Source: a virus
Strand: one strand, 5' to 3'
IMG/VR virus record: IMGVR_UViG_3300020477_001468
Location: 1-64,000 of that record
Length of the DNA: 64,000 bases
In this document: positions 1 to 64,000 of the stretch, piece by piece
How the letters are laid out: the number at the start of each line of letters is the position of its first letter
Position numbering within the stretch: the first letter of the stretch is position 1
The notes under the pieces: model-generated
What the model was told of the DNA's origin: nothing
The model's input: the letters and a program-made list of their open reading frames with translations, nothing else
Databases searched by the model: none
Translations under genes and position numbers: made by a program

Positions 1-458
1 TAATCCCATTCATAAAAACTAACATCACCACCGATGGTAAAACCACCACCTTGATTTTCATCTCCTTCTGCCTCGTGGCCATTTTCACTTTTTGATTGAT
101 CTGCTCCCAAGACCATAAATTTACCTTCTTCTGCTTTCCCTCTTACACCTTCTAATGCTTCATGTTTTTCTCTTGAATATTTTAATTGATGAGATCTTGG
201 TATATTATCTTTACTTAAAACCCACAAGTAAATCCAATTTGGCTCATCTATATAATGTTTTAAATATAGTCCTTTCTCTGGTATAGCAATTTTTGGTAAT
301 CCTAATAATGAAGTATAAGTAACATAAGTTGATGTACTTAATACTAAAAGAATAGGAATAAACCAAATTAGAAATTTCCAACTCTTTCTTTGCTCAATTA
401 ATAACCAAAGACAAACTGTAGAAAGAACAACTAATCCAAAAACTAAAATTGCTATCAT
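1..458 (-). CDS. partial two-helix membrane protein of unknown function
   Basis: An open frame starts at the ATG at 458 and runs off the left edge without a stop, giving about 152 visible residues. Two hydrophobic segments (about residues 2-21 and 28-50) are followed by a hydrophilic tail ending in a Gly/Glu/Asn-rich stretch. The start lies 2 bases after the stop of the MotB/ExbD-like gene, and the GAGG just inside that gene can serve as ribosome binding site, so the two are probably one operon. I do not recognise the family. Its position suggests a partner of the proton-channel-like pair, which is inference. Confidence 0.6.
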   Translation of the reverse strand, partial: MIAILVFGLVVLSTVCLWLLIEQRKSWKFLIWFIPILLVLSTSTYVTYTSLLGLPKIAIPEKGLYLKHYIDEPNWIYLWVLSKDNIPRSHQLKYSREKHEALEGVRGKAEEGKFMVLGADQSKSENGHEAEGDENQGGGFTIGGDVSFYEWD

Positions 459-460
459 AT

Positions 461-1228
461 CTACCTCATGCTCCCTGAATTACGAATTTGAGGATTACTT
501 AGTTCAACTGCTCCACTAGGTTCATAAGCAGGTTCATCTTCAATTTGATCACCCTCAAAAGGGTCAGGTGCTGAACTTATTGACCTGTTATACCGAGCTA
601 CAAACTTTTTTTGTAGATACTTAAAATCTCCAATTTGTTCTCCATCTGGTCCTATTGTAAATCTTACAAAAGTTTCTTCTTGTCCTCTATTAGTAAATGT
701 CTTTTCTCCTACCCACCAAATTTTATAAGGATTCACTCTATGTAATTCTATTTTTACCGTTAATGATTTTGGTTCAGATGAATTTGTTCCTGTGTTCAAT
801 CTTCCATCATTAGCCCAAGTTCGTTGTGAATAATAATGAGCATTAATTATATACTCACCAGGAATGATTCCTCTAATAGTAACTACTTCTCTATTAATAT
901 TTACTTTTGTAATTGTACCATCTACATTTTTTACAATATCATTTGCATAACCCAAATCATCTTTATCTAAGTACATAAAATTGACTATAGGTAATCTAAA
1001 ATGTACTTTGCTTTGTGTTGGATCTTGTACATATAGATCAATATCATCTGGTGCATCATGATCCCATTCCATGACAACAACGAATTCAGCTTTTCGTTCA
1101 AAATCTTCTTTTTTTGCTTCTGGCTTGATTAATAAAAAGGCAATAATGAAAAGGAAAGCAAACCCAACAAGAATGTTAAAAAGCAGATCAGTGAAACCAA
1201 TTGTAGATTTATATTTCTCATTGTTCAT
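461..1228 (-). CDS. MotB/ExbD/TolR-like single-helix membrane protein
   Basis: 255 aa. A short cytoplasmic N-terminus leads into one transmembrane helix (about residues 14-34) that starts with a Thr-Asp pair at 13-14. This matches the place of the proton-binding Asp in MotB, ExbD and TolR helices. The soluble remainder (35-255) is not an OmpA/peptidoglycan-binding domain. It has a beta-sandwich-like pattern with a DDIDLYVQDP motif and a later GEYIINAHYY motif, and a low-complexity acidic C-terminus. It overlaps the MotA/ExbB-like gene upstream by 11 bases, as expected for a co-translated channel pair. The likely role is the plug or stator half of an ion-driven inner-membrane complex. The channel assignment rests on the helix and the neighbour; the periplasmic partner is unknown. 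Confidence 0.65.
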   Translation of the reverse strand: MNNEKYKSTIGFTDLLFNILVGFAFLFIIAFLLIKPEAKKEDFERKAEFVVVMEWDHDAPDDIDLYVQDPTQSKVHFRLPIVNFMYLDKDDLGYANDIVKNVDGTITKVNINREVVTIRGIIPGEYIINAHYYSQRTWANDGRLNTGTNSSEPKSLTVKIELHRVNPYKIWWVGEKTFTNRGQEETFVRFTIGPDGEQIGDFKYLQKKFVARYNRSISSAPDPFEGDQIEDEPAYEPSGAVELSNPQIRNSGSMR

Positions 1229-1685
1229 TCAGCACCACTTCAAGATTCACCAATTGAACTTTGATGATAAGTGAACACACTAATCCAACTAGGGTTGTCC
1301 AAAGAGCTGTACTCATCCCTATTGCCATATCTGACAATGCTTGTTGTAAAGTTATTGCATTTGATACATCTACATTTTCAAATGCTGTTCCTAACATTAA
1401 TAAAAACCCCGTAACAGTTCCTACCATTCCAAGAGCAAGACATGCTTCTGCGATAAACCATCCTACATCACTTTTTTGATTGTAATCGTGATGTACTCCA
1501 ACTTGATAAGTTTTTCTACCTATCCAAACAGAAGTACCTAAAAAGATAGTTAGTATGAAAAAGCTTAAACGTGTTACATCAGCTTCATATAATTCTTGAT
1601 GGACATTAAAATATAGACATATAATTAATCCTAAAACCACAACACAAAATATGAGCCACCATTTTAATAATGAAACCATCTCCAT
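1218..1685 (-). CDS. MotA/TolQ/ExbB-like proton channel protein
   Basis: 155 aa with four hydrophobic segments (about 8-26, 38-56, 78-101, 119-142). Segments three and four carry the family hallmarks: an ALGMVGTVTGFLLMLGTAF stretch and, after a short loop, AIGMSTALWTTLVGL, with small and Thr residues lining the predicted channel. It is shorter than MotA and lacks a large cytoplasmic domain, so it is closer to a minimal ExbB/TolQ core. The ATG at 1685 follows AAGAAGGA, a plausible ribosome binding site. The next gene overlaps by 11 bases and supplies the MotB/ExbD-type partner. Family membership is well supported by pattern; what the channel powers is unknown. Confidence 0.75.
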   Translation of the reverse strand: MEMVSLLKWWLIFCVVVLGLIICLYFNVHQELYEADVTRLSFFILTIFLGTSVWIGRKTYQVGVHHDYNQKSDVGWFIAEACLALGMVGTVTGFLLMLGTAFENVDVSNAITLQQALSDMAIGMSTALWTTLVGLVCSLIIKVQLVNLEVVLNEQ

Positions 1686-1755
1686 TCCTTCTTATTTTTA
1701 AATTTTTGGTAATGTTTGATTATCTGCGATTAGCACGGATAAATAGCATTTCTTT

Positions 1756-1763
1756 TATTTATT
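1756..1763 (-). promoter_or_regulatory. candidate late promoter for the channel-protein operon
   Basis: The 122-base gap 1686-1807 holds no gene. On the minus strand it contains AATAAATA, close to the T4 late consensus TATAAATA, about 70 bases upstream of the MotA/ExbB-like start. I saw no clear terminator hairpin in the gap. One mismatch in an AT-rich genome makes this only suggestive. Confidence 0.35.
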
Positions 1764-1807
1764 AATGCGGTATTTTCACATCTTTTGTAAGGAAAATCAA
1801 CCACCAA

Positions 1808-2524
1808 TTAAGTTGGACATAATGCCCCACTACACTTAACCCATCCTGATGGTATATGCCAAAGCCATACCAATATATCCCATAAAAAAGTACCCATAGG
1901 CCCTTGTAATAAAAATACTAAAATTGCTCCCGACATGCCAAAAAGAAAACTATTGTAAGACCATTTAAGAAATTTATATTTACGAAGTGCAAGAACTTTT
2001 CCTTGACCGAAAATATCTCCAGCCATTGAATCATATATGCTGTCATCAGTCATCAAGATTTTTGCATAATCTTCTTTGTATTCGTGTATATCTAAATGAG
2101 CAAAATGTCCAAAAAAGAGAGGATTAAAAAGAGGAGATTTTCTATCAATTTCTTTTGATCCTTTTATTTTGGGATAAGCTGTGTTTGGTATGATTGCAAA
2201 GATAGCAAATAGTAATGTAAAAAAACAACCACATGCAAATGTTAATAGAGGCCACTTCATAACTTCATTACTAAGATTTGCAATTGTAACAGAAAATACA
2301 ATTGAAGAAACAGTGATCATTATATTGGCTTTCGCATCTGCCATCAAACCAAGTCGCATTTGATTACCGTGATTAACACGTAAGATGTTATCAACCGCAG
2401 TGCGATCTTCCGGAACCTTTTCAAATGGCCTTCGTTGCTTCAGGTCAGCCGGATCAACTGAAGCAGAGTGCCGGGTTACATGTCCCATTTTATTTGAGTG
2501 GAGGAGCATATAACAAGCCGCCAT
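1808..2524 (-). CDS. PycTM (DUF5706)-type membrane protein, Pycsar effector-like
   Basis: 238 aa from the first ATG. The start may be the ATG at 2488, 2 bases past the upstream stop, which would give 226 aa. The core matches the PycTM family: an N-terminal helix ending in RLGLMADAKANIMI (57-70), two adjacent membrane helices (about 66-84 and 93-113), then the family's NPLFFGHFAHL and EYKEDY motifs (134-153), a GQGKVLALRKYKFLKWSY helix (173-190) and a third membrane helix (190-207). In bacterial Pycsar defence such proteins damage the membrane when a cyclic pyrimidine nucleotide binds. No pyrimidine cyclase is encoded nearby. Here it is co-transcribed behind phage structural and holin-like genes. 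It could be a defence against rival phages, a decoy, or a lysis or energetics protein. Confidence 0.75.
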   Translation of the reverse strand: MAACYMLLHSNKMGHVTRHSASVDPADLKQRRPFEKVPEDRTAVDNILRVNHGNQMRLGLMADAKANIMITVSSIVFSVTIANLSNEVMKWPLLTFACGCFFTLLFAIFAIIPNTAYPKIKGSKEIDRKSPLFNPLFFGHFAHLDIHEYKEDYAKILMTDDSIYDSMAGDIFGQGKVLALRKYKFLKWSYNSFLFGMSGAILVFLLQGPMGTFLWDILVWLWHIPSGWVKCSGALCPT

Positions 2525-3599
2525 TTGAATATAGCTTATTATAACCTCTTTTTAACCCAAGTTCAGTGTTGAGCCCAAGATTTCTTTCATATATTTCTTC
2601 ATAATTACCAACTTGTTTAATAACTTCATATGCCCATCTAGCAGGTATTCCTAATTTAGCCCCAAGATGTGGAAAGTCTGCACCATTTACTTCACCCATA
2701 AATCTTTGTATCACAGGATCTATATTTTCTTCAAAAGTATCAATGTTAGATGAGGTAATACCATATTCTTCTGCGATGAATAAAACATAAATCGTCCATC
2801 TTACAATATCAGACCATTGTTGATCTCCATATTTAACTACTGGTCCAAGAGGTTCTTTGGAAATAATTTCTGGTAAAATAATATGCTGATCCGGATATTT
2901 AAATCCAATTCTATTAGAAGCTAACCCAGAACGATCTGTACCATACATATCACATTTACGATCTAAATAAAAATTTTTTGGACTTTGATCTACTGGAACT
3001 TCAACAGGAACATATGCTATATTATGCTTTATAAAAAAATCTTTAATATTTTTTGCTGCTGTACCTGTTGAACTATAACATATTCTTGCACCTATCATTT
3101 GTTTAGCAGAAGACACTCCAAGAGTTCTTCTTACCATGAATCCCTGGCCATCATAATAAGTTGTGGGCATGAATTCTAATTTTTTAATAACATTTCGAGT
3201 ATACGTATATGTTGTAGTAGCTGATAGTATATCAATTGTTCCATCTATCAAATAACTAAATCTTGTTTTACCATCTATGACTTCAAATTTAACTGCTTCT
3301 TTATCAAGAAACATTGCAGTTGCAACAGCACGACAAATGTCAACATCAAAGCCTCTAAAGCGTAGTGCACCTACTTCTTCATCCCAAAGTTCTTCACCAA
3401 AACCAGGCATAGTTTCTTTAGCACCACAAATTACATGCCCTCGTTTCATTACACGTTCGTATGTAGAACCATAGGTTGGTCGATATTCTTCTTTAGGTCC
3501 TGGGTCGGTTAAAGGAATACCTTCTGGTTCTGCTTTGGTTGAATTTGCTGTTATAAGTAAAAATATTAAAGTCGCAAACAGCTTACCAAATAAAATCAT
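2490..3599 (-). CDS. AapJ/BztA-like general L-amino-acid-binding periplasmic protein
   Basis: 369 aa. Residues 1-23 form a signal peptide with a TKA-E cleavage site. The mature part follows the AapJ family closely: VMKRGHVICGAKETMPGF near the start, FRGFDVDICRAVA, a YYDGQGFMVRRTLGV segment, a CDMYGTDRSGLA segment, ILPEIISKEPLGPVVKYGD, and a C-terminal GLNTELGLKRGYN / GGLLYAPPLK. In alphaproteobacteria this protein feeds amino acids to the AapQMP ABC transporter. No permease or ATPase gene is seen here, so it would have to use a host transporter or only bind ligand. It overlaps the cytochrome gene by 4 bases (ATGA). It is a clear host-derived gene inside a phage operon. Confidence 0.9.
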   Translation of the reverse strand: MILFGKLFATLIFLLITANSTKAEPEGIPLTDPGPKEEYRPTYGSTYERVMKRGHVICGAKETMPGFGEELWDEEVGALRFRGFDVDICRAVATAMFLDKEAVKFEVIDGKTRFSYLIDGTIDILSATTTYTYTRNVIKKLEFMPTTYYDGQGFMVRRTLGVSSAKQMIGARICYSSTGTAAKNIKDFFIKHNIAYVPVEVPVDQSPKNFYLDRKCDMYGTDRSGLASNRIGFKYPDQHIILPEIISKEPLGPVVKYGDQQWSDIVRWTIYVLFIAEEYGITSSNIDTFEENIDPVIQRFMGEVNGADFPHLGAKLGIPARWAYEVIKQVGNYEEIYERNLGLNTELGLKRGYNKLYSNGGLLYAPPLK

Positions 3600-4045
3600 T
3601 GCAATGTCCTGTAAATTGCTAGAAGTTCTTCATCCGGTATTTGAGTTGGCATAGTATAATATCTTTGATGCCCTACTTGCATAAATGCTTTAATATCAGA
3701 AAAACTAGGATACTTAGTAAGGAGATTATGCAATAAATGATCTGGACTTAAATGACATCCTGCACATTGATTGTCTCTCGCAAAAACTCTTGTTGCTTTT
3801 TTAAATCGTTCTGATTGTACCAATACATTATGTAAGTCTTTTTCCATCCATATAACTTTTTCATTAATGTCTGGGATAACATAAAAAATTAAGTATATTA
3901 ACAAACCGATTATGGTGTATATGAATACTCGACTTGAAGCAACCAGATTTTTAGTTTCTATTTCTATTGCTTTTACTGGTTCCAGTTCCATTACATCAAC
4001 TTTTTCATCTGCAATAGATTTTGGAGCCTTCTTTTGTTCTGCCAT
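3596..4045 (-). CDS. membrane-anchored monohaem c-type cytochrome
   Basis: 149 aa. A charged cytoplasmic N-terminus of about 37 residues is followed by one membrane helix (38-57) and a C-terminal domain. That domain contains a haem-binding CAGCH (Cys94, Cys97, His98) and a distal YYTMPTQIPDEEL segment whose Met132 is the likely sixth ligand. Its end (EELLAIYRTLQ) matches the last helix of class I cytochromes c. It would need the host cytochrome c maturation system. It sits between the holin-like and AapJ-like genes and overlaps the latter by 4 bases. It may donate or divert electrons at the host inner membrane; the partner is unknown. Confidence 0.8.
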   Translation of the reverse strand: MAEQKKAPKSIADEKVDVMELEPVKAIEIETKNLVASSRVFIYTIIGLLIYLIFYVIPDINEKVIWMEKDLHNVLVQSERFKKATRVFARDNQCAGCHLSPDHLLHNLLTKYPSFSDIKAFMQVGHQRYYTMPTQIPDEELLAIYRTLQ

Positions 4046-4053
4046 AATTTACC

Positions 4054-4401
4054 TCAACTTTTCCTTCCTGCTTCATGTAACTTTTTGGTAATTTGTTGTT
4101 GAAACCATTTGAGAACAATTGGTATGCTCACATTTGATGTCAACCCAAAAAGATAACCTATGGGATAACGATAACTCTCATATGCCGCAAGTTGTGGAAC
4201 ATTAGTGAATACTATAGAGATCAACAAATATCCAGTTGTTGACATTCCCATATTAATGAATAAATCTAAGACAATTAACCATTTATGGCCAGCATATTTT
4301 TCTTTGTGGTCCTGTCTATAATTGAATAAAAAAATCCAAAATGATGAAAAAAGAACTAATCCAATCATCATGAATTCTTTTACATTAAATATTTCTTCCA
4401 T
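4054..4401 (-). CDS. small three-helix membrane protein, holin-like
   Basis: 115 aa with three hydrophobic segments (about 10-27, 41-64, 78-98) and a short basic tail, the size and shape of a class I holin. It sits directly after the small terminase gene (adjacent, no gap) and before the cytochrome. I see no endolysin gene in the window to pair with it. The call rests on topology and context rather than a diagnostic motif; an unrelated inner-membrane protein is possible. Confidence 0.4.
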   Translation of the reverse strand: MEEIFNVKEFMMIGLVLFSSFWIFLFNYRQDHKEKYAGHKWLIVLDLFINMGMSTTGYLLISIVFTNVPQLAAYESYRYPIGYLFGLTSNVSIPIVLKWFQQQITKKLHEAGRKS

Positions 4402-4785
4402 TTACTTTGCCTTCTTTTTCAGCATTTTTTGTAACTCTGCTGTACTCCCAACAAATAAAGCATTTGTAACATTTTGGGGTGTTACTGTATCATCTTTTTG
4501 AATCTCTTTTATTTGCCTATGCAGATTAATTAGTTCCTTATTAGCATTAGTCAATTTATCCATTAATTGACCTACTACTTCATATGCTCTAGGATGCTCC
4601 GTTTCCTGAGCTACTTGTAGGAGGCCTTCCATTGCATCCTGTCCTCGTTCAATAATATTATATAAATTTTCACGAGTGTATTGAAAATCTGTATTCGATG
4701 TATTTTCTGTTTGTGGTGCAACAGCACGCTCTTGAGTTGTTGGAGATTCTACTATCTCAAACACTTTGTCTAATTTGTCTACCAT
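4402..4785 (-). CDS. 16: small terminase subunit, T4 gp16-like
   Basis: 127 aa, mostly helical and charged, with a central YTRENLYNIIERGQDAMEGLL segment and a coiled-coil-like region, ending in a Lys-rich tail. This pattern is that of the T4-like small terminase, which recognises DNA and regulates the large subunit during packaging; T4 gp16 is somewhat longer (164 aa). It follows gp15 by 2 bases, the T4 gene order. The large terminase gp17, which follows gp16 in T4, is not present in the 4.4 kb downstream. Confidence 0.75.
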   Translation of the reverse strand: MVDKLDKVFEIVESPTTQERAVAPQTENTSNTDFQYTRENLYNIIERGQDAMEGLLQVAQETEHPRAYEVVGQLMDKLTNANKELINLHRQIKEIQKDDTVTPQNVTNALFVGSTAELQKMLKKKAK

Positions 4786-4787
4786 AA

Positions 4788-5744
4788 TTAATCAATATAT
4801 GTACCGGTAATTGGATTATATTCTCTACCTTCATCATAAAAGAATTTTTCATCAACTACAGAAGTTTGATCAAACACTGCTGCAGGATCTACATTTGCTT
4901 CTGCTATTGATGATTTAATAACAGACTTAACTCTAGACTTATCTAAACCTGAAGTCTGGTTTTCATAGATTAATTTGTCTGTCCCTGTTTCTAATAAAAT
5001 AGCATTAGAATTAGATGGTGTTGATGTTTCTAATAATAAGGGTGAAGTTAAAGCAGCAACTTGATCTCTTGATAAAATATGAAAATTTGTAATTGCTGTT
5101 CGTATTAAATTTACATTTGCTTCTTCGCTATAATCACCAAATCCTGTCCCTTTAATATTTGGATAAAAATAAACCTTCGATGTGAAATCTAATGTATAAA
5201 TTATAGCTCTTCTTGTTACGTATTCACCTTCATAACTGTCTTCTAAAGTGACTCCATTTAAAACAATGGGCATATCAATCTTAATACCCATAGTAGGAAT
5301 AGCATTAATAGTAACAGTAAAATCTGGTTTAAATGCAGGTAGTATTTGTTCCATAATCATAGCACCATCTACTGCATTCTTAACAAAAACATATAAATTG
5401 AAAGTTAGAAGATATGGTACAGGGCTGTATAAACGACCTATATTATCATTATATCTAACAATCTTTTTATTTAATGAATTTAATTTTCTTTCAGGATCAT
5501 AAGACATACTCGCCATATCAAATCCTATTCTCGGAAGTTGAAGAGCAACTTGATTTGTGAGACTAGGATCTTGTGTAATGCGAGTTAAAAATTTTTGTTT
5601 TGGACCATACGCTAAAGGTACTTTAATAGTTTCCTTAATATTACCACTATTATCAATACGTTTAATATTAATGTCATTAAACAATGTTCCAAAAACAGCA
5701 ATATACTTTCTTAATAATCCATGATAATGAAATGTTCCTAACAT
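4788..5744 (-). CDS. 15: tail sheath stabiliser / tail completion protein, T4 gp15-like
   Basis: 318 aa (T4 gp15 is 272). The N-terminus (HYHGLLRKYIAVFGTLFNDI) and the following NIKRID, VPLAYGPKQKFL, LPRIGFDM and PSPYLLTF-like (here SPVPYLLTFNLYVF) segments track the gp15 family. The middle holds the EQILPAFKPDFTVTI motif, and RRAIIYTLDFTSKVYFYP closes the conserved part. The C-terminal 100 residues are variable. gp15 caps the sheath and tube end and joins the tail to the neck. The gene shares one base with gp14 upstream. Confidence 0.9.
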   Translation of the reverse strand: MLGTFHYHGLLRKYIAVFGTLFNDINIKRIDNSGNIKETIKVPLAYGPKQKFLTRITQDPSLTNQVALQLPRIGFDMASMSYDPERKLNSLNKKIVRYNDNIGRLYSPVPYLLTFNLYVFVKNAVDGAMIMEQILPAFKPDFTVTINAIPTMGIKIDMPIVLNGVTLEDSYEGEYVTRRAIIYTLDFTSKVYFYPNIKGTGFGDYSEEANVNLIRTAITNFHILSRDQVAALTSPLLLETSTPSNSNAILLETGTDKLIYENQTSGLDKSRVKSVIKSSIAEANVDPAAVFDQTSVVDEKFFYDEGREYNPITGTYID

Positions 5745-6682
5745 TAGTAATCCTCACTAAAAGGATTGTCTTCAGAAAAATCTATAATACCATCAGCAAC
5801 AGTTTCTATTTTAACGTTTTCAGCTGCTGGATCGTTAGATATTTCTCGTTCAGTTTGAACTTTAGTACCTAATGTTCCTCGAGCTCCTGACGTTCCTCCA
5901 ACAACTTCTTCACCTATAGTAAATGTTTTAGATATATTAGTGACATTAATATGTGAAGCATTCGCTGTCGTAATGTTTCCAGAAGCTAAAGTTTGTTGTC
6001 CTGTAATTAATTCATTAGCTGTAAATAATGGTACTGTGTCTTGAATAAGTTGATTACCTTGACCATCTATAGTTCCATCTGGTGTATCCTCATTAATGAT
6101 AAATGTATTGTCTTCAGCCAAAACAAAACCCTGATCTGTAAAAGTAATAGGAAATGTTTGTACGTAAGCATTTTCATTTTCTATTGCATCAATATCAGCA
6201 ACACCAGTATCAATATCTTCATCACTATATTCAAACAATTCACATTGTAAATCATATGTTTGTAAAGCACCTGTTTGATAAAACACTGATTCATGCTCAA
6301 CAAATTGTATTTCAAATAATTTTTTAGTTAAAGGAAAATAAACAAGATCACCTTCTTTTGGAACCGTTGTTAAATCTAAACCATCCCATACACATCGTGC
6401 CATTGTAAAAGTTACTTGTTGTCGAATTTCTAAACCAAATCTACCTAGAAAGGTACCTTCACCTTCAAAACCATCTACATTCTTAATATACATTTCGACA
6501 GGATATGCATTATCAAAACTACTTAAAGAATCTTCTCCAAAAATAGAATCTAAATTTTCCTTCGTTCGTGGCAAATAGTATACGTCATGTCCATATACCC
6601 GAATTGATTCTACTATAATATTTTCTAATAGAGTTTGCTCATTGGTATGATCAAACTTTGAGAAGTATGTTGATGTACCCAT
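5744..6682 (-). CDS. 14: neck protein, T4 gp14-like, with an added C-terminal module
   Basis: 312 aa (T4 gp14 is 256). Conserved gp14 features: LLENIIVESIRVYGHDVYYLPR (18-39), SIFGED (46-51), FEGEGTFLGRFGLEI (72-86), a PKEGDLVYFPLTKKLFEI segment (108-125) and the terminal DNPFSEDY. Between residues 220 and 280 are two repeats of a Gly/Thr/Ser-rich module (ELITG..., GEEVVGGTSGARGTLG) also found in other virion proteins here. gp14 forms the neck with gp13 and closes the filled head. Confidence 0.9.
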   Translation of the reverse strand: MGTSTYFSKFDHTNEQTLLENIIVESIRVYGHDVYYLPRTKENLDSIFGEDSLSSFDNAYPVEMYIKNVDGFEGEGTFLGRFGLEIRQQVTFTMARCVWDGLDLTTVPKEGDLVYFPLTKKLFEIQFVEHESVFYQTGALQTYDLQCELFEYSDEDIDTGVADIDAIENENAYVQTFPITFTDQGFVLAEDNTFIINEDTPDGTIDGQGNQLIQDTVPLFTANELITGQQTLASGNITTANASHINVTNISKTFTIGEEVVGGTSGARGTLGTKVQTEREISNDPAAENVKIETVADGIIDFSEDNPFSEDY

Positions 6683-7677
6683 TATCCTACCATAAAGTCA
6701 TCTGGTAATTGATATTTTAATTGTAATTCCTCTTCAATTCTTTCTAATTCTTGTTGAGCATCATCATACATTTGTCTTCCATTTAATGTTACACCACCTG
6801 GAAGTTGCATACCCTCAAATTTAATTAAATTGGAACCCCATTGCTTTTTAAATAAAGAAGTTGTATATTTCTTTAAAAATATATCATTATAAATTTGTGA
6901 AAATGATCCTGGATCTATAATTTTATAGGCTTCAATTACAAGCCACTTATCAACTTTAGCTTCTTGGTCTGCCCAATCAATATCCAAATATAAACGATCC
7001 ATATGTCGATTATATCTAAATCTTGGTGCTTGATTGAAAATGTCTTCTAATTGAGAAATTCTCCTTTGAGCAAAATCATAATTAATTAAGCTGTTTATAC
7101 CCATATCATAGATGTCATTCAAATGAATTTGATATCGAATATCAAACATATTAACATCTGTCTGAGCATGATCGAAGGGAAAAACCTGTTCTACGCCAAT
7201 TATCGAATCATCTATAGGAATCCATTGATTATCAACATCACCCAAAGTTAAACTTGATACATAGGCTTCTGCACTTGAACTTCCTCCTGTAATTTTTTCT
7301 TCTGCAGTAAAACTACCAGCAGTCTCACCTTCTATTAATTTACCATCAGATTTTTTAATAGTGCGTATGATAAGTGTAGTTGAATCAGTTGTACTTGATA
7401 CAACTGCAGTTGCACCTGAACTGGCGCCAGTAATTGTCTCTCCATCTGTAAACGTACCAGGAGCAGGACTAGCTTTAAGATTCATTGTGGAACCAGTTAC
7501 TTTATGTTTTAGTAAGAGTTTTTGAGTTCCATCAAAATGATAATCCTGAAATACTTGTAAAGCATCGTCAATTCTATCCTCAAGTTGATCATCATCAACA
7601 TTTATTTCAAGAACAGGATGTCCAAGCTGTCGTAAACAAAAGTCTTTTAATGTTTGTCTTGAATTTGGTGTAGCCAT
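6682..7677 (-). CDS. 13: neck protein, T4 gp13-like, with a central insertion
   Basis: 331 aa (T4 gp13 is 309). The N-terminal FCLRQLGHPVLEINVDDDQL and DALQVFQDYHFDG segments, and IDDSIIGVEQVF further on, match gp13. They are separated by about 87 residues (62-148) rich in Gly, Thr and Ser that hold two copies of a GET-ITG-SSGA-type module and that T4 gp13 lacks. The C-terminal half (DIRYQIHLNDIYDM and on) is standard. gp13 joins head and tail. The gene begins the gp13-14-15-16 operon, with genes overlapping or spaced by 2 bases. Confidence 0.9.
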   Translation of the reverse strand: MATPNSRQTLKDFCLRQLGHPVLEINVDDDQLEDRIDDALQVFQDYHFDGTQKLLLKHKVTGSTMNLKASPAPGTFTDGETITGASSGATAVVSSTTDSTTLIIRTIKKSDGKLIEGETAGSFTAEEKITGGSSSAEAYVSSLTLGDVDNQWIPIDDSIIGVEQVFPFDHAQTDVNMFDIRYQIHLNDIYDMGINSLINYDFAQRRISQLEDIFNQAPRFRYNRHMDRLYLDIDWADQEAKVDKWLVIEAYKIIDPGSFSQIYNDIFLKKYTTSLFKKQWGSNLIKFEGMQLPGGVTLNGRQMYDDAQQELERIEEELQLKYQLPDDFMVG

Positions 7678-7704
7678 AGAAATTCCTTATATATTATATA
7701 AGCA

Positions 7705-7712
7705 TATTTATG
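7705..7712 (-). promoter_or_regulatory. candidate T4-type late promoter before gp13
   Basis: Minus-strand CATAAATA, one base from the T4 late consensus, lies 28 bases upstream of the gp13 start and abuts the stop of the upstream gene. AAGGAA near 7684 is the ribosome binding site. Confidence 0.5.
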
Positions 7713-8456
7713 TCATAGCGGTTTGTAGTAATCTATTTGATGTGTTTCAATGACATCTTTCGATCTTAATAGCTGACCATGTAAATCTACATCATATACA
7801 GGAACACCTGTCTCGTTTACATAGTTTTGAAGCATAACTTCCTGACCTTTTAATTGACCTCTTTCATTAATATATTTTTTATATATGTCTGTGCAGTATT
7901 CAAACATAGAATAGTATATTTCCATACTTAATGGATCGCCCCACGCAAAAAAGTTGTTTAATTTAAATTCTTGATTATAACCTGGACATCTTGATTGATA
8001 AATTCCAGGACCATAGTATAATTCAGGTTTTTTTAGCAATAATACATCTGGTCTAATGTTTACTACTATATCATACTTTTCACTTGATTCATTATATAAG
8101 CAAAAAGACTTGTACATACTATACAAGGTGTCAATATAAATTTTTCTTTTTTCAGGCACATTAGATGGTAATTTAGCTGTATAACCATTACATTCAATTC
8201 CAGTATAATAATCTTTTATATCAAAAAAACTCTCAACAACGCACTGCTTTACTAATTCACCATATTGAGTAAGAACATCTTCTTTACTTATATTTTCTTT
8301 TGTGATGGGTAAATCTAAATGAGCATTTTTCCATGAGTCTGTAGAAGTTTTCCAAGTATGAAGATAAATATGTGCATCAGGTAATATGTGTTTAATAGAA
8401 TTGTTAGTATGGCGATATGTTCTCATTTCACCAGACATACAAAGAGCATACTTCAT
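7713..8456 (-). CDS. glycosyltransferase-like protein
   Basis: 247 aa. The start (MKYALCMSGEMRTY) and a central YDIVVNIRPDVLLL segment fit a group of poorly described glycosyltransferase-like proteins in capsule and phage gene clusters that begin with a SGxxRT motif and carry an RxD motif in the nucleotide-sugar site. No classical DxD is seen. AGAGG at 8467-8471 is a good ribosome binding site. It is the leftmost gene of the accessory island and points away from the kinase gene at 8502. Substrate unknown. Confidence 0.45.
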   Translation of the reverse strand: MKYALCMSGEMRTYRHTNNSIKHILPDAHIYLHTWKTSTDSWKNAHLDLPITKENISKEDVLTQYGELVKQCVVESFFDIKDYYTGIECNGYTAKLPSNVPEKRKIYIDTLYSMYKSFCLYNESSEKYDIVVNIRPDVLLLKKPELYYGPGIYQSRCPGYNQEFKLNNFFAWGDPLSMEIYYSMFEYCTDIYKKYINERGQLKGQEVMLQNYVNETGVPVYDVDLHGQLLRSKDVIETHQIDYYKPL

Positions 8457-8501
8457 AAATAAAACCTCTCATATATATATAAAGACTAAAATAATGATCT
8501 A
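8457..8501. promoter_or_regulatory. divergent intergenic spacer with candidate promoters
   Basis: This 45-base, very AT-rich gap separates the leftward glycosyltransferase-like gene from the rightward seven-gene sugar operon. It contains an alternating TA run (8471-8480) with TATATAAA at 8476-8483 and CTAAAATA just after. It must hold at least the rightward promoter, but no element matches the late consensus exactly. Confidence 0.35.
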
Positions 8502-9428
8502 GTGAGTAAATCTATGAAGCAAGTTATTTGTACTGGAACTGCTGTACTTGACCATATTTTTCAACTATCAAAAATACCCCAAACTCCAACAAAGAGTTTT
8601 GCTAAAGATTATACTATTACTAGTGGTGGTAATGCATCAACTGCAGCAATTGCTCTAAGTTGTGCTGGAGGTCGTTCTATTTTTTGGGGTGTCATTGGTG
8701 ATGATTATAATGGAGATTTAATTTTAAAAAATCTTACAAAGTTTAATGTAGATGTCCAAAATGTTCAACGATTACCAGGTGTTAACTCAGGAATATCTAC
8801 TGTTCTGATTGATGATAAAGGTGAACGTCTTGTTATTCATTATAGTGATCAAAAGCTCTTTTCTAATGCTGACTGGCTTCCACTTGAAAGACTTAAAGAA
8901 AGTGATGCTGTACTCGTTGATTGGCGTTGGCCTAAAGGAGCAATGAAAGTTCTAAGCAAAGCTCATGAATTAGGAATTCCTTCTGTCCTTGATGCAGATT
9001 TAAACCCACAAAGTCTTAATGAAGATGTAATAAGTCTCGCTACACATGTTCTTTTTTCTAAACCAGCATTAAAAGAATTTGGAGGTGAGAATATAGTAAC
9101 AGCACTTAAATGTGCTAAAGAACTAAACAAAGGTTGGGTAGGAGTCACAGATGGTTCAGGTGGAACATATTGGTTAGAAACACTTGGAAAGCATTGTGAT
9201 GCTCTACGTCATTTTCCAGCATTTAAAGTAAAGACCTTAAATACTCTTGGTGCAGGAGATGTTTTTCATGGAGTCTTTACGTTATGTTTAGCTGAAGGAA
9301 ACTCTGAAGAAAATGCAATCCGTATTGCTTCTGCTGCAGCAGCCATACATTGTTCAAAAGCTCCATATAGACATAAGTCTATTCCAAATAGAAATAGTAT
9401 TGATAAATTTATAAAAGAAAACGCATGA
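8502..9428 (+). CDS. PfkB-family carbohydrate kinase
   Basis: 308 aa from the GTG at 8502; an ATG at 8514 is an alternative start. It has the two PfkB signatures: an N-terminal substrate-binding SGGNASTAAIAL (41-52) and a C-terminal ATP/anion-hole NTLGAGDVFHG (247-257) with catalytic Asp253. Usual PfkB members have Asp where this has Asn247. Length is normal for the family (ribokinase, sulfofructose kinase and relatives). It heads a rightward operon with an epimerase and a nucleotidyltransferase, so it probably phosphorylates a sugar that is later activated. The specific sugar cannot be told. Confidence 0.85.
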   Translation: MSKSMKQVICTGTAVLDHIFQLSKIPQTPTKSFAKDYTITSGGNASTAAIALSCAGGRSIFWGVIGDDYNGDLILKNLTKFNVDVQNVQRLPGVNSGISTVLIDDKGERLVIHYSDQKLFSNADWLPLERLKESDAVLVDWRWPKGAMKVLSKAHELGIPSVLDADLNPQSLNEDVISLATHVLFSKPALKEFGGENIVTALKCAKELNKGWVGVTDGSGGTYWLETLGKHCDALRHFPAFKVKTLNTLGAGDVFHGVFTLCLAEGNSEENAIRIASAAAAIHCSKAPYRHKSIPNRNSIDKFIKENA

Positions 9429-10126
9429 AACAAAAAATATTACTCACAGGAATTAAAGGCTTTATTGGTCACCATTGCTACAACTATTTAAAAGATGAAT
9501 ATGATATTATAGGTATTGATAATTGCTCAGGACTTGCGCATGATGAAAGAGAAGTTCCATATACACATGAAAACTTACTCACTTGTAAGTTACCTGATGT
9601 TGATGTTGTATTACACTTAGCTGCAAAAGCAGGGGTAAAAGAAAGTTGGGTAAAATTAGAAGATTATTATAATAGCAATGTTGTAGTTACAAAACGTATT
9701 TTTGATCATTATACCAAAGCTAAAATAGTATATGCCTCTAGTTCATCTGTTATAGATTTAATGAGTCCATATGCTATGACAAAAGCAATGTGTGAGACAA
9801 TGGCTCCCTCAAATGCTATAGGCATGAGATTTTTTACTGTATATGGTCCTAGCAGTAGACCAGATATGTTATACAGAATGGCTATGGAAGATAAACTCAC
9901 ATACATAACACAACATCAACGAGACTTTACTCATATTAATACTTTATTACCTTTAATTAAAGCAGTCATTCAAAAAGGTAAAGAAGGACATGTTTATGAA
10001 ATGGGTGAAGGAAATCCAGAAACAGTAGAGCAGTTTTTAAAAAGAATTAATTATACAAAAGATGTTCCTTTCAAAGAAGTAACAGGCGAAAGTGAATATA
10101 CATGTTCTAAACCTTTTACAATATAA
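9425..10126 (+). CDS. NAD-dependent epimerase/dehydratase (extended SDR), short form
   Basis: 233 aa. The Rossmann motif TGIKGFIG (8-15), DVVLHLAAKAGV (60-71), SSSS (105-108) and the catalytic YAMTK (Tyr116, Lys120) mark an extended SDR of the UDP-sugar epimerase type, followed by a MRFFTVYGP segment and the QRDFTHI motif. At 233 residues it is about 80 shorter than normal, mostly through loss in the substrate-binding C-terminal half. It overlaps the kinase by 4 bases. It probably acts on a nucleotide sugar, if active. Confidence 0.85.
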   Translation: MKQKILLTGIKGFIGHHCYNYLKDEYDIIGIDNCSGLAHDEREVPYTHENLLTCKLPDVDVVLHLAAKAGVKESWVKLEDYYNSNVVVTKRIFDHYTKAKIVYASSSSVIDLMSPYAMTKAMCETMAPSNAIGMRFFTVYGPSSRPDMLYRMAMEDKLTYITQHQRDFTHINTLLPLIKAVIQKGKEGHVYEMGEGNPETVEQFLKRINYTKDVPFKEVTGESEYTCSKPFTI

Positions 10127-10130
10127 AATT

Positions 10131-10850
10131 ATGAATATAGTTATACCAATGGCAGGAAAAGGAACTGGTTTTAAAAATTGGAACCGAGATCATCGTTGTT
10201 CCGCTCTTCCTAAACCATTAATTGCAATAAATGGAAAATCAATGATCACACACTCTGTTGAAACATGTGGTCTTGATGGACAATACATTTTTATTATTAA
10301 TAAAGATCATAAACAATTTGGAGTTGAAGATCATCTGAAAAACATTGTACCAGATTGTAAACTCGTAGAAGCTATTGAACCACAATCAGGTCAAGCTACA
10401 GCTGTTTTATTTGCTGAAGAGTTTATTAACAATGATGAATACTTAGTTATACAAAATTGCGATCATAGAAAAGAATGGTCAAAAAATTATGATAAAGAGG
10501 CAGATGGTTGGTTAGGGACACAAGAACTGTCAGGTCCTGAATGGTCTTATGCAAGAATTAATAATGAAGGTTGGGTTATTGAAACAGCTGAAAAAAGAGA
10601 AATATCTAAAAATGCTACTATAGGTATGTTTGCTTGGAAACGTGGAAAAGATTATGTAAAATATTGTAAGCAAATGGTAAAAAGAAATATAAGAGTAAAA
10701 AATGAATTTTATGTGAACCCTGTATATAATCAAGCAATTGCTGATGGTTTAAAATTCAAATTAACTCCTATAGAAACATATTGGTCTTTTGGTTCACCCG
10801 CTAAAGTAGAAAAATATTTAGAATATGTTGCTGGCAATTTCGAACTATGA
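10131..10850 (+). CDS. nucleotidyltransferase (NTP_transferase family)
   Basis: 239 aa from the ATG at 10131. An in-frame ATG at 10092 lies inside the upstream gene and is less likely. The start MNIVIPMAGKGTGF and the LPKPLIAINGKSMI segment are those of sugar-phosphate nucleotidyltransferases. The usual Arg of the GxGxR signature is Gly here (GKGTGF), so either the chemistry differs or another basic residue takes its place. VIQNCDH is the position of the metal-binding Asp. Between epimerase and glycosyltransferase genes, its expected role is making an NDP-sugar from a sugar phosphate. Confidence 0.75.
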   Translation: MNIVIPMAGKGTGFKNWNRDHRCSALPKPLIAINGKSMITHSVETCGLDGQYIFIINKDHKQFGVEDHLKNIVPDCKLVEAIEPQSGQATAVLFAEEFINNDEYLVIQNCDHRKEWSKNYDKEADGWLGTQELSGPEWSYARINNEGWVIETAEKREISKNATIGMFAWKRGKDYVKYCKQMVKRNIRVKNEFYVNPVYNQAIADGLKFKLTPIETYWSFGSPAKVEKYLEYVAGNFEL

Positions 10851-11644
10851 GAGCAATTGTATCCATCTTCATAGATGCAAATCTATATGATGCTAAAGAA
10901 ACGGGCATAATAAACTTTCAACCTGATGCTACAAATCTATACAGAGAACTTAAACCAAAAATCATCAACAATCATGAAACATATGCAAAAAATGTAAATG
11001 CAGATTACTGTTTGTTTCAAGATTCAAAGATGTGGAGTCGGTATCTTCAAAAAATAAAAGATTTGTTTCCAAACATTGCAATGTACAATTATATTAATTA
11101 TTATAAATTTTATATTGCAGAATACATGACAAGATTTTATGATGAAGTATTATATGTTGATTTTGATGCATTTTTTAATACAACAGATAATTTTTTTGAA
11201 GAAAATGACCTATCAAAGTTTTGTGTACAAACCTGGGATATGCCGTACTTCTCTGAATCACCAAGAGATATTGATGTAAATATACCAAAATTAAGATTAA
11301 TGAAGGCTTGGTATTCGCAACAACTATTGGAAAGAGTCTATAATATGAATATTAGTGAATATAATTTGTTTACAGCAAATACAGGTGTGCATGCATATAA
11401 CAAAGATGTTATTAATCAACTAGATTTTTTTAATTGTTTTCAAGAAACTGTAGATACGATTTATGATTATAAAGATGATTGTGCAGAAGATAATGAAGTC
11501 TTTTTTGTAGCAGCAGCTATAAAAAATAATGTACCAATACATTCGTATAACCATAAATGGAATTTTAGCCCTAAACGAAAACCTTATGAAGGTAAAATTT
11601 GTCATTTCACTGTTAAAGAACATATGAAAGGATTCTTTGAGTAA
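10847..11644 (+). CDS. GT-A-fold glycosyltransferase, paralogue family A
   Basis: 265 aa. The segment YINYYKFYIAEYM, a short linker and then EVLYVDFDAFF gives a DxD metal-binding motif in the right place for a retaining GT-A enzyme. The same layout recurs in the genes at 17936, 28516 and 29574. Later NTGVHAY and EDNEVFF fit the acceptor and catalytic side of GT8-like enzymes. It overlaps the nucleotidyltransferase by 4 bases and the oxidoreductase by 8. Donor and acceptor unknown. Confidence 0.6.
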   Translation: MRAIVSIFIDANLYDAKETGIINFQPDATNLYRELKPKIINNHETYAKNVNADYCLFQDSKMWSRYLQKIKDLFPNIAMYNYINYYKFYIAEYMTRFYDEVLYVDFDAFFNTTDNFFEENDLSKFCVQTWDMPYFSESPRDIDVNIPKLRLMKAWYSQQLLERVYNMNISEYNLFTANTGVHAYNKDVINQLDFFNCFQETVDTIYDYKDDCAEDNEVFFVAAAIKNNVPIHSYNHKWNFSPKRKPYEGKICHFTVKEHMKGFFE

Positions 11645-12356
11645 CGCAATAGGCATTATAGGTTTTGGTAGTATAGGTAAAAAATATTACAATCTAATTG
11701 AGGATGGTAAAATTAAAGGTGCTGAAATAGGTGCAGTATGCCGTGATGATTTTATGCACTATAGTGATCTACTTGAATCCAACTATTGTGATATGATTAT
11801 TGTATCTACACCTCATGCATCACATTATGAAATAGGACTAGCGTCATTAGAACTTGGTTACCCAACTCTAATAGAAAAACCAATGTCTATGAATAAACAA
11901 GAATACCAAGAACTAATTGATGCTGGTGCTGTCACATCATTTAGTACAAGATATGCAGGTAAACTTAAAGCTAAAAACCACATATACTGGTCAGTAAATT
12001 GGTATAGAGATGAAGGTTATTATAAAGGTTGGAGAGGAGAATATGATCATATTATATGGAATCAAGCTATTCACAATTTAGATATATTACAATGGTCTTT
12101 TGGAAATCCAATAGTAACGTTTTCTGAGCAAGACAAATATAACATTTTGTGTAAGTTAACTTTTCCAAATGGAATTACATGTGAATATCATGCTAGCACA
12201 AATAAAAAGCAACTCCAATCTACTTTAATCATAGATGGTATAAAACAACCATCACCCACACGTACACCTGACCATAAACAACTTCTGCAAGATTTTGTAG
12301 ATAAGAAATTAAATTCTCCAACTATAGATATAGTTAATTTAATAGAGCAATTATGA
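11637..12356 (+). CDS. Gfo/Idh/MocA-family oxidoreductase, short form
   Basis: 239 aa from the TTG at 11637, whose 8-base overlap with the upstream stop (TTGAGTAA) suggests coupled translation. The Rossmann GFGSIG (9-14), the STPHASH segment (57-63), the EKP motif (80-82) and an IHNLD motif (145-149) carrying the catalytic-site His/Asp are clear. The protein is about 100 residues shorter than normal, and its C-terminal sheet is reduced. Expected activity is NAD(P)-dependent oxidation or reduction of a sugar or sugar nucleotide. Confidence 0.8.
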   Translation: MSNAIGIIGFGSIGKKYYNLIEDGKIKGAEIGAVCRDDFMHYSDLLESNYCDMIIVSTPHASHYEIGLASLELGYPTLIEKPMSMNKQEYQELIDAGAVTSFSTRYAGKLKAKNHIYWSVNWYRDEGYYKGWRGEYDHIIWNQAIHNLDILQWSFGNPIVTFSEQDKYNILCKLTFPNGITCEYHASTNKKQLQSTLIIDGIKQPSPTRTPDHKQLLQDFVDKKLNSPTIDIVNLIEQL

Positions 12357-13069
12357 GTAGCTTGTTTGTATTTGGTGATAGTTTTACTTATGGAATGAAA
12401 GAAAGTGAAACACATTATGAAGAAAAACATGAAGGGCAATTAAAAAATTGTTTTGTAAATTTGATAGGTAAACACTACAATTTAAATGTTGAAAATTATT
12501 CACAACCTGGAACTAGCAATCATATACAAACTGCAGAATTATTTAAAAATCTAATAACAAAGAAAATTAAATCTAATGATGTTGTGATATTTGGAATAAC
12601 ATCTCCTTCAAGAAATCCTGAGGTTCTTGATTATAGAGGAAAATATTATATTGATAGATACTTGTTTAGTTATTTTAACACACTAATGCAAATAAACAAC
12701 TATAGTCAATATTTTCATAAAAATGTTCTTGTACTTAAATTATTTGAAGATCCAGTTGTTCGTCATCATATTGCAGCTACACCTAAACAATATTCTCAAC
12801 AAGATATATTTGATTATATTAAAAATTTAAAACCAACATACTTCATACCTTTTACAACAGTTGATATCTTATTAGATAATTTAAAAGCACTTCCAAACCA
12901 CTTACACCATGAACGCTTAAAGATAGATTCCTCTCATGAAAAATATTTTCAACCTAAAGGACATCCATCAGAAGAAGGTCATATTAAAATTGCTGATTAT
13001 CTTATTAAATACATAGATAAGAATTTTAAAAATTTTATTCCATTAGTAGATCCATTTATATATGATTAA
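12353..13069 (+). CDS. SGNH/GDSL-type hydrolase
   Basis: 238 aa. Block I FVFGDSFTYG (nucleophile Ser in GDS), block III with SQPGTSN, and block V HPSEEGH with the catalytic Asp/His pair at the C-terminus are in order. Such enzymes remove or transfer acyl groups, for example from glycans. It overlaps the oxidoreductase by 4 bases and the radical SAM gene by exactly 8, the same junction seen in the second SGNH/radical SAM pair at 25307. Confidence 0.8.
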   Translation: MSSLFVFGDSFTYGMKESETHYEEKHEGQLKNCFVNLIGKHYNLNVENYSQPGTSNHIQTAELFKNLITKKIKSNDVVIFGITSPSRNPEVLDYRGKYYIDRYLFSYFNTLMQINNYSQYFHKNVLVLKLFEDPVVRHHIAATPKQYSQQDIFDYIKNLKPTYFIPFTTVDILLDNLKALPNHLHHERLKIDSSHEKYFQPKGHPSEEGHIKIADYLIKYIDKNFKNFIPLVDPFIYD

Positions 13070-13910
13070 TGTACCGATACATCGTATTGAACTCAATCCA
13101 ACTGAACTGTGTAATCGTTTATGCAGTTTCTGTCCTAGAGCTTATGACTATCCTAATCTCAATTTAAATATGACAGCTGATACAGCTGAAGAAATAGTTT
13201 TACAAACCAACCAATACACAAACTACATTTGCATTGCAGGACGAGGTGAGCCTTTACTGTGCCCAGAAATAAAAGAAATATGCCAAGTAATGGCATTATA
13301 TAATCGAAAGTTTTACCTTCAGACTAATGGAGATTTTTTAGATAAACATATTCAAGAATTAGATGCAATTATGAATTTAAAGAAACTCCCAAAAAATGGA
13401 CATTGCAAACTATTAGTAAATTGTTATGATGGTGTAGAACAAAAATTAGAAAGACAAGCAAAATGGCAACAATATGCTGCATTAAAAATAACTGCTGCAA
13501 GAGAAGATGATCCAACTTTAGAAGAATACAAATCAAGAATTGCTACAGGTAAGTATGTAAATCGTGGTGGATATTTACCTTGGACTTTTTCACCAGCTGT
13601 TCAAAGTCCTTGTTATATTTTATTTCACAAATGTTATATCAATTGGAATGGAGACATACAGATTTGTTGTCATGATTGGAAGGTAATGAAAAGTTTTGGT
13701 AATATTTTTGATAAACCATTTCAAGAAATATGGGAAGGTGAAGAGTTAATGAAATACAGACTAACTCTTCAACATGCAGGTGGAAGACAAAAATTTGAAG
13801 AATGTAAAAACTGTGATGCTATCCAACAATGGGAAGATACAAAACGATATTATGAATCTTGGGTAAAAAAGAATGTAACTCGAACTCAAGAATGTCCCTC
13901 TTTTGAATAA
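13062..13910 (+). CDS. radical SAM enzyme with C-terminal SPASM domain
   Basis: 282 aa. The CxxxCxxC cluster motif is CNRLCSFC (Cys17, 21, 24), and GRGEP (60-64) takes the place of the GGEP SAM-binding motif. The C-terminal region has Cys184, Cys191, the CC pair 202-203 and CKNC (248-251), a SPASM auxiliary cluster. Such enzymes modify peptides, sugars or other substrates by radical chemistry. It ends the rightward operon, and its last 25 bases overlap the end of the convergent oxygenase gene. Substrate unknown. Confidence 0.85.
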   Translation: MINVPIHRIELNPTELCNRLCSFCPRAYDYPNLNLNMTADTAEEIVLQTNQYTNYICIAGRGEPLLCPEIKEICQVMALYNRKFYLQTNGDFLDKHIQELDAIMNLKKLPKNGHCKLLVNCYDGVEQKLERQAKWQQYAALKITAAREDDPTLEEYKSRIATGKYVNRGGYLPWTFSPAVQSPCYILFHKCYINWNGDIQICCHDWKVMKSFGNIFDKPFQEIWEGEELMKYRLTLQHAGGRQKFEECKNCDAIQQWEDTKRYYESWVKKNVTRTQECPSFE

Positions 13911-14590
13911 CTTCTTATAACTGTTCTTACATAATCTGGTACTTGTTCACATGTTTCAGCAAATGTAAAAGGTTGATTCTTTTTAGACCACTCACTTGTT
14001 CTATTACATCTAATATCAAAACCATGATATATCATATGTACTCTACGCTCATTAGACTTATTTTCAATACGATGATAATTAGACAAGTTAAGTAAACGAG
14101 CCTCTCCAGGTTTCCATGGAACAACTTTGTTTCCTAATATAAAATCACACTCTTCTGGATGATTTAAACTAAAATTAACTGCATCCCCTAACATACAATC
14201 AGTAGAATCTTGGTGTGAGTAAATAATTCCTCCTGGCTCCAACAACATCCATCTTATGCGTTTGTGTCTTTTTACTGGCCAAATATTTTTAAAAAAATTA
14301 TATGTAACATTACATGCATTAGCCATTTTTGTCCAACCAAGTTCTCCATTATGTTCATGGTATTCTTTTGATTCTGTTGAAGTTGTAGCATAAGTACCTT
14401 GTCCATGCAATACTAAACTCTTCCATCCACCATTACTATAGTCTGATCTATGTACAACAAAATCATCAAGAAATGGTTCTATTTCCTCATACATTTCTTG
14501 ATATGGAAATTCAATATCTAATTTTAAATTTGTAAGACCACTTTTAAGTATAGATTCATATTTTTCTAATTCTTCTTTTGTAATCTTCAT
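13886..14590 (-). CDS. aspartyl/asparaginyl beta-hydroxylase-like 2OG-Fe(II) oxygenase
   Basis: 234 aa. WMLLEPGGIIYSHQDST gives an HxD iron site (His126, Asp128). LLNLSNYHRIENKSNERRVHMIYHG gives the distal His173 and the 2-oxoglutarate-binding Arg region (182-183). The layout fits the Asp/Asn beta-hydroxylase cupin family. It overlaps the upstream gene by 35 bases. It may hydroxylate a peptide or small molecule; the substrate is not visible. Confidence 0.65.
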   Translation of the reverse strand: MKITKEELEKYESILKSGLTNLKLDIEFPYQEMYEEIEPFLDDFVVHRSDYSNGGWKSLVLHGQGTYATTSTESKEYHEHNGELGWTKMANACNVTYNFFKNIWPVKRHKRIRWMLLEPGGIIYSHQDSTDCMLGDAVNFSLNHPEECDFILGNKVVPWKPGEARLLNLSNYHRIENKSNERRVHMIYHGFDIRCNRTSEWSKKNQPFTFAETCEQVPDYVRTVIRSYSKEGHS

Positions 14591-15956
14591 ACTCTTTGCG
14601 TCTCCAAGGAAAATTTAAATTCTCAACAGGCTGTATTGAATAGTCATCTAAAAAAGAAAACTTAATATCAGATTTTATAGGAGCAAATTCGTGCTCAGGA
14701 CAATTGCCTATAAAAACTGAACACTTGTTAGCAGCTATTTTTATTTTCTTTAAAATTATATCTGTTTCTAAAACTGAATAATTATGAGCAGTAATTGAAT
14801 AATTGCTTACATTTGAAAAATATAAAATACACTTCTTATCTTCAACCAAAGCAATCATTGCTGATGGGTCTAACATATTAACTAATTTATAATTGCATTC
14901 TATTTTTTTATTATTAATTAATTCAATTACATCAAGCAATTCAGGATTTTGATCGATAATACGAATAAAATAGTTATTCAAATATTCATGCGTCATTCTT
15001 ACTAGAGGAATTTTTATATCACCAACAACAGAATATTTTTGAAAATTTGCATAGTGTTCTTGTTCATCACAAAATTCTCCATATGAGGTTTCTTGTGGTG
15101 ACCAATTAGAAATGAGTTCTTTTGTAAAGCGTAAGGAGTTTTCATTGATATCACAGAATGTAATACTTTTTAATTTGGTATGTGTATATAACAGTGCTTG
15201 TAAACCATTAGCACAACCTACAAAATGTTCATAAGGCTCAATCTTAATTTCATCACGATCATATTGTGTTTCAGTAGACCATGCAAATACCCGTTGATTC
15301 TTTTTTTGAAAAATGTCTAATTTCTGAGGATGTACTCTATAATATCCTTTATGTTTTTTCCAGTCTATATACAAAAATCTTTTATCATCACGTACCGTTC
15401 GATTAAATGGTTCAATTTTTTTACCTGCTCTAAGTAGGTTAGATATTAAGTATGCTCCAGATGGTAATTCTTCACCATGTAAATCACAACCATATATGTA
15501 AATTTCTTTGCCACCATCCTTTATCCAAATAGGAGTATAATCATCATGAAAATTTTCTTCAGATCGTTCAACAGATCTCAACGTCTTAGTTCTAGTAACA
15601 TCATAATCTGCAACCTTCACAATAAAACATTGATCATGAACAGCCCAATATCTTGAACCTTTATCTAAAATATGTCCTACTAATGAAACTGTCTCATAAT
15701 CAAAATTATCTAATAAAACTCTAAAATTAAATCTTGTACCTATTTTAACGACAAGTGCAAATTCTGTAGTACAAGATGTTATATCTTCATCTCTTAAATA
15801 TTCAACGTACTTATAACTGCCGCCAAATGTATTAATTACATGATCCATAACATTTATGGCTAAATTGTACTCTTTTGAATAATTTTGTAGATTATAATTT
15901 TCTACTACTATAATTGTAAAGCGTTCGGCAGGTTGCTTTTTATATGGTGTGATCAT
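14556..15956 (-). CDS. two-part protein with methyltransferase-like C-terminal half
   Basis: 466 aa, family not recognised. Residues 1-200 have an alpha/beta pattern with FALVVKIGTRFNF (66-78) and VGHILDKGSRYWAVHDQCFIV, reminiscent of the nucleotide-sugar domains in phage and capsule clusters. Residues 242-280 carry a glycine-containing FVGCANGLQALLY loop followed by SITFCDINENSL, which resembles motif I and II of class I SAM-dependent methyltransferases. It is followed by a strand-rich end. It is probably a fusion. Activity not established. Confidence 0.45.
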   Translation of the reverse strand: MITPYKKQPAERFTIIVVENYNLQNYSKEYNLAINVMDHVINTFGGSYKYVEYLRDEDITSCTTEFALVVKIGTRFNFRVLLDNFDYETVSLVGHILDKGSRYWAVHDQCFIVKVADYDVTRTKTLRSVERSEENFHDDYTPIWIKDGGKEIYIYGCDLHGEELPSGAYLISNLLRAGKKIEPFNRTVRDDKRFLYIDWKKHKGYYRVHPQKLDIFQKKNQRVFAWSTETQYDRDEIKIEPYEHFVGCANGLQALLYTHTKLKSITFCDINENSLRFTKELISNWSPQETSYGEFCDEQEHYANFQKYSVVGDIKIPLVRMTHEYLNNYFIRIIDQNPELLDVIELINNKKIECNYKLVNMLDPSAMIALVEDKKCILYFSNVSNYSITAHNYSVLETDIILKKIKIAANKCSVFIGNCPEHEFAPIKSDIKFSFLDDYSIQPVENLNFPWRRKEYEDYKRRIRKI

Positions 15957-15959
15957 AAT

Positions 15960-16406
15960 TTAATTTAATAAGATATCTTCACTTTCTTCTTCTAATTCGT
16001 CCATTTGTTTTTTTACTTTCTTATCTATTAACTCTCGGGCCAATTTATCAGAATAGGCCTTCATATTATTAAGATGTATATGAGTTAATTGCTCGGTATA
16101 AGAATGGCTTTCGTTTTCAAGTTCCATTGCTCTTTCTACAGCATCTATTGCATTATCTATCCACTCACTTTTCCATATCCCACTCACAAATCTTTTATCC
16201 TTAGTATGATAAGAAGGTTCACCAGAATCATTTACATACCATAAATGTAAAGTACCAATATAACCATCTTCCTGAGCATCAAAACCTTGAAAAATATGTT
16301 TGATTCCCATTGCTGGTAAAAAAGGATATTTTGAGTCTTGATAGAACTTATATCTAAATTGTAATTCTACCCCTTTACGAATTTCTTGTAGTGTTAAATC
16401 ATCCAT
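15960..16406 (-). CDS. hypothetical protein with acidic C-terminus
   Basis: 148 aa, soluble, not recognised. The middle is rich in aromatic residues (GYIGTLHLWYVND, RFVSGIWKSEWID), and the last 50 residues form a charged helix ending in a Glu-rich stretch. It sits in a leftward block after the Usg-like gene (1-base overlap) and 3 bases before the two-part protein. Confidence 0.6.
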   Translation of the reverse strand: MDDLTLQEIRKGVELQFRYKFYQDSKYPFLPAMGIKHIFQGFDAQEDGYIGTLHLWYVNDSGEPSYHTKDKRFVSGIWKSEWIDNAIDAVERAMELENESHSYTEQLTHIHLNNMKAYSDKLARELIDKKVKKQMDELEEESEDILLN

Positions 16407-16651
16407 TAGTTTATTTTATACTTTCTATCAACGTGTCTTACTTTGGCTTCCTCATGATCATAGATGTATGCTTCTTTGATTGGGCCGTCAATGTGTTTAT
16501 CCCAATAATCTAAAAATTCATGAATACGTGGATATTCAGGAAGACGATCTTCAGTTTGCCAAGCAAATTCATTAAGAATATGTACATAGTCTGGAATGTG
16601 GTATATGACTTGTACAGTTGCAAGAGTCCATTTGGGTATATATACAACCAT
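16406..16651 (-). CDS. Usg-like small protein
   Basis: 81 aa. The pattern VIYHIPDYVHILNEFAWQ, a D-x-PEYPRIHEFLDYW segment and HIDGPIKEA follows the Usg family (tryptophan-operon-linked small protein of alphaproteobacteria) at similar spacing and full length. The biochemical role of Usg is unknown. In a phage it points to an alphaproteobacterial host. It overlaps the genes on both sides by a single base. Confidence 0.6.
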   Translation of the reverse strand: MVVYIPKWTLATVQVIYHIPDYVHILNEFAWQTEDRLPEYPRIHEFLDYWDKHIDGPIKEAYIYDHEEAKVRHVDRKYKIN

Positions 16652-17871
16652 TACTCGTAACTTTCGTATAATTCTTCTATTTCATCAGCGGTCAATGATC
16701 TGTTATATACTCTGAAATCATCAATATAACCGATCCATCCACCACCACCATTTCTATTCATTCCTATTTTAAGTTTATCCCATAAAGTACTTATAGGATA
16801 GGAATAAGTTTTAAGGACACCATCTTTATATACTCTAATTTTTTGATTATCGCCAGTAGAAGTATCCGTAGTTTTTGTATAAGTAAAAAACATCCATTCT
16901 TCTTCCATATCTACTTTCATAATACCACCACCAACAGTTTCATTGAATCTTAACTTTTCATATCCATCATGATCTATTTGAAATCTACCTCCACTCGTAG
17001 AATTTGTTCCTGTTGACATTACTGAATGCCATTGATCAAAACTTTGATTGCTCAATTTTGGTAATATCCAAAATGAAATAGTCCAATCATCGGATAAACC
17101 TATTGGGCTAGTACTATTATCTCTAAATTCAGTCTCTATGCAACTACTGCCTAAAAAGTTTCCAGTTTGACCAGAAGGTGCATCTGTCAGGGTTGAAACA
17201 CTTGCATCATACATTGCATTACCCGAACCATATGCATTTGTACATTTTTTAAATACTCTTTCATAAGAGCTATGATCTTTAACTATTGATTGTCCCGATA
17301 CAGTAGCATGTGTTTCTTCAAACTTGAGATGTACTAATAATGATGTATCTATAACTTCAGTTTCGTTGTCTGTAACTGTTTCATTATCAGTAGTTTCTTC
17401 TTCCTCTTCTGTTTCAATATCAACTATTTCTTCGTCTTCTTCTGGAAAAGGATAATCTGGATTAATATCAACATCAACCCAAACTTTAACTATGTAATCA
17501 TCTTCCCATGTAACAATAAATTCTTCTGATTCACCGTATTGAAAAGGTATTTCAGGTTCTTCATATGTCCAATTAGTATATTCAACATACATTGGTTTAT
17601 CAATAGGAACTTCTACTTCAGCTCTTAAATCTTCATCTAAATCAACATCTGCAATATTTGGTTCTACTTTAATATTATGTCTATACGGTATTGTATTTTC
17701 AATCATTGCTCTTTGAGAGGCACTATATTTTGAAAATTCAAAATCACGAAATGCTTCATTATGATTATAATTAATCGTAACTGACGTTCCTTGTCTTCTT
17801 AATGTTCCTTCATCAGGCAAATCTCCACATCCTACTAATAAAAATATTAAACTGAAAAAGAGTATATGCAT
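16651..17871 (-). CDS. lipoprotein with C-terminal LamG/concanavalin-like domain
   Basis: 406 aa. A short signal peptide ends in the lipobox LVGC (Cys15). The mature protein has a strand-rich N-terminal region, an acidic low-complexity linker (about 168-200) and a C-terminal jelly-roll domain (about 206-405). That domain has the LamG_3 pattern: VHLKFEET start, DDWTISFWI, GYIDDFRVYNRSL near the end. Such domains bind carbohydrate or form virion and surface adhesins. A lipidated phage product would be placed in the host envelope, possibly for superinfection exclusion or surface modification (inference). Confidence 0.7.
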   Translation of the reverse strand: MHILFFSLIFLLVGCGDLPDEGTLRRQGTSVTINYNHNEAFRDFEFSKYSASQRAMIENTIPYRHNIKVEPNIADVDLDEDLRAEVEVPIDKPMYVEYTNWTYEEPEIPFQYGESEEFIVTWEDDYIVKVWVDVDINPDYPFPEEDEEIVDIETEEEEETTDNETVTDNETEVIDTSLLVHLKFEETHATVSGQSIVKDHSSYERVFKKCTNAYGSGNAMYDASVSTLTDAPSGQTGNFLGSSCIETEFRDNSTSPIGLSDDWTISFWILPKLSNQSFDQWHSVMSTGTNSTSGGRFQIDHDGYEKLRFNETVGGGIMKVDMEEEWMFFTYTKTTDTSTGDNQKIRVYKDGVLKTYSYPISTLWDKLKIGMNRNGGGGWIGYIDDFRVYNRSLTADEIEELYESYE

Positions 17872-17886
17872 TGTGATTGAAGGGTG

Positions 17887-17894
17887 CTAAATAA
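17887..17894 (+). promoter_or_regulatory. candidate late promoter (CTAAATAA) for the 17936 operon
   Basis: CTAAATAA lies 42 bases upstream of the glycosyltransferase start in a 64-base divergent gap. The CTAAATA core resembles late promoters reported for T4-like marine phages. Confidence 0.45.
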
Positions 17895-17912
17895 GTATAA
17901 GACCTGCTAGAA

Positions 17913-17920
17913 TATTTATC
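17913..17920 (-). promoter_or_regulatory. candidate late promoter (GATAAATA) for the LamG lipoprotein block
   Basis: The minus strand reads GATAAATA, one base from TATAAATA, about 41 bases upstream of the lipoprotein start. It shares the divergent gap with the rightward candidate at 17887. Confidence 0.45.
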
Positions 17921-17935
17921 ATTAGTGATTTTGAT

Positions 17936-18772
17936 ATGAAACAAAGATGTATCTTTACGTTATTAATAAACTCAGCTACCCCATACAACAATAATCATCT
18001 AAACATAAAATCAACTAACAATCAGCAACAAAATACCTTACCTTTATATTATGATCTATTTAAAGTATTGAATGAGGATAGGCAGGATTATGCAACTTTT
18101 TGTGATAGTGATTATATGTGTTATGAACTCAATGATGAATTTATTGAATTTGAACGTGCGATAAAAAATAAATGCATTTCATTTACTCCTTATGATGTTA
18201 TTCAGTATTATAAAATACACTTATGTGAACAATTAAGCAAACAATATAAAGAAGTATTATATTTAGACTTTGATGTTATAATAGGTGATGTAAAGAAGAA
18301 TTTTTTTACTGAGTGGGATTTATCAAAAGGGTTAGTAATAAAAAATGAATTTTTTGACTGTACCAAATTCCAATATACACCAGGCATGTCATCCAGATAC
18401 ATAAAAGCATTCTTAGCTCATCTTGTATTAAAGTATATGAACATTGACCATGATGCGACTTCATTACCTCATATTAATACTGGAATATTAGGATGCAATA
18501 ATCAATCAATTTCATCAATAAATTTTTTTGATATTCTATATGAGAGTTTAAAAATCTTGGATGATATCTATTTAAATGAAAAAGAACACTGGAAATATGT
18601 ACGTTTTTCTAATGAAATTGTCTTTACAGTATCATGGTATTTAAATAAATTTAAAATGCAATCTATAGTGGACGATCAAAATATTTGGCATAAAAAAGCA
18701 AATGGTGTAAATGATCTGAACAGTGTTTTTTTACACTGTACTGGTAAACATTGGTTAGAATTATACACATGA
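17936..18772 (+). CDS. GT-A-fold glycosyltransferase, paralogue family A
   Basis: 278 aa. YDVIQYYKIHLCEQL, a linker and then EVLYLDFDVII give the same architecture as the genes at 10847, 28516 and 29574, with a DxD motif. The LPHINTGILG segment later corresponds to the NTGVHAY region of the 10847 paralogue. It overlaps the kinase-like gene by 4 bases (ATGA). It is probably a sugar transferase with unknown donor. Confidence 0.6.
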   Translation: MKQRCIFTLLINSATPYNNNHLNIKSTNNQQQNTLPLYYDLFKVLNEDRQDYATFCDSDYMCYELNDEFIEFERAIKNKCISFTPYDVIQYYKIHLCEQLSKQYKEVLYLDFDVIIGDVKKNFFTEWDLSKGLVIKNEFFDCTKFQYTPGMSSRYIKAFLAHLVLKYMNIDHDATSLPHINTGILGCNNQSISSINFFDILYESLKILDDIYLNEKEHWKYVRFSNEIVFTVSWYLNKFKMQSIVDDQNIWHKKANGVNDLNSVFLHCTGKHWLELYT

Positions 18773-19293
18773 AATTAGTTTCAAAATCAATAAAACCATG
18801 GTATACTTGTTGGGTATATCATGATGCTGTATGTCAAGTATGGTTAAAGCGTGTTACAGGTATAGATTTTGATATAGAGAGTTTTCTAGAATTTAATGAT
18901 CGTTATAATATTGTTCATAGACCAATTAGCATATCTTATGAGTCTAAAATTTTAGAATATGAGATGGAAGATATTTCTAAGTATCAATCCTTTAAGTGCA
19001 ATAATAACATAGAAATTTTTAATTGTTTTCAAGACATTGTACATTTTTTTAGATGCTTTAATGAATACTCTAAAGATCGTACCAACATCTTTTATCATGC
19101 TGATATGACAAAAGCAAATATGATTTATAAAGATGGAACAGTGAAATTAATTGATATAGATAGTTTTCTTTGGAATACACCAGAAAGATATCGTCATTAT
19201 ATGATGGATAAGATTAAGCTATCTTGGCAAACGATTGCCCTAGAGCAATATTTAGATTGGGACAAACTAACAAATCAATTTAGTTTTAAATAA
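18769..19293 (+). CDS. minimal APH/choline-kinase-like phosphotransferase
   Basis: 174 aa from the ATG at 18769; an in-frame TTG at 18751 is less likely because the ATG overlaps the upstream stop as ATGA. The catalytic loop FYHADMTKANMIY gives HxDxxxxN (His110, Asp112, Asn117), and VKLIDIDSF gives the Mg-binding Asp129/Asp131. These are diagnostic of the aminoglycoside/choline-kinase fold. Most of the N-lobe, including a recognisable P-loop, is missing, since family members usually exceed 250 residues. It may phosphorylate a sugar or alcohol on the glycan product, if active. Confidence 0.6.
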   Translation: MKLVSKSIKPWYTCWVYHDAVCQVWLKRVTGIDFDIESFLEFNDRYNIVHRPISISYESKILEYEMEDISKYQSFKCNNNIEIFNCFQDIVHFFRCFNEYSKDRTNIFYHADMTKANMIYKDGTVKLIDIDSFLWNTPERYRHYMMDKIKLSWQTIALEQYLDWDKLTNQFSFK

Positions 19294-20142
19294 ATGAATT
19301 TTTTCAACAGACAAAAAATAAATCTTGATTTATCAAACACATGCACACTACAATGTGGTGGTTGTGAAAGAAATAATTATGAAAAAGTACCAGGATCAAA
19401 TCTTACAATACAGCAGTTTAAAAAAATTGAACCCTTTGTAAACGATTTTTCATTTTGTGGTCAAGTATCTGATCCAATATTTAACCCACATCTACCAAAA
19501 TTTTTGGAAATAATTTTCAAAAACAATAAACATGTTTCAGTAAGTGTAGCAGCTTCTCATAAATCAGAAAAATGGTTTGAAAAGTGTTTTAATGCTAATC
19601 CAAAAGCATTATGGATATTTGGAATTGATGGATTACCATCTATGAGTCACAAATATAGAATAAATCAAGATGGTGTAAAATTATTTAATATAATGAAAAA
19701 GGCAGCAACAATTCTTGAGGAAGTACATTGGCAGTATATTGTTTTTGATTATAATAAAGATTATATTAAAGAAGCAGAAAAGATTGCAAATAGTATCAAT
19801 GTAAAGTTGTTATTGAGAGAGAATACACGACATATAAATGACAGAAGTTTTGGAAACAGTTTTGAATTGAAAAAAAATACAAGTATCAAACCAAAATGTT
19901 TTGAGAACAAAAGATTAGGTTATTCATCTCAAGGATTTATACTTCCATGTTGTTGGTGTGATATATCAAATCCAGAAGAAGATGTACAAAAATTATTCGA
20001 CAAAAAATTAAATATTAATAATAGTTCTTTTGAAGATATAATTTTATCTGATGAGTGGATTAATTTTAAAGAAAAAATTATAAATGATCCACCTCAACTG
20101 TGTCAATTTTATTGTAGTGTAAGTTTAAAATCACCTCTGTGA
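19294..20142 (+). CDS. radical SAM enzyme with SPASM-like C-terminus
   Basis: 282 aa. The cluster motif is CTLQCGGC (Cys17, 21, 24), preceded by INLDLSN. The second motif reads FCGQVSDPIF, in place of GGEP. The C-terminal CCWC and LCQFYC cysteines fit an auxiliary cluster. Similarity in layout to the enzyme at 25307 (QQKIN start, CGTWGDPI second motif) suggests they are paralogues. It directly abuts the kinase-like gene. The last 34 bases overlap the convergent glycosyltransferase gene. Confidence 0.8.
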   Translation: MNFFNRQKINLDLSNTCTLQCGGCERNNYEKVPGSNLTIQQFKKIEPFVNDFSFCGQVSDPIFNPHLPKFLEIIFKNNKHVSVSVAASHKSEKWFEKCFNANPKALWIFGIDGLPSMSHKYRINQDGVKLFNIMKKAATILEEVHWQYIVFDYNKDYIKEAEKIANSINVKLLLRENTRHINDRSFGNSFELKKNTSIKPKCFENKRLGYSSQGFILPCCWCDISNPEEDVQKLFDKKLNINNSSFEDIILSDEWINFKEKIINDPPQLCQFYCSVSLKSPL

Positions 20143-20786
20143 AATAACTCTACAAAATATTGATTATCATGACTAAATGGTCCAAGTGAATGAGAAAAAG
20201 CAATCTCATTTTCAAATGTTGAATAAGTTAAATGTTCCCATTCAATAAATCTATCAATATGACCCCAATATTTTTCACTGTACATTTCAGGATTTTCCAT
20301 AAAATGATCATAAATTTCATGTACTAAAGGATCATCTCCATTCCAACAAGTAAGTGATCCATTTATAGTTGTTTTGTAAGTGTAATCATAATATTCATCA
20401 ATTCTTAAATCCATGTCTTTTCTATATTCTTTACCATATACACCTTGATAATTTTTTAAATCTTTCCAATGAGCTTGTATACATTTGATACCATTTTTTA
20501 CGTTGATTAACTTACTGAAATCTTTTATAATTTTTACGTCTAAGTCACAGACGAGGTTTAAACCTTTACTAAAACCTTTTCTAAATAAATTTATACGACG
20601 ATTAAAATTATATGGAAAATCACCAATATCAATTATATCAACGTATCTTTCCAATCCTTCAGAATTATCAGTATATAAAAATATTTTGTTAGGTATGGTA
20701 AGTTTAAATTTTATATCATGAATAAGTTTAGTTACATAACCAGCATGATACTTATCACCCCACTTCATTAAGTAGATATTCAACAT
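20109..20786 (-). CDS. glycosyltransferase-like protein, paralogue family B
   Basis: 225 aa. The N-terminus (IYLMKWGDKYHAGYVTKL) and LVCDLDVKII with a DxD motif resemble the neighbouring gene at 20785 (FFCVKVGTKYSSQVV, VVCDIDIEIL-like), so the two are paralogues. They diverge from one shared CATG. The later segment TINGSLTCWNGDD is typical of such GT-A proteins. Transfers an unknown sugar, if active. Confidence 0.6.
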   Translation of the reverse strand: MLNIYLMKWGDKYHAGYVTKLIHDIKFKLTIPNKIFLYTDNSEGLERYVDIIDIGDFPYNFNRRINLFRKGFSKGLNLVCDLDVKIIKDFSKLINVKNGIKCIQAHWKDLKNYQGVYGKEYRKDMDLRIDEYYDYTYKTTINGSLTCWNGDDPLVHEIYDHFMENPEMYSEKYWGHIDRFIEWEHLTYSTFENEIAFSHSLGPFSHDNQYFVELFHRGDFKLTLQ

Positions 20787-21468
20787 GATCTTTTTCTGTG
20801 TTAAAGTTGGAACAAAATATTCTTCCCAAGTTGTAAATAATCTTTATAATCAACTAGATAGGTATTATTCTGGTAGAGTTTATTTACACTGTTTAACAGA
20901 TGATGATATAGGTATATATAATGATATTCAAACAATAAAAATAAATAAAGCAGACACATGGAAAAAATTACAATGGCATAAGACTTCTTTTTTTCGGAAA
21001 AATTTTAATGGTTTTAATAATAATGAAGAAGTCATAGTATGTGATATTGATATAGAAATACTCAAAAATATAGATAAATTAGTTGATTTTCCTATTAATA
21101 GATTTGCGGCTGCTCGAAGATGGTGGATGTTAGAACATGGTCAAATGAGTGGTACATGGTATAAATTTAAAATAGGTGATTTAGCACATGTTGATACACA
21201 ATTTGATAAAACTTGGCAAGAGTACTGGGTGCAAAATAAATTAGTTGCCCCACCCGTTAATGGCGAACAAAATTATGTAGAAGGTATGGTTGAATCAGTA
21301 TGTGAAATAGATTATTTTCCTGATACATGGTTTACAAAATGGACCGATAATGATGAAAGAAATCGCTTAATACAACAAGACTTTTATAAACTAACAAATG
21401 ATATGCTCTATTTTGGTACTTTTCATGAGGATATTAAAATAGTACACTACGCAGGTTATAATAGATAA
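20785..21468 (+). CDS. glycosyltransferase-like protein, paralogue family B
   Basis: 227 aa. EEVIVCDIDIEILKNIDKL carries the DxD motif. The first 25 residues align with the divergent gene at 20109-20786, and both start codons share the same CATG palindrome. The C-terminus IKIVHYAGY corresponds to the final His-containing motif of family 8-like enzymes. Function inferred from fold motifs only. Confidence 0.6.
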   Translation: MIFFCVKVGTKYSSQVVNNLYNQLDRYYSGRVYLHCLTDDDIGIYNDIQTIKINKADTWKKLQWHKTSFFRKNFNGFNNNEEVIVCDIDIEILKNIDKLVDFPINRFAAARRWWMLEHGQMSGTWYKFKIGDLAHVDTQFDKTWQEYWVQNKLVAPPVNGEQNYVEGMVESVCEIDYFPDTWFTKWTDNDERNRLIQQDFYKLTNDMLYFGTFHEDIKIVHYAGYNR

Positions 21469-21471
21469 ATA
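21464..21471 (+). promoter_or_regulatory. candidate late promoter before the 21491 gene
   Basis: GATAAATA overlaps the stop codon of the preceding glycosyltransferase gene, 19 bases before the next ATG. It is followed by a strong AGGAGA ribosome binding site, so the 21491 gene can be made independently of the upstream operon. Confidence 0.45.
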
Positions 21472-21490
21472 GAGAATATAGGAGAAAATT

Positions 21491-22297
21491 ATGCCACTCG
21501 ATTATGATACCTTAATTAAACCAATATGTGATGATATAGATACAAATTATACTGGTTATAAAAATTATTATATTAACCAAATGTATCTACCCATATATTG
21601 GGATAAAAATGCAATTGTTACTGTCTATGCTCATATTGCTGAATCAGTTATTGTATATTTAAATGCTAATCATGCCGGTAAAAGATTCCTTGAATGTAAT
21701 ATGAAAGATGGTTTAATAAAATATTACAATGAAGATGCAACAAACGGGCTTGCTAATCCTTTAAACATCAAAAGTGCATGTCATCTAGCAGACTGGCATA
21801 CAGCAGTCACATGTAGCAGAACAGGAGATACAACATCAGATATATCTGATGCTGCATCCATAAATGAAAATCCAGATGACCATAATGGATTCTTTTTTAT
21901 TAGAATGAAAGCGGCTTTAGGTGTCCAAGCTGATTATTGTCGTATAGCACGGCCATTGGATGGTAATTATCCAACAGATTGGATCCAAACAACTCCTAAT
22001 GATGCAACAGCTATTGATCTTAATAATTTTGATATGTTACTTATAGGTGTACCTGATGCACAAATTTTTAACGATGTTAACAATTTTAAATCTACAACTG
22101 GATATAATGGATCAATTCTTTTTTATGATGTTGGCTTTGAAGGTGAAGATGAGGAATCACGAAGATCGTTAATTCTTTCAGATATGGGATTAACATGGGA
22201 TGATATGAAATATAAGAATGATAACTGTGTCTTAGCAAATCTACCAGCACATGACGTTGTTGATCTGAGTGGCCATACTGGATATTTAATATCATGA
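21491..22297 (+). CDS. hypothetical protein, possibly virion-associated
   Basis: 268 aa, soluble, acidic, not recognised. No signal peptide or membrane segment is visible. It has its own candidate late promoter and an AGGAGA ribosome binding site at optimal spacing, which is unusual among the overlapping genes of this island and suggests high expression. Composition (many Asp, Asn, Thr and aromatic residues) resembles a structural or binding protein more than an enzyme; this is inference. Confidence 0.6.
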   Translation: MPLDYDTLIKPICDDIDTNYTGYKNYYINQMYLPIYWDKNAIVTVYAHIAESVIVYLNANHAGKRFLECNMKDGLIKYYNEDATNGLANPLNIKSACHLADWHTAVTCSRTGDTTSDISDAASINENPDDHNGFFFIRMKAALGVQADYCRIARPLDGNYPTDWIQTTPNDATAIDLNNFDMLLIGVPDAQIFNDVNNFKSTTGYNGSILFYDVGFEGEDEESRRSLILSDMGLTWDDMKYKNDNCVLANLPAHDVVDLSGHTGYLIS

Positions 22298-22301
22298 AGG
22301 A

Positions 22302-23210
22302 ATGAAAAACCTGTTTATTACGCATTTGTATAGACAAGGTAATGGTGATATAATTCAACTACTATCTAATATACATAATGCTGTTTCTAATAATGCTTAT
22401 ATACTATTTGATAACTCATTTACCCGTGATGGTATAAAAAGACCTTTTAGTTATGAAGAACAATTTGCTGTTTTAGAAAATCAAATAAAAAAAATAATAT
22501 TCTGGAACGAGGTGTTCCTTGATAATGCTCCAGCTGTTAATATTATATACAAAGGTCGTATTATTAATAGTAAAAAACATTTTGAATTTTTAACTGATAA
22601 TAATAAACTTTTTGATGTAGCAACATTAACAAAAATAGATTTAAATACTGAACAGTGTAAAGTAACATATCAAGAAGATTGGATTGATTTTGTTAAAAAA
22701 CATAATATGGTGTTTTTTCCTTCTACTTTTAAGCATCAACCAAAAGATCATATTGGATTGAGTTTACGCACAGATTATTCAGCATATGGATTTGATACAC
22801 TTGATTGGCTTGAATGTGAATATATTGAACAAATGTTTCAGGATCAAAAAATTAAATATATTGATTATTTTATTGATCAATCTTTGTTACAATTTCCATC
22901 CCATAAAAAAAGATTTGGTTCTTGGAAAGGTCAAGGTATAGCTTTTCATGTTAATGATACGATTACAAATCAAGATATTCAAAATTTTAAAAATTTTTGT
23001 GAAGATTTAAAAACATGTAAATTTTTAGTATGTACAGAAGGTGGGATGAGTCATATGGCTGCATGTATGAGAATACCATTTTACATCTTTGGAAATTTTA
23101 ATAGAGACAATGAGGAAGCATTTCTTGAACTGTGGCAAAACTATTACGCTCCCCATGGTATTGTAACTGAAGATTTAATAACTTTAAAAGAAAGGGTATA
23201 TGAAACTTAA
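22302..23210 (+). CDS. heptosyltransferase-like (GT9/GT-B-type) protein
   Basis: 302 aa. The C-terminal part CKFLVCTEGGMSHMAACMRIPFYIFG follows the GT9 pattern in which a Gly-rich turn and a His are followed by an Ala-rich helix and a Pro. The start RQGNGDIIQLLSNIHNA fits the N-terminal GxGD(I) loop of the same fold. A weaker relative lies at 30418. It would transfer a sugar from a nucleotide donor onto a glycan. Moderately sure of the fold, not of the substrate. Confidence 0.5.
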   Translation: MKNLFITHLYRQGNGDIIQLLSNIHNAVSNNAYILFDNSFTRDGIKRPFSYEEQFAVLENQIKKIIFWNEVFLDNAPAVNIIYKGRIINSKKHFEFLTDNNKLFDVATLTKIDLNTEQCKVTYQEDWIDFVKKHNMVFFPSTFKHQPKDHIGLSLRTDYSAYGFDTLDWLECEYIEQMFQDQKIKYIDYFIDQSLLQFPSHKKRFGSWKGQGIAFHVNDTITNQDIQNFKNFCEDLKTCKFLVCTEGGMSHMAACMRIPFYIFGNFNRDNEEAFLELWQNYYAPHGIVTEDLITLKERVYET

Positions 23211-23298
23211 ATATAGGTTAAGATACTACTGGTACAAATTTAAACATCTTTTTATAAAAAGAAAAAAGAAAGATCCACCAATTTATATCTATGACTGA
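23200..23298 (+). CDS. very small basic, Tyr-rich protein, translationally coupled
   Basis: 32 aa. The ATG at 23200 overlaps the upstream stop (ATGAAACTTAA) and its own stop overlaps the start of the next radical SAM gene (ATGACTGA), so the ORF fills the gap exactly. The product has about a dozen Lys/Arg and seven Tyr plus one Trp, with a PP near the end. It could be a leader peptide that couples translation, or a small substrate for the adjacent SPASM-type radical SAM enzyme. No family known. Confidence 0.45.
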   Translation: MKLKYRLRYYWYKFKHLFIKRKKKDPPIYIYD

Positions 23299-24475
23299 TA
23301 TGGTAAAGTGTCCAGTACCTAATTCTTGTTTAACAATAAATCCTGATGGAACATTAGCACCATGTTGTCAGGCATCATTACCTTTTGAGCGTGACGATAA
23401 ATTTATTTCTCTTCAAACAACAGATTCATTACTTAATTTTTTTAATAGTCCTTTTTTAAATAATATTAGAGAAAATATTAAAACTAAAGGTATCCATCCA
23501 AGATTATGTAATGAATGTATTGATCAGCACAATAATAATGAACGTACATTCATGGATATGTACGATGATACACTTGTACGATTATGGAAGATTAATAGAA
23601 AAGACTTATCATACCTTGAATTAACTACAAGTAATTTATGTAATCAAACTTGTACCACTTGTAATGGCTTTCTTTCTTCAGCTTGGAATATACTTGATAA
23701 GAAAATTTTAAAAGCATATCCAGGTTTAGACGAAGATTTAAGTGAGAAGAGAGTTAGCAGGCATTGGATAAAAAATGATATAAGATTAACACAAAAAGAT
23801 ATTGATAAGATAAAACCAATTTTACCTAAATTAAGAGTGTTTTGTATAAAGGGAGGTGAACCTTTTGCTGATAAGAAAAATATGGATCTGCTTGAATATC
23901 TTGCAAAAGTTAATCCAGATTGTTATGTTCAAATAATAACCAATTTTACGTTAGTAGATAAGTATATTCATATACTGAAAAAATTTAGACGTCTTGATGT
24001 AGATGCTAGTGTTGATGGTCTATATGATCAATATGAATGGATGCGAAGCTCAAAGTGGAAGAAATTGCTTGAACAAATGGATCTTTATATTCATAAAACA
24101 CGTAAGCAAACAATGATTAATATTACTGTTTCAATTTACAACTATTTTAATTTACATGAAATAATTAAATATTGGGATAAGAGTCCTTATTCAAGAACAC
24201 TTGCAGCAACAAATATTGTACATCATCCAAAAATATCAAGTTTTAAATTTTTAAAGCAAGACTACTTAAATATGTTTTATGATAAAATTGATCCAAATTT
24301 TACTGGTATTGTACTTGATCGTCCAACGTCTTTTAAAGACCAAGATTTAAAATTTAGTAGAAAATTTTATTATCAAAAAATGCAAAAATGGATTGATGTA
24401 ATGGATAGTATGAGAGGATTTAAATTAGTTGATTCAGTACCTGAATTAAACCTATTAGAAGAGATGATATTATGA
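23291..24475 (+). CDS. radical SAM enzyme with N-terminal SPASM/twitch-like region
   Basis: 394 aa. The N-terminal segment CLTINPDGTLAPCCQ and a CNEC pair (about 73-76) look like a SPASM or twitch cluster placed before the core rather than after it. The core has LCNQTCTTC (Cys117, 121, 124) and the SAM-binding KGGEPF (187-192). The genes at 26390 and 27531 share this domain order, so three paralogues are present. It starts inside the small ORF and overlaps the SGNH hydrolase by 4 bases. Confidence 0.85.
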   Translation: MTDMVKCPVPNSCLTINPDGTLAPCCQASLPFERDDKFISLQTTDSLLNFFNSPFLNNIRENIKTKGIHPRLCNECIDQHNNNERTFMDMYDDTLVRLWKINRKDLSYLELTTSNLCNQTCTTCNGFLSSAWNILDKKILKAYPGLDEDLSEKRVSRHWIKNDIRLTQKDIDKIKPILPKLRVFCIKGGEPFADKKNMDLLEYLAKVNPDCYVQIITNFTLVDKYIHILKKFRRLDVDASVDGLYDQYEWMRSSKWKKLLEQMDLYIHKTRKQTMINITVSIYNYFNLHEIIKYWDKSPYSRTLAATNIVHHPKISSFKFLKQDYLNMFYDKIDPNFTGIVLDRPTSFKDQDLKFSRKFYYQKMQKWIDVMDSMRGFKLVDSVPELNLLEEMIL

Positions 24476-25314
24476 TTTTATGTTTTGGTTGTAGCTTCAC
24501 AGATCATACTAAAGTTTCTTTTTGTGAACCCACTCGTGATACAGACTTTATAAGATGGCCAAAAATTATAGGCAAAATGCTTAATAAAAAATCTTATAAT
24601 TTAGCTTTAAGTGGTTTATCTAATGATGCTATTCAACAAAGAATTAAAACAGAACTTGTAAAACATCATAAAGAAATTGATTTTGTTTTTGTACAATGGA
24701 CAGAGTGGTATAGATTTTCATTAATGCATAATACGATGTATAGTTTCATGTTTACGCATCTTGTTGATGAGTGGTTAGAAACATTTCATAATGCTGAAAG
24801 CGAAGGCTATTTAAAAGATATCTCTCCAAATTTTAAAAATAATATTGATATGGAATCACATCATTTAATGAATATGATGCATTTTTTAAATTATAGATAT
24901 GAAAAAGATACAACTGAAGCTGAAAAACGCAGAGGAATAGCTTCTAAAGATTTTATAAATTATTTTGTGATTGGAGTTTACCATACAATACAAAAATTTT
25001 GTGAGGCATATAATATACCAATTATTCACATTCAAGGTGTAGGAATTACTCCCACTGAAGGTTATTGTAATGTTTTAAATGTACAATATGGTCAGTACCA
25101 AAAAGAAATGTTGGAGAATTATATGGAGCTGTTTGTTGATAATTTTATAGGATGGCCTATAATGCCTGCTCTAGGTGGACATACAATTGCTGATAAACTT
25201 GATGAACATGGAGAAGATTTATATATTTCTATAATGGATAGACACCCAAATGCAGAAGGTCATGAAATGATAGCTGAACTTTTTCTTGACAGATATAAGA
25301 TGTTATATGTATAG
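24472..25314 (+). CDS. SGNH-type hydrolase
   Basis: 280 aa. The block I motif reads CFGCSFTD, with Ser in GxSxT but Cys instead of Asp in GDS. The C-terminal block V DRHPNAEGH has the catalytic Asp/His spacing. A longer insertion in the middle (about 85-160) distinguishes it from the gene at 12353. It overlaps the radical SAM gene that follows by 8 bases (ATGTATAG). Likely an esterase or acyltransferase on a glycan or lipid. Confidence 0.7.
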   Translation: MILCFGCSFTDHTKVSFCEPTRDTDFIRWPKIIGKMLNKKSYNLALSGLSNDAIQQRIKTELVKHHKEIDFVFVQWTEWYRFSLMHNTMYSFMFTHLVDEWLETFHNAESEGYLKDISPNFKNNIDMESHHLMNMMHFLNYRYEKDTTEAEKRRGIASKDFINYFVIGVYHTIQKFCEAYNIPIIHIQGVGITPTEGYCNVLNVQYGQYQKEMLENYMELFVDNFIGWPIMPALGGHTIADKLDEHGEDLYISIMDRHPNAEGHEMIAELFLDRYKMLYV

Positions 25315-26059
25315 AAATGCTTTTAGACAACAAAAAATAAATGCATGGGTTGATTTATCTACCTTGTGTAATGCAAAATGTCCTCAATGCCATAGAACCA
25401 ATCCTAATGGATTAGATAAACAAGAATGGCTACCTCTTGTTCAATGGACATTATTAGATTTTAAAAAAGCATTTCCAATACAAACACTAAAGCACATTCA
25501 AAGATTTGAAATTTGTGGTACATGGGGTGATCCAATAGCAAATAAAGATATTGATAAAATTGTTGAATATATTATTAATCATTCTAATAGTGAAATTATT
25601 ATCAATACAAATGGTAGTCTTAGATCAAGAAATTGGTGGTATAAATTGGGTATGATTGGTAAAAAAAGATTATCAATTTTCTTTGCCATAGAAGGTATTG
25701 ATCAAGAAATGCATAGTGCATATAGAGTAAATACTGATCTACGAAAAATTCTTGACAATATGTTAGAATTTGGTAAACATAGTATTGTAAAAGTATTTGT
25801 AGTTGTTTTTGATCATAATGAAGATTACTTGGAAGAAATATATCAAATGTGTGAACTTTATAATTCTAAAGAAACATTATTTTTTCCTTCAAACAGATTT
25901 GGTCCACATCCAGATTTTGATTATGTGTACAAAAACAAGCAACTGAAACTAAAACCAGTACGCAGTATGGATAGTCCTTTTTATCGCCCAGAGGATGCAT
26001 ATAAATGGAAAATTAATTTAACTGGTAAACATAAAAAAGATATGCATTTAAAGTTATGA
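25307..26059 (+). CDS. radical SAM enzyme lacking a fused SPASM domain
   Basis: 250 aa from the ATG at 25307; an in-frame TTG at 25286 lies further inside the upstream gene. The cluster motif is CNAKCPQC (Cys21, 25, 28) and the second motif EICGTWGDPI. The protein ends before any SPASM cysteines. These are supplied by the separate gene at 26056, which overlaps as ATGA. An A6 run at 26033-26038 could hide an indel that would join the two frames. Confidence 0.8.
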   Translation: MYRNAFRQQKINAWVDLSTLCNAKCPQCHRTNPNGLDKQEWLPLVQWTLLDFKKAFPIQTLKHIQRFEICGTWGDPIANKDIDKIVEYIINHSNSEIIINTNGSLRSRNWWYKLGMIGKKRLSIFFAIEGIDQEMHSAYRVNTDLRKILDNMLEFGKHSIVKVFVVVFDHNEDYLEEIYQMCELYNSKETLFFPSNRFGPHPDFDYVYKNKQLKLKPVRSMDSPFYRPEDAYKWKINLTGKHKKDMHLKL

Positions 26060-26406
26060 AAAAAATAATATGTCAATGGGAAAAGGTTGATAAAGTTTTA
26101 ATCAATCCTGATGGACAAGTATTTCCATGTTGTTATCTATCAAATCCAGCTTACACTGCTAAAATTCAAGAAGCAAAAGACGGCAAGGTTTCATATGGAT
26201 GGGATGTTGTGAATGATCCAACACCAACTGCAGAAACTAATGTAATTAGAAAATATTATGAACATGAAAAAGATTTAAATGTTTTTAACAAATCTTTAAG
26301 TGATGTCCTTGCTCATAAATGGTTTCAAGAAATATTACCAAAATCATGGGAAGATGAAAAAACTTGCCATAAAATTTGTAAAATGATGTGTGAACGTGAA
26401 GTCTAA
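26056..26406 (+). CDS. free-standing SPASM-domain protein
   Basis: 116 aa. It has Cys6, the LINPDGQVFPCCYLSN segment with Cys25-Cys26, and terminal cysteines at 104, 108 and 112 (CHKICKMMC), the auxiliary-cluster ligands of a SPASM domain without a radical SAM barrel. It overlaps the radical SAM gene upstream by 4 bases, so the two probably form a two-chain enzyme. Alternatively one frame was broken by an indel in the A6 run at 26033-26038. Confidence 0.65.
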   Translation: MKKIICQWEKVDKVLINPDGQVFPCCYLSNPAYTAKIQEAKDGKVSYGWDVVNDPTPTAETNVIRKYYEHEKDLNVFNKSLSDVLAHKWFQEILPKSWEDEKTCHKICKMMCEREV

Positions 26407-27562
26407 ATTTTGTCCTGCACCATGGTATCATTTATCAACTGATACTAATGGATCATTAAGACCCTGCTGTAAATTCTCTCAACCACAACTTCAGCAAAAG
26501 CATAAAATGCCTTTTATGTATGAAGGTAGATTAGATGAATTGTGGAACAGCAAAAATTTTAAATCATTACGTCAAGATTTTATAGATGGAAAGCAACCAA
26601 AAGAATGTGAAATATGCTGGAATGAAGAAAACAACAATGTAAGAAGTTATCGTGAAAATTTAATTGATTGGTTTAAGAGTAGTTGGGAGCATTGTGATTT
26701 TACAAAGGTAGAAGCACCTCCTCCTACGTCTTTTGATTTCAAGGTCACAAACTTGTGTAATATGAAATGCAGAATTTGTGGACCAACAGCATCAAGTTTA
26801 TTTTTTGAAGAAGCCAAATCTTATATGAGATTAACCTATAATGAGGCCTATTTAAAAGACAACAAAATAACACAAACTAATAATAGAGAAATATTTTTAA
26901 AATGGTTACCACATATAAAACGTATTGAAATTACAGGTGGTGAACCTCTAGTTAGTCCTGAAAATAAAGAAATGATAAAGTTAATATGTGATCAAGGTCA
27001 CGCAGATCATATTGACTTACAAGTTACTACAAATGGTAAACTTTTTATTCCAAAATTTAATGAATATTTAAAACAGTTTGAAAGAGTAATCATATCGTTA
27101 AGTATTGATGATATCACTGATAGATTTGAATACCATAGATATCCATCTAATTGGAAAAAAGTTAAATCAAATATAGACGATTATATAAAATTAGATAAAG
27201 ACAATCATAATATACAAACATATCTTTATTGTACAGTAAGTAATTATAATATCTTTTACTTAGATGAATATTGTGATTATTTTAGCTATCTACCAAAAAA
27301 TCAATATAATTTTGGTTTATTATTTTATAATGATTACTGGTGCATTCAAAATCTACATCCATATATTAAAGAAATTATATTAGACAAATTAAACGACTAT
27401 GAAAAATTACATCCTGTAATTAATTACTTATCAGGTAAAGGCAAAGACCTTACTAAAAAATTTTTGATAGAAACTTCAAAGTTTGATAGACTTAGACAGC
27501 AACAATTTTCAACAACATTTCCAGAATGGTATGATATTCTCAGCATGCATCGCACCCTTTAA
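26390..27562 (+). CDS. radical SAM enzyme with N-terminal SPASM/twitch-like region
   Basis: 390 aa from the GTG at 26390; a second GTG at 26396 is possible. N-terminal cluster cysteines are FCPAPW (Cys8), RPCCKF (26-27) and CEIC (73-76). The core has LCNMKCRIC (Cys123, 127, 130) and ITGGEPL (181-187). Same order as the genes at 23291 and 27531. It overlaps the SPASM protein gene by 17 bases. Substrate unknown. Confidence 0.85.
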   Translation: MNVKSKFCPAPWYHLSTDTNGSLRPCCKFSQPQLQQKHKMPFMYEGRLDELWNSKNFKSLRQDFIDGKQPKECEICWNEENNNVRSYRENLIDWFKSSWEHCDFTKVEAPPPTSFDFKVTNLCNMKCRICGPTASSLFFEEAKSYMRLTYNEAYLKDNKITQTNNREIFLKWLPHIKRIEITGGEPLVSPENKEMIKLICDQGHADHIDLQVTTNGKLFIPKFNEYLKQFERVIISLSIDDITDRFEYHRYPSNWKKVKSNIDDYIKLDKDNHNIQTYLYCTVSNYNIFYLDEYCDYFSYLPKNQYNFGLLFYNDYWCIQNLHPYIKEIILDKLNDYEKLHPVINYLSGKGKDLTKKFLIETSKFDRLRQQQFSTTFPEWYDILSMHRTL

Positions 27563-28535
27563 TAATATGTATTTTGCAGTACAAGGTCAAGCATCACCTT
27601 GTTGGCTGTCTAGTGGATATTTGGATAAGTGGTCTAAAACCAAATCAATCAAAGAAATCTGGCGAGGTCAAAAATATCAACAATATAGAAACAATTTAAG
27701 ATGGGATATATTTGAAGATCAATGTACAATATGTAAGGATGATATTGATAATGGAAGATGGCCTTTAGCTAAAGCATATGAAGATTTTAGTGTTGATTTT
27801 GAATATCCTACATTGATGGAATTGGAATTAAGCAACCAATGTAATCTTGAATGTTTAATGTGTTCTGGAATATTAAGTAGTGGTATTAGAAAAAATAGAG
27901 ATAAATTACCACCACTAGAAATACCTTATGATGATAGTTTTGTAGAACAGCTTAATGAATTTATCCCTTATCTTGAAGAATTAAGATTTAATGGTGGTGA
28001 ACCAATGCTACAAAACATTGTTCATAAAATTTGTAACAATGTCGCAAAAATAAAACCAGAACTTAAAATTAATATTGCAACAAATGGTACCGTTTACAAT
28101 AAGAGAGTTCAAACCTTATTAAATAAATGCAATATACATCTTAATATTTCTATAGATGGGTTCTCTAAAGACGTATATGAAAAAATAAGAATAAATGCAA
28201 ATCATGACACCTTAATGAAACATTTTGATATTTTTTTGCGATACTGTAAAGATGGTAAGAGAGAATTATCTGTTATGGTAAACCCAATGAGAAACAATTG
28301 GTGGGAAATGCATAAGTTTGTTGAATGGACACATAAACACAATGTCAATTTATGGTATAACACAATTAGGTATCCTGAACATTTAGCATTATGGAATTGG
28401 GAGGATAAGTTACATAGTGTGTATGATAGTATGAGTTTATGTTTAAGGCAAATGCCAAATTTTCAAAATAAAGATAAGTATGAACATTTAGTGGAAAGGC
28501 AAATAAAGACTTGGTATGAAAAGATGTCTCTATAG
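27531..28535 (+). CDS. radical SAM enzyme with N-terminal SPASM/twitch-like region
   Basis: 334 aa from the ATG at 27531. An in-frame TTG at 27483 would overlap the upstream gene by 80 bases and add residues without family similarity. N-terminal cysteines: CIAPF (Cys6), SPCW (24) and CTIC (65-68). Core: QCNLECLMC (Cys104, 108, 111) and FNGGEPM (153-159). Third member of the 23291/26390 subfamily and immediately downstream of the second, so a tandem duplication is likely. Confidence 0.85.
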   Translation: MIFSACIAPFNNMYFAVQGQASPCWLSSGYLDKWSKTKSIKEIWRGQKYQQYRNNLRWDIFEDQCTICKDDIDNGRWPLAKAYEDFSVDFEYPTLMELELSNQCNLECLMCSGILSSGIRKNRDKLPPLEIPYDDSFVEQLNEFIPYLEELRFNGGEPMLQNIVHKICNNVAKIKPELKINIATNGTVYNKRVQTLLNKCNIHLNISIDGFSKDVYEKIRINANHDTLMKHFDIFLRYCKDGKRELSVMVNPMRNNWWEMHKFVEWTHKHNVNLWYNTIRYPEHLALWNWEDKLHSVYDSMSLCLRQMPNFQNKDKYEHLVERQIKTWYEKMSL

Positions 28536-29586
28536 TAATTTTATAGCGATTACTAATTATAGAAATAAAAATGCATTTATAATTTATTATGATGATATAA
28601 AAGAAGCACATCAAAAATATGCTGACGCTATAAACGTTGATTATGTTTTATTTGAAGGAACAACAAACAACTATAATCTACCTCTTTACGAACAAATAAA
28701 CCTCGCAAAATATATTAATGGCGAAGCCCTATTACAAGAATATGATGAAATCTTTTATATTGATTTTGATATAATACCAAACACTTCAATAAACTGTTTT
28801 AGAAGATGGGATTTACAAAGCCATATTCCAATTAAAGCTACTATAGACTTTGATTGTTATTCTAGTGCTCAGCAATATATTGATCACATTAATCAAGTTA
28901 AATTTAATACTGAATTAGAAGAATACAATACTATTTCAAGACAATTTAATGAAGAACAAGATAAAATCTTAAAAAGGTACGATAAGTTAACACAACAATA
29001 TTGGAGAGGTATTACTGATGATAGTTATCATGGTAGACCATGGAGTGAAGAAACAAGACCTAAACAATTTGAAGAAGAATTAGGTTTAGATTGGTGGTAC
29101 AAAAAACATGATTTTGATATCAATCTAGTTAACAGACCAATGAAAACATTCAAAGAAAATTTTATTGAAATAGATACACCCTCTCCTGATACAATTCAAC
29201 CTTGGGATGATATTGTTAAGTATGCTGCCGCAGATATTTTAACTAATACACCAATCCTATATAATACCGGCGTTATGGGATTTAGTAGAAATACCTTTAA
29301 AGATTTGAATATAATTAACCGTATAGAAGAATTCAAAAATAAAATAAAAAGATTTATTAAATCAGAAAAATGGCCAGAATTTATTACTAAGCATATTGAC
29401 TTTAATAATGAAGTGTTATTTTCGTACTGTGCAGATAAGGTTAATATTAAACATATTCCTGATTCATGGAACTACTTCGTTGATTGGGATTCTGGTGTTA
29501 TTGAAGTAGAACAATCCTCTTCATTCGAAGACTGTAAATTCAGACATTATTTAAATAAGAATTTTGAAAAACAATGGCCAACGTAA
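28516..29586 (+). CDS. GT-A-fold glycosyltransferase, paralogue family A, long form
   Basis: 356 aa. YEQINLAKYINGEAL and EIFYIDFDIIP carry the DxD in the family A layout. An insertion of about 90 residues follows, then LYNTGVMGF and a terminal FRHYLNKNFE with the conserved His. It overlaps the radical SAM gene upstream by 20 bases and the next paralogue by 13. Confidence 0.6.
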   Translation: MKRCLYSNFIAITNYRNKNAFIIYYDDIKEAHQKYADAINVDYVLFEGTTNNYNLPLYEQINLAKYINGEALLQEYDEIFYIDFDIIPNTSINCFRRWDLQSHIPIKATIDFDCYSSAQQYIDHINQVKFNTELEEYNTISRQFNEEQDKILKRYDKLTQQYWRGITDDSYHGRPWSEETRPKQFEEELGLDWWYKKHDFDINLVNRPMKTFKENFIEIDTPSPDTIQPWDDIVKYAAADILTNTPILYNTGVMGFSRNTFKDLNIINRIEEFKNKIKRFIKSEKWPEFITKHIDFNNEVLFSYCADKVNIKHIPDSWNYFVDWDSGVIEVEQSSSFEDCKFRHYLNKNFEKQWPT

Positions 29587-30440
29587 TCTATAGTATATAC
29601 ATTGAAATTGAAAAAGAAAATTATGATCAAAATATTGGATCATATTATTATGATGAAAAAACAGGTATATCAAAAAGTCGTCGTTCTCATTATGAATATG
29701 AAAAATATAAAAAAGAATTAGCTTTATGTAAAGAGATTTATAGTGATGTTATAGGGTGCGACTTTATTCTTTTTGGTAATGATAAGGATTATAAAAACTT
29801 TTCAAAGAAAATGTTATCTGACTGTCCTCATCTATCAAAGTATGAGATAATTAATTTCTATAAATTTGATAGAGCTGTTCATTGTGCGAAAACATATGAT
29901 AATGTATTGTTTTTAGATTTTGATGTAATACCAAATAACTTTCATAATTGGTTTGACTATTTTGATCCTTCAAAATTTCATGTACAAGATTCTCCTATTA
30001 GAGTTAGTTTACCAAAAGATGTATTATCAGGTCGTTGGCAATTAGATGCTAGAGCACCAGAAGCAAAAATGTATAATGCTGGTAAATTGTTAGAAATGTA
30101 TAACCTTGATACAGATGATAATAAACCTTGGAATACTGCTATTATGGGGTTTACTTCTGAAATGATGGATAAGTTAGATTACTTTAAAGATTTTACTCTA
30201 ACTATGGAAGCAATGCACTTATTAAAACAACAAAACCTTCCAAAACCATATAAAAGATTATTAGGATATGATAATGAAACTCTTTTTGGATTTAGAATAA
30301 TTCAACACAAAATACCATATCAAATATTACCTGTTAAATGGCATTATCTGGTTGATGATTTATCAATTAAAAAGGTACATGATAATATTTGTTTTTGCCA
30401 TTGTATAGATAAACAATTTGGGAGATTTTTTGGATATTGA
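29574..30440 (+). CDS. GT-A-fold glycosyltransferase, paralogue family A
   Basis: 288 aa. YEIINFYKFDRAV and NVLFLDFDVIP (DxD) match the other family A members, most closely the adjacent gene at 28516 (both read DFD-x-IPN), so the pair is probably a tandem duplication. NTAIMGF is the later conserved motif, and the end CFCHCIDKQFGR gives a terminal His. Sugar and acceptor unknown. Confidence 0.6.
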   Translation: MANVIYSIYIEIEKENYDQNIGSYYYDEKTGISKSRRSHYEYEKYKKELALCKEIYSDVIGCDFILFGNDKDYKNFSKKMLSDCPHLSKYEIINFYKFDRAVHCAKTYDNVLFLDFDVIPNNFHNWFDYFDPSKFHVQDSPIRVSLPKDVLSGRWQLDARAPEAKMYNAGKLLEMYNLDTDDNKPWNTAIMGFTSEMMDKLDYFKDFTLTMEAMHLLKQQNLPKPYKRLLGYDNETLFGFRIIQHKIPYQILPVKWHYLVDDLSIKKVHDNICFCHCIDKQFGRFFGY

Positions 30441-31080
30441 TAATTGTTGGTTAAATTCTGGATACAAGGATATAATATGGTCAATCACTTATAGAGTAGT
30501 AAATAATTTTGCAAGTCATTTAAAAGTACATCCTGTTACCTTTGGTTTGGTTAGATCAAAAGATAAAGAAACATTAATTGAAAGATTTGAAACTATAATA
30601 AAACAATATGATATACAATTTACTTATGAATTTTGTAAAGATACTAATCCTCAAGAATATAGAAAACAAGAAATAGAATATTTCAATACTGAACCATACA
30701 TACCTTTTAAAGAACCATATATTGGAGGAGAATATTTTACATTAAACTTACCTGACAATTTCCAAACTAAGATATTATCTCAACAAAAGCTAAAAGATAA
30801 ACGTATAATCTTAAATACAAATAATGTTTATAAAAAGATTATTGAGTTGACTAACAACAATATTAAGATATTATCATATACTGATAAAGCTATAGATGTA
30901 ATACACACCCTCAAACATACAAAACACCATTTTACCTATTGTGGAGCAACTGCTTGGATTGCTGAACATATGAAAGTACCACAAACAATTATTAGTCAAG
31001 ATCCTGAATATCTAAAAGACAATGAATTAAAATTTGGAAATAACATTCATATTAGTGAAGAAAATTTTTTATATGGTTAA
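30418..31080 (+). CDS. GT-B/GT9-like protein, N-terminally short
   Basis: 220 aa from a TTG at 30418; a TTG at 30430 would also work, and no in-frame ATG lies nearby. The C-terminal HTLKHTKHHFTYCGATAWIAEH segment, followed by KVPQTII, resembles the donor-site turn and helix of heptosyltransferase-like proteins and the corresponding part of the gene at 22302. The N-terminal half is not recognised. It lies between two GT-A genes, overlapping both by 8-23 bases. Confidence 0.4.
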   Translation: MGDFLDIDNCWLNSGYKDIIWSITYRVVNNFASHLKVHPVTFGLVRSKDKETLIERFETIIKQYDIQFTYEFCKDTNPQEYRKQEIEYFNTEPYIPFKEPYIGGEYFTLNLPDNFQTKILSQQKLKDKRIILNTNNVYKKIIELTNNNIKILSYTDKAIDVIHTLKHTKHHFTYCGATAWIAEHMKVPQTIISQDPEYLKDNELKFGNNIHISEENFLYG

Positions 31081-31747
31081 CATATGTTGTTTGTTATTTA
31101 AAAATGATTGGACAAATCCAAAATACCAAAATTTAGATTCTGTTTATGATTTTTCTTGGGTGGAAAAACTGTATGCGATGTGTGAAAGAAATATCACATA
31201 TGAATTTACATTTTATTGCTTAACAAATATACATTTTAAACATGATAGTATTATCAATATACCAATTTTAAACAATAAACCATCAACGTATGATAAACTT
31301 CAGCTATTTCAAAAAAATGCCATAAAAGATCATCCAACTGTTTATTTTGATTTAGATGTAGTTATTACAAATAATATTGATCAACTTTTTGATATACAAG
31401 AATTAACTATGGTAAGTAAATTTTGTAGGAATCCATTTGCTAAAGAGACTGCACCTAATAATGGATCAATAATTGGTTGGATACCAAACAAATATTATTG
31501 GATATATGATATATGGAAAAATGCTACCAACTTACCTATAACTGAGGATCAATTATTGACTCCTCTTTCTACAACCTATTCACAAGAAATAATCTCAAGC
31601 TATACAGGAAATGAAGTTGATCTGTTGTGGTGGGATAAACCATATACTTTTAACAAAAAGCATATTGTTATATGTTTTAACAAACATAGTAAAAAACAAG
31701 ATTATTATCAGAATGAAAGTTTATGGATTAAAGATTATTGGTATTGA
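31073..31747 (+). CDS. glycosyltransferase-like protein
   Basis: 224 aa from the ATG at 31073, which overlaps the upstream stop by 8 bases (ATGGTTAA); upstream in-frame codons lie inside the previous gene. PTVYFDLDVVIT holds a DxD motif, and NGSIIGW and HIVICFNKH take the later positions seen in GT-A family proteins. It is the last rightward gene of the island, and its final 13 bases overlap the convergent oxygenase-like gene. Confidence 0.55.
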   Translation: MVNICCLLFKNDWTNPKYQNLDSVYDFSWVEKLYAMCERNITYEFTFYCLTNIHFKHDSIINIPILNNKPSTYDKLQLFQKNAIKDHPTVYFDLDVVITNNIDQLFDIQELTMVSKFCRNPFAKETAPNNGSIIGWIPNKYYWIYDIWKNATNLPITEDQLLTPLSTTYSQEIISSYTGNEVDLLWWDKPYTFNKKHIVICFNKHSKKQDYYQNESLWIKDYWY

Positions 31748-32346
31748 AATTCTTCTAAAGTAGTTTTAGACATCTCATTATCTAAAATTCTAAAAGCAAG
31801 AGAATATCTTTTACAATTAGTAGCCATTGCATGCCAACAATAAGGATATTTTTCAATAGATGCATGAGAATGAAAAACTGTTGATTTAACAGACCAACCT
31901 GGTACATCATTTAATTCAGTTGTTTTATCTTCAAGTTCATTATGAAGTTTAAAAACACCATCTCCTGTTTCTGACCAACAAAATAACATATTTCTTCCCG
32001 GAACATCAGCATTATGATGCCAGCTTACATACCCTCCCTCATCATACCATGTATTAAGAGCAATTGAAACTGCTCCAAGATAACTTGCAAGTTCATATAC
32101 GTATGGTGAAATAATTAAATAATCTCCATGATTGTATGGAGGAGACAAGTTATGAGAATATTGAAAATATGGCCAACAGCTGTGTTCGATTACTTTGTAC
32201 TGTTTAGCATGTTCAAGTAAATTACTCGAAACAGCTTGTTGATTATACAACTGTTCATGAATATACCTACTCTTCCCTACAAAATGAGGAAAGTTAACTT
32301 CAATCTTATTTAATATTGTTTGTACTGTAGCAGGAATCTTCATCAT
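31735..32346 (-). CDS. 2OG-Fe(II) oxygenase-like protein of the marine-phage type
   Basis: 203 aa. The segment VSWHHNADVPGRNMLFCWSE with GDGVFKLHN, then CWHAMATNCKRYSLAFRI, matches a protein group common in T4-like marine phages and often labelled 2OG-Fe(II) oxygenase. The first His/Asp spacing is HxxD (or HH) rather than a clean HxD, so the iron site is uncertain. The distal His and the Arg/Lys are present. The target may be DNA, protein or small molecule. Confidence 0.5.
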   Translation of the reverse strand: MMKIPATVQTILNKIEVNFPHFVGKSRYIHEQLYNQQAVSSNLLEHAKQYKVIEHSCWPYFQYSHNLSPPYNHGDYLIISPYVYELASYLGAVSIALNTWYDEGGYVSWHHNADVPGRNMLFCWSETGDGVFKLHNELEDKTTELNDVPGWSVKSTVFHSHASIEKYPYCWHAMATNCKRYSLAFRILDNEMSKTTLEEFQYQ

Positions 32347-33088
32347 GATAAAATTCTCTATGAAATTGATGTATTCTATTGAATAAAGGAGTTTTCACCT
32401 CCCGCAAAATAATATCCTCTTCTTTTACTCTCTCAACAATTCTATCATACACGTGTATAAAGTTATAGATGCAATCTTTGCCTTTAATATAATCCCATTT
32501 AATATCTGGTCTATACCATGGGTCATCTTTATCATTGACACCTAACATTAAACCTAAAGGAAATTGATCCCATTCTTGTATGTCCAGTGGATGGTATAAA
32601 GGCTTCCATCTTTCGGTCATCTTATTCTGTCGGAACCACAACCAATTATCCCACCATTCCCGCATAAAAGACAACGTTTTTTTATTGTTCCTATAAAGAA
32701 AAAATCCTCCATGAGGATGAGATTGAGTTACACCCTTCCACCAAATTTTAGCTGCTGCATATGGTCTAATTTTTGTGAAAACAATATCATTATCTTCAAT
32801 AAGAGAAAAGATAGTTTTTATTGCAGCTGATTGACAAAGCATATCAGCATCAATATAACAAGTTATCTCATAAGGTGTTTGAGGTAAAGCCCATAATTTA
32901 GCACGTTTGGAAGGAGGAGCACCACTTACTACATTATCAAAAACATGATTACCAGCATCATTTTTCCATTCATCAATAGTAAAAAGAGTTATCGGTATAT
33001 TAGAATATTCTTTTATACTATCTGCTAACATTTGGGCAGATGTTAGATAAGGCTTATAAACGCTGGCAACTAATAAGATGCCGTTCAT
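32306..33088 (-). CDS. nucleotide-diphospho-sugar transferase-like protein
   Basis: 260 aa from the ATG at 33088, which overlaps the upstream stop as ATGA. An ATG at 33184 would add 32 residues overlapping the Lys-rich tail of the upstream gene and is unlikely. The start ILLVASVYKPYLTSAQMLADSI, a KLWALPQTPY segment, CYIDADMLC (DxD) and HPHGGFFLY fit GT-A enzymes. The end overlaps the oxygenase gene by 41 bases. Confidence 0.6.
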   Translation of the reverse strand: MNGILLVASVYKPYLTSAQMLADSIKEYSNIPITLFTIDEWKNDAGNHVFDNVVSGAPPSKRAKLWALPQTPYEITCYIDADMLCQSAAIKTIFSLIEDNDIVFTKIRPYAAAKIWWKGVTQSHPHGGFFLYRNNKKTLSFMREWWDNWLWFRQNKMTERWKPLYHPLDIQEWDQFPLGLMLGVNDKDDPWYRPDIKWDYIKGKDCIYNFIHVYDRIVERVKEEDIILREVKTPLFNRIHQFHREFYHDEDSCYSTNNIK

Positions 33089-33663
33089 TTTCCTTTTGTT
33101 GTTTTCGCCTTTTTTGTAGTCGCTTTTGCTGGAGCAGACTTTGCTGGAGCAGATTTTGCTTCCATCATAATCATTGCTACACATGCTGAAATTTCAACAG
33201 CACTAGTAGATTTTCTTATTCGAGATCTCAAATCTTTATTATCTGAATTCTTTACTTCTTCTATTTCAAATGCTTCAAGTTTAATAGTAAATAATTCTTT
33301 TAACTTAGCAGCTTTTCTATCTTCATCAGTCAGTTGTGCAGGAGTAGCATTTTCTAAATTCTCTACTCTACTATCCACAGCTTTTACATTGTCTAAATTA
33401 CTATCAACACTATCCAATCTTTTATGTAATTCTTCTATATGTGGATGCATGTTTTTAGCTTTTTCAAGATCCATTGCTTGTTTACGTTCTGTAAATTGGT
33501 CTATAGCTTCTGGTCCACCTAATTTATCAATAGTATCTTGCCACTCCTCATGTCCTTCGGTAATAACATTGTTAAGTGTTTGATTAAATTCATTTTTGGC
33601 GCAATAAGTCATGCTAGTTTTGGTATCATCATTCCATATTGCTTCAATCAATTGTATTGGCAT
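33085..33663 (-). CDS. coiled-coil protein with Lys/Ala-rich tail
   Basis: 192 aa. A helical, charged middle (about 60-110) has a heptad-like pattern (HIEELHKRLDSVDSNLDNV). The last 25 residues repeat SAPAK and end in alternating Lys/Thr, like a histone H1 tail. It has an AGGAGA ribosome binding site and sits directly after the fibre genes, so a virion or fibre-assembly role is possible. No family recognised. Confidence 0.6.
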   Translation of the reverse strand: MPIQLIEAIWNDDTKTSMTYCAKNEFNQTLNNVITEGHEEWQDTIDKLGGPEAIDQFTERKQAMDLEKAKNMHPHIEELHKRLDSVDSNLDNVKAVDSRVENLENATPAQLTDEDRKAAKLKELFTIKLEAFEIEEVKNSDNKDLRSRIRKSTSAVEISACVAMIMMEAKSAPAKSAPAKATTKKAKTTKGK

Positions 33664-33677
33664 AATTTCTCCTAGGA

Positions 33678-34883
33678 TTATCCTGTTCTTTTATAGAGGT
33701 TGTAAGTTGTTGCTGTTAGACTACTTTGTACAGTTGCTCCTGTATAAGCTCCTGAGTAGTTGCCTGTGTAATTACCTGTGTAGTTACCTGAATAGTTACC
33801 TTGATGTGATCCTCCATAATACCTCGCATATGTTCCTGTATACGTTCCTGTATAAGTCCCTGTATATGTTCCTGTGTAATCTACATTAGAAACATCAGCA
33901 AGATTATTAACAAAGGCCCCAGCTGTAACCCATGTACCAGAACCTGGAGCAGAGGTACCTATTTGATAATCACCAATAGTTTTATTACTATTAGTTGACT
34001 GAGAAGTTAATAAAAAGTTTCGCCATTCATCTACCAGTGTCATAATTTCAGCCACTGTCATTTGTTGAACACCATCACCACCTGATCGTACTTTAAGTGG
34101 TTCTATGGCTTTACAGAATTGTAAATTACCAGATCCGCCTGAAGCATTAACAGCAATAGTGAAGTTATTATCATCGACTTTTGTTACTACATAGTATGCA
34201 TTAGCTGAAACAGTAGCAGAGGCTTGTACTACAGCTATATAATCACCTGTTTCCAACCCATGAGAATTATGAGCTATATTTGTTGGATTAGCAGCAGAAA
34301 ATGTACCATACATTAAACCATTTAATGCTTGATTGGCTCCTGTTACACCTGTTTTTCTTCTTAAATTATATTGAACTGCTCCATCTGTACCTGATGCTCT
34401 ATAATTATCCGTTGCTGTTGAACCAATAGTTGACCAAGTATGACTATCAGGTGCCGCAGTACCTAAATGATAACCACCAATAGGATATAAAGTACCAGCC
34501 CATGCATTTGCTAGTCTTAAAAGAATATGATCTTTCATTTCAGCAGATGTTAATGTTTGTAATTTATTTCCTGAAGCAATATATCGAAATGGGTAGACCG
34601 TACTACCTAAACCTTCTGTTGATGTATCTTGACTAAATTTATAATAAGTAGTCGTTATTGCAGAATCAGTTGGATGAGCACCAACATCATCATCTCTTAC
34701 TGTATCAGTGAATGTATAATCACCTGAATCGCCACCAGCTAAATTAAGATTAGCTCTTAAAGAAGTTGTTTGAACAGTAGCAAATTTATATAAAACAAGT
34801 GGTACAATACATGCATCAATTTCAGCATCTGACATTTCTCGTAAGTCAGATGTATTATATAATTTTAATGGGGTACCTGCCAT
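33678..34883 (-). CDS. probable tail fibre / virion protein with GTYT repeats
   Basis: 401 aa. It has two copies of a domain opening with a DxMVDEWRNFLLTS-like or EMKDHILLRLANAW helix and followed by an IGxYxxGTxAPxxxTW segment. Between residues about 335 and 385 it has tandem four-residue repeats of the type GTYT/GNYT/GNYS. Repeated short Tyr-Gly units of this kind occur in marine T4-like phage fibre proteins. It adjoins the larger fibre gene (1-base spacing). Receptor binding is inferred. Confidence 0.6.
   Translation of the reverse strand: MAGTPLKLYNTSDLREMSDAEIDACIVPLVLYKFATVQTTSLRANLNLAGGDSGDYTFTDTVRDDDVGAHPTDSAITTTYYKFSQDTSTEGLGSTVYPFRYIASGNKLQTLTSAEMKDHILLRLANAWAGTLYPIGGYHLGTAAPDSHTWSTIGSTATDNYRASGTDGAVQYNLRRKTGVTGANQALNGLMYGTFSAANPTNIAHNSHGLETGDYIAVVQASATVSANAYYVVTKVDDNNFTIAVNASGGSGNLQFCKAIEPLKVRSGGDGVQQMTVAEIMTLVDEWRNFLLTSQSTNSNKTIGDYQIGTSAPGSGTWVTAGAFVNNLADVSNVDYTGTYTGTYTGTYTGTYARYYGGSHQGNYSGNYTGNYTGNYSGAYTGATVQSSLTATTYNLYKRTG
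33739..33881. repeat. 12-base tandem repeats coding for GTYT/GNYT units
   Basis: Within the 401-aa protein gene, about a dozen near-identical 12-base units (plus strand variants of CCTGTATAAGTT) run through this stretch, in two blocks divided by a short non-repeat part. The units vary at third positions and at Thr/Asn/Ser codons, so protein sequence is conserved more than DNA. Confidence 0.7.
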
Positions 34884-34884
34884 A

Positions 34885-36843
34885 TTATGGTCCTAAGCGT
34901 GTTCCAGATGAATTATAGACACCAAAATCGACATAAGATAAATCGCCATCAGCATCAGATTTTAAGAGCTTATCTGCTCCTGCACCAGTAGTTACTTTTA
35001 ATGTTGGTGTTGTAAGAAGACCTACTAATGTTACATTATCAGATGTATCCATTGTAATTGTTGAACCACCATCACTAGCTCTAATAACATTACCACCTAC
35101 TGTAATATCATTACCTATTGTAACATTATCAGATGTGTCTAATGTAATAGTAGAACCGCCATCAGATGCCTTAATAATATTACCATCTATTTCTAATGTA
35201 CCACCAATTGTTACATTATCTGATGTGTCCATAGTAATCGTAGAACCACCATCACTGGCTTTAATAATATTACCACCAACTGTTACATTACCAGCAATTG
35301 TTACATTATCACTTGTATCCATAGTGATTGTTGAACCACCGTCACTAGCTTTAATAATATTACCATCTACTTCTAATGTACCACCAACAGTTAAATCATT
35401 ACCTACTGTTACATTATCACTTGTATCCATTACAATTGTTGCGCCACCATCAGAAGCAAGAATTCTATTGTTACCAACTTTTACATCACCACTTAAATAA
35501 ACATTACCTGCTACATCTAATGGATCTGTAAAATTCCAACTATCATCAGCATCATCCCAAGTTAACTTGTGAACAGTTGTACCAGGAACAATTATACCAG
35601 CATCATCAACACCAGCATCTGTTTGTGGTCCTGCAAAATCTAATGTTCCTGCAGATTCACCTGACATATCTACTGGAATACTAAATGTTGTTGATGATAT
35701 TACAGTTGCTGTATAAATTGCTTCTGCTGGAATATTTGTAGCATCATCGGTTCTAAGAACGACAATCTTATTAGTAGAACTTAAACCATGAGCTGTTGTT
35801 GAGCCATTTTTCTTTGAAGTAATTACAGTTGGATTAGCAGCTGTAAAAGAACTATTTGAAAATACATCACTACCAGCACCTAAAACTAATGTTTTATCTT
35901 TTGAAACTTGTGTTGAAGTATCAATAAATGTTCTTGTACCTTGAACAACTAAATTACCAGTAATAATTGTATTATTAGAATCAATTGTAGTTGTTGGTGT
36001 CTTTAAAGTAATAAAAGAAGTAGTCTGTGCATTTACATATGCACCAGTTGCTTTTACATTACCTGTTGCTAATAACTGATTACCTAAAGTTACTGTGCCT
36101 GAAACATTAGCAGTACCTGATACTTGTAATTTTGCATCTCCTGCTGTTGCTCCTGTACCTATAGCAACGTTACCACCAATAGAAATATTTAATCGTTCTG
36201 TTGAAGCAGTAGAAGAATTACCAGTGAACATCCTAATTACATCTTCATCTGCAGAATTTTCTAAGGTGATCTTTGTATCACCATCCTGGTCCTGAGACCC
36301 TACTGCCAAAGATTCAAAATTTGTTCCGGTATTACCTTCAAATCGGCTTAACGTTGAATTATAACGAATTGATCCTGTTTCACCAGCTCTTTGAGCTGTT
36401 GTACCCGCAGGGATTTGAAGTGAACCTGTTGTTGTATCACCTACAACACCATTTACATATAAGGCACCAAATCTCTTTGTTGCTGAACCTAAAGTTGCTG
36501 AGGTAACATCAGCTGTTGGTACAATACTTGAAGATAAGGTACCATTGATTGTTACTATATCAGCAGATGCACTACCTATGGTAGTATTACCATTGACGGT
36601 TGCATCTTTTGAAATTACCGTGTTCCCTTGAACATTGAGATTGTCACCAACGTAAACTGTCTTCTTAATAGCAGCACCACCGGATGTAATAATCGACCCA
36701 GTTGTATTCGACGTAGAATCAACAGTGGTATTAGCGACCTTTAGTGATTCTTTACCGCCAATGGCTTGTGTATACGTCAACAGTGTATTGGTACGGGTTC
36801 TCCAAGTATCAAAGGTATCACTTAGTGCTACGTTCGCTGACAT
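34885..36843 (-). CDS. tail fibre-type protein with 30-residue repeats
   Basis: 652 aa. The N-terminal region (1-60) begins SANVALSDTFDTWRTRTNTLL, a start common in marine T4-like phage fibre proteins, followed by many VxGNxxxxGDATV-type beta-repeats. The C-terminal third contains at least five copies of a 30-residue unit centred on ASDGGSTITMDTSDNVTI, predicted to form a beta-helix or triple-stranded shaft. No chaperone or peptidase end domain is seen. Virion adhesion is the likely role. Confidence 0.7.
   Translation of the reverse strand: MSANVALSDTFDTWRTRTNTLLTYTQAIGGKESLKVANTTVDSTSNTTGSIITSGGAAIKKTVYVGDNLNVQGNTVISKDATVNGNTTIGSASADIVTINGTLSSSIVPTADVTSATLGSATKRFGALYVNGVVGDTTTGSLQIPAGTTAQRAGETGSIRYNSTLSRFEGNTGTNFESLAVGSQDQDGDTKITLENSADEDVIRMFTGNSSTASTERLNISIGGNVAIGTGATAGDAKLQVSGTANVSGTVTLGNQLLATGNVKATGAYVNAQTTSFITLKTPTTTIDSNNTIITGNLVVQGTRTFIDTSTQVSKDKTLVLGAGSDVFSNSSFTAANPTVITSKKNGSTTAHGLSSTNKIVVLRTDDATNIPAEAIYTATVISSTTFSIPVDMSGESAGTLDFAGPQTDAGVDDAGIIVPGTTVHKLTWDDADDSWNFTDPLDVAGNVYLSGDVKVGNNRILASDGGATIVMDTSDNVTVGNDLTVGGTLEVDGNIIKASDGGSTITMDTSDNVTIAGNVTVGGNIIKASDGGSTITMDTSDNVTIGGTLEIDGNIIKASDGGSTITLDTSDNVTIGNDITVGGNVIRASDGGSTITMDTSDNVTLVGLLTTPTLKVTTGAGADKLLKSDADGDLSYVDFGVYNSSGTRLGP
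35020..35490. repeat. 90-base tandem repeats in the fibre gene
   Basis: A marker ACATTATC occurs at 35033, 35123, 35213, 35303 and 35411, giving spacings of 90, 90, 90 and 108 bases. Each unit codes for about 30 residues with the core SDGGSTITMDTSDNVTI. The 108-base unit has six extra residues. These are coding repeats, not CRISPR. Confidence 0.8.
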
Positions 36844-37054
36844 CTAATTGCTCCAATAATAATTGTTTTATAAAAGTTATGTCGTTTTGCAAAGAATTTA
36901 CTTTAGCTTTTAGCTGTAAGTAATCTTTATCTTTCTCTTGAAGTTGTTTCTTTTGTTCTCTATATTTATGCAGAGCACTTAAATCCGTCGCTAAAAGCGC
37001 TTTTGAATTTATGTCTCTTACAAATCTCGTATCTTCTGTTTGTACTTTACTCAT
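36818..37054 (-). CDS. small coiled-coil protein
   Basis: 78 aa. Almost wholly helical: an N-terminal VRDINSKALLATD segment, then a Lys/Gln/Glu-rich heptad region (LQLKAKVNSLQNDITFIKQLL). It overlaps the genes on both sides (8 and 26 bases) within the fibre/baseplate operon, a place where marine T4-like phages have a similar small protein. It may be a fibre or baseplate assembly factor. Confidence 0.6.
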   Translation of the reverse strand: MSKVQTEDTRFVRDINSKALLATDLSALHKYREQKKQLQEKDKDYLQLKAKVNSLQNDITFIKQLLLEQLDVSERSTK

Positions 37055-40000
37055 CTAAAGCTATAGCTCTAAGGTCACGAATACGAGGCGGATCACAATT
37101 ATCCGTAGATAACATTCCAACCTTTATTATAAACGACTTGAATCTATCGTATGTTATACCATCAGTAGTATAATTAACAACATCATTTAATGTTTTAAAT
37201 ATATATTCTTTTACATCGTTTGTATTTAAAGAATATAATGATGAGGATGTTTCTTGAGTCAATAAAAAGAAGTTTTTATCATCTAAGGTTTCTGCATCAT
37301 CACCACTAATTACTTTTGCATAAACATATATTTCTGATGTTCTAGGTTTATAAGCATTTAAAATGACTTTTATGTCAGATGCATCAAATCCATCTTCTAA
37401 TGTTACTTTTCTTGTAAGATACTTTGCATTTAAATTTCCACCTTCATTACCTGTTTCACCAATACATACTATAGCTCCACTCGTACCATTGGCTACAGAA
37501 GAATTGGCTACGCTAACAGTTGGTGTTGAAATATAACCTGATCCTGCTGATGTAACTGTAACGCCTGTTATGACACCAGAACTATTATTTTGTACAGTAA
37601 TTGTTGCAACATTAGATGTACCACCACCTGACACAATAGCAGTTGTTAAAGTGTTATAATTTTGTCCGCCATCTGTAATATAAAAATCAGAATTACTTAA
37701 TCCACCATTATCAATATCATTTTCTACTGTAATAACATTCATTCTATCAATATCAATATATGGTGACACTTTTGAATCAGTCGATGCGATACTTGCTTTT
37801 ACATACATTTCACTTGCAGTCGCAGCTTGAAACATCAAACGCGAACTTAAATATGTTGTTTGATCTAAATCTATATTAGAATATGTTGCCGTTGTTGCAC
37901 CAGCAGTATTAGTACCTCTATAACTAAATGTTTGTGTTGTATTTGAAAATTCTAAATGCGAAGAATTTATTTTTATTACATCTGCATGTACATTAGCTGT
38001 ATTTCCAGATAATGGTGTTGCATTAGAACTTAATACAGCCGTTCCAGTTGAACCTGTTGTAAAATCACATCTATTAACTCTAAATGTTATACTTCGTTCA
38101 GGATCAGGTATTGGAACAGTTTGATTCTGAGCTTCATACAATACACCAACATTTGGTTGTGTTGCAATACGTCTTGATGTACCTGTTGAAAGTTCACCAT
38201 TTTTAGCAGTGTAAATTTGATATTCACTACTATTAGTTACAAATGTTAAGGCATATTCATCTGGTGGTAGATAAACTGGTGAATCAAAAGTAAAAGTTGT
38301 TATATGTGACGTATTAGATGTACTTGGCACATTAGCAGACTGTGCATTAACTTCTTCTGGTCGTAATGTTTTTTCTCCAAACGGCACAATTAAATTTGTA
38401 CTTGGTAAATTATTTCTAATTGGTCTTACCTGAAGTGTAATTGGTGCCTGTACCGTTGATGTATTAGCAGTTGCTTTTTGCCTGAAAAACACATCAACAG
38501 AATTTACAAAAACACCTTGAGGATTCTGAGCTTTATCCACAAAAAATGTTTGAGAGAAAGGATTCATATAATTAGAAGTTTTTGAATCTCTTCTTGATTG
38601 GTCAAAATTAACTTTTTCAGACTTTAATTCATCTCTTCTTGATATTGGTAATCTTGTTCCTATAATATTAGCCTCGCCTGTAGCTAATGTTCCTTGAACT
38701 GGATATCTAACTTCTGCAACAGTTGTTGCTGATGATAATGTATGTGTTGATACATCCATAAGTCTAACTAATCTTTCTCCAGATCTAAATGTACCAGCAG
38801 GTATTGTAATACTACCTGCAGTTTCTCCAGCAAGATTAGTATTTGCTCGGGTTGTATTGGTTGGAGTTGTTCTACTTGAAATGGTAGCTGTAATACCACT
38901 TGTTGCACCTATAAGAGTACCCGTACTAAAAGATGATGCTTCTGCTCCAGAAGTCGATAATGTTCTAATATGCATCGTAGCTGTATTACTCGAAGTAGTT
39001 TTACTTACTAATAAGACAACTCCAGTATTTGCTCCTTGAGTAACAGTTTCACCTTTTACAAAATGTGTCTCTGTATTAGCAATAGCTGTAACAGTTAGTA
39101 CAGAAGCAGGTGTTGTATTAGCTGCTGTACCATCAAAATACAAATATACATTTTGACTTGGCTTCATTCCTGTTGCAACATAATTTATTGTTTGAGCTCG
39201 AGTAAATGGAATAATCGATACATCAACAATCTTATTACCTACAGTTCTTTTAATAGCTTCTGGCATGTTGCTTGTTTTAATACCAGTTCTAGTAAAAACC
39301 TGAGAAGATAGTTTAGCTCGTTTTCTGTTTTCAGATGTGTTTCCTAAATCTTTTATACTTAAAGATGGGTCTGTATTAATCTGTTCACCAGACCAAATTT
39401 TTGACCAGTCAGCCCATTGACTACCATGACCATTCTCAGCATCACCAAATTGCCATGCATCATTTATACCTTCTAAGTTAACTAGCACATCAGCTCTAGT
39501 AACTGTATCAAACCATGTATCTGAACTTGGATCAAGTACAACATTTCCAATATGACTCACGAAATTAAATGGATTAACTTCAATATATGAATTACTAGAT
39601 AATGGTTGCTTTATCATAACATTACTTGTATATGGTAATGTCACAACATTGCCTGTTAAAGTCACACTAGAACTATTACTTGAATTGTAATAAAATCTGT
39701 AATTATCAGAATTAAAACTAGGTCTCAATTCTTGAGCATCAAAATCAATGGATGCTTTATAGTCAGGTGATGATACATCACCAACAGAATGTCCTTTAAA
39801 TCCATCTACTAAAATACCATTCTTAAATCTTGAACCTGTAGGATTAAATAAAGAATCTGTAATACCACTTCCTGTAACGTCTCTAGCAGCCGTTTCCTTC
39901 TCTAACAATGTTAATGATGTGTAATATTCAAGATTTTCTATTCTACGTTCCAATTTACCGATATCACGCATTGTAAAGCGTCTATTATCAATATATTTTG

Positions 40001-43000
40001 TTTGCACATCTGAAACATTAAAAGTATAAGCAGGAACTTGAAGAGTATACAATGTCATTGAATCTTCATCATCTGCTGGTGTAATAGGATCTAATGCTGG
40101 AGTACCTTTCTTAACAATAAATTCTCTATCTCTTGTTAAAGTAATTTTATCTGTTCTGCCAAGATAGTATCTAATATTTTGAGTAAAAGAACCATCTATA
40201 TCTGGAACACCACCATCAGCACTCACAGAAATTTCAAGTGCTAGGGTATTAGAACTAATATCATTCGTCGTATTAGCTCCAGATGCATTATTAGCATTTG
40301 CTCTCACTGGTCTAAAATCTAATACATCTCTTAATGGAAATTGTTCACCAGTGACAGGTGATGTATAAGAAGGAATTGTAGAGTAAGAAAACGTATTCTG
40401 TACTGTACCAGATGCATTTCTATTATATCCTGTTGAAGATGTTATATCCGAAGAATAAGAATCAACACTAAAAAATCCTGGATTAGTATCTGGATCAAAA
40501 TGATCCACAATAACTAAAATACGTCCTGTTGGAGCAGCAGCTCCTGGTTTTAAGATTATGGCACCATGATCATAAAGATTATCTCTTTGACCTGTATCTA
40601 AAGTATAATTTGCTGTTATATCTTTTGAAGTATTACTAATATCTGCTAATGATGGCCATTGTGCTGTATCTTGAGAATCAACAACTTTTACTAAATGAAA
40701 GATATCTGCAATCATTAAATTATCTTTAAGGCCAGAAGTTCTATTAGGTGTTTGTATAAAAACTTGACCTTTTGTTGTGACAGTTGTACCTGCTGTAATA
40801 GCTGTTGTATTACCTACAATTAAAGACTTTGATCTTGCACTTGAATTAGCAACTTGAACTGTTGATAAAATTTCAGTTGTAATTGCTCCTGATGTATTAC
40901 AGTGTATATCTACTGTATCACTACCTGCACCTTTAACTTCAATGTTTCTGTTTGTTCCTGTAGCAAAAGATAGTACCTGACCATTTGATATACTTTCACT
41001 AGTACCACCTCCATCAGTAACTCCAGAAGCACTTTTAACTGTTACAATAAAATTCTCTAATGATTCAGTAGCTGATAAGACTTTTGTTCCAGGCATAAAT
41101 GATCCACCAGTAGTAGTAGTTGTAAAACTGATACCACCAATACTATTTGAGGTTTTTTGATCAAATCGTTTATACTGATACGTTACACCATTGGGTAATG
41201 TACTAATAGGAGAATAGGGATATGGAAATAATAATAAATTTCTGTTCGTATCAGATACTATAGTATTACCATTTGGATCATTGTTGTATTTTGATAATTC
41301 ATCTACATCTGCAGACGTTGAGATATAAACATTTGTTGTTGTACTGCTGATATTGGCTGATTGATCCTCTTTACTGTGAGGAATAATCATTGAATCCATA
41401 TCAGATAATGTAAATGACAAAGTAAATGTTGAATTGGATCTAACATTTTGTGTTAAATCTGTATTTGCAGTTGCTGTATGTTCACCACCTATTACTTTAT
41501 AGTCAGCAATTGTAACAGTATCGCTTGAAGTGTTTGAGCCATAAGTTGTATTAACTACAAGTTTTGCTCCAACATATGCATTATTAGCTTGAGACGTTGT
41601 TGCAGGAGGTAGTTTTATATCAGTTTTTGATGTACCTTCTGCACCTGCTACTTCTCCAGTAAGTTTTTTGTCTACGCGAATATCGTATAAACTTGTTGCA
41701 TAAGTAGAATGAAAATGAGTTGTATTTGCTGTATCTGAATCTGTCTGCTCCCAATCTATTTGTCGTATTCTAGCAGTACCAATTTTTGTAGCATGATATA
41801 AGGTAGTTGCATTCGCAGAATTGATTTGAGCATTAACACTAGCAGTGGTAGTACAATGTAAGTCAACTAACTCATGTTTATGTGTTTCAAACAAGCCAGA
41901 AAGATTTTTAACATGTACTTTATTACCAAAACTAGATGCTAAACTGTAAGCAGAAATAGTCTCTGTTGTTCTTGCTTTATCTATATCTTTATAGGTTGTC
42001 GCAATAGTTTCAAATTCAAAACCTTTAACATAAGCCTTTCCTGGTTCCAGACCAGCAGATAACTTTGTAGCAGTTCCACCCACATGTTCGACTAATTGCA
42101 GACCAAATGGCCTCACAGTATAATCACCACTTTCATCAAATGTTCTTCTTGCTAAAGTTTTTTCTATCTCCCCATATAAGGGATATTTGACTTCTTTAGT
42201 TTTTTGACCATTCTCAACTCTTAATAGTTCTATAAAATTTTCATCTGCTACTTGTTCAACATCATCTGTTGCCGTCAGATCTTTAGCTGTTAGCGATAAT
42301 GTTACTTTTAATCTGTTTGCACCAGGTGCTGCATAGTTTGTTGTACCTGCAGCATTATCTAAAATATTAGCATCTCCTGTTGAATCTATAGTAGCTTCTG
42401 TAATAGTTAAACCAACTTTCTTTGTTGGTGTGGCACTATACTTTTCTAAACTAACTGATTCTTTAGGTGATCTGACGAAAAAACCATCAACAAAAAAAGC
42501 ACCTTCTGATATACTAGCTATACTTCCACCAGCCTGTGCTCCACTTACACCCGATGCTCCAGTTGAACTAACAGAATTTGCACTAACAGAAGAAGATTCT
42601 ATAGTTGTAACTGTTTCACCATCAGAGAAATTATTGGCACCTAACAAATTAAACATCAACGTTGGTTGTTCTGTTGCTGTTGCTTCTTCAACTTTAATAA
42701 CTTTACCTTGAGCTTTTGAAGTGCTACCTATAATCAGCTTATCAGCAAAATTCGCAAGGTTAATTGCTGCTCCGGAGAAATTAACTTCTAATTTCAATGA
42801 TTTGACTTGTGTATCTAAAGTTAGATCACCACCATAAACTTTACTACCATTTTGAAACATATGCAAACCAGATCTTTCAAGCTGGTATTGTAGTAAAGTT
42901 TGTAGCTGTGTTAATTCTCTAGCTTGTACACCATATCCTGGTCTAAACAAGATACGATAGTAATCATTCGACGGTGCAGCATCATCATAATATGGTGATA

Positions 43001-43025
43001 CATTAAAATTTGTTGTTAGTGCCAT
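37047..43025 (-). CDS. very large virion structural protein, DUF4815 family
   Basis: 1992 aa, the largest gene here. The N-terminus (NVSPYYDDAAPSNDYYRILF, then GYGVQARELTQLQTLLQYQL and GSKVYGGDLTL) is the DUF4815 signature found in T4-like marine phage tail structural proteins. A long Ser/Thr/Asn-rich beta-type body follows, with a VKGETVTQGANTGVV module near 39050 and a C-terminal domain with TVENDIDNGGLSNSDFYI. It lies between gp8 and the fibres, where T4 has gp9 to gp12, so it may replace those wedge and fibre-linking proteins. Confidence 0.75.
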   Translation of the reverse strand: MALTTNFNVSPYYDDAAPSNDYYRILFRPGYGVQARELTQLQTLLQYQLERSGLHMFQNGSKVYGGDLTLDTQVKSLKLEVNFSGAAINLANFADKLIIGSTSKAQGKVIKVEEATATEQPTLMFNLLGANNFSDGETVTTIESSSVSANSVSSTGASGVSGAQAGGSIASISEGAFFVDGFFVRSPKESVSLEKYSATPTKKVGLTITEATIDSTGDANILDNAAGTTNYAAPGANRLKVTLSLTAKDLTATDDVEQVADENFIELLRVENGQKTKEVKYPLYGEIEKTLARRTFDESGDYTVRPFGLQLVEHVGGTATKLSAGLEPGKAYVKGFEFETIATTYKDIDKARTTETISAYSLASSFGNKVHVKNLSGLFETHKHELVDLHCTTTASVNAQINSANATTLYHATKIGTARIRQIDWEQTDSDTANTTHFHSTYATSLYDIRVDKKLTGEVAGAEGTSKTDIKLPPATTSQANNAYVGAKLVVNTTYGSNTSSDTVTIADYKVIGGEHTATANTDLTQNVRSNSTFTLSFTLSDMDSMIIPHSKEDQSANISSTTTNVYISTSADVDELSKYNNDPNGNTIVSDTNRNLLLFPYPYSPISTLPNGVTYQYKRFDQKTSNSIGGISFTTTTTGGSFMPGTKVLSATESLENFIVTVKSASGVTDGGGTSESISNGQVLSFATGTNRNIEVKGAGSDTVDIHCNTSGAITTEILSTVQVANSSARSKSLIVGNTTAITAGTTVTTKGQVFIQTPNRTSGLKDNLMIADIFHLVKVVDSQDTAQWPSLADISNTSKDITANYTLDTGQRDNLYDHGAIILKPGAAAPTGRILVIVDHFDPDTNPGFFSVDSYSSDITSSTGYNRNASGTVQNTFSYSTIPSYTSPVTGEQFPLRDVLDFRPVRANANNASGANTTNDISSNTLALEISVSADGGVPDIDGSFTQNIRYYLGRTDKITLTRDREFIVKKGTPALDPITPADDEDSMTLYTLQVPAYTFNVSDVQTKYIDNRRFTMRDIGKLERRIENLEYYTSLTLLEKETAARDVTGSGITDSLFNPTGSRFKNGILVDGFKGHSVGDVSSPDYKASIDFDAQELRPSFNSDNYRFYYNSSNSSSVTLTGNVVTLPYTSNVMIKQPLSSNSYIEVNPFNFVSHIGNVVLDPSSDTWFDTVTRADVLVNLEGINDAWQFGDAENGHGSQWADWSKIWSGEQINTDPSLSIKDLGNTSENRKRAKLSSQVFTRTGIKTSNMPEAIKRTVGNKIVDVSIIPFTRAQTINYVATGMKPSQNVYLYFDGTAANTTPASVLTVTAIANTETHFVKGETVTQGANTGVVLLVSKTTSSNTATMHIRTLSTSGAEASSFSTGTLIGATSGITATISSRTTPTNTTRANTNLAGETAGSITIPAGTFRSGERLVRLMDVSTHTLSSATTVAEVRYPVQGTLATGEANIIGTRLPISRRDELKSEKVNFDQSRRDSKTSNYMNPFSQTFFVDKAQNPQGVFVNSVDVFFRQKATANTSTVQAPITLQVRPIRNNLPSTNLIVPFGEKTLRPEEVNAQSANVPSTSNTSHITTFTFDSPVYLPPDEYALTFVTNSSEYQIYTAKNGELSTGTSRRIATQPNVGVLYEAQNQTVPIPDPERSITFRVNRCDFTTGSTGTAVLSSNATPLSGNTANVHADVIKINSSHLEFSNTTQTFSYRGTNTAGATTATYSNIDLDQTTYLSSRLMFQAATASEMYVKASIASTDSKVSPYIDIDRMNVITVENDIDNGGLSNSDFYITDGGQNYNTLTTAIVSGGGTSNVATITVQNNSSGVITGVTVTSAGSGYISTPTVSVANSSVANGTSGAIVCIGETGNEGGNLNAKYLTRKVTLEDGFDASDIKVILNAYKPRTSEIYVYAKVISGDDAETLDDKNFFLLTQETSSSLYSLNTNDVKEYIFKTLNDVVNYTTDGITYDRFKSFIIKVGMLSTDNCDPPRIRDLRAIALDE

Positions 43026-43036
43026 TTTGTCTCAGA

Positions 43037-44704
43037 CTAAAAATTAATAATTAGTTTAACATCTTCTATTTGATCACTTGCTCTTGCAATCGGTGATCTG
43101 TTTTCTACATAAAGTATTTCACCTGAAAAAGGTTTAAATGCACCAGCAGAAATCGATGTTGAATTAGCTGTTGGATCAGAACCTGAAACTGTTAATGCTT
43201 CATTTGTTTGAAATGATCCAGGTAATCCATCATACCCATTAGTCGTATTTCCACCATGTGTCACCGAAACAAGTCTTAACTTTTTGGTTGCATGAGTCCA
43301 GTCTACAACTCTTCCTGTTGCACCTGATTTCGCACCAGTTACCAATTCATCTGCAACATATGTTCCAGCTGTATTTGAATAAGACTGACATGTAATTGTA
43401 ACAGCCTGATCTGCTGTAGTAGCTGTTGCAACAGCACCTGCAGAAGTAAGTGGCTGAGCTACTAAACCAATTTTACGGAAGTCATTAGATACTGAAAAAG
43501 CACCTGACTCTGTATTTTCTAATCTAGTATTAATCATTACATTAAATCCACCTAATTCTTCAACAGCATCATATCCATGGCCCATATATGGCTCAATAAT
43601 AGCTGTACCTGTGGCACCTGAACCATGTGAACTATTTGCAGTAACTGTAACAACTGCGTTAGAATAACTGTTTCCAGCATTGATTACAGTATAACCAGTA
43701 ACTTGAGCACTATTAGAACCAGTGGCTCTTACATTAGCTGCTTGACCGTCACCTGTAATAGCAACTTTTGGAGCAATAACAAATGCATCTCCATTAGCAG
43801 GAGCAGAGCCAATTGCAGCACCAATTGTAACAGTTTTAGTTGATCCAACATAGTTTGTGATCGTACCACCCATGCCAGAAGCATTTCCTGCTGTAAAATA
43901 AATATCAGATCCAACATAGATATCATCCGTACCACTTGCACCAGAATGTAAAATGAAAGTAGTAGTATTATGAGAACCTGTACCTAAACTGTTAGACTCA
44001 AAAATATAACTTGAGCCAGTTGCCAGTTTATTAACAATATTCACTTGACCAGAAATTGCAGCCACTTCAACTGCTCTTTGATTCTCATTCTCTTGAGTCG
44101 CTGTTGGCATTCCTGTTGTACTTGTCTTACCAAAAGCATTCGCATGTCTTATCTGTTGGGCAGGTATGTATGACGTTGTAGCAAATTTTAATGCTTTTGC
44201 TGCAGAAACTGTATACATAAACTTCCACTTATATCCATCAGATCCTGGTGTAATAATTGCAGTACCAGTACCAGATGGTTTATCAGTACTTGCACCAGAA
44301 CCATTTGCAAGACATTTGTATACATTATATTCATCTGTCATTACATGAAATGCTTGTGAATACAAATCGTTGTTTGCATGTGTGTATGCAAAATATTTTG
44401 TTCCGGATGTCCAATCATTTCTTGTAACACAATGTGTTACATCCGCCGCAGTAATTTTCTTAGCAGCAATCATATCACGCCAATTTTCGTAATATGAATT
44501 AGCTATTGAATCTGTTGGCGTAGGTGGATTATTATCATCCGCAAAAGCACTAATACCTCCGATAAAGACATACATGTTAGTTTCTAACGATGTATCTCCA
44601 GCTGAAGTATTAGCAAAAGTAGTAAATCCTGCGTCTTCATCAAATGCTTCAACAAATTGTTTTGCATTATGAAGCCGGAATTTTTTTGAAACTAAGGCAG
44701 GCAT
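43037..44704 (-). CDS. 8: baseplate wedge subunit, T4 gp8-like
   Basis: 555 aa (T4 gp8 is 334). Conserved pieces appear in order: KFRLHNAKQF start, YVFIGG, PTDSIANSYYENWRDMIAAK, VTRNDW, YNVYKCL, PGSDGYKWKFMYTV, and the end GEILYVENRSPIARASDQIED. About 220 extra residues in the middle are Gly/Ser/Thr-rich and include an ADELVTGAKSGATGRVV module (from residue 451). Preceded by AGGAGA and a candidate late promoter. Confidence 0.85.
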   Translation of the reverse strand: MPALVSKKFRLHNAKQFVEAFDEDAGFTTFANTSAGDTSLETNMYVFIGGISAFADDNNPPTPTDSIANSYYENWRDMIAAKKITAADVTHCVTRNDWTSGTKYFAYTHANNDLYSQAFHVMTDEYNVYKCLANGSGASTDKPSGTGTAIITPGSDGYKWKFMYTVSAAKALKFATTSYIPAQQIRHANAFGKTSTTGMPTATQENENQRAVEVAAISGQVNIVNKLATGSSYIFESNSLGTGSHNTTTFILHSGASGTDDIYVGSDIYFTAGNASGMGGTITNYVGSTKTVTIGAAIGSAPANGDAFVIAPKVAITGDGQAANVRATGSNSAQVTGYTVINAGNSYSNAVVTVTANSSHGSGATGTAIIEPYMGHGYDAVEELGGFNVMINTRLENTESGAFSVSNDFRKIGLVAQPLTSAGAVATATTADQAVTITCQSYSNTAGTYVADELVTGAKSGATGRVVDWTHATKKLRLVSVTHGGNTTNGYDGLPGSFQTNEALTVSGSDPTANSTSISAGAFKPFSGEILYVENRSPIARASDQIEDVKLIINF

Positions 44705-44729
44705 ATTAAATTCTCCTATTATTTTTTAT

Positions 44730-44737
44730 TATTTATG
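44730..44737 (-). promoter_or_regulatory. candidate T4-type late promoter before gp8
   Basis: Minus-strand CATAAATA overlaps the stop of the gp7-like gene, 25 bases upstream of the gp8 start. AGGAGAA at 44711-44717 is the ribosome binding site. Confidence 0.5.
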
Positions 44738-47700
44738 GTTTATCCCTTAACGCAAATGCTTCCGTGTTGAAGTCATTCAATCCGACTGGTAAGTATACTG
44801 AATGATTACATCCAGATACGGTAAACGTTGTTGTATTAGTACTCTGTACTCTATATTTAGCTTCTTCTTTCCAGTGGAATTTAATTGGCAGACCGTCAAA
44901 ATCATGAGTTGCTGTTTCAAACAATATCATGTCATTTTCAGTAAGTAAATTACCTAAGGTAGATTCGTTACCATTATATGATCCATCACCATACGGTACA
45001 CCATCTTCCAATAAAAAGTTGTCTCCTGCATCCGCAGAACCATTAGTACTATCTATTACCATATTATCATCTTCAGCTACTAAGCGTATATCAGATAAGA
45101 AAATCTCATCCCCTACAACTGATTGCGGAATAAATGTTGGTCCTGTTACATGAGATAACAAAAGAGCAGCATAATGTGATAAAGTTAGGTCTGTCATAGT
45201 TGCTGTAGGACTAAAAGTATCTAAAAAATCTTGAATCGTTGGCACAGTTCGTATTACAGTTGCATTTGCTTCTGTAAAAGATGCTACACCATACGGACGC
45301 CATACACTTGTAACAAAGTTGTCCGTAACAGCGTGTGTAACATTAAATGTGGTTTCTATTTCTTCTTCAAGTGTTTCTGTAGAACCACCTACTAAAGCAG
45401 CACTTAGTACTGGTTCGTGCTCAATTTCAGATTGATTAGTTAATGTATTTTGTACATCTATAGGATTATCATCCCATTCTATTATCCTGTTTATATATTC
45501 TAATTTTTGTATTAAGGTACTTGCAGGATTAACTACAGGAAAGAAAGGTATTACATGTTCGCTACTGGTTGCTATTGTTGTATCTAATGCTGTTGGTATT
45601 ATTTCAAGTTCAGGTTCATAATCTACTGCAGTATCTGGTAAATCTATAGTATTAAATTCTGTAAATTTTATTACATATTCTGGTGTTTGTATTAAATCAC
45701 TCGCAGGATTAATTGCTGCTTGCGTTTCAGTAAAATTAATATGTAATTCAGTTAAATTAGCATTAGCATCTAAGTAATTCATATTTAATGGAGTAGGTTC
45801 TAATACTAAACCACTTACGCTCGGAGCTTTGTCTAATTCCAAAGCCATTGTTGAACGTATTGCTATTTCTCCAAAAAGGGCCCAACCTGCTGGATGTAAA
45901 AATGCTTTAACATTATCTCTAAAATCTGTAATTGGTACATTTGTTTTTAAGACATAAGAATAATCTTGATAATAATATGAATCCTGTATTTTATCTTTAC
46001 CAGATATCAAACTATCCTCATTTGCATATTCACCAGGATTAGTAGCAAGTGCACCAATTGTTGCTCTTAAATCAGCATTGTTATCTCCTGATGGAGCAGA
46101 AACAGTTGGAACAGACGTAAAACCTATACCAAAGTCAGCTATCGTAATAGATGTTATTGAACCTATAGCTAAGTTACCTGATGTTACTACAGCATTATTT
46201 CCTCTCATTGAATTGTCTACTGAAACAACATTTGTAGAAGCAGCAGTTGAATTTGCTGTTGTTGTTAACTGTAGAACAGGTTCATCAGGAAGAAAAGGAA
46301 CAGACTCCATTCTAAACTGTCCCATCGTTGAACTTGTTCCACTATAAGAACCATGAGTTGGATCATACCCATCTTCTAAGAGAATATTATCACCAGCATC
46401 TGCAGTTCCATTTGTACTATCTAAAACAAGTAACGTAGCAACCGATCTTATTCTAATAGTAGAAAATGTTGAGTTGCTTTTATTTGTAATAAAAGGATCT
46501 AAAATTTCACCTGCAGCCCCACTTGTTTGTCCTTGAATTGTTTTACCATGAGAAAATAAAAATTGTACATTAGCAGCAAGATTTAAGAATTTGGATCTTG
46601 GTCCTAATGTACCATCGTCATTATTAAATGCTGTTATAGTGTTTTGTGAAGCAGTAATATCAGGTGCAGTTTTATAACCAGTTCCCACTGCTGTAACAAT
46701 AGATGTCTTTAAAGAACCAAAAGCAGTTTCAGTTAATTCAAGACTTCCAAAATACTGAGTAGCACTAACAGGAATTACACCAGCAACAGTTGTGCTTGTA
46801 CTTGAAACAGCATCACCATTTGCATAATAAGCTGAAATAGGAGTACCATTATCTCCATTAAAAAAATTAGGTTGAAATTCATCTTTTAGTGCATAAATGA
46901 TGGATGTACCATCTGGAGCAGAAATTACTGTTCCAACAATATTATTTGCAGTATCACACACAAACATTCCTGGTCCATAATTTGCAGAACTACCAACCGT
47001 CATGTCAAATGTAGTAGTTGTATTAGAATAAAGATGTGTATTTACATTATGTCCACCTAATAATCCAGTATAATCAGCTGCATTAAGTGCTATAGAAGCA
47101 AATGGAGTTATAGCTATACCAGCACCAAATCTTCGAGCAGTACCCGACTGATGCATAGATGTTGCTTTTCCAGCAGCACCAGTACCTGATTCACTAAAAT
47201 ATGTAAATACTTCTGTACCAAGATAACCATCTCCACCATCGGCTATATCAATTTCATTTACAGCACCTTGTGCTATTGAATTGATTGAAGCAGTTGCATC
47301 AATTCCACCTCCACCAGCAATTGTTAAGGAATCACCAACTTCATAACTTGTTCCACCAGAAACTATTGAAATGTTGTCGATCTGTGACATTAATCGACCT
47401 GAAGCAACTATGTCTGTATCATTCGATGTCTCAATATATTCACCAGGTGAAAAAGTACCCTTAATGTCTGATAATACCAATCTTGTTAAATGATATGGAG
47501 CTTTTATAAGTGAACTTTGTGACTGCACAACAGCAGAAGCTTCTGATGTTGTACCAGTTATAGTTTTTCCACCAAAATATAATTCATTTTCAGCTGTAGT
47601 ATTATCAACAAAAATAACTTTATCAACAGCCCAATTGGCATCAGATACTTTAAAAAGATATTCTTTAGGATATGTAAATTCTAATTGATTATCATCATAA

Positions 47701-48380
47701 AGTGCTCTCCACAACCACCTATAGGAATCCTCACTACCTCTCGACCTATAAATTTTATCAGCAATTGAGATTAATTTACGTAAATCAGTTTTTGCAGTTC
47801 GAGGAAGGTGAGGGGCATATTCTTTTCTAAACAACTCTAAAAATTCATCTGTGGTAGACATGATATCAGTGATATCTTCTAAGCTCCTACCTAGCTGTAA
47901 AACACCTTTATCCTGTACTTCAACTAATGTGGCTTGTGTTCTATTTGCTGATCCAGTAAATGTTTCACCTTTAACAAATTGACCAAAAATAGGTTTTACA
48001 TATAAATGATGAGGAGTGATAGCAGCATGACCACCAGCTAATTGTCCATATGGTTGTGTTCCTACAAGCAGTCCTATTGCAGCAGATGTGCCACCTGTTA
48101 TCGTTTCACCTACTATAAAAGCATCTCTGTCAACATCTCTAATTGAATCAAAAATTATTGAGCCGGTTCCTGTTGCTTCTTCTAATTCAATACCTTCAAA
48201 CCCAGCTTCATTTTCTAGGAGTGGTTGATATTCATTTAAAACTAAATCTGAAAAATGGAAGTGTTGGGCTTCTAGGTATTCATAATATTTTTCTAAAAAA
48301 ACGTATAACCTAGAATTGTCATCAACAAAAAACTCAGGTAATTGAGTTCTAATTAAGGAACTTGTTAACTCTTTTGCCAC
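44733..48380 (-). CDS. 7: large baseplate wedge protein, gp7-like by position
   Basis: 1215 aa (T4 gp7 is 1032). The start LPEFFVDDNSRLYVFLEKYYEYLE is typical of a large structural protein in T4-like marine phages, and a KTDLRKLISIADKIYRSRGSEDSYRWLWRALY-type segment (about 195-230) follows. Several GETITGGTSAA / KGETFTGSANR modules lie between. It sits between gp6 and gp8, the T4 place of gp7, but I see no motif that proves gp7 identity. Confidence 0.6.
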   Translation of the reverse strand: MAKELTSSLIRTQLPEFFVDDNSRLYVFLEKYYEYLEAQHFHFSDLVLNEYQPLLENEAGFEGIELEEATGTGSIIFDSIRDVDRDAFIVGETITGGTSAAIGLLVGTQPYGQLAGGHAAITPHHLYVKPIFGQFVKGETFTGSANRTQATLVEVQDKGVLQLGRSLEDITDIMSTTDEFLELFRKEYAPHLPRTAKTDLRKLISIADKIYRSRGSEDSYRWLWRALYDDNQLEFTYPKEYLFKVSDANWAVDKVIFVDNTTAENELYFGGKTITGTTSEASAVVQSQSSLIKAPYHLTRLVLSDIKGTFSPGEYIETSNDTDIVASGRLMSQIDNISIVSGGTSYEVGDSLTIAGGGGIDATASINSIAQGAVNEIDIADGGDGYLGTEVFTYFSESGTGAAGKATSMHQSGTARRFGAGIAITPFASIALNAADYTGLLGGHNVNTHLYSNTTTTFDMTVGSSANYGPGMFVCDTANNIVGTVISAPDGTSIIYALKDEFQPNFFNGDNGTPISAYYANGDAVSSTSTTVAGVIPVSATQYFGSLELTETAFGSLKTSIVTAVGTGYKTAPDITASQNTITAFNNDDGTLGPRSKFLNLAANVQFLFSHGKTIQGQTSGAAGEILDPFITNKSNSTFSTIRIRSVATLLVLDSTNGTADAGDNILLEDGYDPTHGSYSGTSSTMGQFRMESVPFLPDEPVLQLTTTANSTAASTNVVSVDNSMRGNNAVVTSGNLAIGSITSITIADFGIGFTSVPTVSAPSGDNNADLRATIGALATNPGEYANEDSLISGKDKIQDSYYYQDYSYVLKTNVPITDFRDNVKAFLHPAGWALFGEIAIRSTMALELDKAPSVSGLVLEPTPLNMNYLDANANLTELHINFTETQAAINPASDLIQTPEYVIKFTEFNTIDLPDTAVDYEPELEIIPTALDTTIATSSEHVIPFFPVVNPASTLIQKLEYINRIIEWDDNPIDVQNTLTNQSEIEHEPVLSAALVGGSTETLEEEIETTFNVTHAVTDNFVTSVWRPYGVASFTEANATVIRTVPTIQDFLDTFSPTATMTDLTLSHYAALLLSHVTGPTFIPQSVVGDEIFLSDIRLVAEDDNMVIDSTNGSADAGDNFLLEDGVPYGDGSYNGNESTLGNLLTENDMILFETATHDFDGLPIKFHWKEEAKYRVQSTNTTTFTVSGCNHSVYLPVGLNDFNTEAFALRDKP

Positions 48381-48381
48381 A

Positions 48382-50214
48382 CTAATAACCTATTGAACTT
48401 GATGTTGTCACAGATCCAGTTGCATCTGTATTATCAGCTATGGCTGAAGTAGTAACATCTTCTGTGTTTATAACTAAAATTTGTTCGCGCACTGGTGTAA
48501 TATCATTGGATGCAGAAGTTATTGTAATGTTTAATGTATTCCCTGAAATAGCAGGAGGTGCAAATGAAACAAGATTAACTAAACCAGATGAATAACTAAC
48601 TGTACCAATATTATTAGCAACAACAACTTTTGATCCACTCACAGTTTTTACTACACGCAAAACACTGTTCTCATCATCTAAAGAACAATCGCTTTGAATG
48701 GTACCAAGACCATCATCATAAGTAAAGGTTGTTGAAACAATAGAACCTACATAAGTATCATTTGGATGATATATTTCATTAGAAAATTTAATTCCATAAT
48801 TTGTAGCAACACCAGCTTCAATCTCTATTTTCTTTGTAAGAGTTATTGTTGTTAAGTTTCCTAAAATAGAAGGATCGACATTATCAATAGCTGTTGTTAA
48901 TTTTGAATATCTAAATCTTAAATCAAAATTATTAAGTTCAGTTGCACCATAATTAACAATCGCTGATTTAACATTGTCAGCGATAACAGCAGCAGAGTTC
49001 TGTGATACTAAACTATCATATTTGATTGAACTATTAATATTTAAGTAGATGTAATCTGGAGCTATTACTTCTGGAGTAACAGTTACAATTTTTCTGCTTG
49101 CTAATACAGTCCTTACTGCATCTTTTGCAGCTGCAGTTAAAATTAATCCTGATTTTGGTTTAACAGCTATAAAAACTTTACCATAAACTGGTGGATCATT
49201 ATCTTCTCCACCCCATGTTGTAATTGATTGAGCATCACTATACTCAGATGTAACAATTCGCTTATAATCATTTACAGTAACAGCTCTATTTTGAGTTTCA
49301 TAATTTTTAGGTGCATTAAATTTAACTGAATCTATAGATTCTCTATCCGCACCACCAAAACCAGTCGTTACAGTTGCAACTGTCACATTACTATAACCAC
49401 CAACAGTACCTGCTAAACTAAATTCAGAAGCACCATTTGTTACAGTTCCTTCACAAACTAAAGCATCCAGAATAACAATGTTTCCAGATGCGATTTTTCG
49501 ACCTAAAACACCATCTCCAAAAGACACTTCATATTTACCATCTGTGCCCTCATTTAGATAGTATACATTTGATGTAGAATTTACTGTTGTAACATCTGAG
49601 ATTTTATTATATACATAGGTATTGGATTCGTCGACAGAATTTTTTAATTTTACTGTTAAAGTACTTGTATCAGTATTAGAATTAGGTAATATAAATTTTT
49701 GATCTGGATTTAATGTATTTGCTGTATACGTATGTGTTAAAGCAACACCTTGTTTTAAAGTTATACCATTAGCAAAAAATTGATTATTACTATTTTTTGC
49801 AACAGTTGTGGATTCTGTTGTATTAAAAGTATATGATATATTATTCACTACAGATGTAAAATCTGTATTTTTATCAACAGTTATTGTAGCCGGTTCACCT
49901 GTAGGAAAAATTTGTAAGTCAACTACAGCACTAGTGCCTGTTACAGAACGTGGTGTATATCCAAGAGCTTTCGCTCGAGATACTACACTTGATCTTAATA
50001 AAGCACTATCTAAAAACATTTCATTTGCTAACATATTCAAATAAAATGCATTATAGTGTGTATTATATGCTAATATGTCCAACAATACACTTATTGATGA
50101 ACCATCGAAATCATAATCAGCAAATTCAGTTTGACTTCGCATGTAGGTTTTTAGATTTTGTTTTATACTATTAAAATCTAATTCTGAAATTTTTAAAGTG
50201 CTACTTGAGGCCAT
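48382..50214 (-). CDS. 6: baseplate wedge subunit, T4 gp6-like
   Basis: 610 aa (T4 gp6 is 660). The N-terminus is diagnostic: ELDFNSIKQNLKTYMRSQ, DYDFDGSSISVLLDILAYNT, NAFYLNMLANEMFLDSA and SVVSRAKALGYTPRS. A Baseplate J-like centre follows (GDGVLGRKI, YKRIVTSEYSDAQSI). gp6 forms the ring that connects wedges and signals sheath contraction. It lies 2 bases after gp25. Confidence 0.95.
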   Translation of the reverse strand: MASSSTLKISELDFNSIKQNLKTYMRSQTEFADYDFDGSSISVLLDILAYNTHYNAFYLNMLANEMFLDSALLRSSVVSRAKALGYTPRSVTGTSAVVDLQIFPTGEPATITVDKNTDFTSVVNNISYTFNTTESTTVAKNSNNQFFANGITLKQGVALTHTYTANTLNPDQKFILPNSNTDTSTLTVKLKNSVDESNTYVYNKISDVTTVNSTSNVYYLNEGTDGKYEVSFGDGVLGRKIASGNIVILDALVCEGTVTNGASEFSLAGTVGGYSNVTVATVTTGFGGADRESIDSVKFNAPKNYETQNRAVTVNDYKRIVTSEYSDAQSITTWGGEDNDPPVYGKVFIAVKPKSGLILTAAAKDAVRTVLASRKIVTVTPEVIAPDYIYLNINSSIKYDSLVSQNSAAVIADNVKSAIVNYGATELNNFDLRFRYSKLTTAIDNVDPSILGNLTTITLTKKIEIEAGVATNYGIKFSNEIYHPNDTYVGSIVSTTFTYDDGLGTIQSDCSLDDENSVLRVVKTVSGSKVVVANNIGTVSYSSGLVNLVSFAPPAISGNTLNITITSASNDITPVREQILVINTEDVTTSAIADNTDATGSVTTSSSIGY

Positions 50215-50216
50215 TA

Positions 50217-50600
50217 CTATCTAATCCTTGTCAAAAATGTTTCGAAAAAAGATGGTTCAATTTGGTCTATAACAAAAAATTTAATCTGAACTCTATATTC
50301 ATTATTGTCTGGAATGGGTTCCACAGCAACTTCATACGACTGTGCTCTAGGTTCCATTGAAGCTAAAGTTATTTGAATACTTTTTGTCATTCTATGAGCA
50401 GTTATTTGTGATATTGGTTCAAAAAGAAATTGTCTTAAATTTGATCCGAGATGTGGTTGCATCACTCTATCATATGTATTCGTTTTTAAAATATTACTAA
50501 TTGACGATTTTACAGCCTCCGCACCTGTCACTGTACTTATATCTTTAGTGATCGGATTTGCTGAAAAATCGTTACTTATATCTGCATACTGCTCTGCCAT
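50217..50600 (-). CDS. 25: baseplate wedge subunit, T4 gp25-like
   Basis: 127 aa, close to T4 gp25 (132). DISTVTGAEAVKSSISNILKT, DRVMQPHLGSNLRQFLFEP and the C-terminal YRVQIKFFVID match the gp25 / early-baseplate family, which nucleates sheath assembly. It has an exact TATAAATA promoter and GGAGAAT ribosome binding site upstream, and begins the gp25-6-7 block. Confidence 0.95.
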   Translation of the reverse strand: MAEQYADISNDFSANPITKDISTVTGAEAVKSSISNILKTNTYDRVMQPHLGSNLRQFLFEPISQITAHRMTKSIQITLASMEPRAQSYEVAVEPIPDNNEYRVQIKFFVIDQIEPSFFETFLTRIR

Positions 50601-50615
50601 ATTATTCTCCTACCT

Positions 50616-50623
50616 TATTTATA
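50616..50623 (-). promoter_or_regulatory. T4-type late promoter, exact TATAAATA, before gp25
   Basis: The minus strand reads TATAAATA, the T4 late -10 consensus with no mismatch, 16 bases upstream of the gp25 start in a 39-base gap. GGAGAAT between them gives the ribosome binding site. Confidence 0.7.
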
Positions 50624-50639
50624 CTAATTACTACTTGTC

Positions 50640-52994
50640 TCATCTATTTCTTCCCTCTCCCCCTTCTTCATCTTTAATACCAAGTAGAAGTTGTAACGTC
50701 TCCAAAGAAGCTGCAACAGCTTGAGTACTTTTACTATCTGGAGAACCTCCCATAATTAAACTTCCAGCACTAAATCTTAATGATGCTGGAGGTTGATTAT
50801 CAGCTCCTTGTAAGGTTGATAAAAATGCAGCAGTTCCACCAGTTTCAGGTGGAATAACGAGAACATATAGCCCTATTTTTTGTAAATTAATAAATTGTTC
50901 TTGTATTGAAATAATAAGTTCATTTAATTTAACAATTTGTTCAACTCTTTCATCTATTGTTTTAATTGTTCGATTTATACCTGCTTGAGCTGTTGAAATT
51001 AATCCTCTAAAACTATTAAGTTCACCTCTAGTCCATCTAATAAAAGTTCCTAGAATTGGAATTAGATCCGTTAGTGTGTAAGTCATAAAATCAGGTGGAA
51101 CACTATCAGGTTTATCTACTTGTGTTTTTATCAAACACACAGTAGTTGGAACATCGTGTGTTATTCTTTGTGCTTCATATTCTATTTCTGCATCTATTTG
51201 TTCACCATCTTCACTTACTAATTTTGCACCACTTGATTGAGTTTTTAAGTCTTCATCACTACCAGTGTCAGTCTCAACTGCTTCAGCTTCGACATCTGAC
51301 TTAACCGTGGCAATGGTTAAAATATTACCAGGTTGAGGTTTCTTATTAAGTTGAAAAGGTTGTAAAGTAAGAGTTTCTTCCCAATAAGGTAAAGTGTTTA
51401 TATTTTTCTTAGTCTCACCTTTATCTGTTGCAGCATATATTTCTGATTTTTTTGAATCTGAAGAAGAAATGACTTGTGCTTTAAATCCAGTTTCTTCTCC
51501 ATCAACATCTGTCAATTCAACTACAATAATTTTCTCACCCTCTTTTAAACCATCTAACTTTTTACCAAAACTTTGCTCTGATCTTTTTAAATCAACACCC
51601 ATCAGCTGATCGCCGGCCATACTTCCATATGTATCATCACCAAATGCTAAATCATGAACCATATTAACTTGTACTTTTATAGCAGGTGGTTTTAATAGTG
51701 CTGCTAAATCATTAAACAAATCTTCAAGATCTGGAATCTTAAAAAAGTCTTTAAGCAAATATATGAGTTCAAGGAATCCTGTAATAGTAGTAGCTCCATA
51801 AATTATACAAATTCCTCCTACAGCAGAGTCCGAACCAAAATTGGGTTTATGATCTCTCCACACATATCTCTTATCATGTGAAATTGCTTCTCCATTTTTA
51901 TCATATAAAATAATATCTTGAGCTTCATTAGCTGAACTTACTGGAAAACCCTCTGCATCTTGATATTCTTTTTGTTGATCACCTTCATCATTAAAAGCTT
52001 CAACCATTTTTGATATAACTGCTGAAGGATTTAATTCTAACATACCAGTTAATTCATTTGTAACAGTGCCGCTATCGTCCGGACCAGAATAAGGTACTAA
52101 CTTTGTTAATTTCAATCCAAAAGGATCTGTTGCTTGTGGTGCTTCTACACTTCCTACAAGCCACGTCTTATCAGTAGCAGTCTGTCCAAGGGGAGGATTG
52201 TCTTTTACAGTTCTTCCATTTATTGCTCCTACCAATTCTCTATTTGTATCATAATAAGCAGGTACTTCTTTTACACCTTGATGTACAAAACTTCCATATG
52301 TTGCAGCTTTTGTTGTAGATGGAGGTACTGTATATGAATTAACATTTAACATAAAAAATCCAAGTTTTTCTAAATCTGCTAAAATAGTATCTACTTGAGA
52401 TATGATAGTTTCTAAAAGAGCAAAAACAGGATTAACTGCAGCAATTTTTAATGCTTTTGAAGTTTCATATGTTGTTTTAAATGCTGTTAAAGCTGCTTTA
52501 TTAACTGCGACTGCATCTGCTGTTTTTTCAAATAAAACAGCAAGACCACCATGATCCCCTAGTGTTAAGGACTGCCATGCTGGCTTTGTCTCCTCCTCTT
52601 CCTCTTCTTCTGCTGTTGTATCTGGTGGTGTAAATGTTAATATACCAGTATTTGCTTTATGAATAAAAAAACCTGAAGAATCAATATCTATAGTTTGTGC
52701 TTCGTCTTTAAATAATCTTACAGTTGTTCCAAAAGCCTCTGGCCTAACATAAAAACTTCCATCATTTAATGATGAAAATCCTGTTGCATCTTCAGAAAGA
52801 GAAGCATCATCTTCTATACTTGAAAGAGTAATATTATAACCATTAGCAAGTGAAGTATTTGCTGTAGTCTCTTCACCATTCTCAGTTGTTGTATATGTTG
52901 GATTATAAGTTAACGTAGTTATCTGAACAGTATTACCGTTGTCGTTCGCCGTTGCAGTTGCTAATCCTATTATATTTAATTTTATTTCAGCCAT
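50640..52994 (-). CDS. virion structural protein of unknown position
   Basis: 784 aa. It lies between gp25 and two further structural genes in the baseplate operon. The N-terminal 130 residues are strand-rich and end in an acidic run (EEEEEEET). The middle and end have two helical segments that look related: ILADLEKLGFFMLNVNSY (about 208-225) and INLQKIGLYVLVIPPETGG (about 714-732), suggesting an internal duplication. Similar proteins exist in T4-like marine phages, but no T4 counterpart is evident. Confidence 0.6.
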   Translation of the reverse strand: MAEIKLNIIGLATATANDNGNTVQITTLTYNPTYTTTENGEETTANTSLANGYNITLSSIEDDASLSEDATGFSSLNDGSFYVRPEAFGTTVRLFKDEAQTIDIDSSGFFIHKANTGILTFTPPDTTAEEEEEEETKPAWQSLTLGDHGGLAVLFEKTADAVAVNKAALTAFKTTYETSKALKIAAVNPVFALLETIISQVDTILADLEKLGFFMLNVNSYTVPPSTTKAATYGSFVHQGVKEVPAYYDTNRELVGAINGRTVKDNPPLGQTATDKTWLVGSVEAPQATDPFGLKLTKLVPYSGPDDSGTVTNELTGMLELNPSAVISKMVEAFNDEGDQQKEYQDAEGFPVSSANEAQDIILYDKNGEAISHDKRYVWRDHKPNFGSDSAVGGICIIYGATTITGFLELIYLLKDFFKIPDLEDLFNDLAALLKPPAIKVQVNMVHDLAFGDDTYGSMAGDQLMGVDLKRSEQSFGKKLDGLKEGEKIIVVELTDVDGEETGFKAQVISSSDSKKSEIYAATDKGETKKNINTLPYWEETLTLQPFQLNKKPQPGNILTIATVKSDVEAEAVETDTGSDEDLKTQSSGAKLVSEDGEQIDAEIEYEAQRITHDVPTTVCLIKTQVDKPDSVPPDFMTYTLTDLIPILGTFIRWTRGELNSFRGLISTAQAGINRTIKTIDERVEQIVKLNELIISIQEQFINLQKIGLYVLVIPPETGGTAAFLSTLQGADNQPPASLRFSAGSLIMGGSPDSKSTQAVAASLETLQLLLGIKDEEGGEGRNR

Positions 52995-52997
52995 ATC

Positions 52998-55556
52998 TTA
53001 AAACTGTTTCGATCTGTTATTTAAAACTTCGTAAATGTTTCTATCTTGATTAATCTTATCAAAAGCAAATTGAATATTATTAATCTTTTCCATAATATCT
53101 CGTAAATATCCTGTGTCACTATCCAAAAATGTATTAATAACATCATATAACTTTCTTCCATATGGTGTAATACCAACCACATCTGTATCAGCATCACCAA
53201 CAGCTGTATCTACAGTTGGAATAGCAGACACTTTATATGCTGCTTTTGTATCTGAATCATCTTGTGCAGCAGGACTTTGATTAGCATATGTTGGTGCACC
53301 TATTCTTGCTCCTATTGTTGCGATGCGTTCTGTTCGACTTGCTTCAAATGTATTTAAAGATGTTTTAAAAGCAGTAAACTCAGTATCAAAAATATCAGCT
53401 TTATATTCTAAACCACTCCCAGTAATTAAAGAAGAAGATGAACCACCAACTGCAGCAGCACGATAAGTATCATGAGTTCCACTACTACCATTTCTCCATG
53501 CATTTCGTTTTGCAACCAAATCAATTAATCTATCATAATAAGTTTCATACTTAGTTTGAGCACTTGCGTTAATAGCAGTACCATCATTAACTACTTCAAA
53601 ATAAGGATCGTGATTAGTTTTTCGTGAATCCAACCCATTAATCACAGCATCTAGTTGAGGATACTTATTCCAATGAGCTTGTAATTGATTAAAAATATGT
53701 GGTGCTACAAAAGCAGTACCTTGACTTACTGCACAAGTCATTGTATATGCATTTCCTCCACTTCCATCATCTGCTCTTGTTATTGTATACAAAGCACTGT
53801 GAGGTTGATAATTAATTAATTGATCAGAACCAGCTACAGGTAGATAATAATAATGCGTTACTGTATTTGTACCTACACCATGATCTGACCCTGCCCAAGT
53901 TAATGATATAGCAGTAGCACTAGCTGATGTTGTATTAGCTTGGCCATCTGCATCTATGTACAATTTCTGTGTTGCAGTTGCTGAACCAGCATGTGATGTA
54001 TTTGATCTCGCTAAAGCTGAAACACTATGAGCCCCATATGTTGTGTTTGCATCTCCACTTGATCCAAATGATTTTGAAACTGAACTATATGCAGTTGTTC
54101 CACTAAAAATACATTTTAAATTAACATAAGGATAATTCGTAGTATCATGTGCAAGACCAGTAGTAGTAGACACTATCGTAGCCATACCTGTAACAAATTG
54201 CCTTTGAGGATCATTAGCATTAGGTACTGTATTAGTTGTATAGACACCATCTGTTCCTAATGTTAACATTGGATTAACTTGCAAAAAGTATTTGGAAGCT
54301 GTATCAATAACAAATCTATATTCTTTATCAATGCCTCCAGAAAACGTTAAAGTACCAGTATCAGAATCAAAGTCTGTATCACCTGGTAATTGTCTACCTG
54401 CTTCAATATGGACATATCTTCCACAAAATAAATCTCCTTCACCTAATCCAGTTGGTTGTAATTCCTTCTTTTTATAAACAAAGGGTGCCAAAGGATTAAT
54501 TTCTTTATTAGGATATGTTCCACTAAAAAGTGGTAATTCCTGAGATGTTGATACTAAAGTATTGGCTAATGATTTAAAGACAGGTAATGTATTAGTAGAA
54601 TAATCTGCATTATAAAAAAGATCTGCGCGTGTTTTAAAATTAGCATCACTTAACTTAACAGCATTGGTTGTTAAAGCAGCTGAGGCAGCATAACTTCCTG
54701 TATTATCTCCTACAGGTAACCAATTCGTATTAATCTGTAATCCTTCACATACAACAACAGCAACAAATGCTTGCGTATGTGCTTCTTCATCACCATGATT
54801 AATTTTTCGTTTTAAAACTAAAGCATCATATAAGCCAGGAGGAGAAAAAGAATTAGCTGATCCATCTGCTAAAGGTCTTGCAAGAGTTACAAATTTTACA
54901 CCATCTGTTTCTGTTAATGTATTAATATCCATACGAGCATAATCTTCATTCCATGACCCTATTTCATTAGTTGTATCATCTCCAAAAGCTACATCTTGTC
55001 CTAATGGATTAATTGCATTAGGCCTTAACACTGCATTTAAATTAGTTGCATCAGTAGCTTTAACTAAACTGCCTGTTTTTCTACTTTGAACAAGATAATA
55101 ATCACCAATGTAAGTACTAAATGTATTTGTTGTACTATTGCTATAAGTAATTGTTTGTGTTGCACCAAGAGTACCTGAAAAATCAATTTCTGTTTCACCA
55201 TCAATAGATAATACTTGTACACCAAAAGAAGTCACTGTGCTATTAGATACTGGAAAAGTAAAATCAACATCTCCTGTATCATAGATCGTAGTATTAGCTA
55301 AATTACCAAAATCTTGTATATCAGTTGTTCTAGCTCCTTGACATAATGCTAAAATCTCAGACTGTTCTTTTGCAATATCATAAAGAGTTTTACCAGACGA
55401 TGCTTGATTTGTTGTTAATACACCAGCGTTTTGAACAAGGACTTCCATCGCTAACATTATTGCATTTAACGCATCTAATCTTGCAAAGATTATATTATCA
55501 GGTCCTGCATTAATGCTATCACGTGTTTCTGTAATTTTTTGTGCTATTGTTGTCAT
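52998..55556 (-). CDS. virion structural protein, large
   Basis: 852 aa, not recognised. Helical termini (an N-terminal RDSINAGPDNIIFARLDALNAI, a C-terminal DIMEKINNIQFAFDKINQD) enclose a long Ser/Thr/Ala/Gly-rich beta region. The layout and context, between the 784-aa protein and the 159-aa protein with 3-4 base spacing, fit a baseplate or tail component specific to marine T4-like phages. Confidence 0.6.
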   Translation of the reverse strand: MTTIAQKITETRDSINAGPDNIIFARLDALNAIMLAMEVLVQNAGVLTTNQASSGKTLYDIAKEQSEILALCQGARTTDIQDFGNLANTTIYDTGDVDFTFPVSNSTVTSFGVQVLSIDGETEIDFSGTLGATQTITYSNSTTNTFSTYIGDYYLVQSRKTGSLVKATDATNLNAVLRPNAINPLGQDVAFGDDTTNEIGSWNEDYARMDINTLTETDGVKFVTLARPLADGSANSFSPPGLYDALVLKRKINHGDEEAHTQAFVAVVVCEGLQINTNWLPVGDNTGSYAASAALTTNAVKLSDANFKTRADLFYNADYSTNTLPVFKSLANTLVSTSQELPLFSGTYPNKEINPLAPFVYKKKELQPTGLGEGDLFCGRYVHIEAGRQLPGDTDFDSDTGTLTFSGGIDKEYRFVIDTASKYFLQVNPMLTLGTDGVYTTNTVPNANDPQRQFVTGMATIVSTTTGLAHDTTNYPYVNLKCIFSGTTAYSSVSKSFGSSGDANTTYGAHSVSALARSNTSHAGSATATQKLYIDADGQANTTSASATAISLTWAGSDHGVGTNTVTHYYYLPVAGSDQLINYQPHSALYTITRADDGSGGNAYTMTCAVSQGTAFVAPHIFNQLQAHWNKYPQLDAVINGLDSRKTNHDPYFEVVNDGTAINASAQTKYETYYDRLIDLVAKRNAWRNGSSGTHDTYRAAAVGGSSSSLITGSGLEYKADIFDTEFTAFKTSLNTFEASRTERIATIGARIGAPTYANQSPAAQDDSDTKAAYKVSAIPTVDTAVGDADTDVVGITPYGRKLYDVINTFLDSDTGYLRDIMEKINNIQFAFDKINQDRNIYEVLNNRSKQF

Positions 55557-56032
55557 TTAGGAGGTCCATCAAAAACTATAGGTGGTGTGCCAGGAATGAC
55601 ACCTTTTATCATACACTTTCTAACATAACCATCAATATTACCAGCAAACTTCTGTGCGAATACCTGCCCTGATGGTTGGCTTTCCCCAAATGTTCTTGCC
55701 AATGATGTTTGTAGATAATCAAATCCTACTGGTTGAGGAGGCGCGGTTTGATACGTAGTCATTAAAGTTAAAAAACAAGTATTAATAGCGGCAGCAATAT
55801 TATTAGAAATAGCTAATTTTGATGCCATTTGTTGGTTGAAAATATTAGTAAGAGTACTTCGTAAAGTGCTTACACCTGGCATATTAGCATATGTCCCATT
55901 ACCTTGATTTGCTATTGTTTTTATATAAGCATCAAAAGCTGAAGCAATTTTACCAGCAGCTTCATTTGCTGAATTGTTATGTGTTGCAAAACCAGATTGC
56001 ATTTGTGTCTTTAGTATAGAAAAATTTAACAT
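55553..56032 (-). CDS. small virion-operon protein
   Basis: 159 aa, mainly helical with Ala/Asn-rich segments, ending in a Pro-rich PGTPPIVFDGPPK. It overlaps gp5 by one base and the 852-aa gene by 4. Possibly a hub-associated or assembly protein. No family recognised. Confidence 0.6.
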   Translation of the reverse strand: MLNFSILKTQMQSGFATHNNSANEAAGKIASAFDAYIKTIANQGNGTYANMPGVSTLRSTLTNIFNQQMASKLAISNNIAAAINTCFLTLMTTYQTAPPQPVGFDYLQTSLARTFGESQPSGQVFAQKFAGNIDGYVRKCMIKGVIPGTPPIVFDGPPK

Positions 56033-57945
56033 TATGAACCAAAAACTTTTCGTGAGAGTGTTGTTGTAAATTGCCCTGCATTGTTTACTGGACCTGAAGG
56101 ACCTGTACCTGTTGCATGATAATGTATTCCAAATTTTTCCATATACTTATTTCCTAAAATAAGTGATTCACTTGCTTGCTCTTTTCCTAAACTAACATTA
56201 GTGCTAGCTTTTAAACTAATCGAAGCAGCATCAGTTAAAACTTCTGTTGCACTTTTTACGGTAACTTTACCACCACCATCAAGATCAATTGTACTTGCTC
56301 TAGCTTTAATTTCTATTGCACCTGTCATAGCATCATTAAGAATATTACCCTTCGCAGTTGTTACAGAATGATCTCCAGCTGTTACAGTTGTCTTAACATC
56401 TCCTTTGATTGCAGTTGTTTCTATATCACCTACTAAAGATATTAAATCAATTTTACCCTGAAGTCCAAATTTCATGGTACTTGCAGCTCCTGCAAGACCT
56501 GTATTAAATTCAATACCACCTGATGTAGCAGTATCAACACTTTCTATTTTAATCTTACCAAATACTGCATTTATTTCTTTTGCATATAGACTAGTAGCTA
56601 ATAAAGATTTGACTGGTTGAATAGTTTCTATAGATGACTCTGAAATAGCCGTATCCATATTTTGAGCTATCACAGATACCATATTACCTGAAGATGATAA
56701 TGTTACTGGTGATCCACTTAAAGATATTTCACCTGATGAAGAGAATGATGTATTACCTATTGTAGATTGCGAAAAATTTCTAGCACTAACAGACATATCT
56801 TGTTCTGTATTAGTAGCTAAATCTTTTGTAAATGTTGTTGCAATTGAACCAGCTCGAAATTCTATTTGTCTATTTCCAGCATCTAATTGAATATTACCAT
56901 CTCGTGTTTTTACAATAGCATTACCCTGACTTCCTACTTTAATATATAGATCATTATTTGGTGCGTTGTTTTCATTAACAAGCAATTCATATCCTGCACC
57001 AATGGTTGCTACTTTATCATTTTGAACAGTTTGAAATTCGTTATGAGAAGTAAGATTATATAAATCACCAACAGACTTATTAATAACATCACCATCAGAT
57101 TGCATTTCTGTATATGAACCAGAGCGATGAAACCAATGTAATCTTTCATGCTTAGGGGTATCATCAATTTCAATTACATGACCACTTTCAGACTGTTGTA
57201 CATGATTATAAGGATAACGAGCTGAAAAATTTAAAGCTGGTTCATCAAACCTACTATCTTTAGCCCTTCTAATATTCTGAATTCTTGAAACTGCTTTACT
57301 ATATAATGGCCCATCAATAGGTCTAAATTGGCCTGATTTAGTTTGATAATTTTGAGCAGTTTTTTCTCTACCTCTTGCAAGTCTTGGTGTAGTTGGCTCT
57401 TTTAAATATCTTTCATCAGGATATGTGGAAATTATAGTATTGGAACCTTGAGCTCCTCTATTCTGAAGAATAACTTTTTGTCCTCTACCATATATTGTAT
57501 TATCATAGTCTGGATCTCTTGGCGCATCTAGTAACTTTTTAATAAGTTTAACTGGCTTTTGCATCGGCCCAACTGCTATAGGAGCTGGATCAACATCCAA
57601 ACGAGGATCATTAAAGCCTACATTTAGTTCAGCAAGTTCATGAGGAATTCCACCCATTGTTCCTAACATCATAGGCTCTTGTGCTTCATTACCATCTCTA
57701 AAAAAACCAAATATCCAAGAACCTTCTACGGGACCTGTTGGACTTATACCAACTCCTGTTTGAGCTGCAGATGCTAAAGGTTGAATTGGCATTGACCATG
57801 GTAAACCAGTAGTAGGTAATATACTTTTATCTTTAGTATGCCAACCTAATATTCTTACTCTACATCGGCCAAGAAATAAAGGATCAAGTCGATCTTCAAC
57901 TACACCAACCCACCATACAAAACCATCACGTCCTAAAAAACTCAT
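56032..57945 (-). CDS. 5: baseplate hub/spike protein, T4 gp5-like without lysozyme domain
   Basis: 637 aa. The N-terminal OB-fold shows FVWWVGVVEDRLDPLFLGRCRVRI and GSWIFGFFRDG, followed by PMMLGTMGG, the gp5/VgrG pattern. No lysozyme insert is visible between the OB domain and the rest. The C-terminal half (about 340-600) is a Ser/Thr/Gly-rich series of short strands consistent with the triple beta-helix needle. The end (KYMEKFGIHYHATGTGPSGP) is typical of the spike-tip region. Confidence 0.85.
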   Translation of the reverse strand: MSFLGRDGFVWWVGVVEDRLDPLFLGRCRVRILGWHTKDKSILPTTGLPWSMPIQPLASAAQTGVGISPTGPVEGSWIFGFFRDGNEAQEPMMLGTMGGIPHELAELNVGFNDPRLDVDPAPIAVGPMQKPVKLIKKLLDAPRDPDYDNTIYGRGQKVILQNRGAQGSNTIISTYPDERYLKEPTTPRLARGREKTAQNYQTKSGQFRPIDGPLYSKAVSRIQNIRRAKDSRFDEPALNFSARYPYNHVQQSESGHVIEIDDTPKHERLHWFHRSGSYTEMQSDGDVINKSVGDLYNLTSHNEFQTVQNDKVATIGAGYELLVNENNAPNNDLYIKVGSQGNAIVKTRDGNIQLDAGNRQIEFRAGSIATTFTKDLATNTEQDMSVSARNFSQSTIGNTSFSSSGEISLSGSPVTLSSSGNMVSVIAQNMDTAISESSIETIQPVKSLLATSLYAKEINAVFGKIKIESVDTATSGGIEFNTGLAGAASTMKFGLQGKIDLISLVGDIETTAIKGDVKTTVTAGDHSVTTAKGNILNDAMTGAIEIKARASTIDLDGGGKVTVKSATEVLTDAASISLKASTNVSLGKEQASESLILGNKYMEKFGIHYHATGTGPSGPVNNAGQFTTTLSRKVFGS

Positions 57946-57960
57946 AATTCTCCCACTTAC

Positions 57961-59526
57961 CTAAATTGTTTCTGTATTATTAGCAACATCATTTTCATCA
58001 ACATCACCTATTATTTGGTTTTTCGCTAAAACAGCAGGATCAAAATCTGGCATAGGATTATCAAGAGAATTTTTAGATAATTCTAACATAGTTTGCATAC
58101 CACCAGGACCACTAATATTACGAACTGTTTTCGTAACTATATATTTTCCTCCATAATAAAAATGAACCTCCGGAGGTGTACTACCTATCACTTCACTAGC
58201 AATTTCAGATGGCATTTGAAACTCAACAACATCTCCTACTTTAATAGCCATATTACTTTTCGCCAAATTTACTCTTACTTTTATATTTGATAATTGTTGA
58301 AATTGAGAAAAGCGCTGAAGCAATAATTCTTCAACACTGGATGGTATGATACCCTTCTCTTTAAACCCTCCTGCCTGAGTTTGATTTGTATCAAAAATGA
58401 AATCATGATTTAATGTTGTAGAATGTAAGTGAATTTTTTGTAAAGGATGATTTAAATTATCGTTATTGTGAGTACACAATTTTCCAGACATATTAACTGC
58501 TTTACTTCTATCATATAAAACTTCTACATCACCTTCTTTTCCAGCTTTAACCGTAGTTGCTACTTGTTGACCATCCTTTTGAATTAATACGTCTTTATCA
58601 GCTTTTTGAGGTACATACTCATAATCATACTCTCTATATTTCATTCTTTCAAAATCATATGTAACTAATCGTGAAGAATACATGCCCTTTTGTATATTAT
58701 CTAAGACATCGAAATTCGATACGACTTCAAAAGATTCTACTTTTTGAGTTTGGAGATCATCATCTTGTAATTGTAATTGTGAGTCTCCTAACGTTTCCTT
58801 ACTATCAGCATCTGCGTTCAAATTTGGAGAATAAATTAATATTAATTTCGGAACTTTGTCTACTAATCCTTCAATTGACTCAAAATGAAAAGCATCAAGT
58901 TCCTCATAAAATACAAATGTAGCACCTTTATAAATTCTTGATTTTGACAAAGCCCTTTTAGCACACATGTTAATAGCTTGAAAGGGAGTACGGTTAGGAA
59001 ACATTATCTGATATTGTCTCAAGGTGTCTTCAACTATAATATCTTTTTTATAATCCTCATGACCTTCTCCTCTCACTGTATTTTTAATATAATTATCATA
59101 TACTTGTTTTACAATATAACTTAATGATGCTTTATGAGCTCCCAAATAAGAATCATAAATTTTAGTTCTTTTACTAATAAAATATTCTACAGAAGCGAAG
59201 TACAATGTGAAAGTCGCACCTGGATTTCCCTCACCTCGTACTAGTGGTGAAGCTTCATATACTCGAAAAAAACCGCTTAAAGGTCTTTCATCGTTTGGTG
59301 ATGTAATAAAAATTTCAAGATACTCTTCTCCTAAGATTGGAAATATTTCAAAATAACCACCTTTATCCATAATAGTAATACTACCATTAATGAAAGGCCG
59401 ATATAAATTTTCTTCGACAACTACATCTACCATCAATTTCATTAAATTCATGGGTTGCCCCATTAAATTTGGAGTATGTAAATGTAATTTGTCTATATCA
59501 TATTTTTTATCGCGGAATTCAGGCAT
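57961..59526 (-). CDS. baseplate hub protein, gp27-like
   Basis: 521 aa (T4 gp27 is 391). PFINGSITIMDKGGYFEIFPILGEEYLEIFI near the N-terminus, FTLYFASVEYFISKRTKIYDSY and PNRTPFQAINMCAKRALS fit a gp27/hub fold, and it directly precedes the gp5 gene in the operon. The C-terminal segment with VGDVVEFQMPSEIA is likely the second tube-like barrel. Assigned from pattern and position. Confidence 0.65.
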   Translation of the reverse strand: MPEFRDKKYDIDKLHLHTPNLMGQPMNLMKLMVDVVVEENLYRPFINGSITIMDKGGYFEIFPILGEEYLEIFITSPNDERPLSGFFRVYEASPLVRGEGNPGATFTLYFASVEYFISKRTKIYDSYLGAHKASLSYIVKQVYDNYIKNTVRGEGHEDYKKDIIVEDTLRQYQIMFPNRTPFQAINMCAKRALSKSRIYKGATFVFYEELDAFHFESIEGLVDKVPKLILIYSPNLNADADSKETLGDSQLQLQDDDLQTQKVESFEVVSNFDVLDNIQKGMYSSRLVTYDFERMKYREYDYEYVPQKADKDVLIQKDGQQVATTVKAGKEGDVEVLYDRSKAVNMSGKLCTHNNDNLNHPLQKIHLHSTTLNHDFIFDTNQTQAGGFKEKGIIPSSVEELLLQRFSQFQQLSNIKVRVNLAKSNMAIKVGDVVEFQMPSEIASEVIGSTPPEVHFYYGGKYIVTKTVRNISGPGGMQTMLELSKNSLDNPMPDFDPAVLAKNQIIGDVDENDVANNTETI

Positions 59527-60082
59527 TTTTCAAACTTTTTCTAACTTCATTAAATACAGAAGCTACTAAGCTATCATCTATCAAATCAATTGATCGCTTT
59601 GCCTCATTTTTTTCAATTTCATACTCATATTTGGAAACTGTTTTTCTAAGTGTTGGATCTAAAGAATCATAGGTTGTTTCATCAATCTCTAAAAGAACTT
59701 CTTTTTTATCTGAAGTAGTTTCTCTTAAAATTCTATTATAAGAATGTATAGTAGACATAGCTTCTGCAATACTATCATATTTTTTTGTTATAAAATTATT
59801 CATTTCCTTTGTACTTAAAGGCCATTCAAAATAAGGATCTACAATATCATTTGCAAAAAATATTACCCACGTATACTTGACATCTCCATAATATTCATGA
59901 GCTAATGTATCAGGTCGTTCACCATCTTCAATAACATATGGATAGTAAATAAAAGCCTTTTCTCTTGCCAATTGTGTTAATTTTTGGCGAACAAAAATAT
60001 TAGCTACTGTTGTATATTCATTAGAAGTTGTACCATTAATGTTATAATTAATGGTTGGCATTAAATCAAAATACTTTGACAT
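59519..60082 (-). CDS. 53: baseplate wedge subunit, T4 gp53-like
   Basis: 187 aa (T4 gp53 is 196). YYPYVIEDGERPDTLAHEYY, DVKYTWVIFFANDIVDPYFEWPLS and NNFITKKYDS are the gp53 core, related to LysM-like wedge proteins. gp53 locks wedges to the hub. It overlaps the hub gene by 8 bases. Confidence 0.9.
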   Translation of the reverse strand: MSKYFDLMPTINYNINGTTSNEYTTVANIFVRQKLTQLAREKAFIYYPYVIEDGERPDTLAHEYYGDVKYTWVIFFANDIVDPYFEWPLSTKEMNNFITKKYDSIAEAMSTIHSYNRILRETTSDKKEVLLEIDETTYDSLDPTLRKTVSKYEYEIEKNEAKRSIDLIDDSLVASVFNEVRKSLKNA

Positions 60083-60096
60083 TTAGTCCCTTGTCT

Positions 60097-61167
60097 TTAT
60101 CCTACGTTACGGAAATTACCAGATCTTTCTTGTGCTATCGTTGTTGGTGTTCTAGAAGCTGCTCCACGTACGTTACGAACAGTACTATGTCCAAAATCTG
60201 TATCACTTTGATGATACCTAGATTGTTGATGAGGATGCAAGTGCTGCTGTTCCATATCTGTTGCTCTAAAAGTAGAATCAAATGTTTGTCGTGTAAGAAT
60301 TTCCAGTTCCTGAAATGTTAAATCCATTTTAACATTAAAAGGTGCACCTGTATCGTTAAAAAATACAGGAACTCCTTGACCAGCAAAGTCAACATTCATT
60401 TGAGTAATAACTGATCTCTTAATTGTAAATACCCACGAACTTTTACTGTCTGTTTGTTGTTTACCATTAATGAAAAAATCAATATCAAATTGATGAGGAT
60501 GTTGAAGAAAATATGAATGTAACTGAGAAGTAAATCTACCAGGTAACATTCTACTTCTAAATCCTCTAACAATATTATTAATCGATTCAGATTCTTTTTG
60601 GTTTCTTGCAAGAAAATCAAAAGAGAATGTATGTGTTCTAAAATCTCCAGGTCCAGAATAATAAACGGTTAAAAAAGGATTGATAGCTAATCCAGCAGCA
60701 ATCATAGAACCTTTAGCTATATCAGACTTATCTGCTGTAAATTGTGCAACAGATCTTGCCATTTCTGTTCCTGCTGCTTCTTGCCACTCTTCTGATTTTA
60801 CACTCCCAATAGCAGACATAAGAGTATCCTGCATATTAAAAGATGGAGCACTTGTAGCTTTATTATCCATAGCATCTGCAATCATCTTAGAACCACCTGT
60901 CATCAATGCTTCATAACCTTCAAAAGTTTCATATTTTTGCGTATATGAGGTTCTTAACGCATCAGCAGGTATATACAAAGCAACAGACATATCCTGTAAT
61001 GGCTTCATACCATCACCCCCCTGTCCTGGTACAACAGTTTGATCATATGAATTAATTATCATATAATGTTGTTGTGCTGCATTTTCACTACCTATATCTG
61101 CTGGAAAATTATAAGTAGTTGTTATTCCTTTTCTATTTCTTTCTTTTTTCTGACGGGGACTTGGCAT
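60097..61167 (-). CDS. 48: baseplate/tail-tube cap protein, T4 gp48/gp54-like
   Basis: 356 aa (T4 gp48 is 364). The central segment FRTHTFSFDFLARNQKESESINNIVRGFR and the terminal FNVKMDLTFQELEILTRQTF follow the tube-cap family, in which strands of the tube fold are extended by a helical region. In T4 gp48 and gp54 cap the hub and start the tube. Here only one such gene precedes gp53. Assignment to gp48 rather than gp54 is by length. Confidence 0.7.
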   Translation of the reverse strand: MPSPRQKKERNRKGITTTYNFPADIGSENAAQQHYMIINSYDQTVVPGQGGDGMKPLQDMSVALYIPADALRTSYTQKYETFEGYEALMTGGSKMIADAMDNKATSAPSFNMQDTLMSAIGSVKSEEWQEAAGTEMARSVAQFTADKSDIAKGSMIAAGLAINPFLTVYYSGPGDFRTHTFSFDFLARNQKESESINNIVRGFRSRMLPGRFTSQLHSYFLQHPHQFDIDFFINGKQQTDSKSSWVFTIKRSVITQMNVDFAGQGVPVFFNDTGAPFNVKMDLTFQELEILTRQTFDSTFRATDMEQQHLHPHQQSRYHQSDTDFGHSTVRNVRGAASRTPTTIAQERSGNFRNVG

Positions 61168-61173
61168 ATCAAC

Positions 61174-61180
61174 CTAAATA
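61174..61180 (+). promoter_or_regulatory. candidate late promoter (CTAAATA) before gp4
   Basis: CTAAATA lies 30 bases upstream of the gp4 start in a 43-base divergent gap between the two halves of the virion operons. Confidence 0.45.
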
Positions 61181-61205
61181 AGAGTAAAGTGTTATAGTTC
61201 TATCA

Positions 61206-61213
61206 TATTTATG
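61206..61213 (-). promoter_or_regulatory. candidate late promoter (CATAAATA) before gp48-like gene
   Basis: Minus-strand CATAAATA overlaps the gp4 start codon, 38 bases upstream of the gp48-like start. It pairs with the CTAAATA element as a divergent late promoter. Confidence 0.45.
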
Positions 61214-61648
61214 GCTTATAAAGGAAAGTATAAATTAATAAACAGACCTAAATATAAAGGTAATCCTATAAACATTATTTATAGAAGTTCGTGGGAACGA
61301 AATTTTATGGTTTATTGTGATACAAATCCTAATGTTATACAATGGTCTAGTGAGGAAATACGTATACCTTATCGTTCACCTATTGATCGAAAGGTACATA
61401 CTTATTACCCTGACTTTTGGATGAAAGTAAAGAAACATGATGATAGTATACAACAGCTGGTAATAGAAATAAAACCCAAAATACAAACAAAACCTCCAAG
61501 ATTAACAAAGGGTAAAGACAAACGATACCTAATTGAAGTAAAAAGATGGGGTGTTAATCAAGCCAAATGGGAAGCTGCTGAAAAGTATTGTAAACAAAAA
61601 AAATGGATGTTCAAACTAATAACCGAGAATGAATTAAAGACTAAATAA
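61211..61648 (+). CDS. 4: head completion protein, T4 gp4-like
   Basis: 145 aa (T4 gp4 is 150). IIYRSSWERNFMVYCDTNPNV, WSSEEIRIPYRSPID and HTYYPDFWMK are the family signature. The spacing of Pro67-Asp68 and Glu86-x-Lys88 (VIEIKPK) matches a PD-(D/E)XK nuclease core, in line with the TnsA-like fold noted for this family. It finishes filled heads before tail joining. First gene of the rightward late block. Confidence 0.9.
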   Translation: MAYKGKYKLINRPKYKGNPINIIYRSSWERNFMVYCDTNPNVIQWSSEEIRIPYRSPIDRKVHTYYPDFWMKVKKHDDSIQQLVIEIKPKIQTKPPRLTKGKDKRYLIEVKRWGVNQAKWEAAEKYCKQKKWMFKLITENELKTK

Positions 61649-61651
61649 TAC

Positions 61652-62254
61652 ATGGCAAGTAGTTTAAGAAATCTTAGCGTTTCAGTAGGCTCATCAGAAT
61701 TTAGACAAAATACTGCTAATGCTTTAAATTGGTTACATGAAAAATACCAACTATTAATTGGTACTAAACTTAATAGAAAAAGAATACTAGAGGAATCTCC
61801 TAATGTACCTAGACCTTTTGTAGGTCGAATGTACATGTTTAGGTATTTACCAAAAACACGTCAAAAATTACCATATTATGATATGTGTCCTTTAGTAATT
61901 CCAATTGAGGCTTATGGTGCAAATGAAATGCTTGGAATAAATTTTCATTATCTACCTTATCGTATGAGAACAAAATTAATGAGTCATATGTTAGAAAAAG
62001 TTGATTTTGTAAGAGAAGGTAATGAGCATTTTAACTTTCAATATAAACACATTAAAGGTGTTGCGCGATATAGAAATGCAATACCTTGTATACATCGTTA
62101 TGATTTAACAAAGGTAACATCCAAATTGATTAAAATAGCAGCTGATGATTGGATGACAGCACTTTATCTTCCTGTTGAACAATTCGTGAAACAAGATAAG
62201 CGATATGTGTGGGGACAAAGTCGTAAAATGGTTCAAGGAATGCAAGGAGGATAA
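61652..62254 (+). CDS. DNA end protector gp2-like or tail completion gp3-like protein
   Basis: 200 aa. The centre GRMYMFRYLPKTRQKLPYYD, VIPIEAYG and LGINFHYLPYRMRTKLM belongs to a family adjacent to gp4 in T4-like marine phages. T4 has genes 3, 2 and 4 side by side, so either role is possible. The C-terminus is basic. Spaced 3 bases after gp4 and sharing one base with the tube-type gene. Confidence 0.55.
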   Translation: MASSLRNLSVSVGSSEFRQNTANALNWLHEKYQLLIGTKLNRKRILEESPNVPRPFVGRMYMFRYLPKTRQKLPYYDMCPLVIPIEAYGANEMLGINFHYLPYRMRTKLMSHMLEKVDFVREGNEHFNFQYKHIKGVARYRNAIPCIHRYDLTKVTSKLIKIAADDWMTALYLPVEQFVKQDKRYVWGQSRKMVQGMQGG

Positions 62255-62844
62255 TGTCAAATTTTTCTTTTAATATAGAATCTTTCCAAAAAGTATTAAC
62301 AATGAGAGGAGGGCTTCAACAGCCCAATAGATACTCTGTTTATATTTCACAACCACAAGCTGGTGAAATGGATTCTGAGACAGCTAAAGATATACCCTAT
62401 TTGGCAGAAGCATTAACTTTTCCAGGTAGATCTATCGCTACTGCAGATTATAAAACCTATGGTCCAGTAACAAAAATTGGTAGAGAAAGCATATATGCTG
62501 ATATGTCCATAACTTTTATGCTTACTGCAGATATGGCTATTAGAGAGTATTTTGATCGATGGTTAAATCTAGTACAAAATGATAGAACATATGATCCAAA
62601 CTATATTGATGATTATGCTGGAGATATATACATTGGCCAGTTAAATGCTGAAGATGAAGAAAGAATATTATCTGGATCAGCTGATGCACAGTATTTTTCA
62701 TATGCACAAAAGATTGAAGATGCTTTTCCTACCTCTGTTGGAGATATCACATTAGGGCATGCAGAAAATAATACTTATGGGAAATTATTAGTTAATTTTA
62801 CATATCGAAGATCAATAAATTTGAATCTTACACCACCATATTAG
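62254..62844 (+). CDS. tail tube-fold protein, gp19/gp54-like
   Basis: 196 aa (T4 gp19 is 163, gp54 is 320). NRYSVYI near the start, AEALTFPGRSI, SITFMLTADMAIREYFDRWLNL and the terminal FPTSVGDITLGHAENN, then VNFTYRRSINL follow the gp19 fold in order. The tube gene itself in T4 lies beside gp18, so this copy next to gp26 is more likely a tube initiator (gp54 role). Position favours gp54, length favours gp19. Confidence 0.65.
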   Translation: MSNFSFNIESFQKVLTMRGGLQQPNRYSVYISQPQAGEMDSETAKDIPYLAEALTFPGRSIATADYKTYGPVTKIGRESIYADMSITFMLTADMAIREYFDRWLNLVQNDRTYDPNYIDDYAGDIYIGQLNAEDEERILSGSADAQYFSYAQKIEDAFPTSVGDITLGHAENNTYGKLLVNFTYRRSINLNLTPPY

Positions 62845-62868
62845 AATATGAATGAGGATGATTAAATT

Positions 62869-63597
62869 ATGGCTTTACCAAAACTGAATACCCCCACATA
62901 TAAAATTAAATTACATTCTATAGATCATGAAATTTCATATAGACCTTTTCTTGTAAAAGAAGAAAAGATATTGTTAATGGCTATAGAATCTAAAAATGAC
63001 GAAACAATGTTACAGGCAATTCGTCAAATAATAAACAATTGCTGTACTGATGTGAAGAAAATAAAAATTGAATCATTACCGTTATTTGATTTAGAATATT
63101 GGTTTTTACATCTACGTGCTAAATCTGTAGGAGAAAGTGTTAAATTAATGCTACCGTGTGCAAAATGTGAAAGCAATGTACCAGTAGATTTTAACATAAA
63201 TGATGTAGCACTACAACTTGATGATGATCATTCACCTCTTGTTAAATTAACGGATACTGTTTCCATAAAAATGGCATATCCAAATATTAAACAATTTTCT
63301 TCATTTACTACGCAGGATACAACAAAAGTGACAGATAAAATGTTTAGTTTAATAAGAGATTGTACTGAGAGTATTATAGAAGGTGATAAGATTTTTGAAG
63401 CTAAATTACAAACTAAAACTGAACTTGATGAGTTTGTACAATCACTCAATCAAGAACAATTTCGTAAAGTAATAGGTTTTTTTGATACAATGCCTAAATT
63501 ACGGCATACATTAAATTATCAGTGTACAAAAGAAGGCTGTGATGAACGTACTACATATACTATTCAAGGATTAGAGAATTTTTTTTTATCGCCATGA
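62869..63597 (+). CDS. 26: baseplate hub assembly protein, T4 gp26-like
   Basis: 242 aa (T4 gp26 is 208). YKIKLHSIDHEISYRPFLVKEEKILLMAIES and LFDLEYWFLHLRAKSVGE match the T4 baseplate hub family (PF12322). Four cysteines, CAKC (97-100) and CTKEGC (219-224), make a likely zinc ribbon. GAGGATGAT lies before the ATG. The next gene overlaps by 4 bases, as in other tail-chaperone pairs. Confidence 0.85.
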   Translation: MALPKLNTPTYKIKLHSIDHEISYRPFLVKEEKILLMAIESKNDETMLQAIRQIINNCCTDVKKIKIESLPLFDLEYWFLHLRAKSVGESVKLMLPCAKCESNVPVDFNINDVALQLDDDHSPLVKLTDTVSIKMAYPNIKQFSSFTTQDTTKVTDKMFSLIRDCTESIIEGDKIFEAKLQTKTELDEFVQSLNQEQFRKVIGFFDTMPKLRHTLNYQCTKEGCDERTTYTIQGLENFFLSP

Positions 63598-63782
63598 TTC
63601 ATAATTCATTAGCAAACTATTATAAAACAATGTTTGCTTTGAAGATACATCATAGTTTTGATATGGCTTATGTAGAAAATTTAATACCATTTGAACTTGA
63701 AGTGTACACAACATTATTAATGCAATATATTGAAGAAGAGAATGATAGAATTAAACGACAACAACAACAAATGAACCATTAA
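63594..63782 (+). CDS. 51: small hub-assembly protein, gp51-like by position
   Basis: 62 aa, helical. YKTMFALKIHHSFDMAYVENLIPFE and YTTLLMQYIEEENDRIKR are characteristic of a short protein that follows gp26 in marine T4-like phages. In T4 gp51 (249 aa) occupies this place. The gp26/short-protein pair before the tape measure resembles the tail-assembly chaperone pair of other phages; no slippery frameshift site was checked. Confidence 0.6.
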   Translation: MIHNSLANYYKTMFALKIHHSFDMAYVENLIPFELEVYTTLLMQYIEEENDRIKRQQQQMNH

Positions 63783-63790
63783 GGATAATA

Positions 63791-64000
63791 ATGGCAGAAG
63801 ACTTATCGGGTCTAATCAAATCATTTCAACAGGCTTCTGAAGAGCAGACCACAGAAACAAAAAAACAAACTGAGCATCTCGATGTAAGTAATATATCGCT
63901 AGACAAACTTTCTCATGGACTTGAAAACATAAGTGAGCGATCTCATCGACAAGCCTTATATTTGGAACAAGCCAATTTATTACAAAATAAACTGGCTGGT
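63791..64000 (+). CDS. start of probable tape-measure / tail length protein, truncated by window edge
   Basis: The ATG at 63791 follows AAGGA by 5 bases, and the frame is open to the window end (70 residues). The visible part is helical, Gln/Glu/Ser-rich and begins MAEDLSGLIKSFQQA. After the gp26/gp51-like pair a gp29-type tape-measure gene is expected. Too short to confirm. Confidence 0.5.
   Translation, partial: MAEDLSGLIKSFQQASEEQTTETKKQTEHLDVSNISLDKLSHGLENISERSHRQALYLEQANLLQNKLAG

What the first reader, a model, noticed from the sequence alone, without database searches (positions are those of the whole stretch)
1..4401. Bioenergetic and periplasmic gene cassette placed after the small terminase gene
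After gp13-14-15-16 the expected gp17 does not follow. The 4.4 kb to the window edge instead encode a holin-like protein, a membrane cytochrome c, an AapJ-like amino-acid-binding protein, a PycTM-type effector, a MotA/ExbB plus MotB/ExbD-like pair and a further membrane protein, all on one strand with 2-11 base junctions. Each acts at the host inner membrane or periplasm, so together they look like a module for controlling the proton-motive force, uptake or lysis. I know of no named phage system with this composition.
Basis: partly seen in the sequence, partly recalled or inferred. Interest (0 to 1): 0.85.

Follow-up and report, generated by a model that had tools for sequence, protein, structure and literature searches.

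The report
Two phage envelope gene cassettes
Uncultivated T4-like phages, probably marine, carry two portable sets of envelope genes, one with a haem protein and an amino-acid-binding protein and one resembling a tiny proton-driven motor also found in bacteria, and what either set does is unknown.

Summary
The seven genes are real, but they are two cassettes, and gp17 is off the contig rather than replaced: window base 1 is the end of a 75,021-bp fragment, and TerL follows in relatives long enough to show it.

Cassette A (hol–cytC–SBP–PycTM): among 67 distinct cytC genes, hol is directly upstream in 67 and SBP directly downstream in 61 of 65. Upstream of hol sits TerS (36 of 66) or a 5'-nucleotidase-like gene (19). 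It is under purifying selection, and the cytC tree conflicts with the gp15 and TerS trees.

Cassette B (ExbB-like, ExbD-like, 2-TM mem1) usually lies elsewhere. It also occurs in Rhizobium phages. Its ExbD profile hits 58 of 385 alphaproteobacterial genomes, with all three genes in 25 of 26 places examined. The ExbD-like protein keeps the membrane Asp and models as TerD-like.

Both look late-expressed here, by T4-type late-promoter motifs before gp13 (reading into A) and before ExbB. M15 endolysins lie far from A in two larger relatives.

Most likely function: managing respiration, uptake and proton-motive force late in infection (0.4). Lysis or its timing is the main rival (0.3). The single-module reading fails; in the papers searched I saw no description of either set.

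The parts
4402..4785 (-). TerS (gp16), landmark just upstream of cassette A
   Evidence: PF11053 E 1.2e-9, phrog_445 E 3.6e-40
4054..4401 (-). Cassette A gene 1, 'hol': 115-aa helical membrane protein of unknown family
   Evidence: AF2 model of four helices, pLDDT 84.8; no PDB match at E<=0.001; directly upstream of cytC in 67 of 67 distinct cytC genes; 0 of 385 alphaproteobacterial genomes, 8 of 8 phage-record controls
3596..4045 (-). Cassette A gene 2, cytC: N-terminally anchored mono-haem c-type cytochrome
   Evidence: CxxCH in 67 of 67; H98, H106, M122, H126 invariant, M132 in 46 of 67
2490..3599 (-). Cassette A gene 3, SBP: AapJ/BztA-type amino-acid-binding protein with a signal-peptide-like N terminus (by eye)
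   Evidence: PF00497 E 1.8e-9; profile of relatives hits PDB 4z9n full length, E 1.2e-126; R135, T180, D222 invariant in 11 rows
1808..2488 (-). Cassette A gene 4, PycTM-domain membrane protein (likely start 2488; longest ORF starts 2524)
   Evidence: PF18967 E 3.6e-21; PADLOC PycTM E 2e-14; alignment A3
1756..1763 (-). Late-promoter-like AATAAATA, 78 bp upstream of ExbB, in the 122-bp gap between A and B
7705..7712 (-). Late-promoter-like CATAAATA, 35 bp upstream of gp13; may drive gp13 through PycTM
1218..1685 (-). Cassette B gene 1, MotA/TolQ/ExbB-like proton-channel subunit
   Evidence: PF01618 E 1.8e-7; homologues in Rhizobium phages and cells
461..1228 (-). Cassette B gene 2, ExbD/TolR/MotB-like: one TM helix with invariant Asp14 and a TerD-like beta-sandwich, probably periplasmic
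1..458 (-). Cassette B gene 3, mem1: two TM helices and a C-terminal domain, probably periplasmic; 3' end cut by the contig end

Best explanation
Two separable, probably late-expressed, purifying-selected envelope cassettes that manage host inner-membrane energetics and uptake while virions are being assembled. A (read here from the gp13-TerS transcript): cytC is anchored on the periplasmic face of the inner membrane and would carry electrons between host respiratory complexes. The AapJ-type SBP would feed amino acids to the host's Aap-type ABC permease. Hol and PycTM are its membrane partners. B (own late-type promoter here): an ExbB-ExbD-type proton-driven motor with a TerD-like periplasmic head and a third membrane protein, shared with a cellular system of alphaproteobacteria. 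It would turn proton flow into work on the envelope. Shown by computation: gene identities, order conservation, selection, the cytC tree conflict, the invariant Asp, the modelled fold match, the motif enrichment, and cellular relatives of B. Inferred: late timing, periplasmic location, partners, electron transfer, amino-acid delivery, motor activity, and the net effect on proton-motive force.
For: Order hol-cytC 67 of 67, cytC-SBP 61 of 65. Median dN/dS: hol 0.070 (282 pairs), cytC 0.093 (149), PycTM 0.105 (50), SBP 0.148 (53), ExbB 0.134 (7), ExbD 0.101 (4), mem1 0.066 (1), against TerS 0.145 (19) and gp15 0.149 (124). Haem motif 67 of 67. SBP is full-length AapJ/BztA-like with invariant R135/T180/D222. 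TM Asp invariant in 16 of 16 ExbD-like proteins of viral contigs and cultured Rhizobium/Sinorhizobium phages. Late motif: 8 of 16 sites in the 75-kb record lie within 100 bp upstream of a gene start, 0.86 expected by position; 20 of 53 vs 3.05 in G001; 20 of 54 vs 4.16 in G004. M15_3 endolysin genes (PF08291, E 4.3e-19 and, partial, 8.5e-20) lie about 129 and 26 kb from A in G001 and G004. B in cells.
Against: No experiment. No permease or oxidase gene was found in the block. The usual distal haem-ligand candidate M132 is present in only 46 of 67 (invariant M122 or H126 could serve). A lipobox-bearing class-3 lipase lies in 14 of 67 A loci, which fits membrane destruction better than uptake. 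PycTM-domain proteins are known as membrane-acting effectors (recalled). Three SBP relatives (L045-L047, 41-43% identical) lack cytC upstream, against 36 with it, of 39 testable. Elsewhere B sits beside RNR (7 of 27 distinct ExbB genes), SbcC-like and other genes, and in Rhizobium phages among replication-type genes, so late timing may not be general; only 8 of 27 ExbB genes have the motif within 150 bp.
Confidence: 0.4

Rival explanations
1. A, often with the lipase, and B form a lysis or lysis-timing apparatus: hol and PycTM make or gate inner-membrane lesions, the lipoprotein lipase and the B motor weaken the outer membrane in place of a spanin, and cytC/SBP only tune membrane potential.
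For: Late-promoter motifs; lipobox-like Lipase_3 in 14 of 67 A loci and directly after mem1 in L058/L148, one contig; no spanin noticed by eye beside the endolysins of G001 and G004 (not searched by profile).
Against: The M15_3 endolysin genes of G001 and G004 lie elsewhere; hol is strongly conserved (median dN/dS 0.070) and matches no Pfam or PHROGs family; a conserved haem motif and amino-acid-binding residues have no lytic role; in Rhizobium phages B sits among replication-type genes.
Confidence: 0.3
2. The cassettes are anti-defence or superinfection-exclusion devices: PycTM and the ExbB/ExbD pair mimic or poison membrane effectors such as Pycsar TM or ZorAB, and the rest blocks rival DNA entry.
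For: PADLOC PycTM E 2e-14 and weak ZorA hits, best E 8.2e-5.
Against: The invariant membrane Asp argues for a working motor, not a dead decoy. Relatives of the phage PycTM in 6 of 385 alphaproteobacterial genomes (two confirmed as PF18967) have no cyclase that I could see by eye in flanks of at most about 1.5 kb, so the domain need not mean Pycsar. cytC and SBP stay unexplained. Late promoters fit poorly.
Confidence: 0.15
3. Unlinked passengers: a hot spot between TerS and TerL that collects unrelated envelope genes.
For: The surroundings of A vary (lipase, HNH gene, unidentified ORFs), PycTM is missing between SBP and TerL in L025, L027, L030 and L031, and B alone follows TerS in L067 and L068.
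Against: hol-cytC-SBP keep their order also where a 5'-nucleotidase-like gene stands upstream (19 of 66 loci). ExbD directly follows ExbB in 24 of 24 testable contigs and mem1 follows ExbD in 18 of 22, and the triple recurs in other phages and in cells. dN/dS is low.
Confidence: 0.1

Closest known systems
Ion-driven 5:2 rotary motors (MotAB, ExbBD, TolQR; ZorAB)
   Same: B has a MotA/TolQ/ExbB-family channel protein and a single-TM partner with an invariant Asp in the TM helix
   Different: The head of the partner models as TerD-like, it has no Pfam hit, a 2-TM third gene usually follows, and no TonB- or Pal-like gene was seen in the block. PMC9389320 (passages seen) describes the conserved Asp in MotB, TolR and AglQ/S; those passages mention no TerD-headed member.
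AapJ/BztA amino-acid-binding proteins (PDB 4z9n)
   Same: Full-length homologue, profile E 1.2e-126; the AapJ/BztA name is recalled
Pycsar TM effector (PF18967)
   Same: Domain hit E 3.6e-21
   Different: No linked cyclase; relatives also occur in cells without one in sight
Phage-borne uptake genes such as cyanophage PstS (recalled)
   Same: T4-like phage encoding a host-like periplasmic binding protein
   Different: Embedded in a fixed block with a cytochrome c and two membrane proteins

Membership tests
5:2 ion-driven motors (MotAB/ExbBD/TolQR) | MotA/TolQ/ExbB-family channel subunit | tested here: met
   PF01618 31.4 bits, cut-off 22.9
5:2 ion-driven motors (MotAB/ExbBD/TolQR) | Single-TM partner with conserved Asp in the membrane | tested here: met
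   D14 invariant in 16 of 16 rows; helix 4-33 in the model
5:2 ion-driven motors (MotAB/ExbBD/TolQR) | ExbD/TolR or OmpA-like periplasmic domain | tested here: inconclusive
   No Pfam hit; model matches TerD-like chains at VIA Z 11.4, 10.4, 10.0, also 7jtk_A 10.1 and 9a6r_B 9.8, next row 6.8
5:2 ion-driven motors (MotAB/ExbBD/TolQR) | 5:2 assembly driven by proton flow | not testable with these tools
   needs structure or flux assay
Pycsar | PycTM-type effector domain | tested here: met
   PF18967 76 bits, cut-off 27.2
Pycsar | Linked pyrimidine nucleotide cyclase (PycC) | tested here: not met
   None among the ten window proteins scanned; in L019, L103 and L119 the block lies between TerS and TerL with no extra gene called. 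Beyond the window's contig end is unseen.
AapJ/BztA binding proteins | Full-length homology | tested here: met
AapJ/BztA binding proteins | Amino-acid binding | not testable with these tools
   R135, T180, D222 invariant; their match to LAO-type ligand residues is recalled
Zorya | ZorA with its long tail plus ZorB and ZorC/D or ZorE (recalled) | tested here: not met
   Weak ZorA hits to a 155-aa protein, no other Zorya hit among the ten proteins scanned
Canonical holin-endolysin-spanin cassette | Known holin family with adjacent endolysin | tested here: not met
   No family hit for hol; M15_3 endolysins about 129 and 26 kb away in G001 and G004
Class I cytochrome c | CxxCH haem motif | tested here: met
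   67 of 67
Class I cytochrome c | Distal Met ligand | tested here: inconclusive
   M132 in 46 of 67; M122 and H126 invariant; Pfam hits only below cut-off

The most novel reading that the evidence does not exclude
B is an unrecognised family of proton-driven envelope motor (ExbB, ExbD with a TerD-like, possibly calcium-binding head, mem1), widespread in alphaproteobacteria and shared with phages of different families. With the apparently phage-only haem-c/AapJ/PycTM cassette A it forms a late-infection system that controls membrane energy and thereby the moment of lysis.
Probability: 0.28. Interest if true: 0.87.

Novelty: new variant of a known kind. Interest (0 to 1): 0.7.

Why it matters
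159 viral-contig stretches encode relatives of the window cytC, yet no A or B protein of the window has a PHROGs hit below E 0.07. If A tunes host respiration, uptake or lysis, it is a new handle on how T4-like phages control infected cells. B links phages to an unannotated cellular triple in alphaproteobacteria, 14 of the 58 hit genomes being 0.8-1.4 Mb, and cultured Rhizobium and Sinorhizobium phages (P10VF, 16-3) make it testable now.

Tried and rejected
Rejected: gp17 replaced by the cassette (contig end; TerL follows in relatives). One seven-gene module (A and B usually apart). hol as a recognised holin (no family or fold match). A as the holin-endolysin cassette (endolysins elsewhere in two relatives). 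A confined to the TerS-TerL gap (19 of 66 loci have a 5'-nucleotidase-like gene upstream). A in non-T4 phage families: several contigs lack T4 neck genes, but they are fragments and some show TerL or RNR/ThyX, so I make no such claim (TerL-family hit in 6 of 17 records, one weak). Exchange of hol between lineages: not significant (p-AU 0.27), unlike cytC (0.0007). A 74-aa ORF near A that I took for a SAP-domain protein: no Pfam hit. A 153-aa protein beside G004's endolysin that I took for a GTA-type holin: no Pfam hit.

Led nowhere: tblastn against 50,697 phage records found nothing for ExbB (E limit 0.01) or cytC, hol and PycTM (0.1), and for SBP only 4 records at 23-29% identity; near records may be left out of that collection. 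A Rhizobium ExbB query in viral contigs found only its own phage. Foldseek for hol.

Weak points: gene calls are from my own longest-ORF caller, which fails in high-GC loci (redone with all ORFs). The ExbB and mem1 profiles include cellular rows, so their cellular hits are partly circular; blastp with phage queries and the hits to Rhizobium-phage proteins, which were not in those two profiles, are independent. Two of the 58 hit genomes score only 6.9e-5 in long frames and may be unrelated; 54 score 1e-28 or better. Class searches drew 385 genomes, not all. The tree test was chosen after I had seen identity tables. Paper searches cover open-licence PMC only.
Full report
Setting. The window is bases 1-64000 of a 75,021-bp IMG/VR virus record. 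TerS, gp15 and gp14 are identified by profile. The tail-sheath stabiliser gp15 has relatives in 1,974 phage records; the 20 listed are Synechococcus-type T4-like phages at 43-46% identity. No TerL-family match is in the record (phrog_2), because the contig stops inside mem1: most related mem1 proteins run about 8-17 residues further.

The genes. After TerS run hol, cytC, SBP and PycTM with junctions of 0, 8, -4 and about +1 bases. Then comes a 122-base gap, then ExbB, ExbD-like and mem1 with junctions of -11 and +2.

Two cassettes, not one. Scans of viral contigs gave 47 SBP loci, 26 ExbB loci, 12 ExbD loci and 159 cytC relatives, the best 80 kept. Some loci are one contig fetched twice, so I counted distinct complete cytC proteins: 67, window included. 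hol precedes cytC in 67 of 67. SBP follows directly in 61 of 65 with a called downstream gene; of the other four, three have SBP later. The gene before hol is TerS in 36, an NT5C-like gene in 19, lipase in 1 and others in 10, of 66. PycTM directly follows SBP in 34 of 52 testable loci; in L025, L027, L030 and L031 TerL follows SBP directly. TerL is seen downstream in 14 of the 67 printed contexts, also where TerS is not upstream; many of the rest are cut by the contig end. Starting from SBP instead, cytC lies directly upstream in 36 of 39 testable loci; the three exceptions (L045-L047) are the distant 41-43% relatives. Of 27 distinct ExbB genes, ExbB follows PycTM only in the window; upstream genes elsewhere are RNR (7), SbcC-like (2), TerS (2) and others (labels). 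ExbD directly follows ExbB in 24 of 24 testable contigs and mem1 follows ExbD in 18 of 22; in L071-L073 two ORFs intervene and in L063 none was called. Among 16 records chosen because they carry A or B, 4 carry both (G003, G004, G012, G013), besides the window and L065. G001 has A but no B even with profiles.

Evolution. Median pairwise dN/dS is 0.07-0.15 for A and B genes, like or below TerS and gp15 (0.145, 0.149); only equal-length pairs at 75% or more DNA identity and moderate dS were used, and for B that left 1-7 pairs per gene. In 40 loci with gp15, TerS, hol and cytC all complete, the 12 that form a clade (support 100, quick trees) in gp15 and TerS do not in cytC (p-AU 0.0007); hol does not reject the clade (p-AU 0.27). 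The group was defined by TerS identity, but I had seen identity tables before. I read this as exchange of at least cytC between T4-like lineages.

Expression. NATAAATA (T4-type late promoter, recalled) occurs 16 times in the 75-kb record against 79 expected from base composition, yet 8 of the 16 lie within 100 bp upstream of a same-strand gene start, 0.86 expected by position. G001 gives 20 of 53 (3.05 expected) and G004 20 of 54 (4.16). One site is 35 bp before gp13, from where genes run to PycTM without a gap of 20 bases; one is 78 bp before ExbB. Of 27 distinct ExbB genes 8 have the motif within 150 bp; of 65 hol genes 4 do, as expected if A is mostly read through from upstream. Late expression here is inferred, not tested.

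Cassette A proteins. SBP is an AapJ/BztA-type protein (4z9n, E 1.2e-126) with invariant R135, T180 and D222 in 11 rows. cytC keeps CxxCH in 67 of 67 with invariant H106, M122 and H126, but M132 in 46 of 67. hol models as four helices (pLDDT 84.8) without a PDB match; its profile hits 0 of 385 alphaproteobacterial genomes and 8 of 8 phage records. PycTM matches PF18967 with no cyclase beside it. Relatives found by the phage profile in 6 of 385 genomes (two tested, both PF18967; two matches carry stops in the aligned stretch) show no cyclase by eye in flanks of up to about 1.5 kb. So the Pycsar name is a family label, not a function. A class-3 lipase (PF01764 in the five copies tested) lies in 14 of 67 A loci; most copies begin with a lipobox-like stretch by eye.

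Cassette B proteins. ExbD-like matches are in 26 phage records by the window query, all Rhizobium or Sinorhizobium, and in 25 by a P10VF query, which also reaches temperate phage 16-3, NV1.1.1 and AP-16-3; P10VF ExbB matches 18. Neighbouring genes match too: P10VF_191-193, RHph_N3_13 063-065, RHph_I1_18 122-124, 16-3 p038/p040/p042 and NV1.1.1 084/086/088 by alignment, and for ExbB and mem1 by profiles that held none of them, at E 2.1e-5 or better among 27 proteins. The ExbD profile hits 58 of 385 alphaproteobacterial genomes at E<=1e-4, 54 of them at 1e-28 or better; 14 of the 58 are genomes of 0.8-1.4 Mb. Of 26 such places examined, 25 carry ExbB, ExbD and mem1 together; L291 has two ExbD genes only (partly circular; independent blastp). 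In cells, genes of a PQQ-dehydrogenase cluster (PF01011 in the one tested) lie next to B in 6 of 20 wider stretches, six of which my gene caller handled badly. In three (L277, L278, L282) a DUF3108-like lipoprotein (below cut-off) and an AI-2E transporter follow, near MreC and RodA genes (tested in L278).

Fold of the ExbD-like protein. The model (pLDDT 73.5, pTM 0.61) has one helix, 4-33, and strands from 49 to 203. VIA-align gives TerD-like chains Z 11.4 (3ibz, rmsd 4.7, 139 aligned), 10.4 (2qng, 3.5, 132) and 10.0 (2qz7, 3.7, 132), with 7jtk_A (radial spoke) 10.1 and 9a6r_B (GLPD-SCP2) 9.8; the next row is 6.8. Foldseek's three best are 2qng and two chains of the TerD homologue 2qz7 at E 1.8e-4 to 3.2e-4, but with query TM-scores of only 0.30-0.33. 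A sequence profile finds no PDB relative below E 0.4. Calcium binding is a guess from TerD, recalled.

Reading. Both cassettes put proteins at the inner membrane or periplasm, probably late. A conserved haem motif, amino-acid-binding residues and motor Asp under purifying selection argue for working proteins rather than mere membrane wreckers, so I prefer energy and uptake management (0.4) to lysis (0.3) or defence mimicry (0.15). The lipase and PycTM keep the lysis reading alive.

Literature. In these listings I saw no paper describing the cassettes: phage, cytochrome c, terminase, amino acid-binding, holin, marine; ExbB, phage genome, pelagiphage; ExbD, ExbB, phage, marine, auxiliary metabolic; cytochrome c, SAR11, phage, auxiliary metabolic, periplasmic, T4-like. 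Listings were used for context. Passages were seen in PMC9294509 (TonB, unrelated) and PMC9389320; a word search of PMC10460002 on AP-16-3 found no MotA, ExbB, holin, spanin or trypsin.

Noticed in passing
L252-L271, L285-L289 (unnamed alphaproteobacterial genomes): Cellular ExbB-ExbD(TerD-like)-mem1 triple, next to genes of a PQQ-dehydrogenase cluster in 6 of 20 wider stretches; function unknown.
   Followed up: partly
L153:1687-2772 (G001 21687-22772): A second phage-borne periplasmic binding protein, BMP-like (NCBIfam NF047927, E 5.9e-16, below its cut-off).
   Followed up: no
L162:5152-6367 (G004 25152-26367): Right after B: a small lipobox protein (by eye) and an SbmA-like transporter (NCBIfam NF009036 above cut-off, E 4.4e-124; SbmA model below cut-off). 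A similar small protein is in G001 at 69963-70196, which has no B.
   Followed up: partly
L292-L297: PycTM-like genes in alphaproteobacterial genomes without a cyclase in sight, by eye beside acyltransferase-like genes in L294-L296; PF18967 confirmed in L292 and L295.
   Followed up: partly
window 8502-10126: PfkB-type sugar kinase and NAD-dependent epimerase genes on the plus strand near gp13.
   Followed up: no
window 23291-26059: Two radical-SAM proteins, one with a SPASM domain.
   Followed up: no
L108:10475-10945: HNH endonuclease gene on the opposite strand between TerL and the tail sheath gene in several relatives.
   Followed up: no
L015, L067: Other insertions between gp15 and TerS (918 aa in L015; 424 and 191 aa in L067), so this stretch may be a wider insertion hot spot.
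   Followed up: no
G000, G001, G004: NATAAATA is rarer than base composition predicts (16 vs 79, 53 vs 149, 54 vs 115) and concentrated before genes, as if avoided elsewhere.
   Followed up: yes

Follow-up and report, generated by a model that had tools for sequence, protein, structure and literature searches.

A putative phage-encoded proton motor with a TerD-like periplasmic domain and a third subunit

Proton-driven motors power flagella, outer-membrane transport, division and one phage-defense system. What would such a motor do in a virus? The question arises at one end of a 64,000-base stretch of viral DNA (the window, bases 1–64000 of a 75,021-base virus record), where a preliminary description made from the sequence had recognized a phage-encoded pair of genes resembling MotA/ExbB and MotB/ExbD. 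We found both ORFs where they had been placed, overlapping by 11 bp, and refer to their products as the A and B subunits. The identity of the pair was borne out, with PF01618 found (E ≤ 0.001) in 60/60 rows of our A-protein alignment (A6) and with the pore threonines and the helix aspartate conserved. The two-gene view proved right about these genes but incomplete, since a third ORF directly after the B gene belongs to the same unit (Table 1). The phage setting was also upheld: Pfam and PHROGs place T4-type gp16, gp15, gp14 and gp13 among the genes near the cassette, and relatives were found on viral contigs as long as 328 kb.

Table 1. Features of the cassette and its upstream region, in window positions.
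Feature	Position	Strand	Description
Third subunit, truncated by the record end	3–458	minus	Two predicted TM helices and a small β domain
B subunit, 255 aa	461–1228	minus	N-terminal TM helix with Asp14, linker of about 15 residues and predicted TerD-like domain
A subunit, 155 aa	1218–1685	minus	Minimal four-TM MotA/TolQ/ExbB-like protein; PF01618
Candidate T4-type late promoter	1757–1763	minus	ATAAATA, 77 bases upstream of the A start
Linked separate module	1808–4401	minus	115-aa membrane protein, CxxCH membrane protein, SBP_bac_3 protein and PycTM protein

The A protein matches PF01618 (MotA_ExbB) at 31.4 bits against a cut-off of 22.9, the single match to that family in the whole record, and the two channel patterns reported earlier, GMVGTVTGF and STALWTTLVGL, are both present in it. 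When TolQ structures were aligned to the A profile with HMMER, a marginal alignment (E 0.005; positions counted from the printed alignment) put T90 and T131 of A opposite T145 and T178 of TolQ. T131 is kept in 145/145 distinct A proteins and T90 in 140/145, and these two threonines are likely the pore residues. A trait of the MotA family, the cytoplasmic domain between TM2 and TM3, is missing in the window's A protein, which lacks a stretch of approximately 100 residues that the bacterial rows listed (every second row of A6) have. Since the phage A protein has no sizeable cytoplasmic domain, the output of the complex would be periplasmic.

The model of the B protein (m300ad6ecf372, 79 rows; pLDDT 81.8) comprises a helix at residues 6–33, a β-sandwich at about 46–211 and a C-terminal tail of low confidence. 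The single helix with an aspartate at its start was thus recovered, with Asp14 near the beginning of the predicted helix, and the linker that follows has no predicted plug helix. The preliminary description had let its reading depend on conservation of Asp14 among homologs. The residue is kept in all 74 distinct phage B proteins, of which 64 are viral, 3 come from MAG bins and 7 from rhizobiophages, but in only 23 of 77 distinct bacterial ones; the remaining 54 carry V or A there along with K18, a type found among bacterial loci such as L134, L162 and L167. With such residues in 54/77 bacterial B proteins, the channel chemistry there may differ or be lost. The A partners of these proteins retain both pore threonines.

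The B protein of the window matched nothing in Pfam, PHROGs, PADLOC or NCBIfam. Its soluble part had been described as neither OmpA-like nor a typical ExbD domain, and our searches agree: no Pfam family matches at E ≤ 1, so neither domain is detected, and neither is among the 25 Pfam families listed, out of 28, for the 79 B members. The weak sequence matches among those members are to PPC (9/79, best E 0.0094) and DUF2135 (4/79, best E 0.0003). A PHROG family without assigned function, phrog_1735, is common to 31 of the 79 B proteins (best E 5e-7), and the window's protein is not one of them.

Structural comparison of the model gave a more specific result. The first three Foldseek ranks in the PDB were two chains of the TerD homolog 2qz7, and the uncharacterized protein 2qng, with E values from 5.5e-4 to 9.1e-4; the match at E 5.5e-4 had a probability of 1.00, and TM scores for the three were 0.34 by query and 0.47–0.48 by target. 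In the VIA comparison, three of the top six rows are TerD by title: 3ibz (Z 10.9, rmsd 5.4, 140 aligned), 2qz7 (Z 9.9, rmsd 3.7, 129 aligned) and the calcium-binding 2kxt (Z 9.3, rmsd 3.3, 127 aligned). The others are 9a6r (Z 10.0) and 7jtk (Z 9.4), not TerD by title, and 2qng (Z 9.9), and the seventh row drops to 6.7. A search of BFVD with the B model returned a single match below E 0.001, to a Cellulophaga phage protein of 713 aa. The periplasmic domain of B is therefore predicted to have a TerD-like β-sandwich fold, which is a statement about fold only. It resembles TerD (PF02342, a calcium-binding tellurite-resistance protein) in predicted fold, over the Z range of 9.3–10.9, and in having invariant acidic residues: D62, D64 and D90 never vary among the rows and D88, D91 and E114 hardly do, an arrangement that would suit a metal site. 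It differs from TerD in being membrane-anchored and predicted periplasmic, and in having no detectable TerD sequence homology. Membership in TerD by sequence was rejected, as hhalign of the B soluble domain (79 rows) against TerD, run in four modes, detected no relationship (probability 0.4% against 12 sequences); the TerD alignment held 11, then 12, of 30 fetched TerD loci, the rest having failed a motif filter, and its Neff was about 2.1–2.3. The TerD profile PF02342 matched in 0/9 genomes carrying a B gene.

The third subunit was modeled (m5acbcf664cea) at a pLDDT of 84.1 as two helices followed by a β domain, with a low-confidence stretch near the end; in this model its periplasmic part is only about 100 residues. 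The loop between TM1 and TM2 is net positive in 64/69 rows and negative in none, which by the positive-inside rule predicts that the β domain is periplasmic. No named fold emerged from the searches (Foldseek best E 0.17, VIA best Z 6.6), and the weak Pfam match was to DUF6057 in 8/69 rows (best E 0.00016).

We searched viral contigs with the A protein, which yielded 26 relatives (33 stretches matched), and with the B alignment, which yielded 330 relatives on viral contigs and 167 on genome contigs, the best 80 of each being analyzed. After reduction to non-redundant loci (B at least 180 aa, identity at most 85%), those two sets of 80 gave 49 viral and 40 bacterial loci; the viral set includes L107, a MAG contig of phage-like character, and gene calls in the locus scans were simple ORF picks. 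A, B and the third gene lie on one strand in 49/49 of these viral loci, and the commonest neighbor family outside the trio occurs in 11/49. The three genes mostly overlap or touch, with a gap of 139 bases between A and B in one locus and of 105 to 1342 bases between B and the third gene in four viral loci.

The trio is also present in isolated phages. All 27 phage records with a B match come from Rhizobium or Sinorhizobium, and the trio was found in 7/7 of the loci read from phages of these hosts: two Pootjesviridae (154 and 156 kb), a 68-kb phage, the 171-kb RHph_I1_18, and temperate phage 16-3 with two relatives. The trio of 16-3 is p038, p040 and p042, the match to p038 being weak (E 0.00018).

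Bacterial contigs carry three-gene sets as well: clustering by blastp put A in 36, B in 34 and the third gene in 33 of the 40 non-redundant loci. The B profile matched 40/289 genomes sampled from the class of a Bradyrhizobium and 31/274 from that of a Gammaproteobacterium, counts that include the center genome, some weak or partial matches, and any prophages; the rate is approximately one in eight sampled genomes of these two proteobacterial classes. In all five searched genomes of one genus (G159 and G694–G697), two to four B-profile matches each were seen, some with stops or as fragments. In the B tree, a single branch (SH-aLRT 84; a quick method, with long branches flagged) separates the 40 bacterial rows from the others, which makes many recent captures from hosts unlikely, and we rejected that scenario. 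A short MotA tree required three changes and was poorly resolved.

We then considered when the cassette is made. The motif ATAAATA, which we take to be the T4-type late motif, lies just upstream of the A gene. On both strands of the window it occurs 14 times, against a mean of 57 (44–75) in 40 simulated sequences, and 11 of the 14 sites are at most 138 bases upstream of a same-strand ORF. Depletion together with a position mostly upstream of genes is as expected for a T4-type late promoter. Eight other window genes have the motif, five of which match head, tail or connector families. Among relatives, it stands 20–160 bases upstream of 13/46 A genes versus 60/769 other gene starts taken from the same loci (p 3e-5), and it is upstream of 0/49 B genes and 1/49 third genes. 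It is missing in 33/46 relatives and precedes the cassette in 0/7 rhizobiophage loci. The cassette is probably made late in T4-like phages, as judged from this motif; because the rhizobiophage loci are without it, the late timing is proposed for T4-like phages only.

Outside the trio, no neighbor is general. The SbmA/BacA transporter is encoded in 11/41 viral loci that have at least 900 bases after the third gene (L003, L007, L034, L042, L058, L069, L083, L099, L100, L105 and L107; 3 of these 11 hold seeds of the neighbor profile), and in 10 of the 11 it starts within approximately 700 bases after the third gene. The loci with SbmA sit on well-separated branches of the B tree, and the copy in L007 matches PF05992 at 449 bits. 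The SbmA profile found nothing in the 40 bacterial loci or the seven rhizobiophage loci. Other profiles placed a lipase in 4/49 viral loci (2 of the 4 being seeds) and a trypsin-like (HtrA-like) protease in 4/49 viral and 4/7 rhizobiophage loci (6 of the 8 being seeds). Transport genes of other kinds were noted near single cassettes, namely a Na/Pi cotransporter (PF02690, L086) and a PnrA-type binding protein (PF02608, L085), and an ORF at 14822–15994 of L007 looks AmtB-like by eye.

In the seven isolate stretches, DNA-metabolism genes dominate the neighbors in three and the neighbors are mixed in four. No gene annotated as lysis was present in the stretches read, where many genes are hypothetical. 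In 16-3 and its two relatives, the protease gene comes directly before the cassette (4280–5179 in L187, 2111–2821 in L189 and 2598–3245 in L190), and the cassette of 16-3 is about 4 kb from the immX genes.

Bacterial neighborhoods showed no constant partner among the 40 non-redundant loci. Counted as blastp clusters named from Pfam-scanned members, the neighbors were a histidine kinase in 12, YkuD in 6, a PQQ dehydrogenase in 6 and VWA-FHA in 4. A divergent NarL-type two-component pair is nearby in approximately 12/40 loci, and a PQQ alcohol dehydrogenase cluster lies in the fetched stretch in 6/40 (L114, L119, L125, L138, L143 and L158). None of the 25 commonest Pfam families of 98 bacterial neighbor proteins is a defense family.

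Upstream of the cassette, the window holds a module that is outside the core cassette; it co-occurs in L003, L011 and L018 and stands apart from the cassette there. One of its genes (1808–2524, minus strand) encodes a PycTM protein, the Pycsar effector domain (PF18967 E 3.6e-21, PADLOC PycTM 2e-14), with relatives in those same three loci. No cyclase gene partner was identified among the scanned neighbors, and the phage protein is possibly a decoy or counter-defense protein. The remainder (2490–4401, minus strand) encodes an amino-acid binding protein (PF00497; TIGR01096 at 108 bits, under its cut-off of 256), a CxxCH membrane protein and the 115-aa membrane protein. At the right end of the record (L221 11260–12020, minus strand) are a lipoprotein and a fragment of a class-3 lipase, the latter recognized by eye. 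In L011, a lipase (PF01764) comes directly after the third gene, so the two ends of the record may adjoin.

How the cassette relates to known systems bears on what it might do. It shares with the 5:2 motors ExbBD, TolQR and MotAB the PF01618 family of A, the pore threonines, the N-terminal helix of B with its aspartate, and the A–B gene order. It differs from them in the absence of a sizeable cytoplasmic domain in the phage A protein, in a B protein that carries a predicted TerD-like β-sandwich, matches neither OmpA nor ExbD and has no plug in its model, and in its constant third gene. Within the literature searched, the nearest printed precedent is the TolQ plus TPH-vWA class of proposed motors, which have an aspartate-bearing B-type helix fused to a vWA periplasmic domain and are of unknown function (PMC12204202). 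Those motors have a non-OmpA periplasmic domain on the aspartate helix and a TolQ-like partner gene, like the cassette; their vWA genes are mostly paired, whereas the cassette has a TerD-like domain, a third subunit with two TM helices, and carriage by phages (PMC12204202). Varied terminal extensions and compact B-subunit domains are described for non-flagellar members (PMC12505986). Titles and the beginnings of abstracts in our search of openly available papers named no phage-encoded system like the cassette and no TerD-like B subunit.

A distant resemblance to ZorAB of the Zorya system had been suggested. The MotA/ExbB channel core is indeed common to the cassette and ZorA (PADLOC ZorA, best E 8e-5), and the resemblance ends there: the ZorA models have 420–683 positions against the 155 aa of A, the matches are partial, A has no tail of ZorA length, and with 0 PADLOC models matching the cassette's B protein there is no ZorB match. 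A reading as a defense system was rejected on similar grounds, PADLOC and NCBIfam yielding only partial matches to the ZorA/MotA/TolQ core, those of NCBIfam far below their cut-offs.

We consider it fairly probable that the cassette encodes a compact proton-driven motor of the ExbBD/TolQR/MotAB type, one that has a third subunit of its own and a periplasmic output domain of a new kind, and that this motor acts on the infected cell's envelope. The data directly show the order of the genes, their conservation, the folds predicted for the products and the promoter motif; we infer the 5:2 stoichiometry, the flow of protons, rotation, binding of calcium, a contact between the third subunit and the other two, the timing and the role. 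All three proteins would belong to one inner-membrane complex, with the helices of two B chains enclosed by five four-helix A proteins. Proton transfer between Asp14 of B and the threonines of the A pore, as in MotAB, ExbBD and TolQR, would turn or rock the two B chains. The TerD-like domains, possibly calcium-bound, would be the output and, with the third subunit, would act on an envelope target. In T4-like phages, the complex would probably be made late and would serve to remodel or maintain the infected cell's envelope; some of them would produce an SbmA/BacA transporter, lipoproteins or a periplasmic protease along with it. As to role, we favor envelope work together with transport over exclusion or the timing of lysis.

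Uptake of nutrients could be the purpose. The complex would then be an ExbBD-like booster that energizes the import of peptides or solutes alongside SbmA and other transport genes of the phage and so feeds virion production in poor waters, a reading that we regard as possible though doubtful. It draws on the SbmA genes placed close behind the third gene, on the Na/Pi cotransporter gene near the cassette of L086 and the gene for a PnrA-type binding protein near that of L085, and on the SBP_bac_3 protein in the window. However, no TonB- or TolA-like spanning protein was seen, and the periplasmic part of the third subunit is short; SbmA is itself proton-driven, and its profile is without a match in the bacterial and rhizobiophage loci. 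It also seems unlikely to us that the genes were acquired from hosts, where they would do housekeeping work in the envelope, and that phages merely duplicate this role. The three-gene sets on bacterial contigs and the B matches in sampled genomes of two classes would agree with such an origin, but the bacterial B proteins on one side of a single branch argue against many recent captures, and the phage A protein lacks the stretch between TM2 and TM3.

Two further readings concern other phages and the end of infection. A motor that senses or acts on the envelope might block entry or harm by other phages, with a function like that of ZorAB. The proximity of the cassette to immX in temperate 16-3, its place after the trypsin-like protease gene in 16-3 and two relatives, and the channel core shared with ZorA models all lend something to superinfection exclusion or an envelope guard. 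Against this stand the missing ZorA-length tail, a B protein that PADLOC does not match, the probable late expression in the window and the bacterial neighbors, whose commonest families include none for defense, and we judge it improbable. The preliminary description had also raised the possibility that proton-motive force is drained before lysis. An open proton path that lowers this force late in infection and triggers holins would fit the late motif that precedes the cassette both in the window and in more than a quarter of relatives, the short linker without a plug helix in the B model, and the lipase genes in a few viral loci. Yet bacterial genomes carry homologs, the isolate neighbors are mostly DNA-metabolism genes or mixed, with none annotated as lysis among many hypothetical genes, and a leak needs neither a conserved periplasmic domain nor a third subunit. 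We hold lysis timing to be very unlikely.

The reading of the cassette as an envelope-acting motor can be taken further, as a tentative proposal to which we give rather less than even weight. The cassette would represent an old, widespread and unnamed class of proton motor, found in several phage lineages and in proteobacteria, with a calcium-binding TerD-like output and a third subunit of its own, which phages use late for mechanical work on the envelope, for example for peptide import with their own SbmA.

If the motor reading is true, viruses bring their own machine for powering the cell envelope, a compact one with a previously unrecognized output domain and a third subunit. Phage 16-3 is temperate and its host is genetically tractable, so the question of what the cassette does is directly testable. 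An answer obtained for the phage cassette could account for the function of the related genes in bacteria too.

Follow-up and report, generated by a model that had tools for sequence, protein, structure and literature searches.

Between the neck and the fibre genes of a marine T4-like phage lies an island of sugar, glycosyl-transfer, acyl, radical SAM (rSAM) and oxygenation genes (positions 7713–33088). We tentatively read it, at somewhat under even confidence, as a late-expressed factory that would place a glycan with chemical decorations on a fibre protein of the virion. The DNA analysed, here called the window, comprises positions 1 to 64,000 of IMG/VR record IMGVR_UViG_3300020477_001468. 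The island is almost certainly a variant of the ‘host recognition cluster’ (HRC) of pelagimyophages, the variable site between VrlC and gp13/14 described in PMC7029224, and the site type is thus already known. A sequence-only reading had delimited this island between neck and fibre-side genes and proposed that it could build a modified glycan; ORF calling with Pfam and NCBIfam bears out the gene set, phrog and HTVC008M matches bear out both borders, and the sugar-activation, glycosyltransferase (GT), rSAM and SGNH families support the proposed capacity.

Architecture of the island

Positions 7713–33184 are tiled by 32 ORFs of at least 81 amino acids and one of 32 amino acids, with no gap above 80 nt; the frames stay intact over 200–470 codons at 25–35% G+C and are therefore not due to chance. 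Families were assigned with Pfam and NCBIfam, phrog profiles and HMMs built in this analysis. The island (7713–33088) holds at least seven GT-like proteins, six rSAM enzymes and two SGNH proteins, along with sugar-activation enzymes and one Asp/Arg-hydroxylase-type oxygenase. Five of the rSAM ORFs (13062, 23291, 25286, 26390 and 27483) score above the Pfam cut-off and 19294 is rSAM-like; the GT ORFs are almost devoid of Pfam or NCBIfam matches.

The right border is formed by gp13, the head–tail adaptor Ad2 (6682–7677, −; phrog_211, E 1.6e-42; ATAAATA at 7711), followed by the first ORF inside the island, an unassigned protein (7713–8456, −; phrog_13607). The operon 8502–13910 (+) encodes a PfkB sugar kinase (8502–9428; Pfam, closest solved relative sulfofructose kinase), an NAD-dependent sugar epimerase/dehydratase (9425–10126; PF01370, 1e-22), a sugar-1-phosphate nucleotidyltransferase (10092–10850; PF00483, 2.8e-6), a family A8 GT (10847–11644; HMM, GT-A fold, DxD), a Gfo/Idh/MocA oxidoreductase (11637–12356; PF01408, 1.2e-11), an SGNH/GDSL protein (12353–13069; weak Pfam match, HMM 2.3e-10) and an rSAM enzyme with a fused C-terminal SPASM domain (13062–13910; PF04055, PF13186). 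On the opposite strand (−) are an Asp/Arg beta-hydroxylase family protein (13886–14590; PF05118, 3e-14), a 466-residue protein that is methyltransferase-like by eye only (14556–15956) and a 148-residue protein (15960–16406), both without family match, a Usg-like protein (16406–16651; PF06233, 8e-19) and a predicted lipoprotein with a lipobox and a LamG/ConA-like domain (16651–17871; PF13385, 1.7e-13). This lipoprotein, for which a search in other phages found no counterpart, suggests something at the cell envelope.

Next come an A8 GT (17936–18772, +; HMM), a small protein that is kinase-like by eye only, with no significant family (18751–19293, +), an rSAM-like enzyme whose single ORF spans the core and a SPASM-like region (19294–20142, +; 39.6% identity to Mosig L021:26435–26995, where the homologue is split into two ORFs), an A5 GT (20109–20786, −; HMM 5.5e-28) and an A5b GT (20785–21468, +; HMM 1.9e-39). 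The operon 21491–31747 (+) opens with an unassigned ORF (21491–22297) and a protein that is GT-B-like by eye only, with no family match (22302–23210). A 32-residue microprotein, MKLKYRLRYYWYKFKHLFIKRKKKDPPIYIYD (23200–23298), fills a former gap and is followed by a twitch rSAM (23291–24475; NF033640, 2.4e-55), an SGNH protein of a phage family retaining the catalytic Ser and His (24472–25314; HMM 3.2e-53), a split rSAM core lacking an auxiliary-cluster domain (25286–26059; Pfam, Cys motif), its partner, a stand-alone SPASM-like domain (26056–26406; PF13186, 1.5e-5; invariant Cys), and two further twitch rSAMs (26390–27562; NF033640, 1.1e-88; and 27483–28535; profile matches), the latter often joining the rSAM cassette as its third gene. 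The operon ends with two A8 GTs (28516–29586, HMM; 29574–30440), an unassigned c36 family protein (30418–31080; HMM 6.6e-13, hhalign 97%) and an A5 GT (31034–31747; HMM 3e-15). Both 20785 and 31034 match phrog_1962 ‘glycosyltransferase’ (1.3e-12 for the latter).

The remaining two island ORFs (−), without family match, are oxygenase-like by eye only (31735–32346) and GT-like, DxD-type by eye with an A5-like alignment (32306–33088). At the left border are homologues of c9 (33085–33663, −; HMM 8.3e-9) and of VIR, a virion protein candidate and the proposed acceptor (33678–34883, −; hhalign 83%, E 9.5e-6, a weak match), then a virion-like ORF (34885–36843) and VrlC (37047–43025, −; phrog_358, E 0; match to HTVC008M VrlC). 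Island G+C is 0.293 versus 0.335. The first two codon positions account for this drop; GC3 shows no decrease (0.174 versus 0.143), and low G+C was therefore rejected as a mark of recent transfer.

The A8 group (10847, 17936, 28516 and 29574) is GT-A-like, as judged from an AlphaFold2 model of 29574 (pLDDT 75, pTM 0.79) and Foldseek (E 2e-5), and its DxD motif is invariant. LgtC and blood-group (GT6) enzymes score similarly (TM 0.4–0.6), so that family GT8 is not singled out. Some T4-like phages glycosylate their DNA, and the GTs and oxygenases might hypermodify DNA here too, but T4 DNA glucosyltransferases have the GT-B fold; the linkage to virion genes and the late-type promoters described below likewise make this reading very improbable. 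Restriction-modification is also almost absent from SAR11 according to PMC7029224, although the host of this phage may differ.

The site in relatives and the VIR–c9–GT block

The genome is T4-like (Tevenvirinae-type), with VrlC identified by phrog_358 and by its HTVC008M match and with gp14, gp15 and baseplate genes; its island is non-syntenic between VrlC and the neck genes, and GTs lie beside fibre genes. HTVC008M and Melnitz are without the island and Mosig carries another at this site. In the relative L212, c9 directly adjoins gp13, so that 7713–33088 corresponds to a naturally empty site. Order and strand of island genes are shuffled among relatives, in keeping with the cassette exchange that the sequence-only reading had proposed looking for. 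That reading was to fall if relatives lacked the island with no effect and the genes were decaying; some relatives do lack it, but purifying selection on the module families in relatives (median dN/dS 0.08–0.29) argues against pseudogene decay.

The window shares with pelagimyophage HRCs, including the Mosig island, the T4-like genome, the site, GTs, sugar genes, rSAM cassettes and exchange among relatives; the Mosig island carries VIR, c9, A5, A5b, A8, c3, a carbamoyltransferase, an SGNH protein and a split rSAM/SPASM pair. The window’s gene set is nonetheless distinct: no close relative was found, and viral contigs scanned with one protein at a time (26390, 13062 and 10092) gave no matches. 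A SAR11 host is possible; the signs bearing on it are just the low G+C and a relatedness to pelagiphages and methylophages.

VIR-anchored loci were taken from the best 80 of 406 matches to one alignment; 39 were non-redundant with more than 4 kb downstream. GTs occur at 38 of these 39 and c3 at 36, in varying gene order and strand, in a sample that, being drawn from the best 80 of 406 matches, oversamples relatives of the query alignment. Seven records retain a set of VIR, c9, GT and c3 irrespective of the position of the rSAM pair; VIR was accordingly discarded as a marker of phages with that pair in the HRC. In one record (G303), where VIR carries a long additional region by fusion, the block is found ~40 kb away from VrlC, and the VIR–GT linkage is therefore not only a border effect. 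L212 has VIR and c9 but lacks a GT in the interval from c9 to gp13, which shows that VIR can occur without GTs at the HRC site, although the genome behind this short contig could have GTs elsewhere. A scan of 50,697 phage records places VIR and the A8 GT in the same single phage, Mosig. The VIR fold prediction has low confidence and a structure search gave no match; position and context suggest a virion protein. Tyr-Thr-Gly repeats in 33678–34883 were dropped as a common modification site, being absent from the other island phages examined. HMM and hhalign searches did not find c3 in the window, nor was a link between c3 and 14556–15956 found; c3 matches methyltransferases only weakly and was not accepted as an established one.

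ATAAATA stands 12–70 nt upstream of seven starts (0.39 expected, P 4e-8), including 8502 (47 nt), 21491 (26 nt) and 17871 (48 nt), and thus heads both operons. In relatives it precedes VIR or c9 in 0/35 cases, GT starts in 1/62 and the next fibre-assembly gene in 10/10, a pattern that fits co-transcription of VIR, c9 and GT genes with virion genes. Sigma-70-type promoters and intrinsic terminators showed no excess over shuffles. By these late-type motifs the island looks late-expressed. Late expression is also compatible with a surface change late in infection.

The main rival, possible although less probable, is that the enzymes alter a glycan of the host surface, be it LPS core, O-chain or exopolysaccharide, and so prevent superinfection or the re-adsorption of progeny. 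The A8 GTs have the same fold as the LPS GT LgtC; Bacteroidota homologues of the twitch rSAM adjoin GT-like, AsnB-like and epimerase genes; and the island includes the LamG lipoprotein and sugar-nucleotide genes. This reading sits less well with a GT block that stays linked to VIR and c9 even away from the HRC, with an island that has no predicted membrane flippase, polymerase or ligase, and with a late-type promoter motif, exclusion functions being usually early. Host-surface change is also the published proposal for pelagimyophage HRCs (PMC7029224). Of the three attachment sites that had been suggested, the virion is thus favoured by the virion-protein linkage and late-promoter motifs, DNA is disfavoured by the GT-A fold and late-looking expression, and the cell surface stays a possible site.

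Radical SAM pair and SGNH-linked microprotein

Of 54 lineages, 46 encode the rSAM core and the SPASM domain in two ORFs and four in a fused one, and we therefore describe the pair as a two-ORF variant instead of one polypeptide. The CX3CX2C motif (C28, C32 and C35) is invariant in 25286 and relatives, as are auxiliary-cluster residues C25, C26, C108 and C112 of the separate SPASM-like ORF, with C6 nearly so. Among carbohydrate-acting rSAM enzymes, BlsE is a profile match of the core, and the C-terminal twitch of BtrN matches the N-terminal twitch of 27483; here, by contrast, the domains come in permuted order or one is encoded by its own ORF. Bacteroidota were considered as a source of the split core, which was seen in 0/297 of their genomes (E 1e-20) in a search run without a positive control. 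Campylobacter phages CP220 and CPt10 have a comparable exchangeable cluster of five rSAM genes and an amidinotransferase (PMC2853527), in which the CP220 record annotates two nucleotide-diphospho-sugar-transferase-like proteins; host and genes differ, and the role proposed for that cluster was to support the metabolism of the infected host when oxygen is low, rather than to make glycans (PMC2853527).

The microprotein family (28 distinct peptides) is 30–40 residues long, with a C-terminal [FY][IV]Y[ED], an acidic tail and an invariant Tyr near the C terminus. A leave-one-out profile search gave E 0.0052, and dN/dS is below 1 in a few close pairs of relatives. Being shorter than usual ORF cut-offs, it escapes annotation. 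The sequence-only reading had also allowed a peptide-linked product, which stays possible, but the short peptide conserved here goes with SGNH genes and not with those for rSAM enzymes: 20 of the 28 peptides are within 150 nt of an SGNH gene, and it stands beside 22/44 SGNH genes versus 7/116 rSAM-core and 1/174 GT genes. Given these proportions, a mycofactocin-like role, in which rSAM/SPASM enzymes would modify the peptide as a RiPP precursor before its glycosylation, is improbable, even though in the window and several relatives a conserved peptide with an invariant C-terminal-region Tyr stands immediately upstream of rSAM genes; most rSAM modules are without it, and the island shows no recognisable RiPP peptidase or transporter.

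The pairing of an SGNH protein with a small neighbour instead recalls MBOAT–SGNH acyl transfer (DltX–DltD, PatA–PatB; PMC12148441), and the C-terminal aromatic-X-Tyr resembles the acyl-shuttle motif FXYXXF (PMC12148441). The likeness is partial: the microprotein lacks the final F of that motif and a clear membrane anchor, 0/5 records matched DltX family PF12459 at E up to 10, and neither MBOAT (PF03062) nor AT3 (PF01757) was found in the records searched, which may be fragments and whose host could supply one.

A loose set of independent auxiliary genes, sharing an insertion site and no single product, would accommodate SGNH–microprotein units apart from rSAM genes and rSAM pairs at gp46/47/55-type and gp32-region sites; GTs accompany the pair at 17/19 HRC loci versus 0/12 gp46/47/55 loci. 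It is unlikely given the near-constant VIR–c9–GT block, the rSAM core–SPASM and SGNH–microprotein pairs that travel as units, and the translational overlaps and shared operons.

A possible route to a glycosylated virion

In the favoured virion-glycan reading, the island would be built of exchangeable cassettes. The kinase, epimerase, nucleotidyltransferase and dehydrogenase would activate sugars, from which the A8, A5 and A5b GTs, of GT-A type as modelled for one family, would assemble a short glycan. The two-ORF and twitch rSAM enzymes may decorate its sugars by C–H chemistry and the SGNH proteins may acylate them, fed by the Tyr-bearing microprotein as acyl shuttle; in relatives, the carbamoyltransferase and the methyltransferase-like c3 could add further decoration. 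VIR with its partner c9, to judge by linkage, would be the acceptor or display platform, so that progeny would carry the glycan. The fullest version, a self-contained cytoplasmic pathway placing an rSAM-altered, carbamoylated and acylated glycan on a dedicated virion fibre protein, with a two-subunit rSAM/SPASM enzyme and a Tyr-microprotein shuttle serving SGNH transferases without a membrane acyltransferase, is a doubtful extension.

Mycobacteriophages offer a parallel in phage-encoded glycosylation of virion proteins (Freeman 2023, as cited in PMC12619734), likened by description and not by sequence: virion acceptors are reported there and proposed here, and what sets this island and its relatives apart from that description is their rSAM, SGNH and carbamoyl chemistry. 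The available text of PMC7029224 proposes host-surface change and does not describe the VIR–GT block, split rSAM or microprotein. We found no published description of the VIR–c9–GT block, the split rSAM/SPASM enzyme, the SGNH-linked microprotein or late-promoter motifs before island operons, and no paper on an rSAM–SGNH–carbamoyl phage cluster.

The HRC, the largest variable island of widespread ocean pelagimyophages and their relatives, has so far been read mainly as changing the host surface. A near-constant block of virion protein and GTs shifts the question to purified particles of the cultured phage Mosig, and for enzymology the split rSAM/SPASM pair and the SGNH-linked microprotein offer small, new targets.

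The island and its site

The full virus record is 75,021 bases long, and the window is its first 64 kb. The island (7713–33088) lies between gp13, gp14 and gp15 (4788–7677, minus strand) and the VrlC protein gene (37047–43025, minus strand), and is filled by about 32 called ORFs, mostly overlapping, with the majority on the plus strand. Family searches confirmed sugar-activation, radical SAM (rSAM)/SPASM, GDSL/SGNH and Asp/Arg hydroxylase genes, and most of the island glycosyltransferases (GTs) give no Pfam match. Pseudogene decay, raised in the sequence-only reading, is not what the conserved families display: these are under purifying selection (median dN/dS 0.08–0.29), so the decay check is answered for them, and not for every gene of the window.

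The site is the host recognition cluster (HRC) of pelagimyophages, an already known kind of locus, published as always lying between VrlC and gp14 and holding GTs and rSAM cassettes (PMC7029224). At the same site phage HTVC008M carries fibre genes and a few oxygenases, Melnitz mainly fibre genes, and Mosig a related but different island. A comparable cluster of rSAM genes, likewise open to exchange, was published in 2010 for the Campylobacter phages CP220 and CPt10 (PMC2853527). Within the CP220 cluster (NC_027997.1 70690–79273, locus L225) are two neighbouring nucleotide-diphospho-sugar-transferase-like genes, and it may thus also be a glycan cluster.

Several further genes deserve mention. 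The nearest solved structure to the PfkB kinase (8502–9428) is sulfofructose kinase (2e-57). A predicted lipoprotein with a LamG/ConA-like domain (16651–17871), preceded by a late-promoter motif, has zero matches among 50,697 phage records. Next to it is a Usg-like protein (16406–16651; PF06233), of an alphaproteobacterial family and a possible clue to the host. Outside the island, 2490–3599 matches periplasmic solute-binding proteins (SBP_bac_3), has a signal-like N-terminus and has a homologue, 50% identical, in phage record L007.

Glycosyltransferases beside a candidate virion protein

Modelled with its relatives (pLDDT 75, pTM 0.79), the group of four GTs starting at 10847, 17936, 28516 and 29574 has a predicted GT-A fold, matching the PBCV-1 capsid GT, LgtC and blood-group GTs (Foldseek, E down to 2e-5, TM 0.4–0.6).

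In relatives the gene order is VrlC, family vir227, the candidate virion protein VIR, family c9, GT A5, the methyltransferase-like c3, GT A8 and GT A5b, followed by rSAM genes, fibre assembly, fibres and gp13. A search seeded with VIR alone matched 406 contigs; among the best 80, which were kept, 39 non-redundant loci have more than 4 kb downstream, with GTs in 38 and c3 in 36. Gene order and strand are shuffled among these 39, and VIR–c9–A5–c3–A8 is kept in phages whose rSAM pair sits elsewhere. Linkage of VIR to the GTs survives relocation, since in one record (G303) the block lies at 10–20 kb, remote from VrlC at 62–68 kb. A single empty site, in L212, reads VIR–c9–gp13. In Mosig the VIR homologue is Mosig_00097.

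In the window, a c9 homologue (33085–33663; HMM, E 8e-9) is followed by a probable VIR homologue (33678–34883; hhalign 83%); a search of the window for c3 found none. The C-terminus of 33678–34883 carries Tyr-Thr/Ser-Gly tetrapeptide repeats, absent from the other island phages examined.

The radical SAM cassette and an SGNH-linked microprotein

An rSAM core without an auxiliary cluster (25286–26059) is followed by a separate SPASM-like domain (26056–26406). The core alignment matched 155 viral contigs in a profile scan; the SPASM ORF is directly 3′ of the core in 46 of 54 non-redundant loci, with varying overlap, the others being fused into one ORF (4), at contig ends (2) or different (2). 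Cysteines are conserved in both ORFs across relatives, and the twitch rSAM gene (27483) often comes next. Cassettes occupy HRC (19), gp46/47/55-type (12) and gp32-region (16) sites, and GTs are found with it at 17 of the 19 HRC loci, whereas the 12 gp46/47/55 loci have none (P 6e-7), so the GT set and the cassette can be separated. The twitch enzyme has relatives in Bacteroidota, at about 50% identity, whose genes form cassettes of three with neighbours judged by eye to be GT-like, AsnB-like and epimerase genes. A second split core and stand-alone SPASM-like pair lies outside the island (69919–70819 of the full record; L019:9920–10820, minus strand). By eye, an IscA/HesB-like iron-sulphur carrier gene is just upstream of the cassette at gp46/47/55-type sites (loci L024:574–882 and L053:1158–1466).

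Occupying the 80-nt gap at 23211–23290 is a 32-residue ORF (23200–23298). Scanning recovered 28 different members of this family, about 30–45 residues long apart from one of 53 whose start is further upstream; their N-terminal part is basic and aromatic, and they bear [FY][IV]Y[ED] at the C-terminus. For twenty of them an SGNH gene is no more than 150 nt away, and the microprotein adjoins 22/44 SGNH genes versus 7/116 rSAM cores and 1/174 GTs. dN/dS is below 1 in those close pairs whose dS is finite, which are few. With the window copy left out of the model, that copy scores E 0.0052, and is thus supported, not beyond doubt. Its C-terminal motif resembles the acyl shuttle motif FXYXXF of DltX (PMC12148441), and by this analogy it may be acyl-shuttle-like. 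It is not a DltX: the records searched gave no match to DltX, MBOAT or AT3.

Late-promoter motifs and the destination of the product

ATAAATA, which we take to be a late promoter by the T4 late promoter TATAAATA, has 14 copies in the window, 7 of them 12–70 nt ahead of a same-strand start (0.39 expected). Of these, three stand before the island units 8502, 21491 and 17871, and the other four before gp13 and further genes that are not part of the island. These motifs suggest late expression of the island. Among relatives, the fibre-assembly gene has the motif ahead of it in 10/10 cases and gp13 in 4/6, as against 0/35 for VIR and c9 and 1/62 for the three GT families, a pattern that fits transcription of these GTs by read-through from virion genes.

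There is good support for the island product being a glycan. The main rival to virion decoration is that it changes the host surface instead; the linkage of the GTs to VIR, together with the promoter motifs, suggests virion decoration, in which the glycan would be built on VIR.
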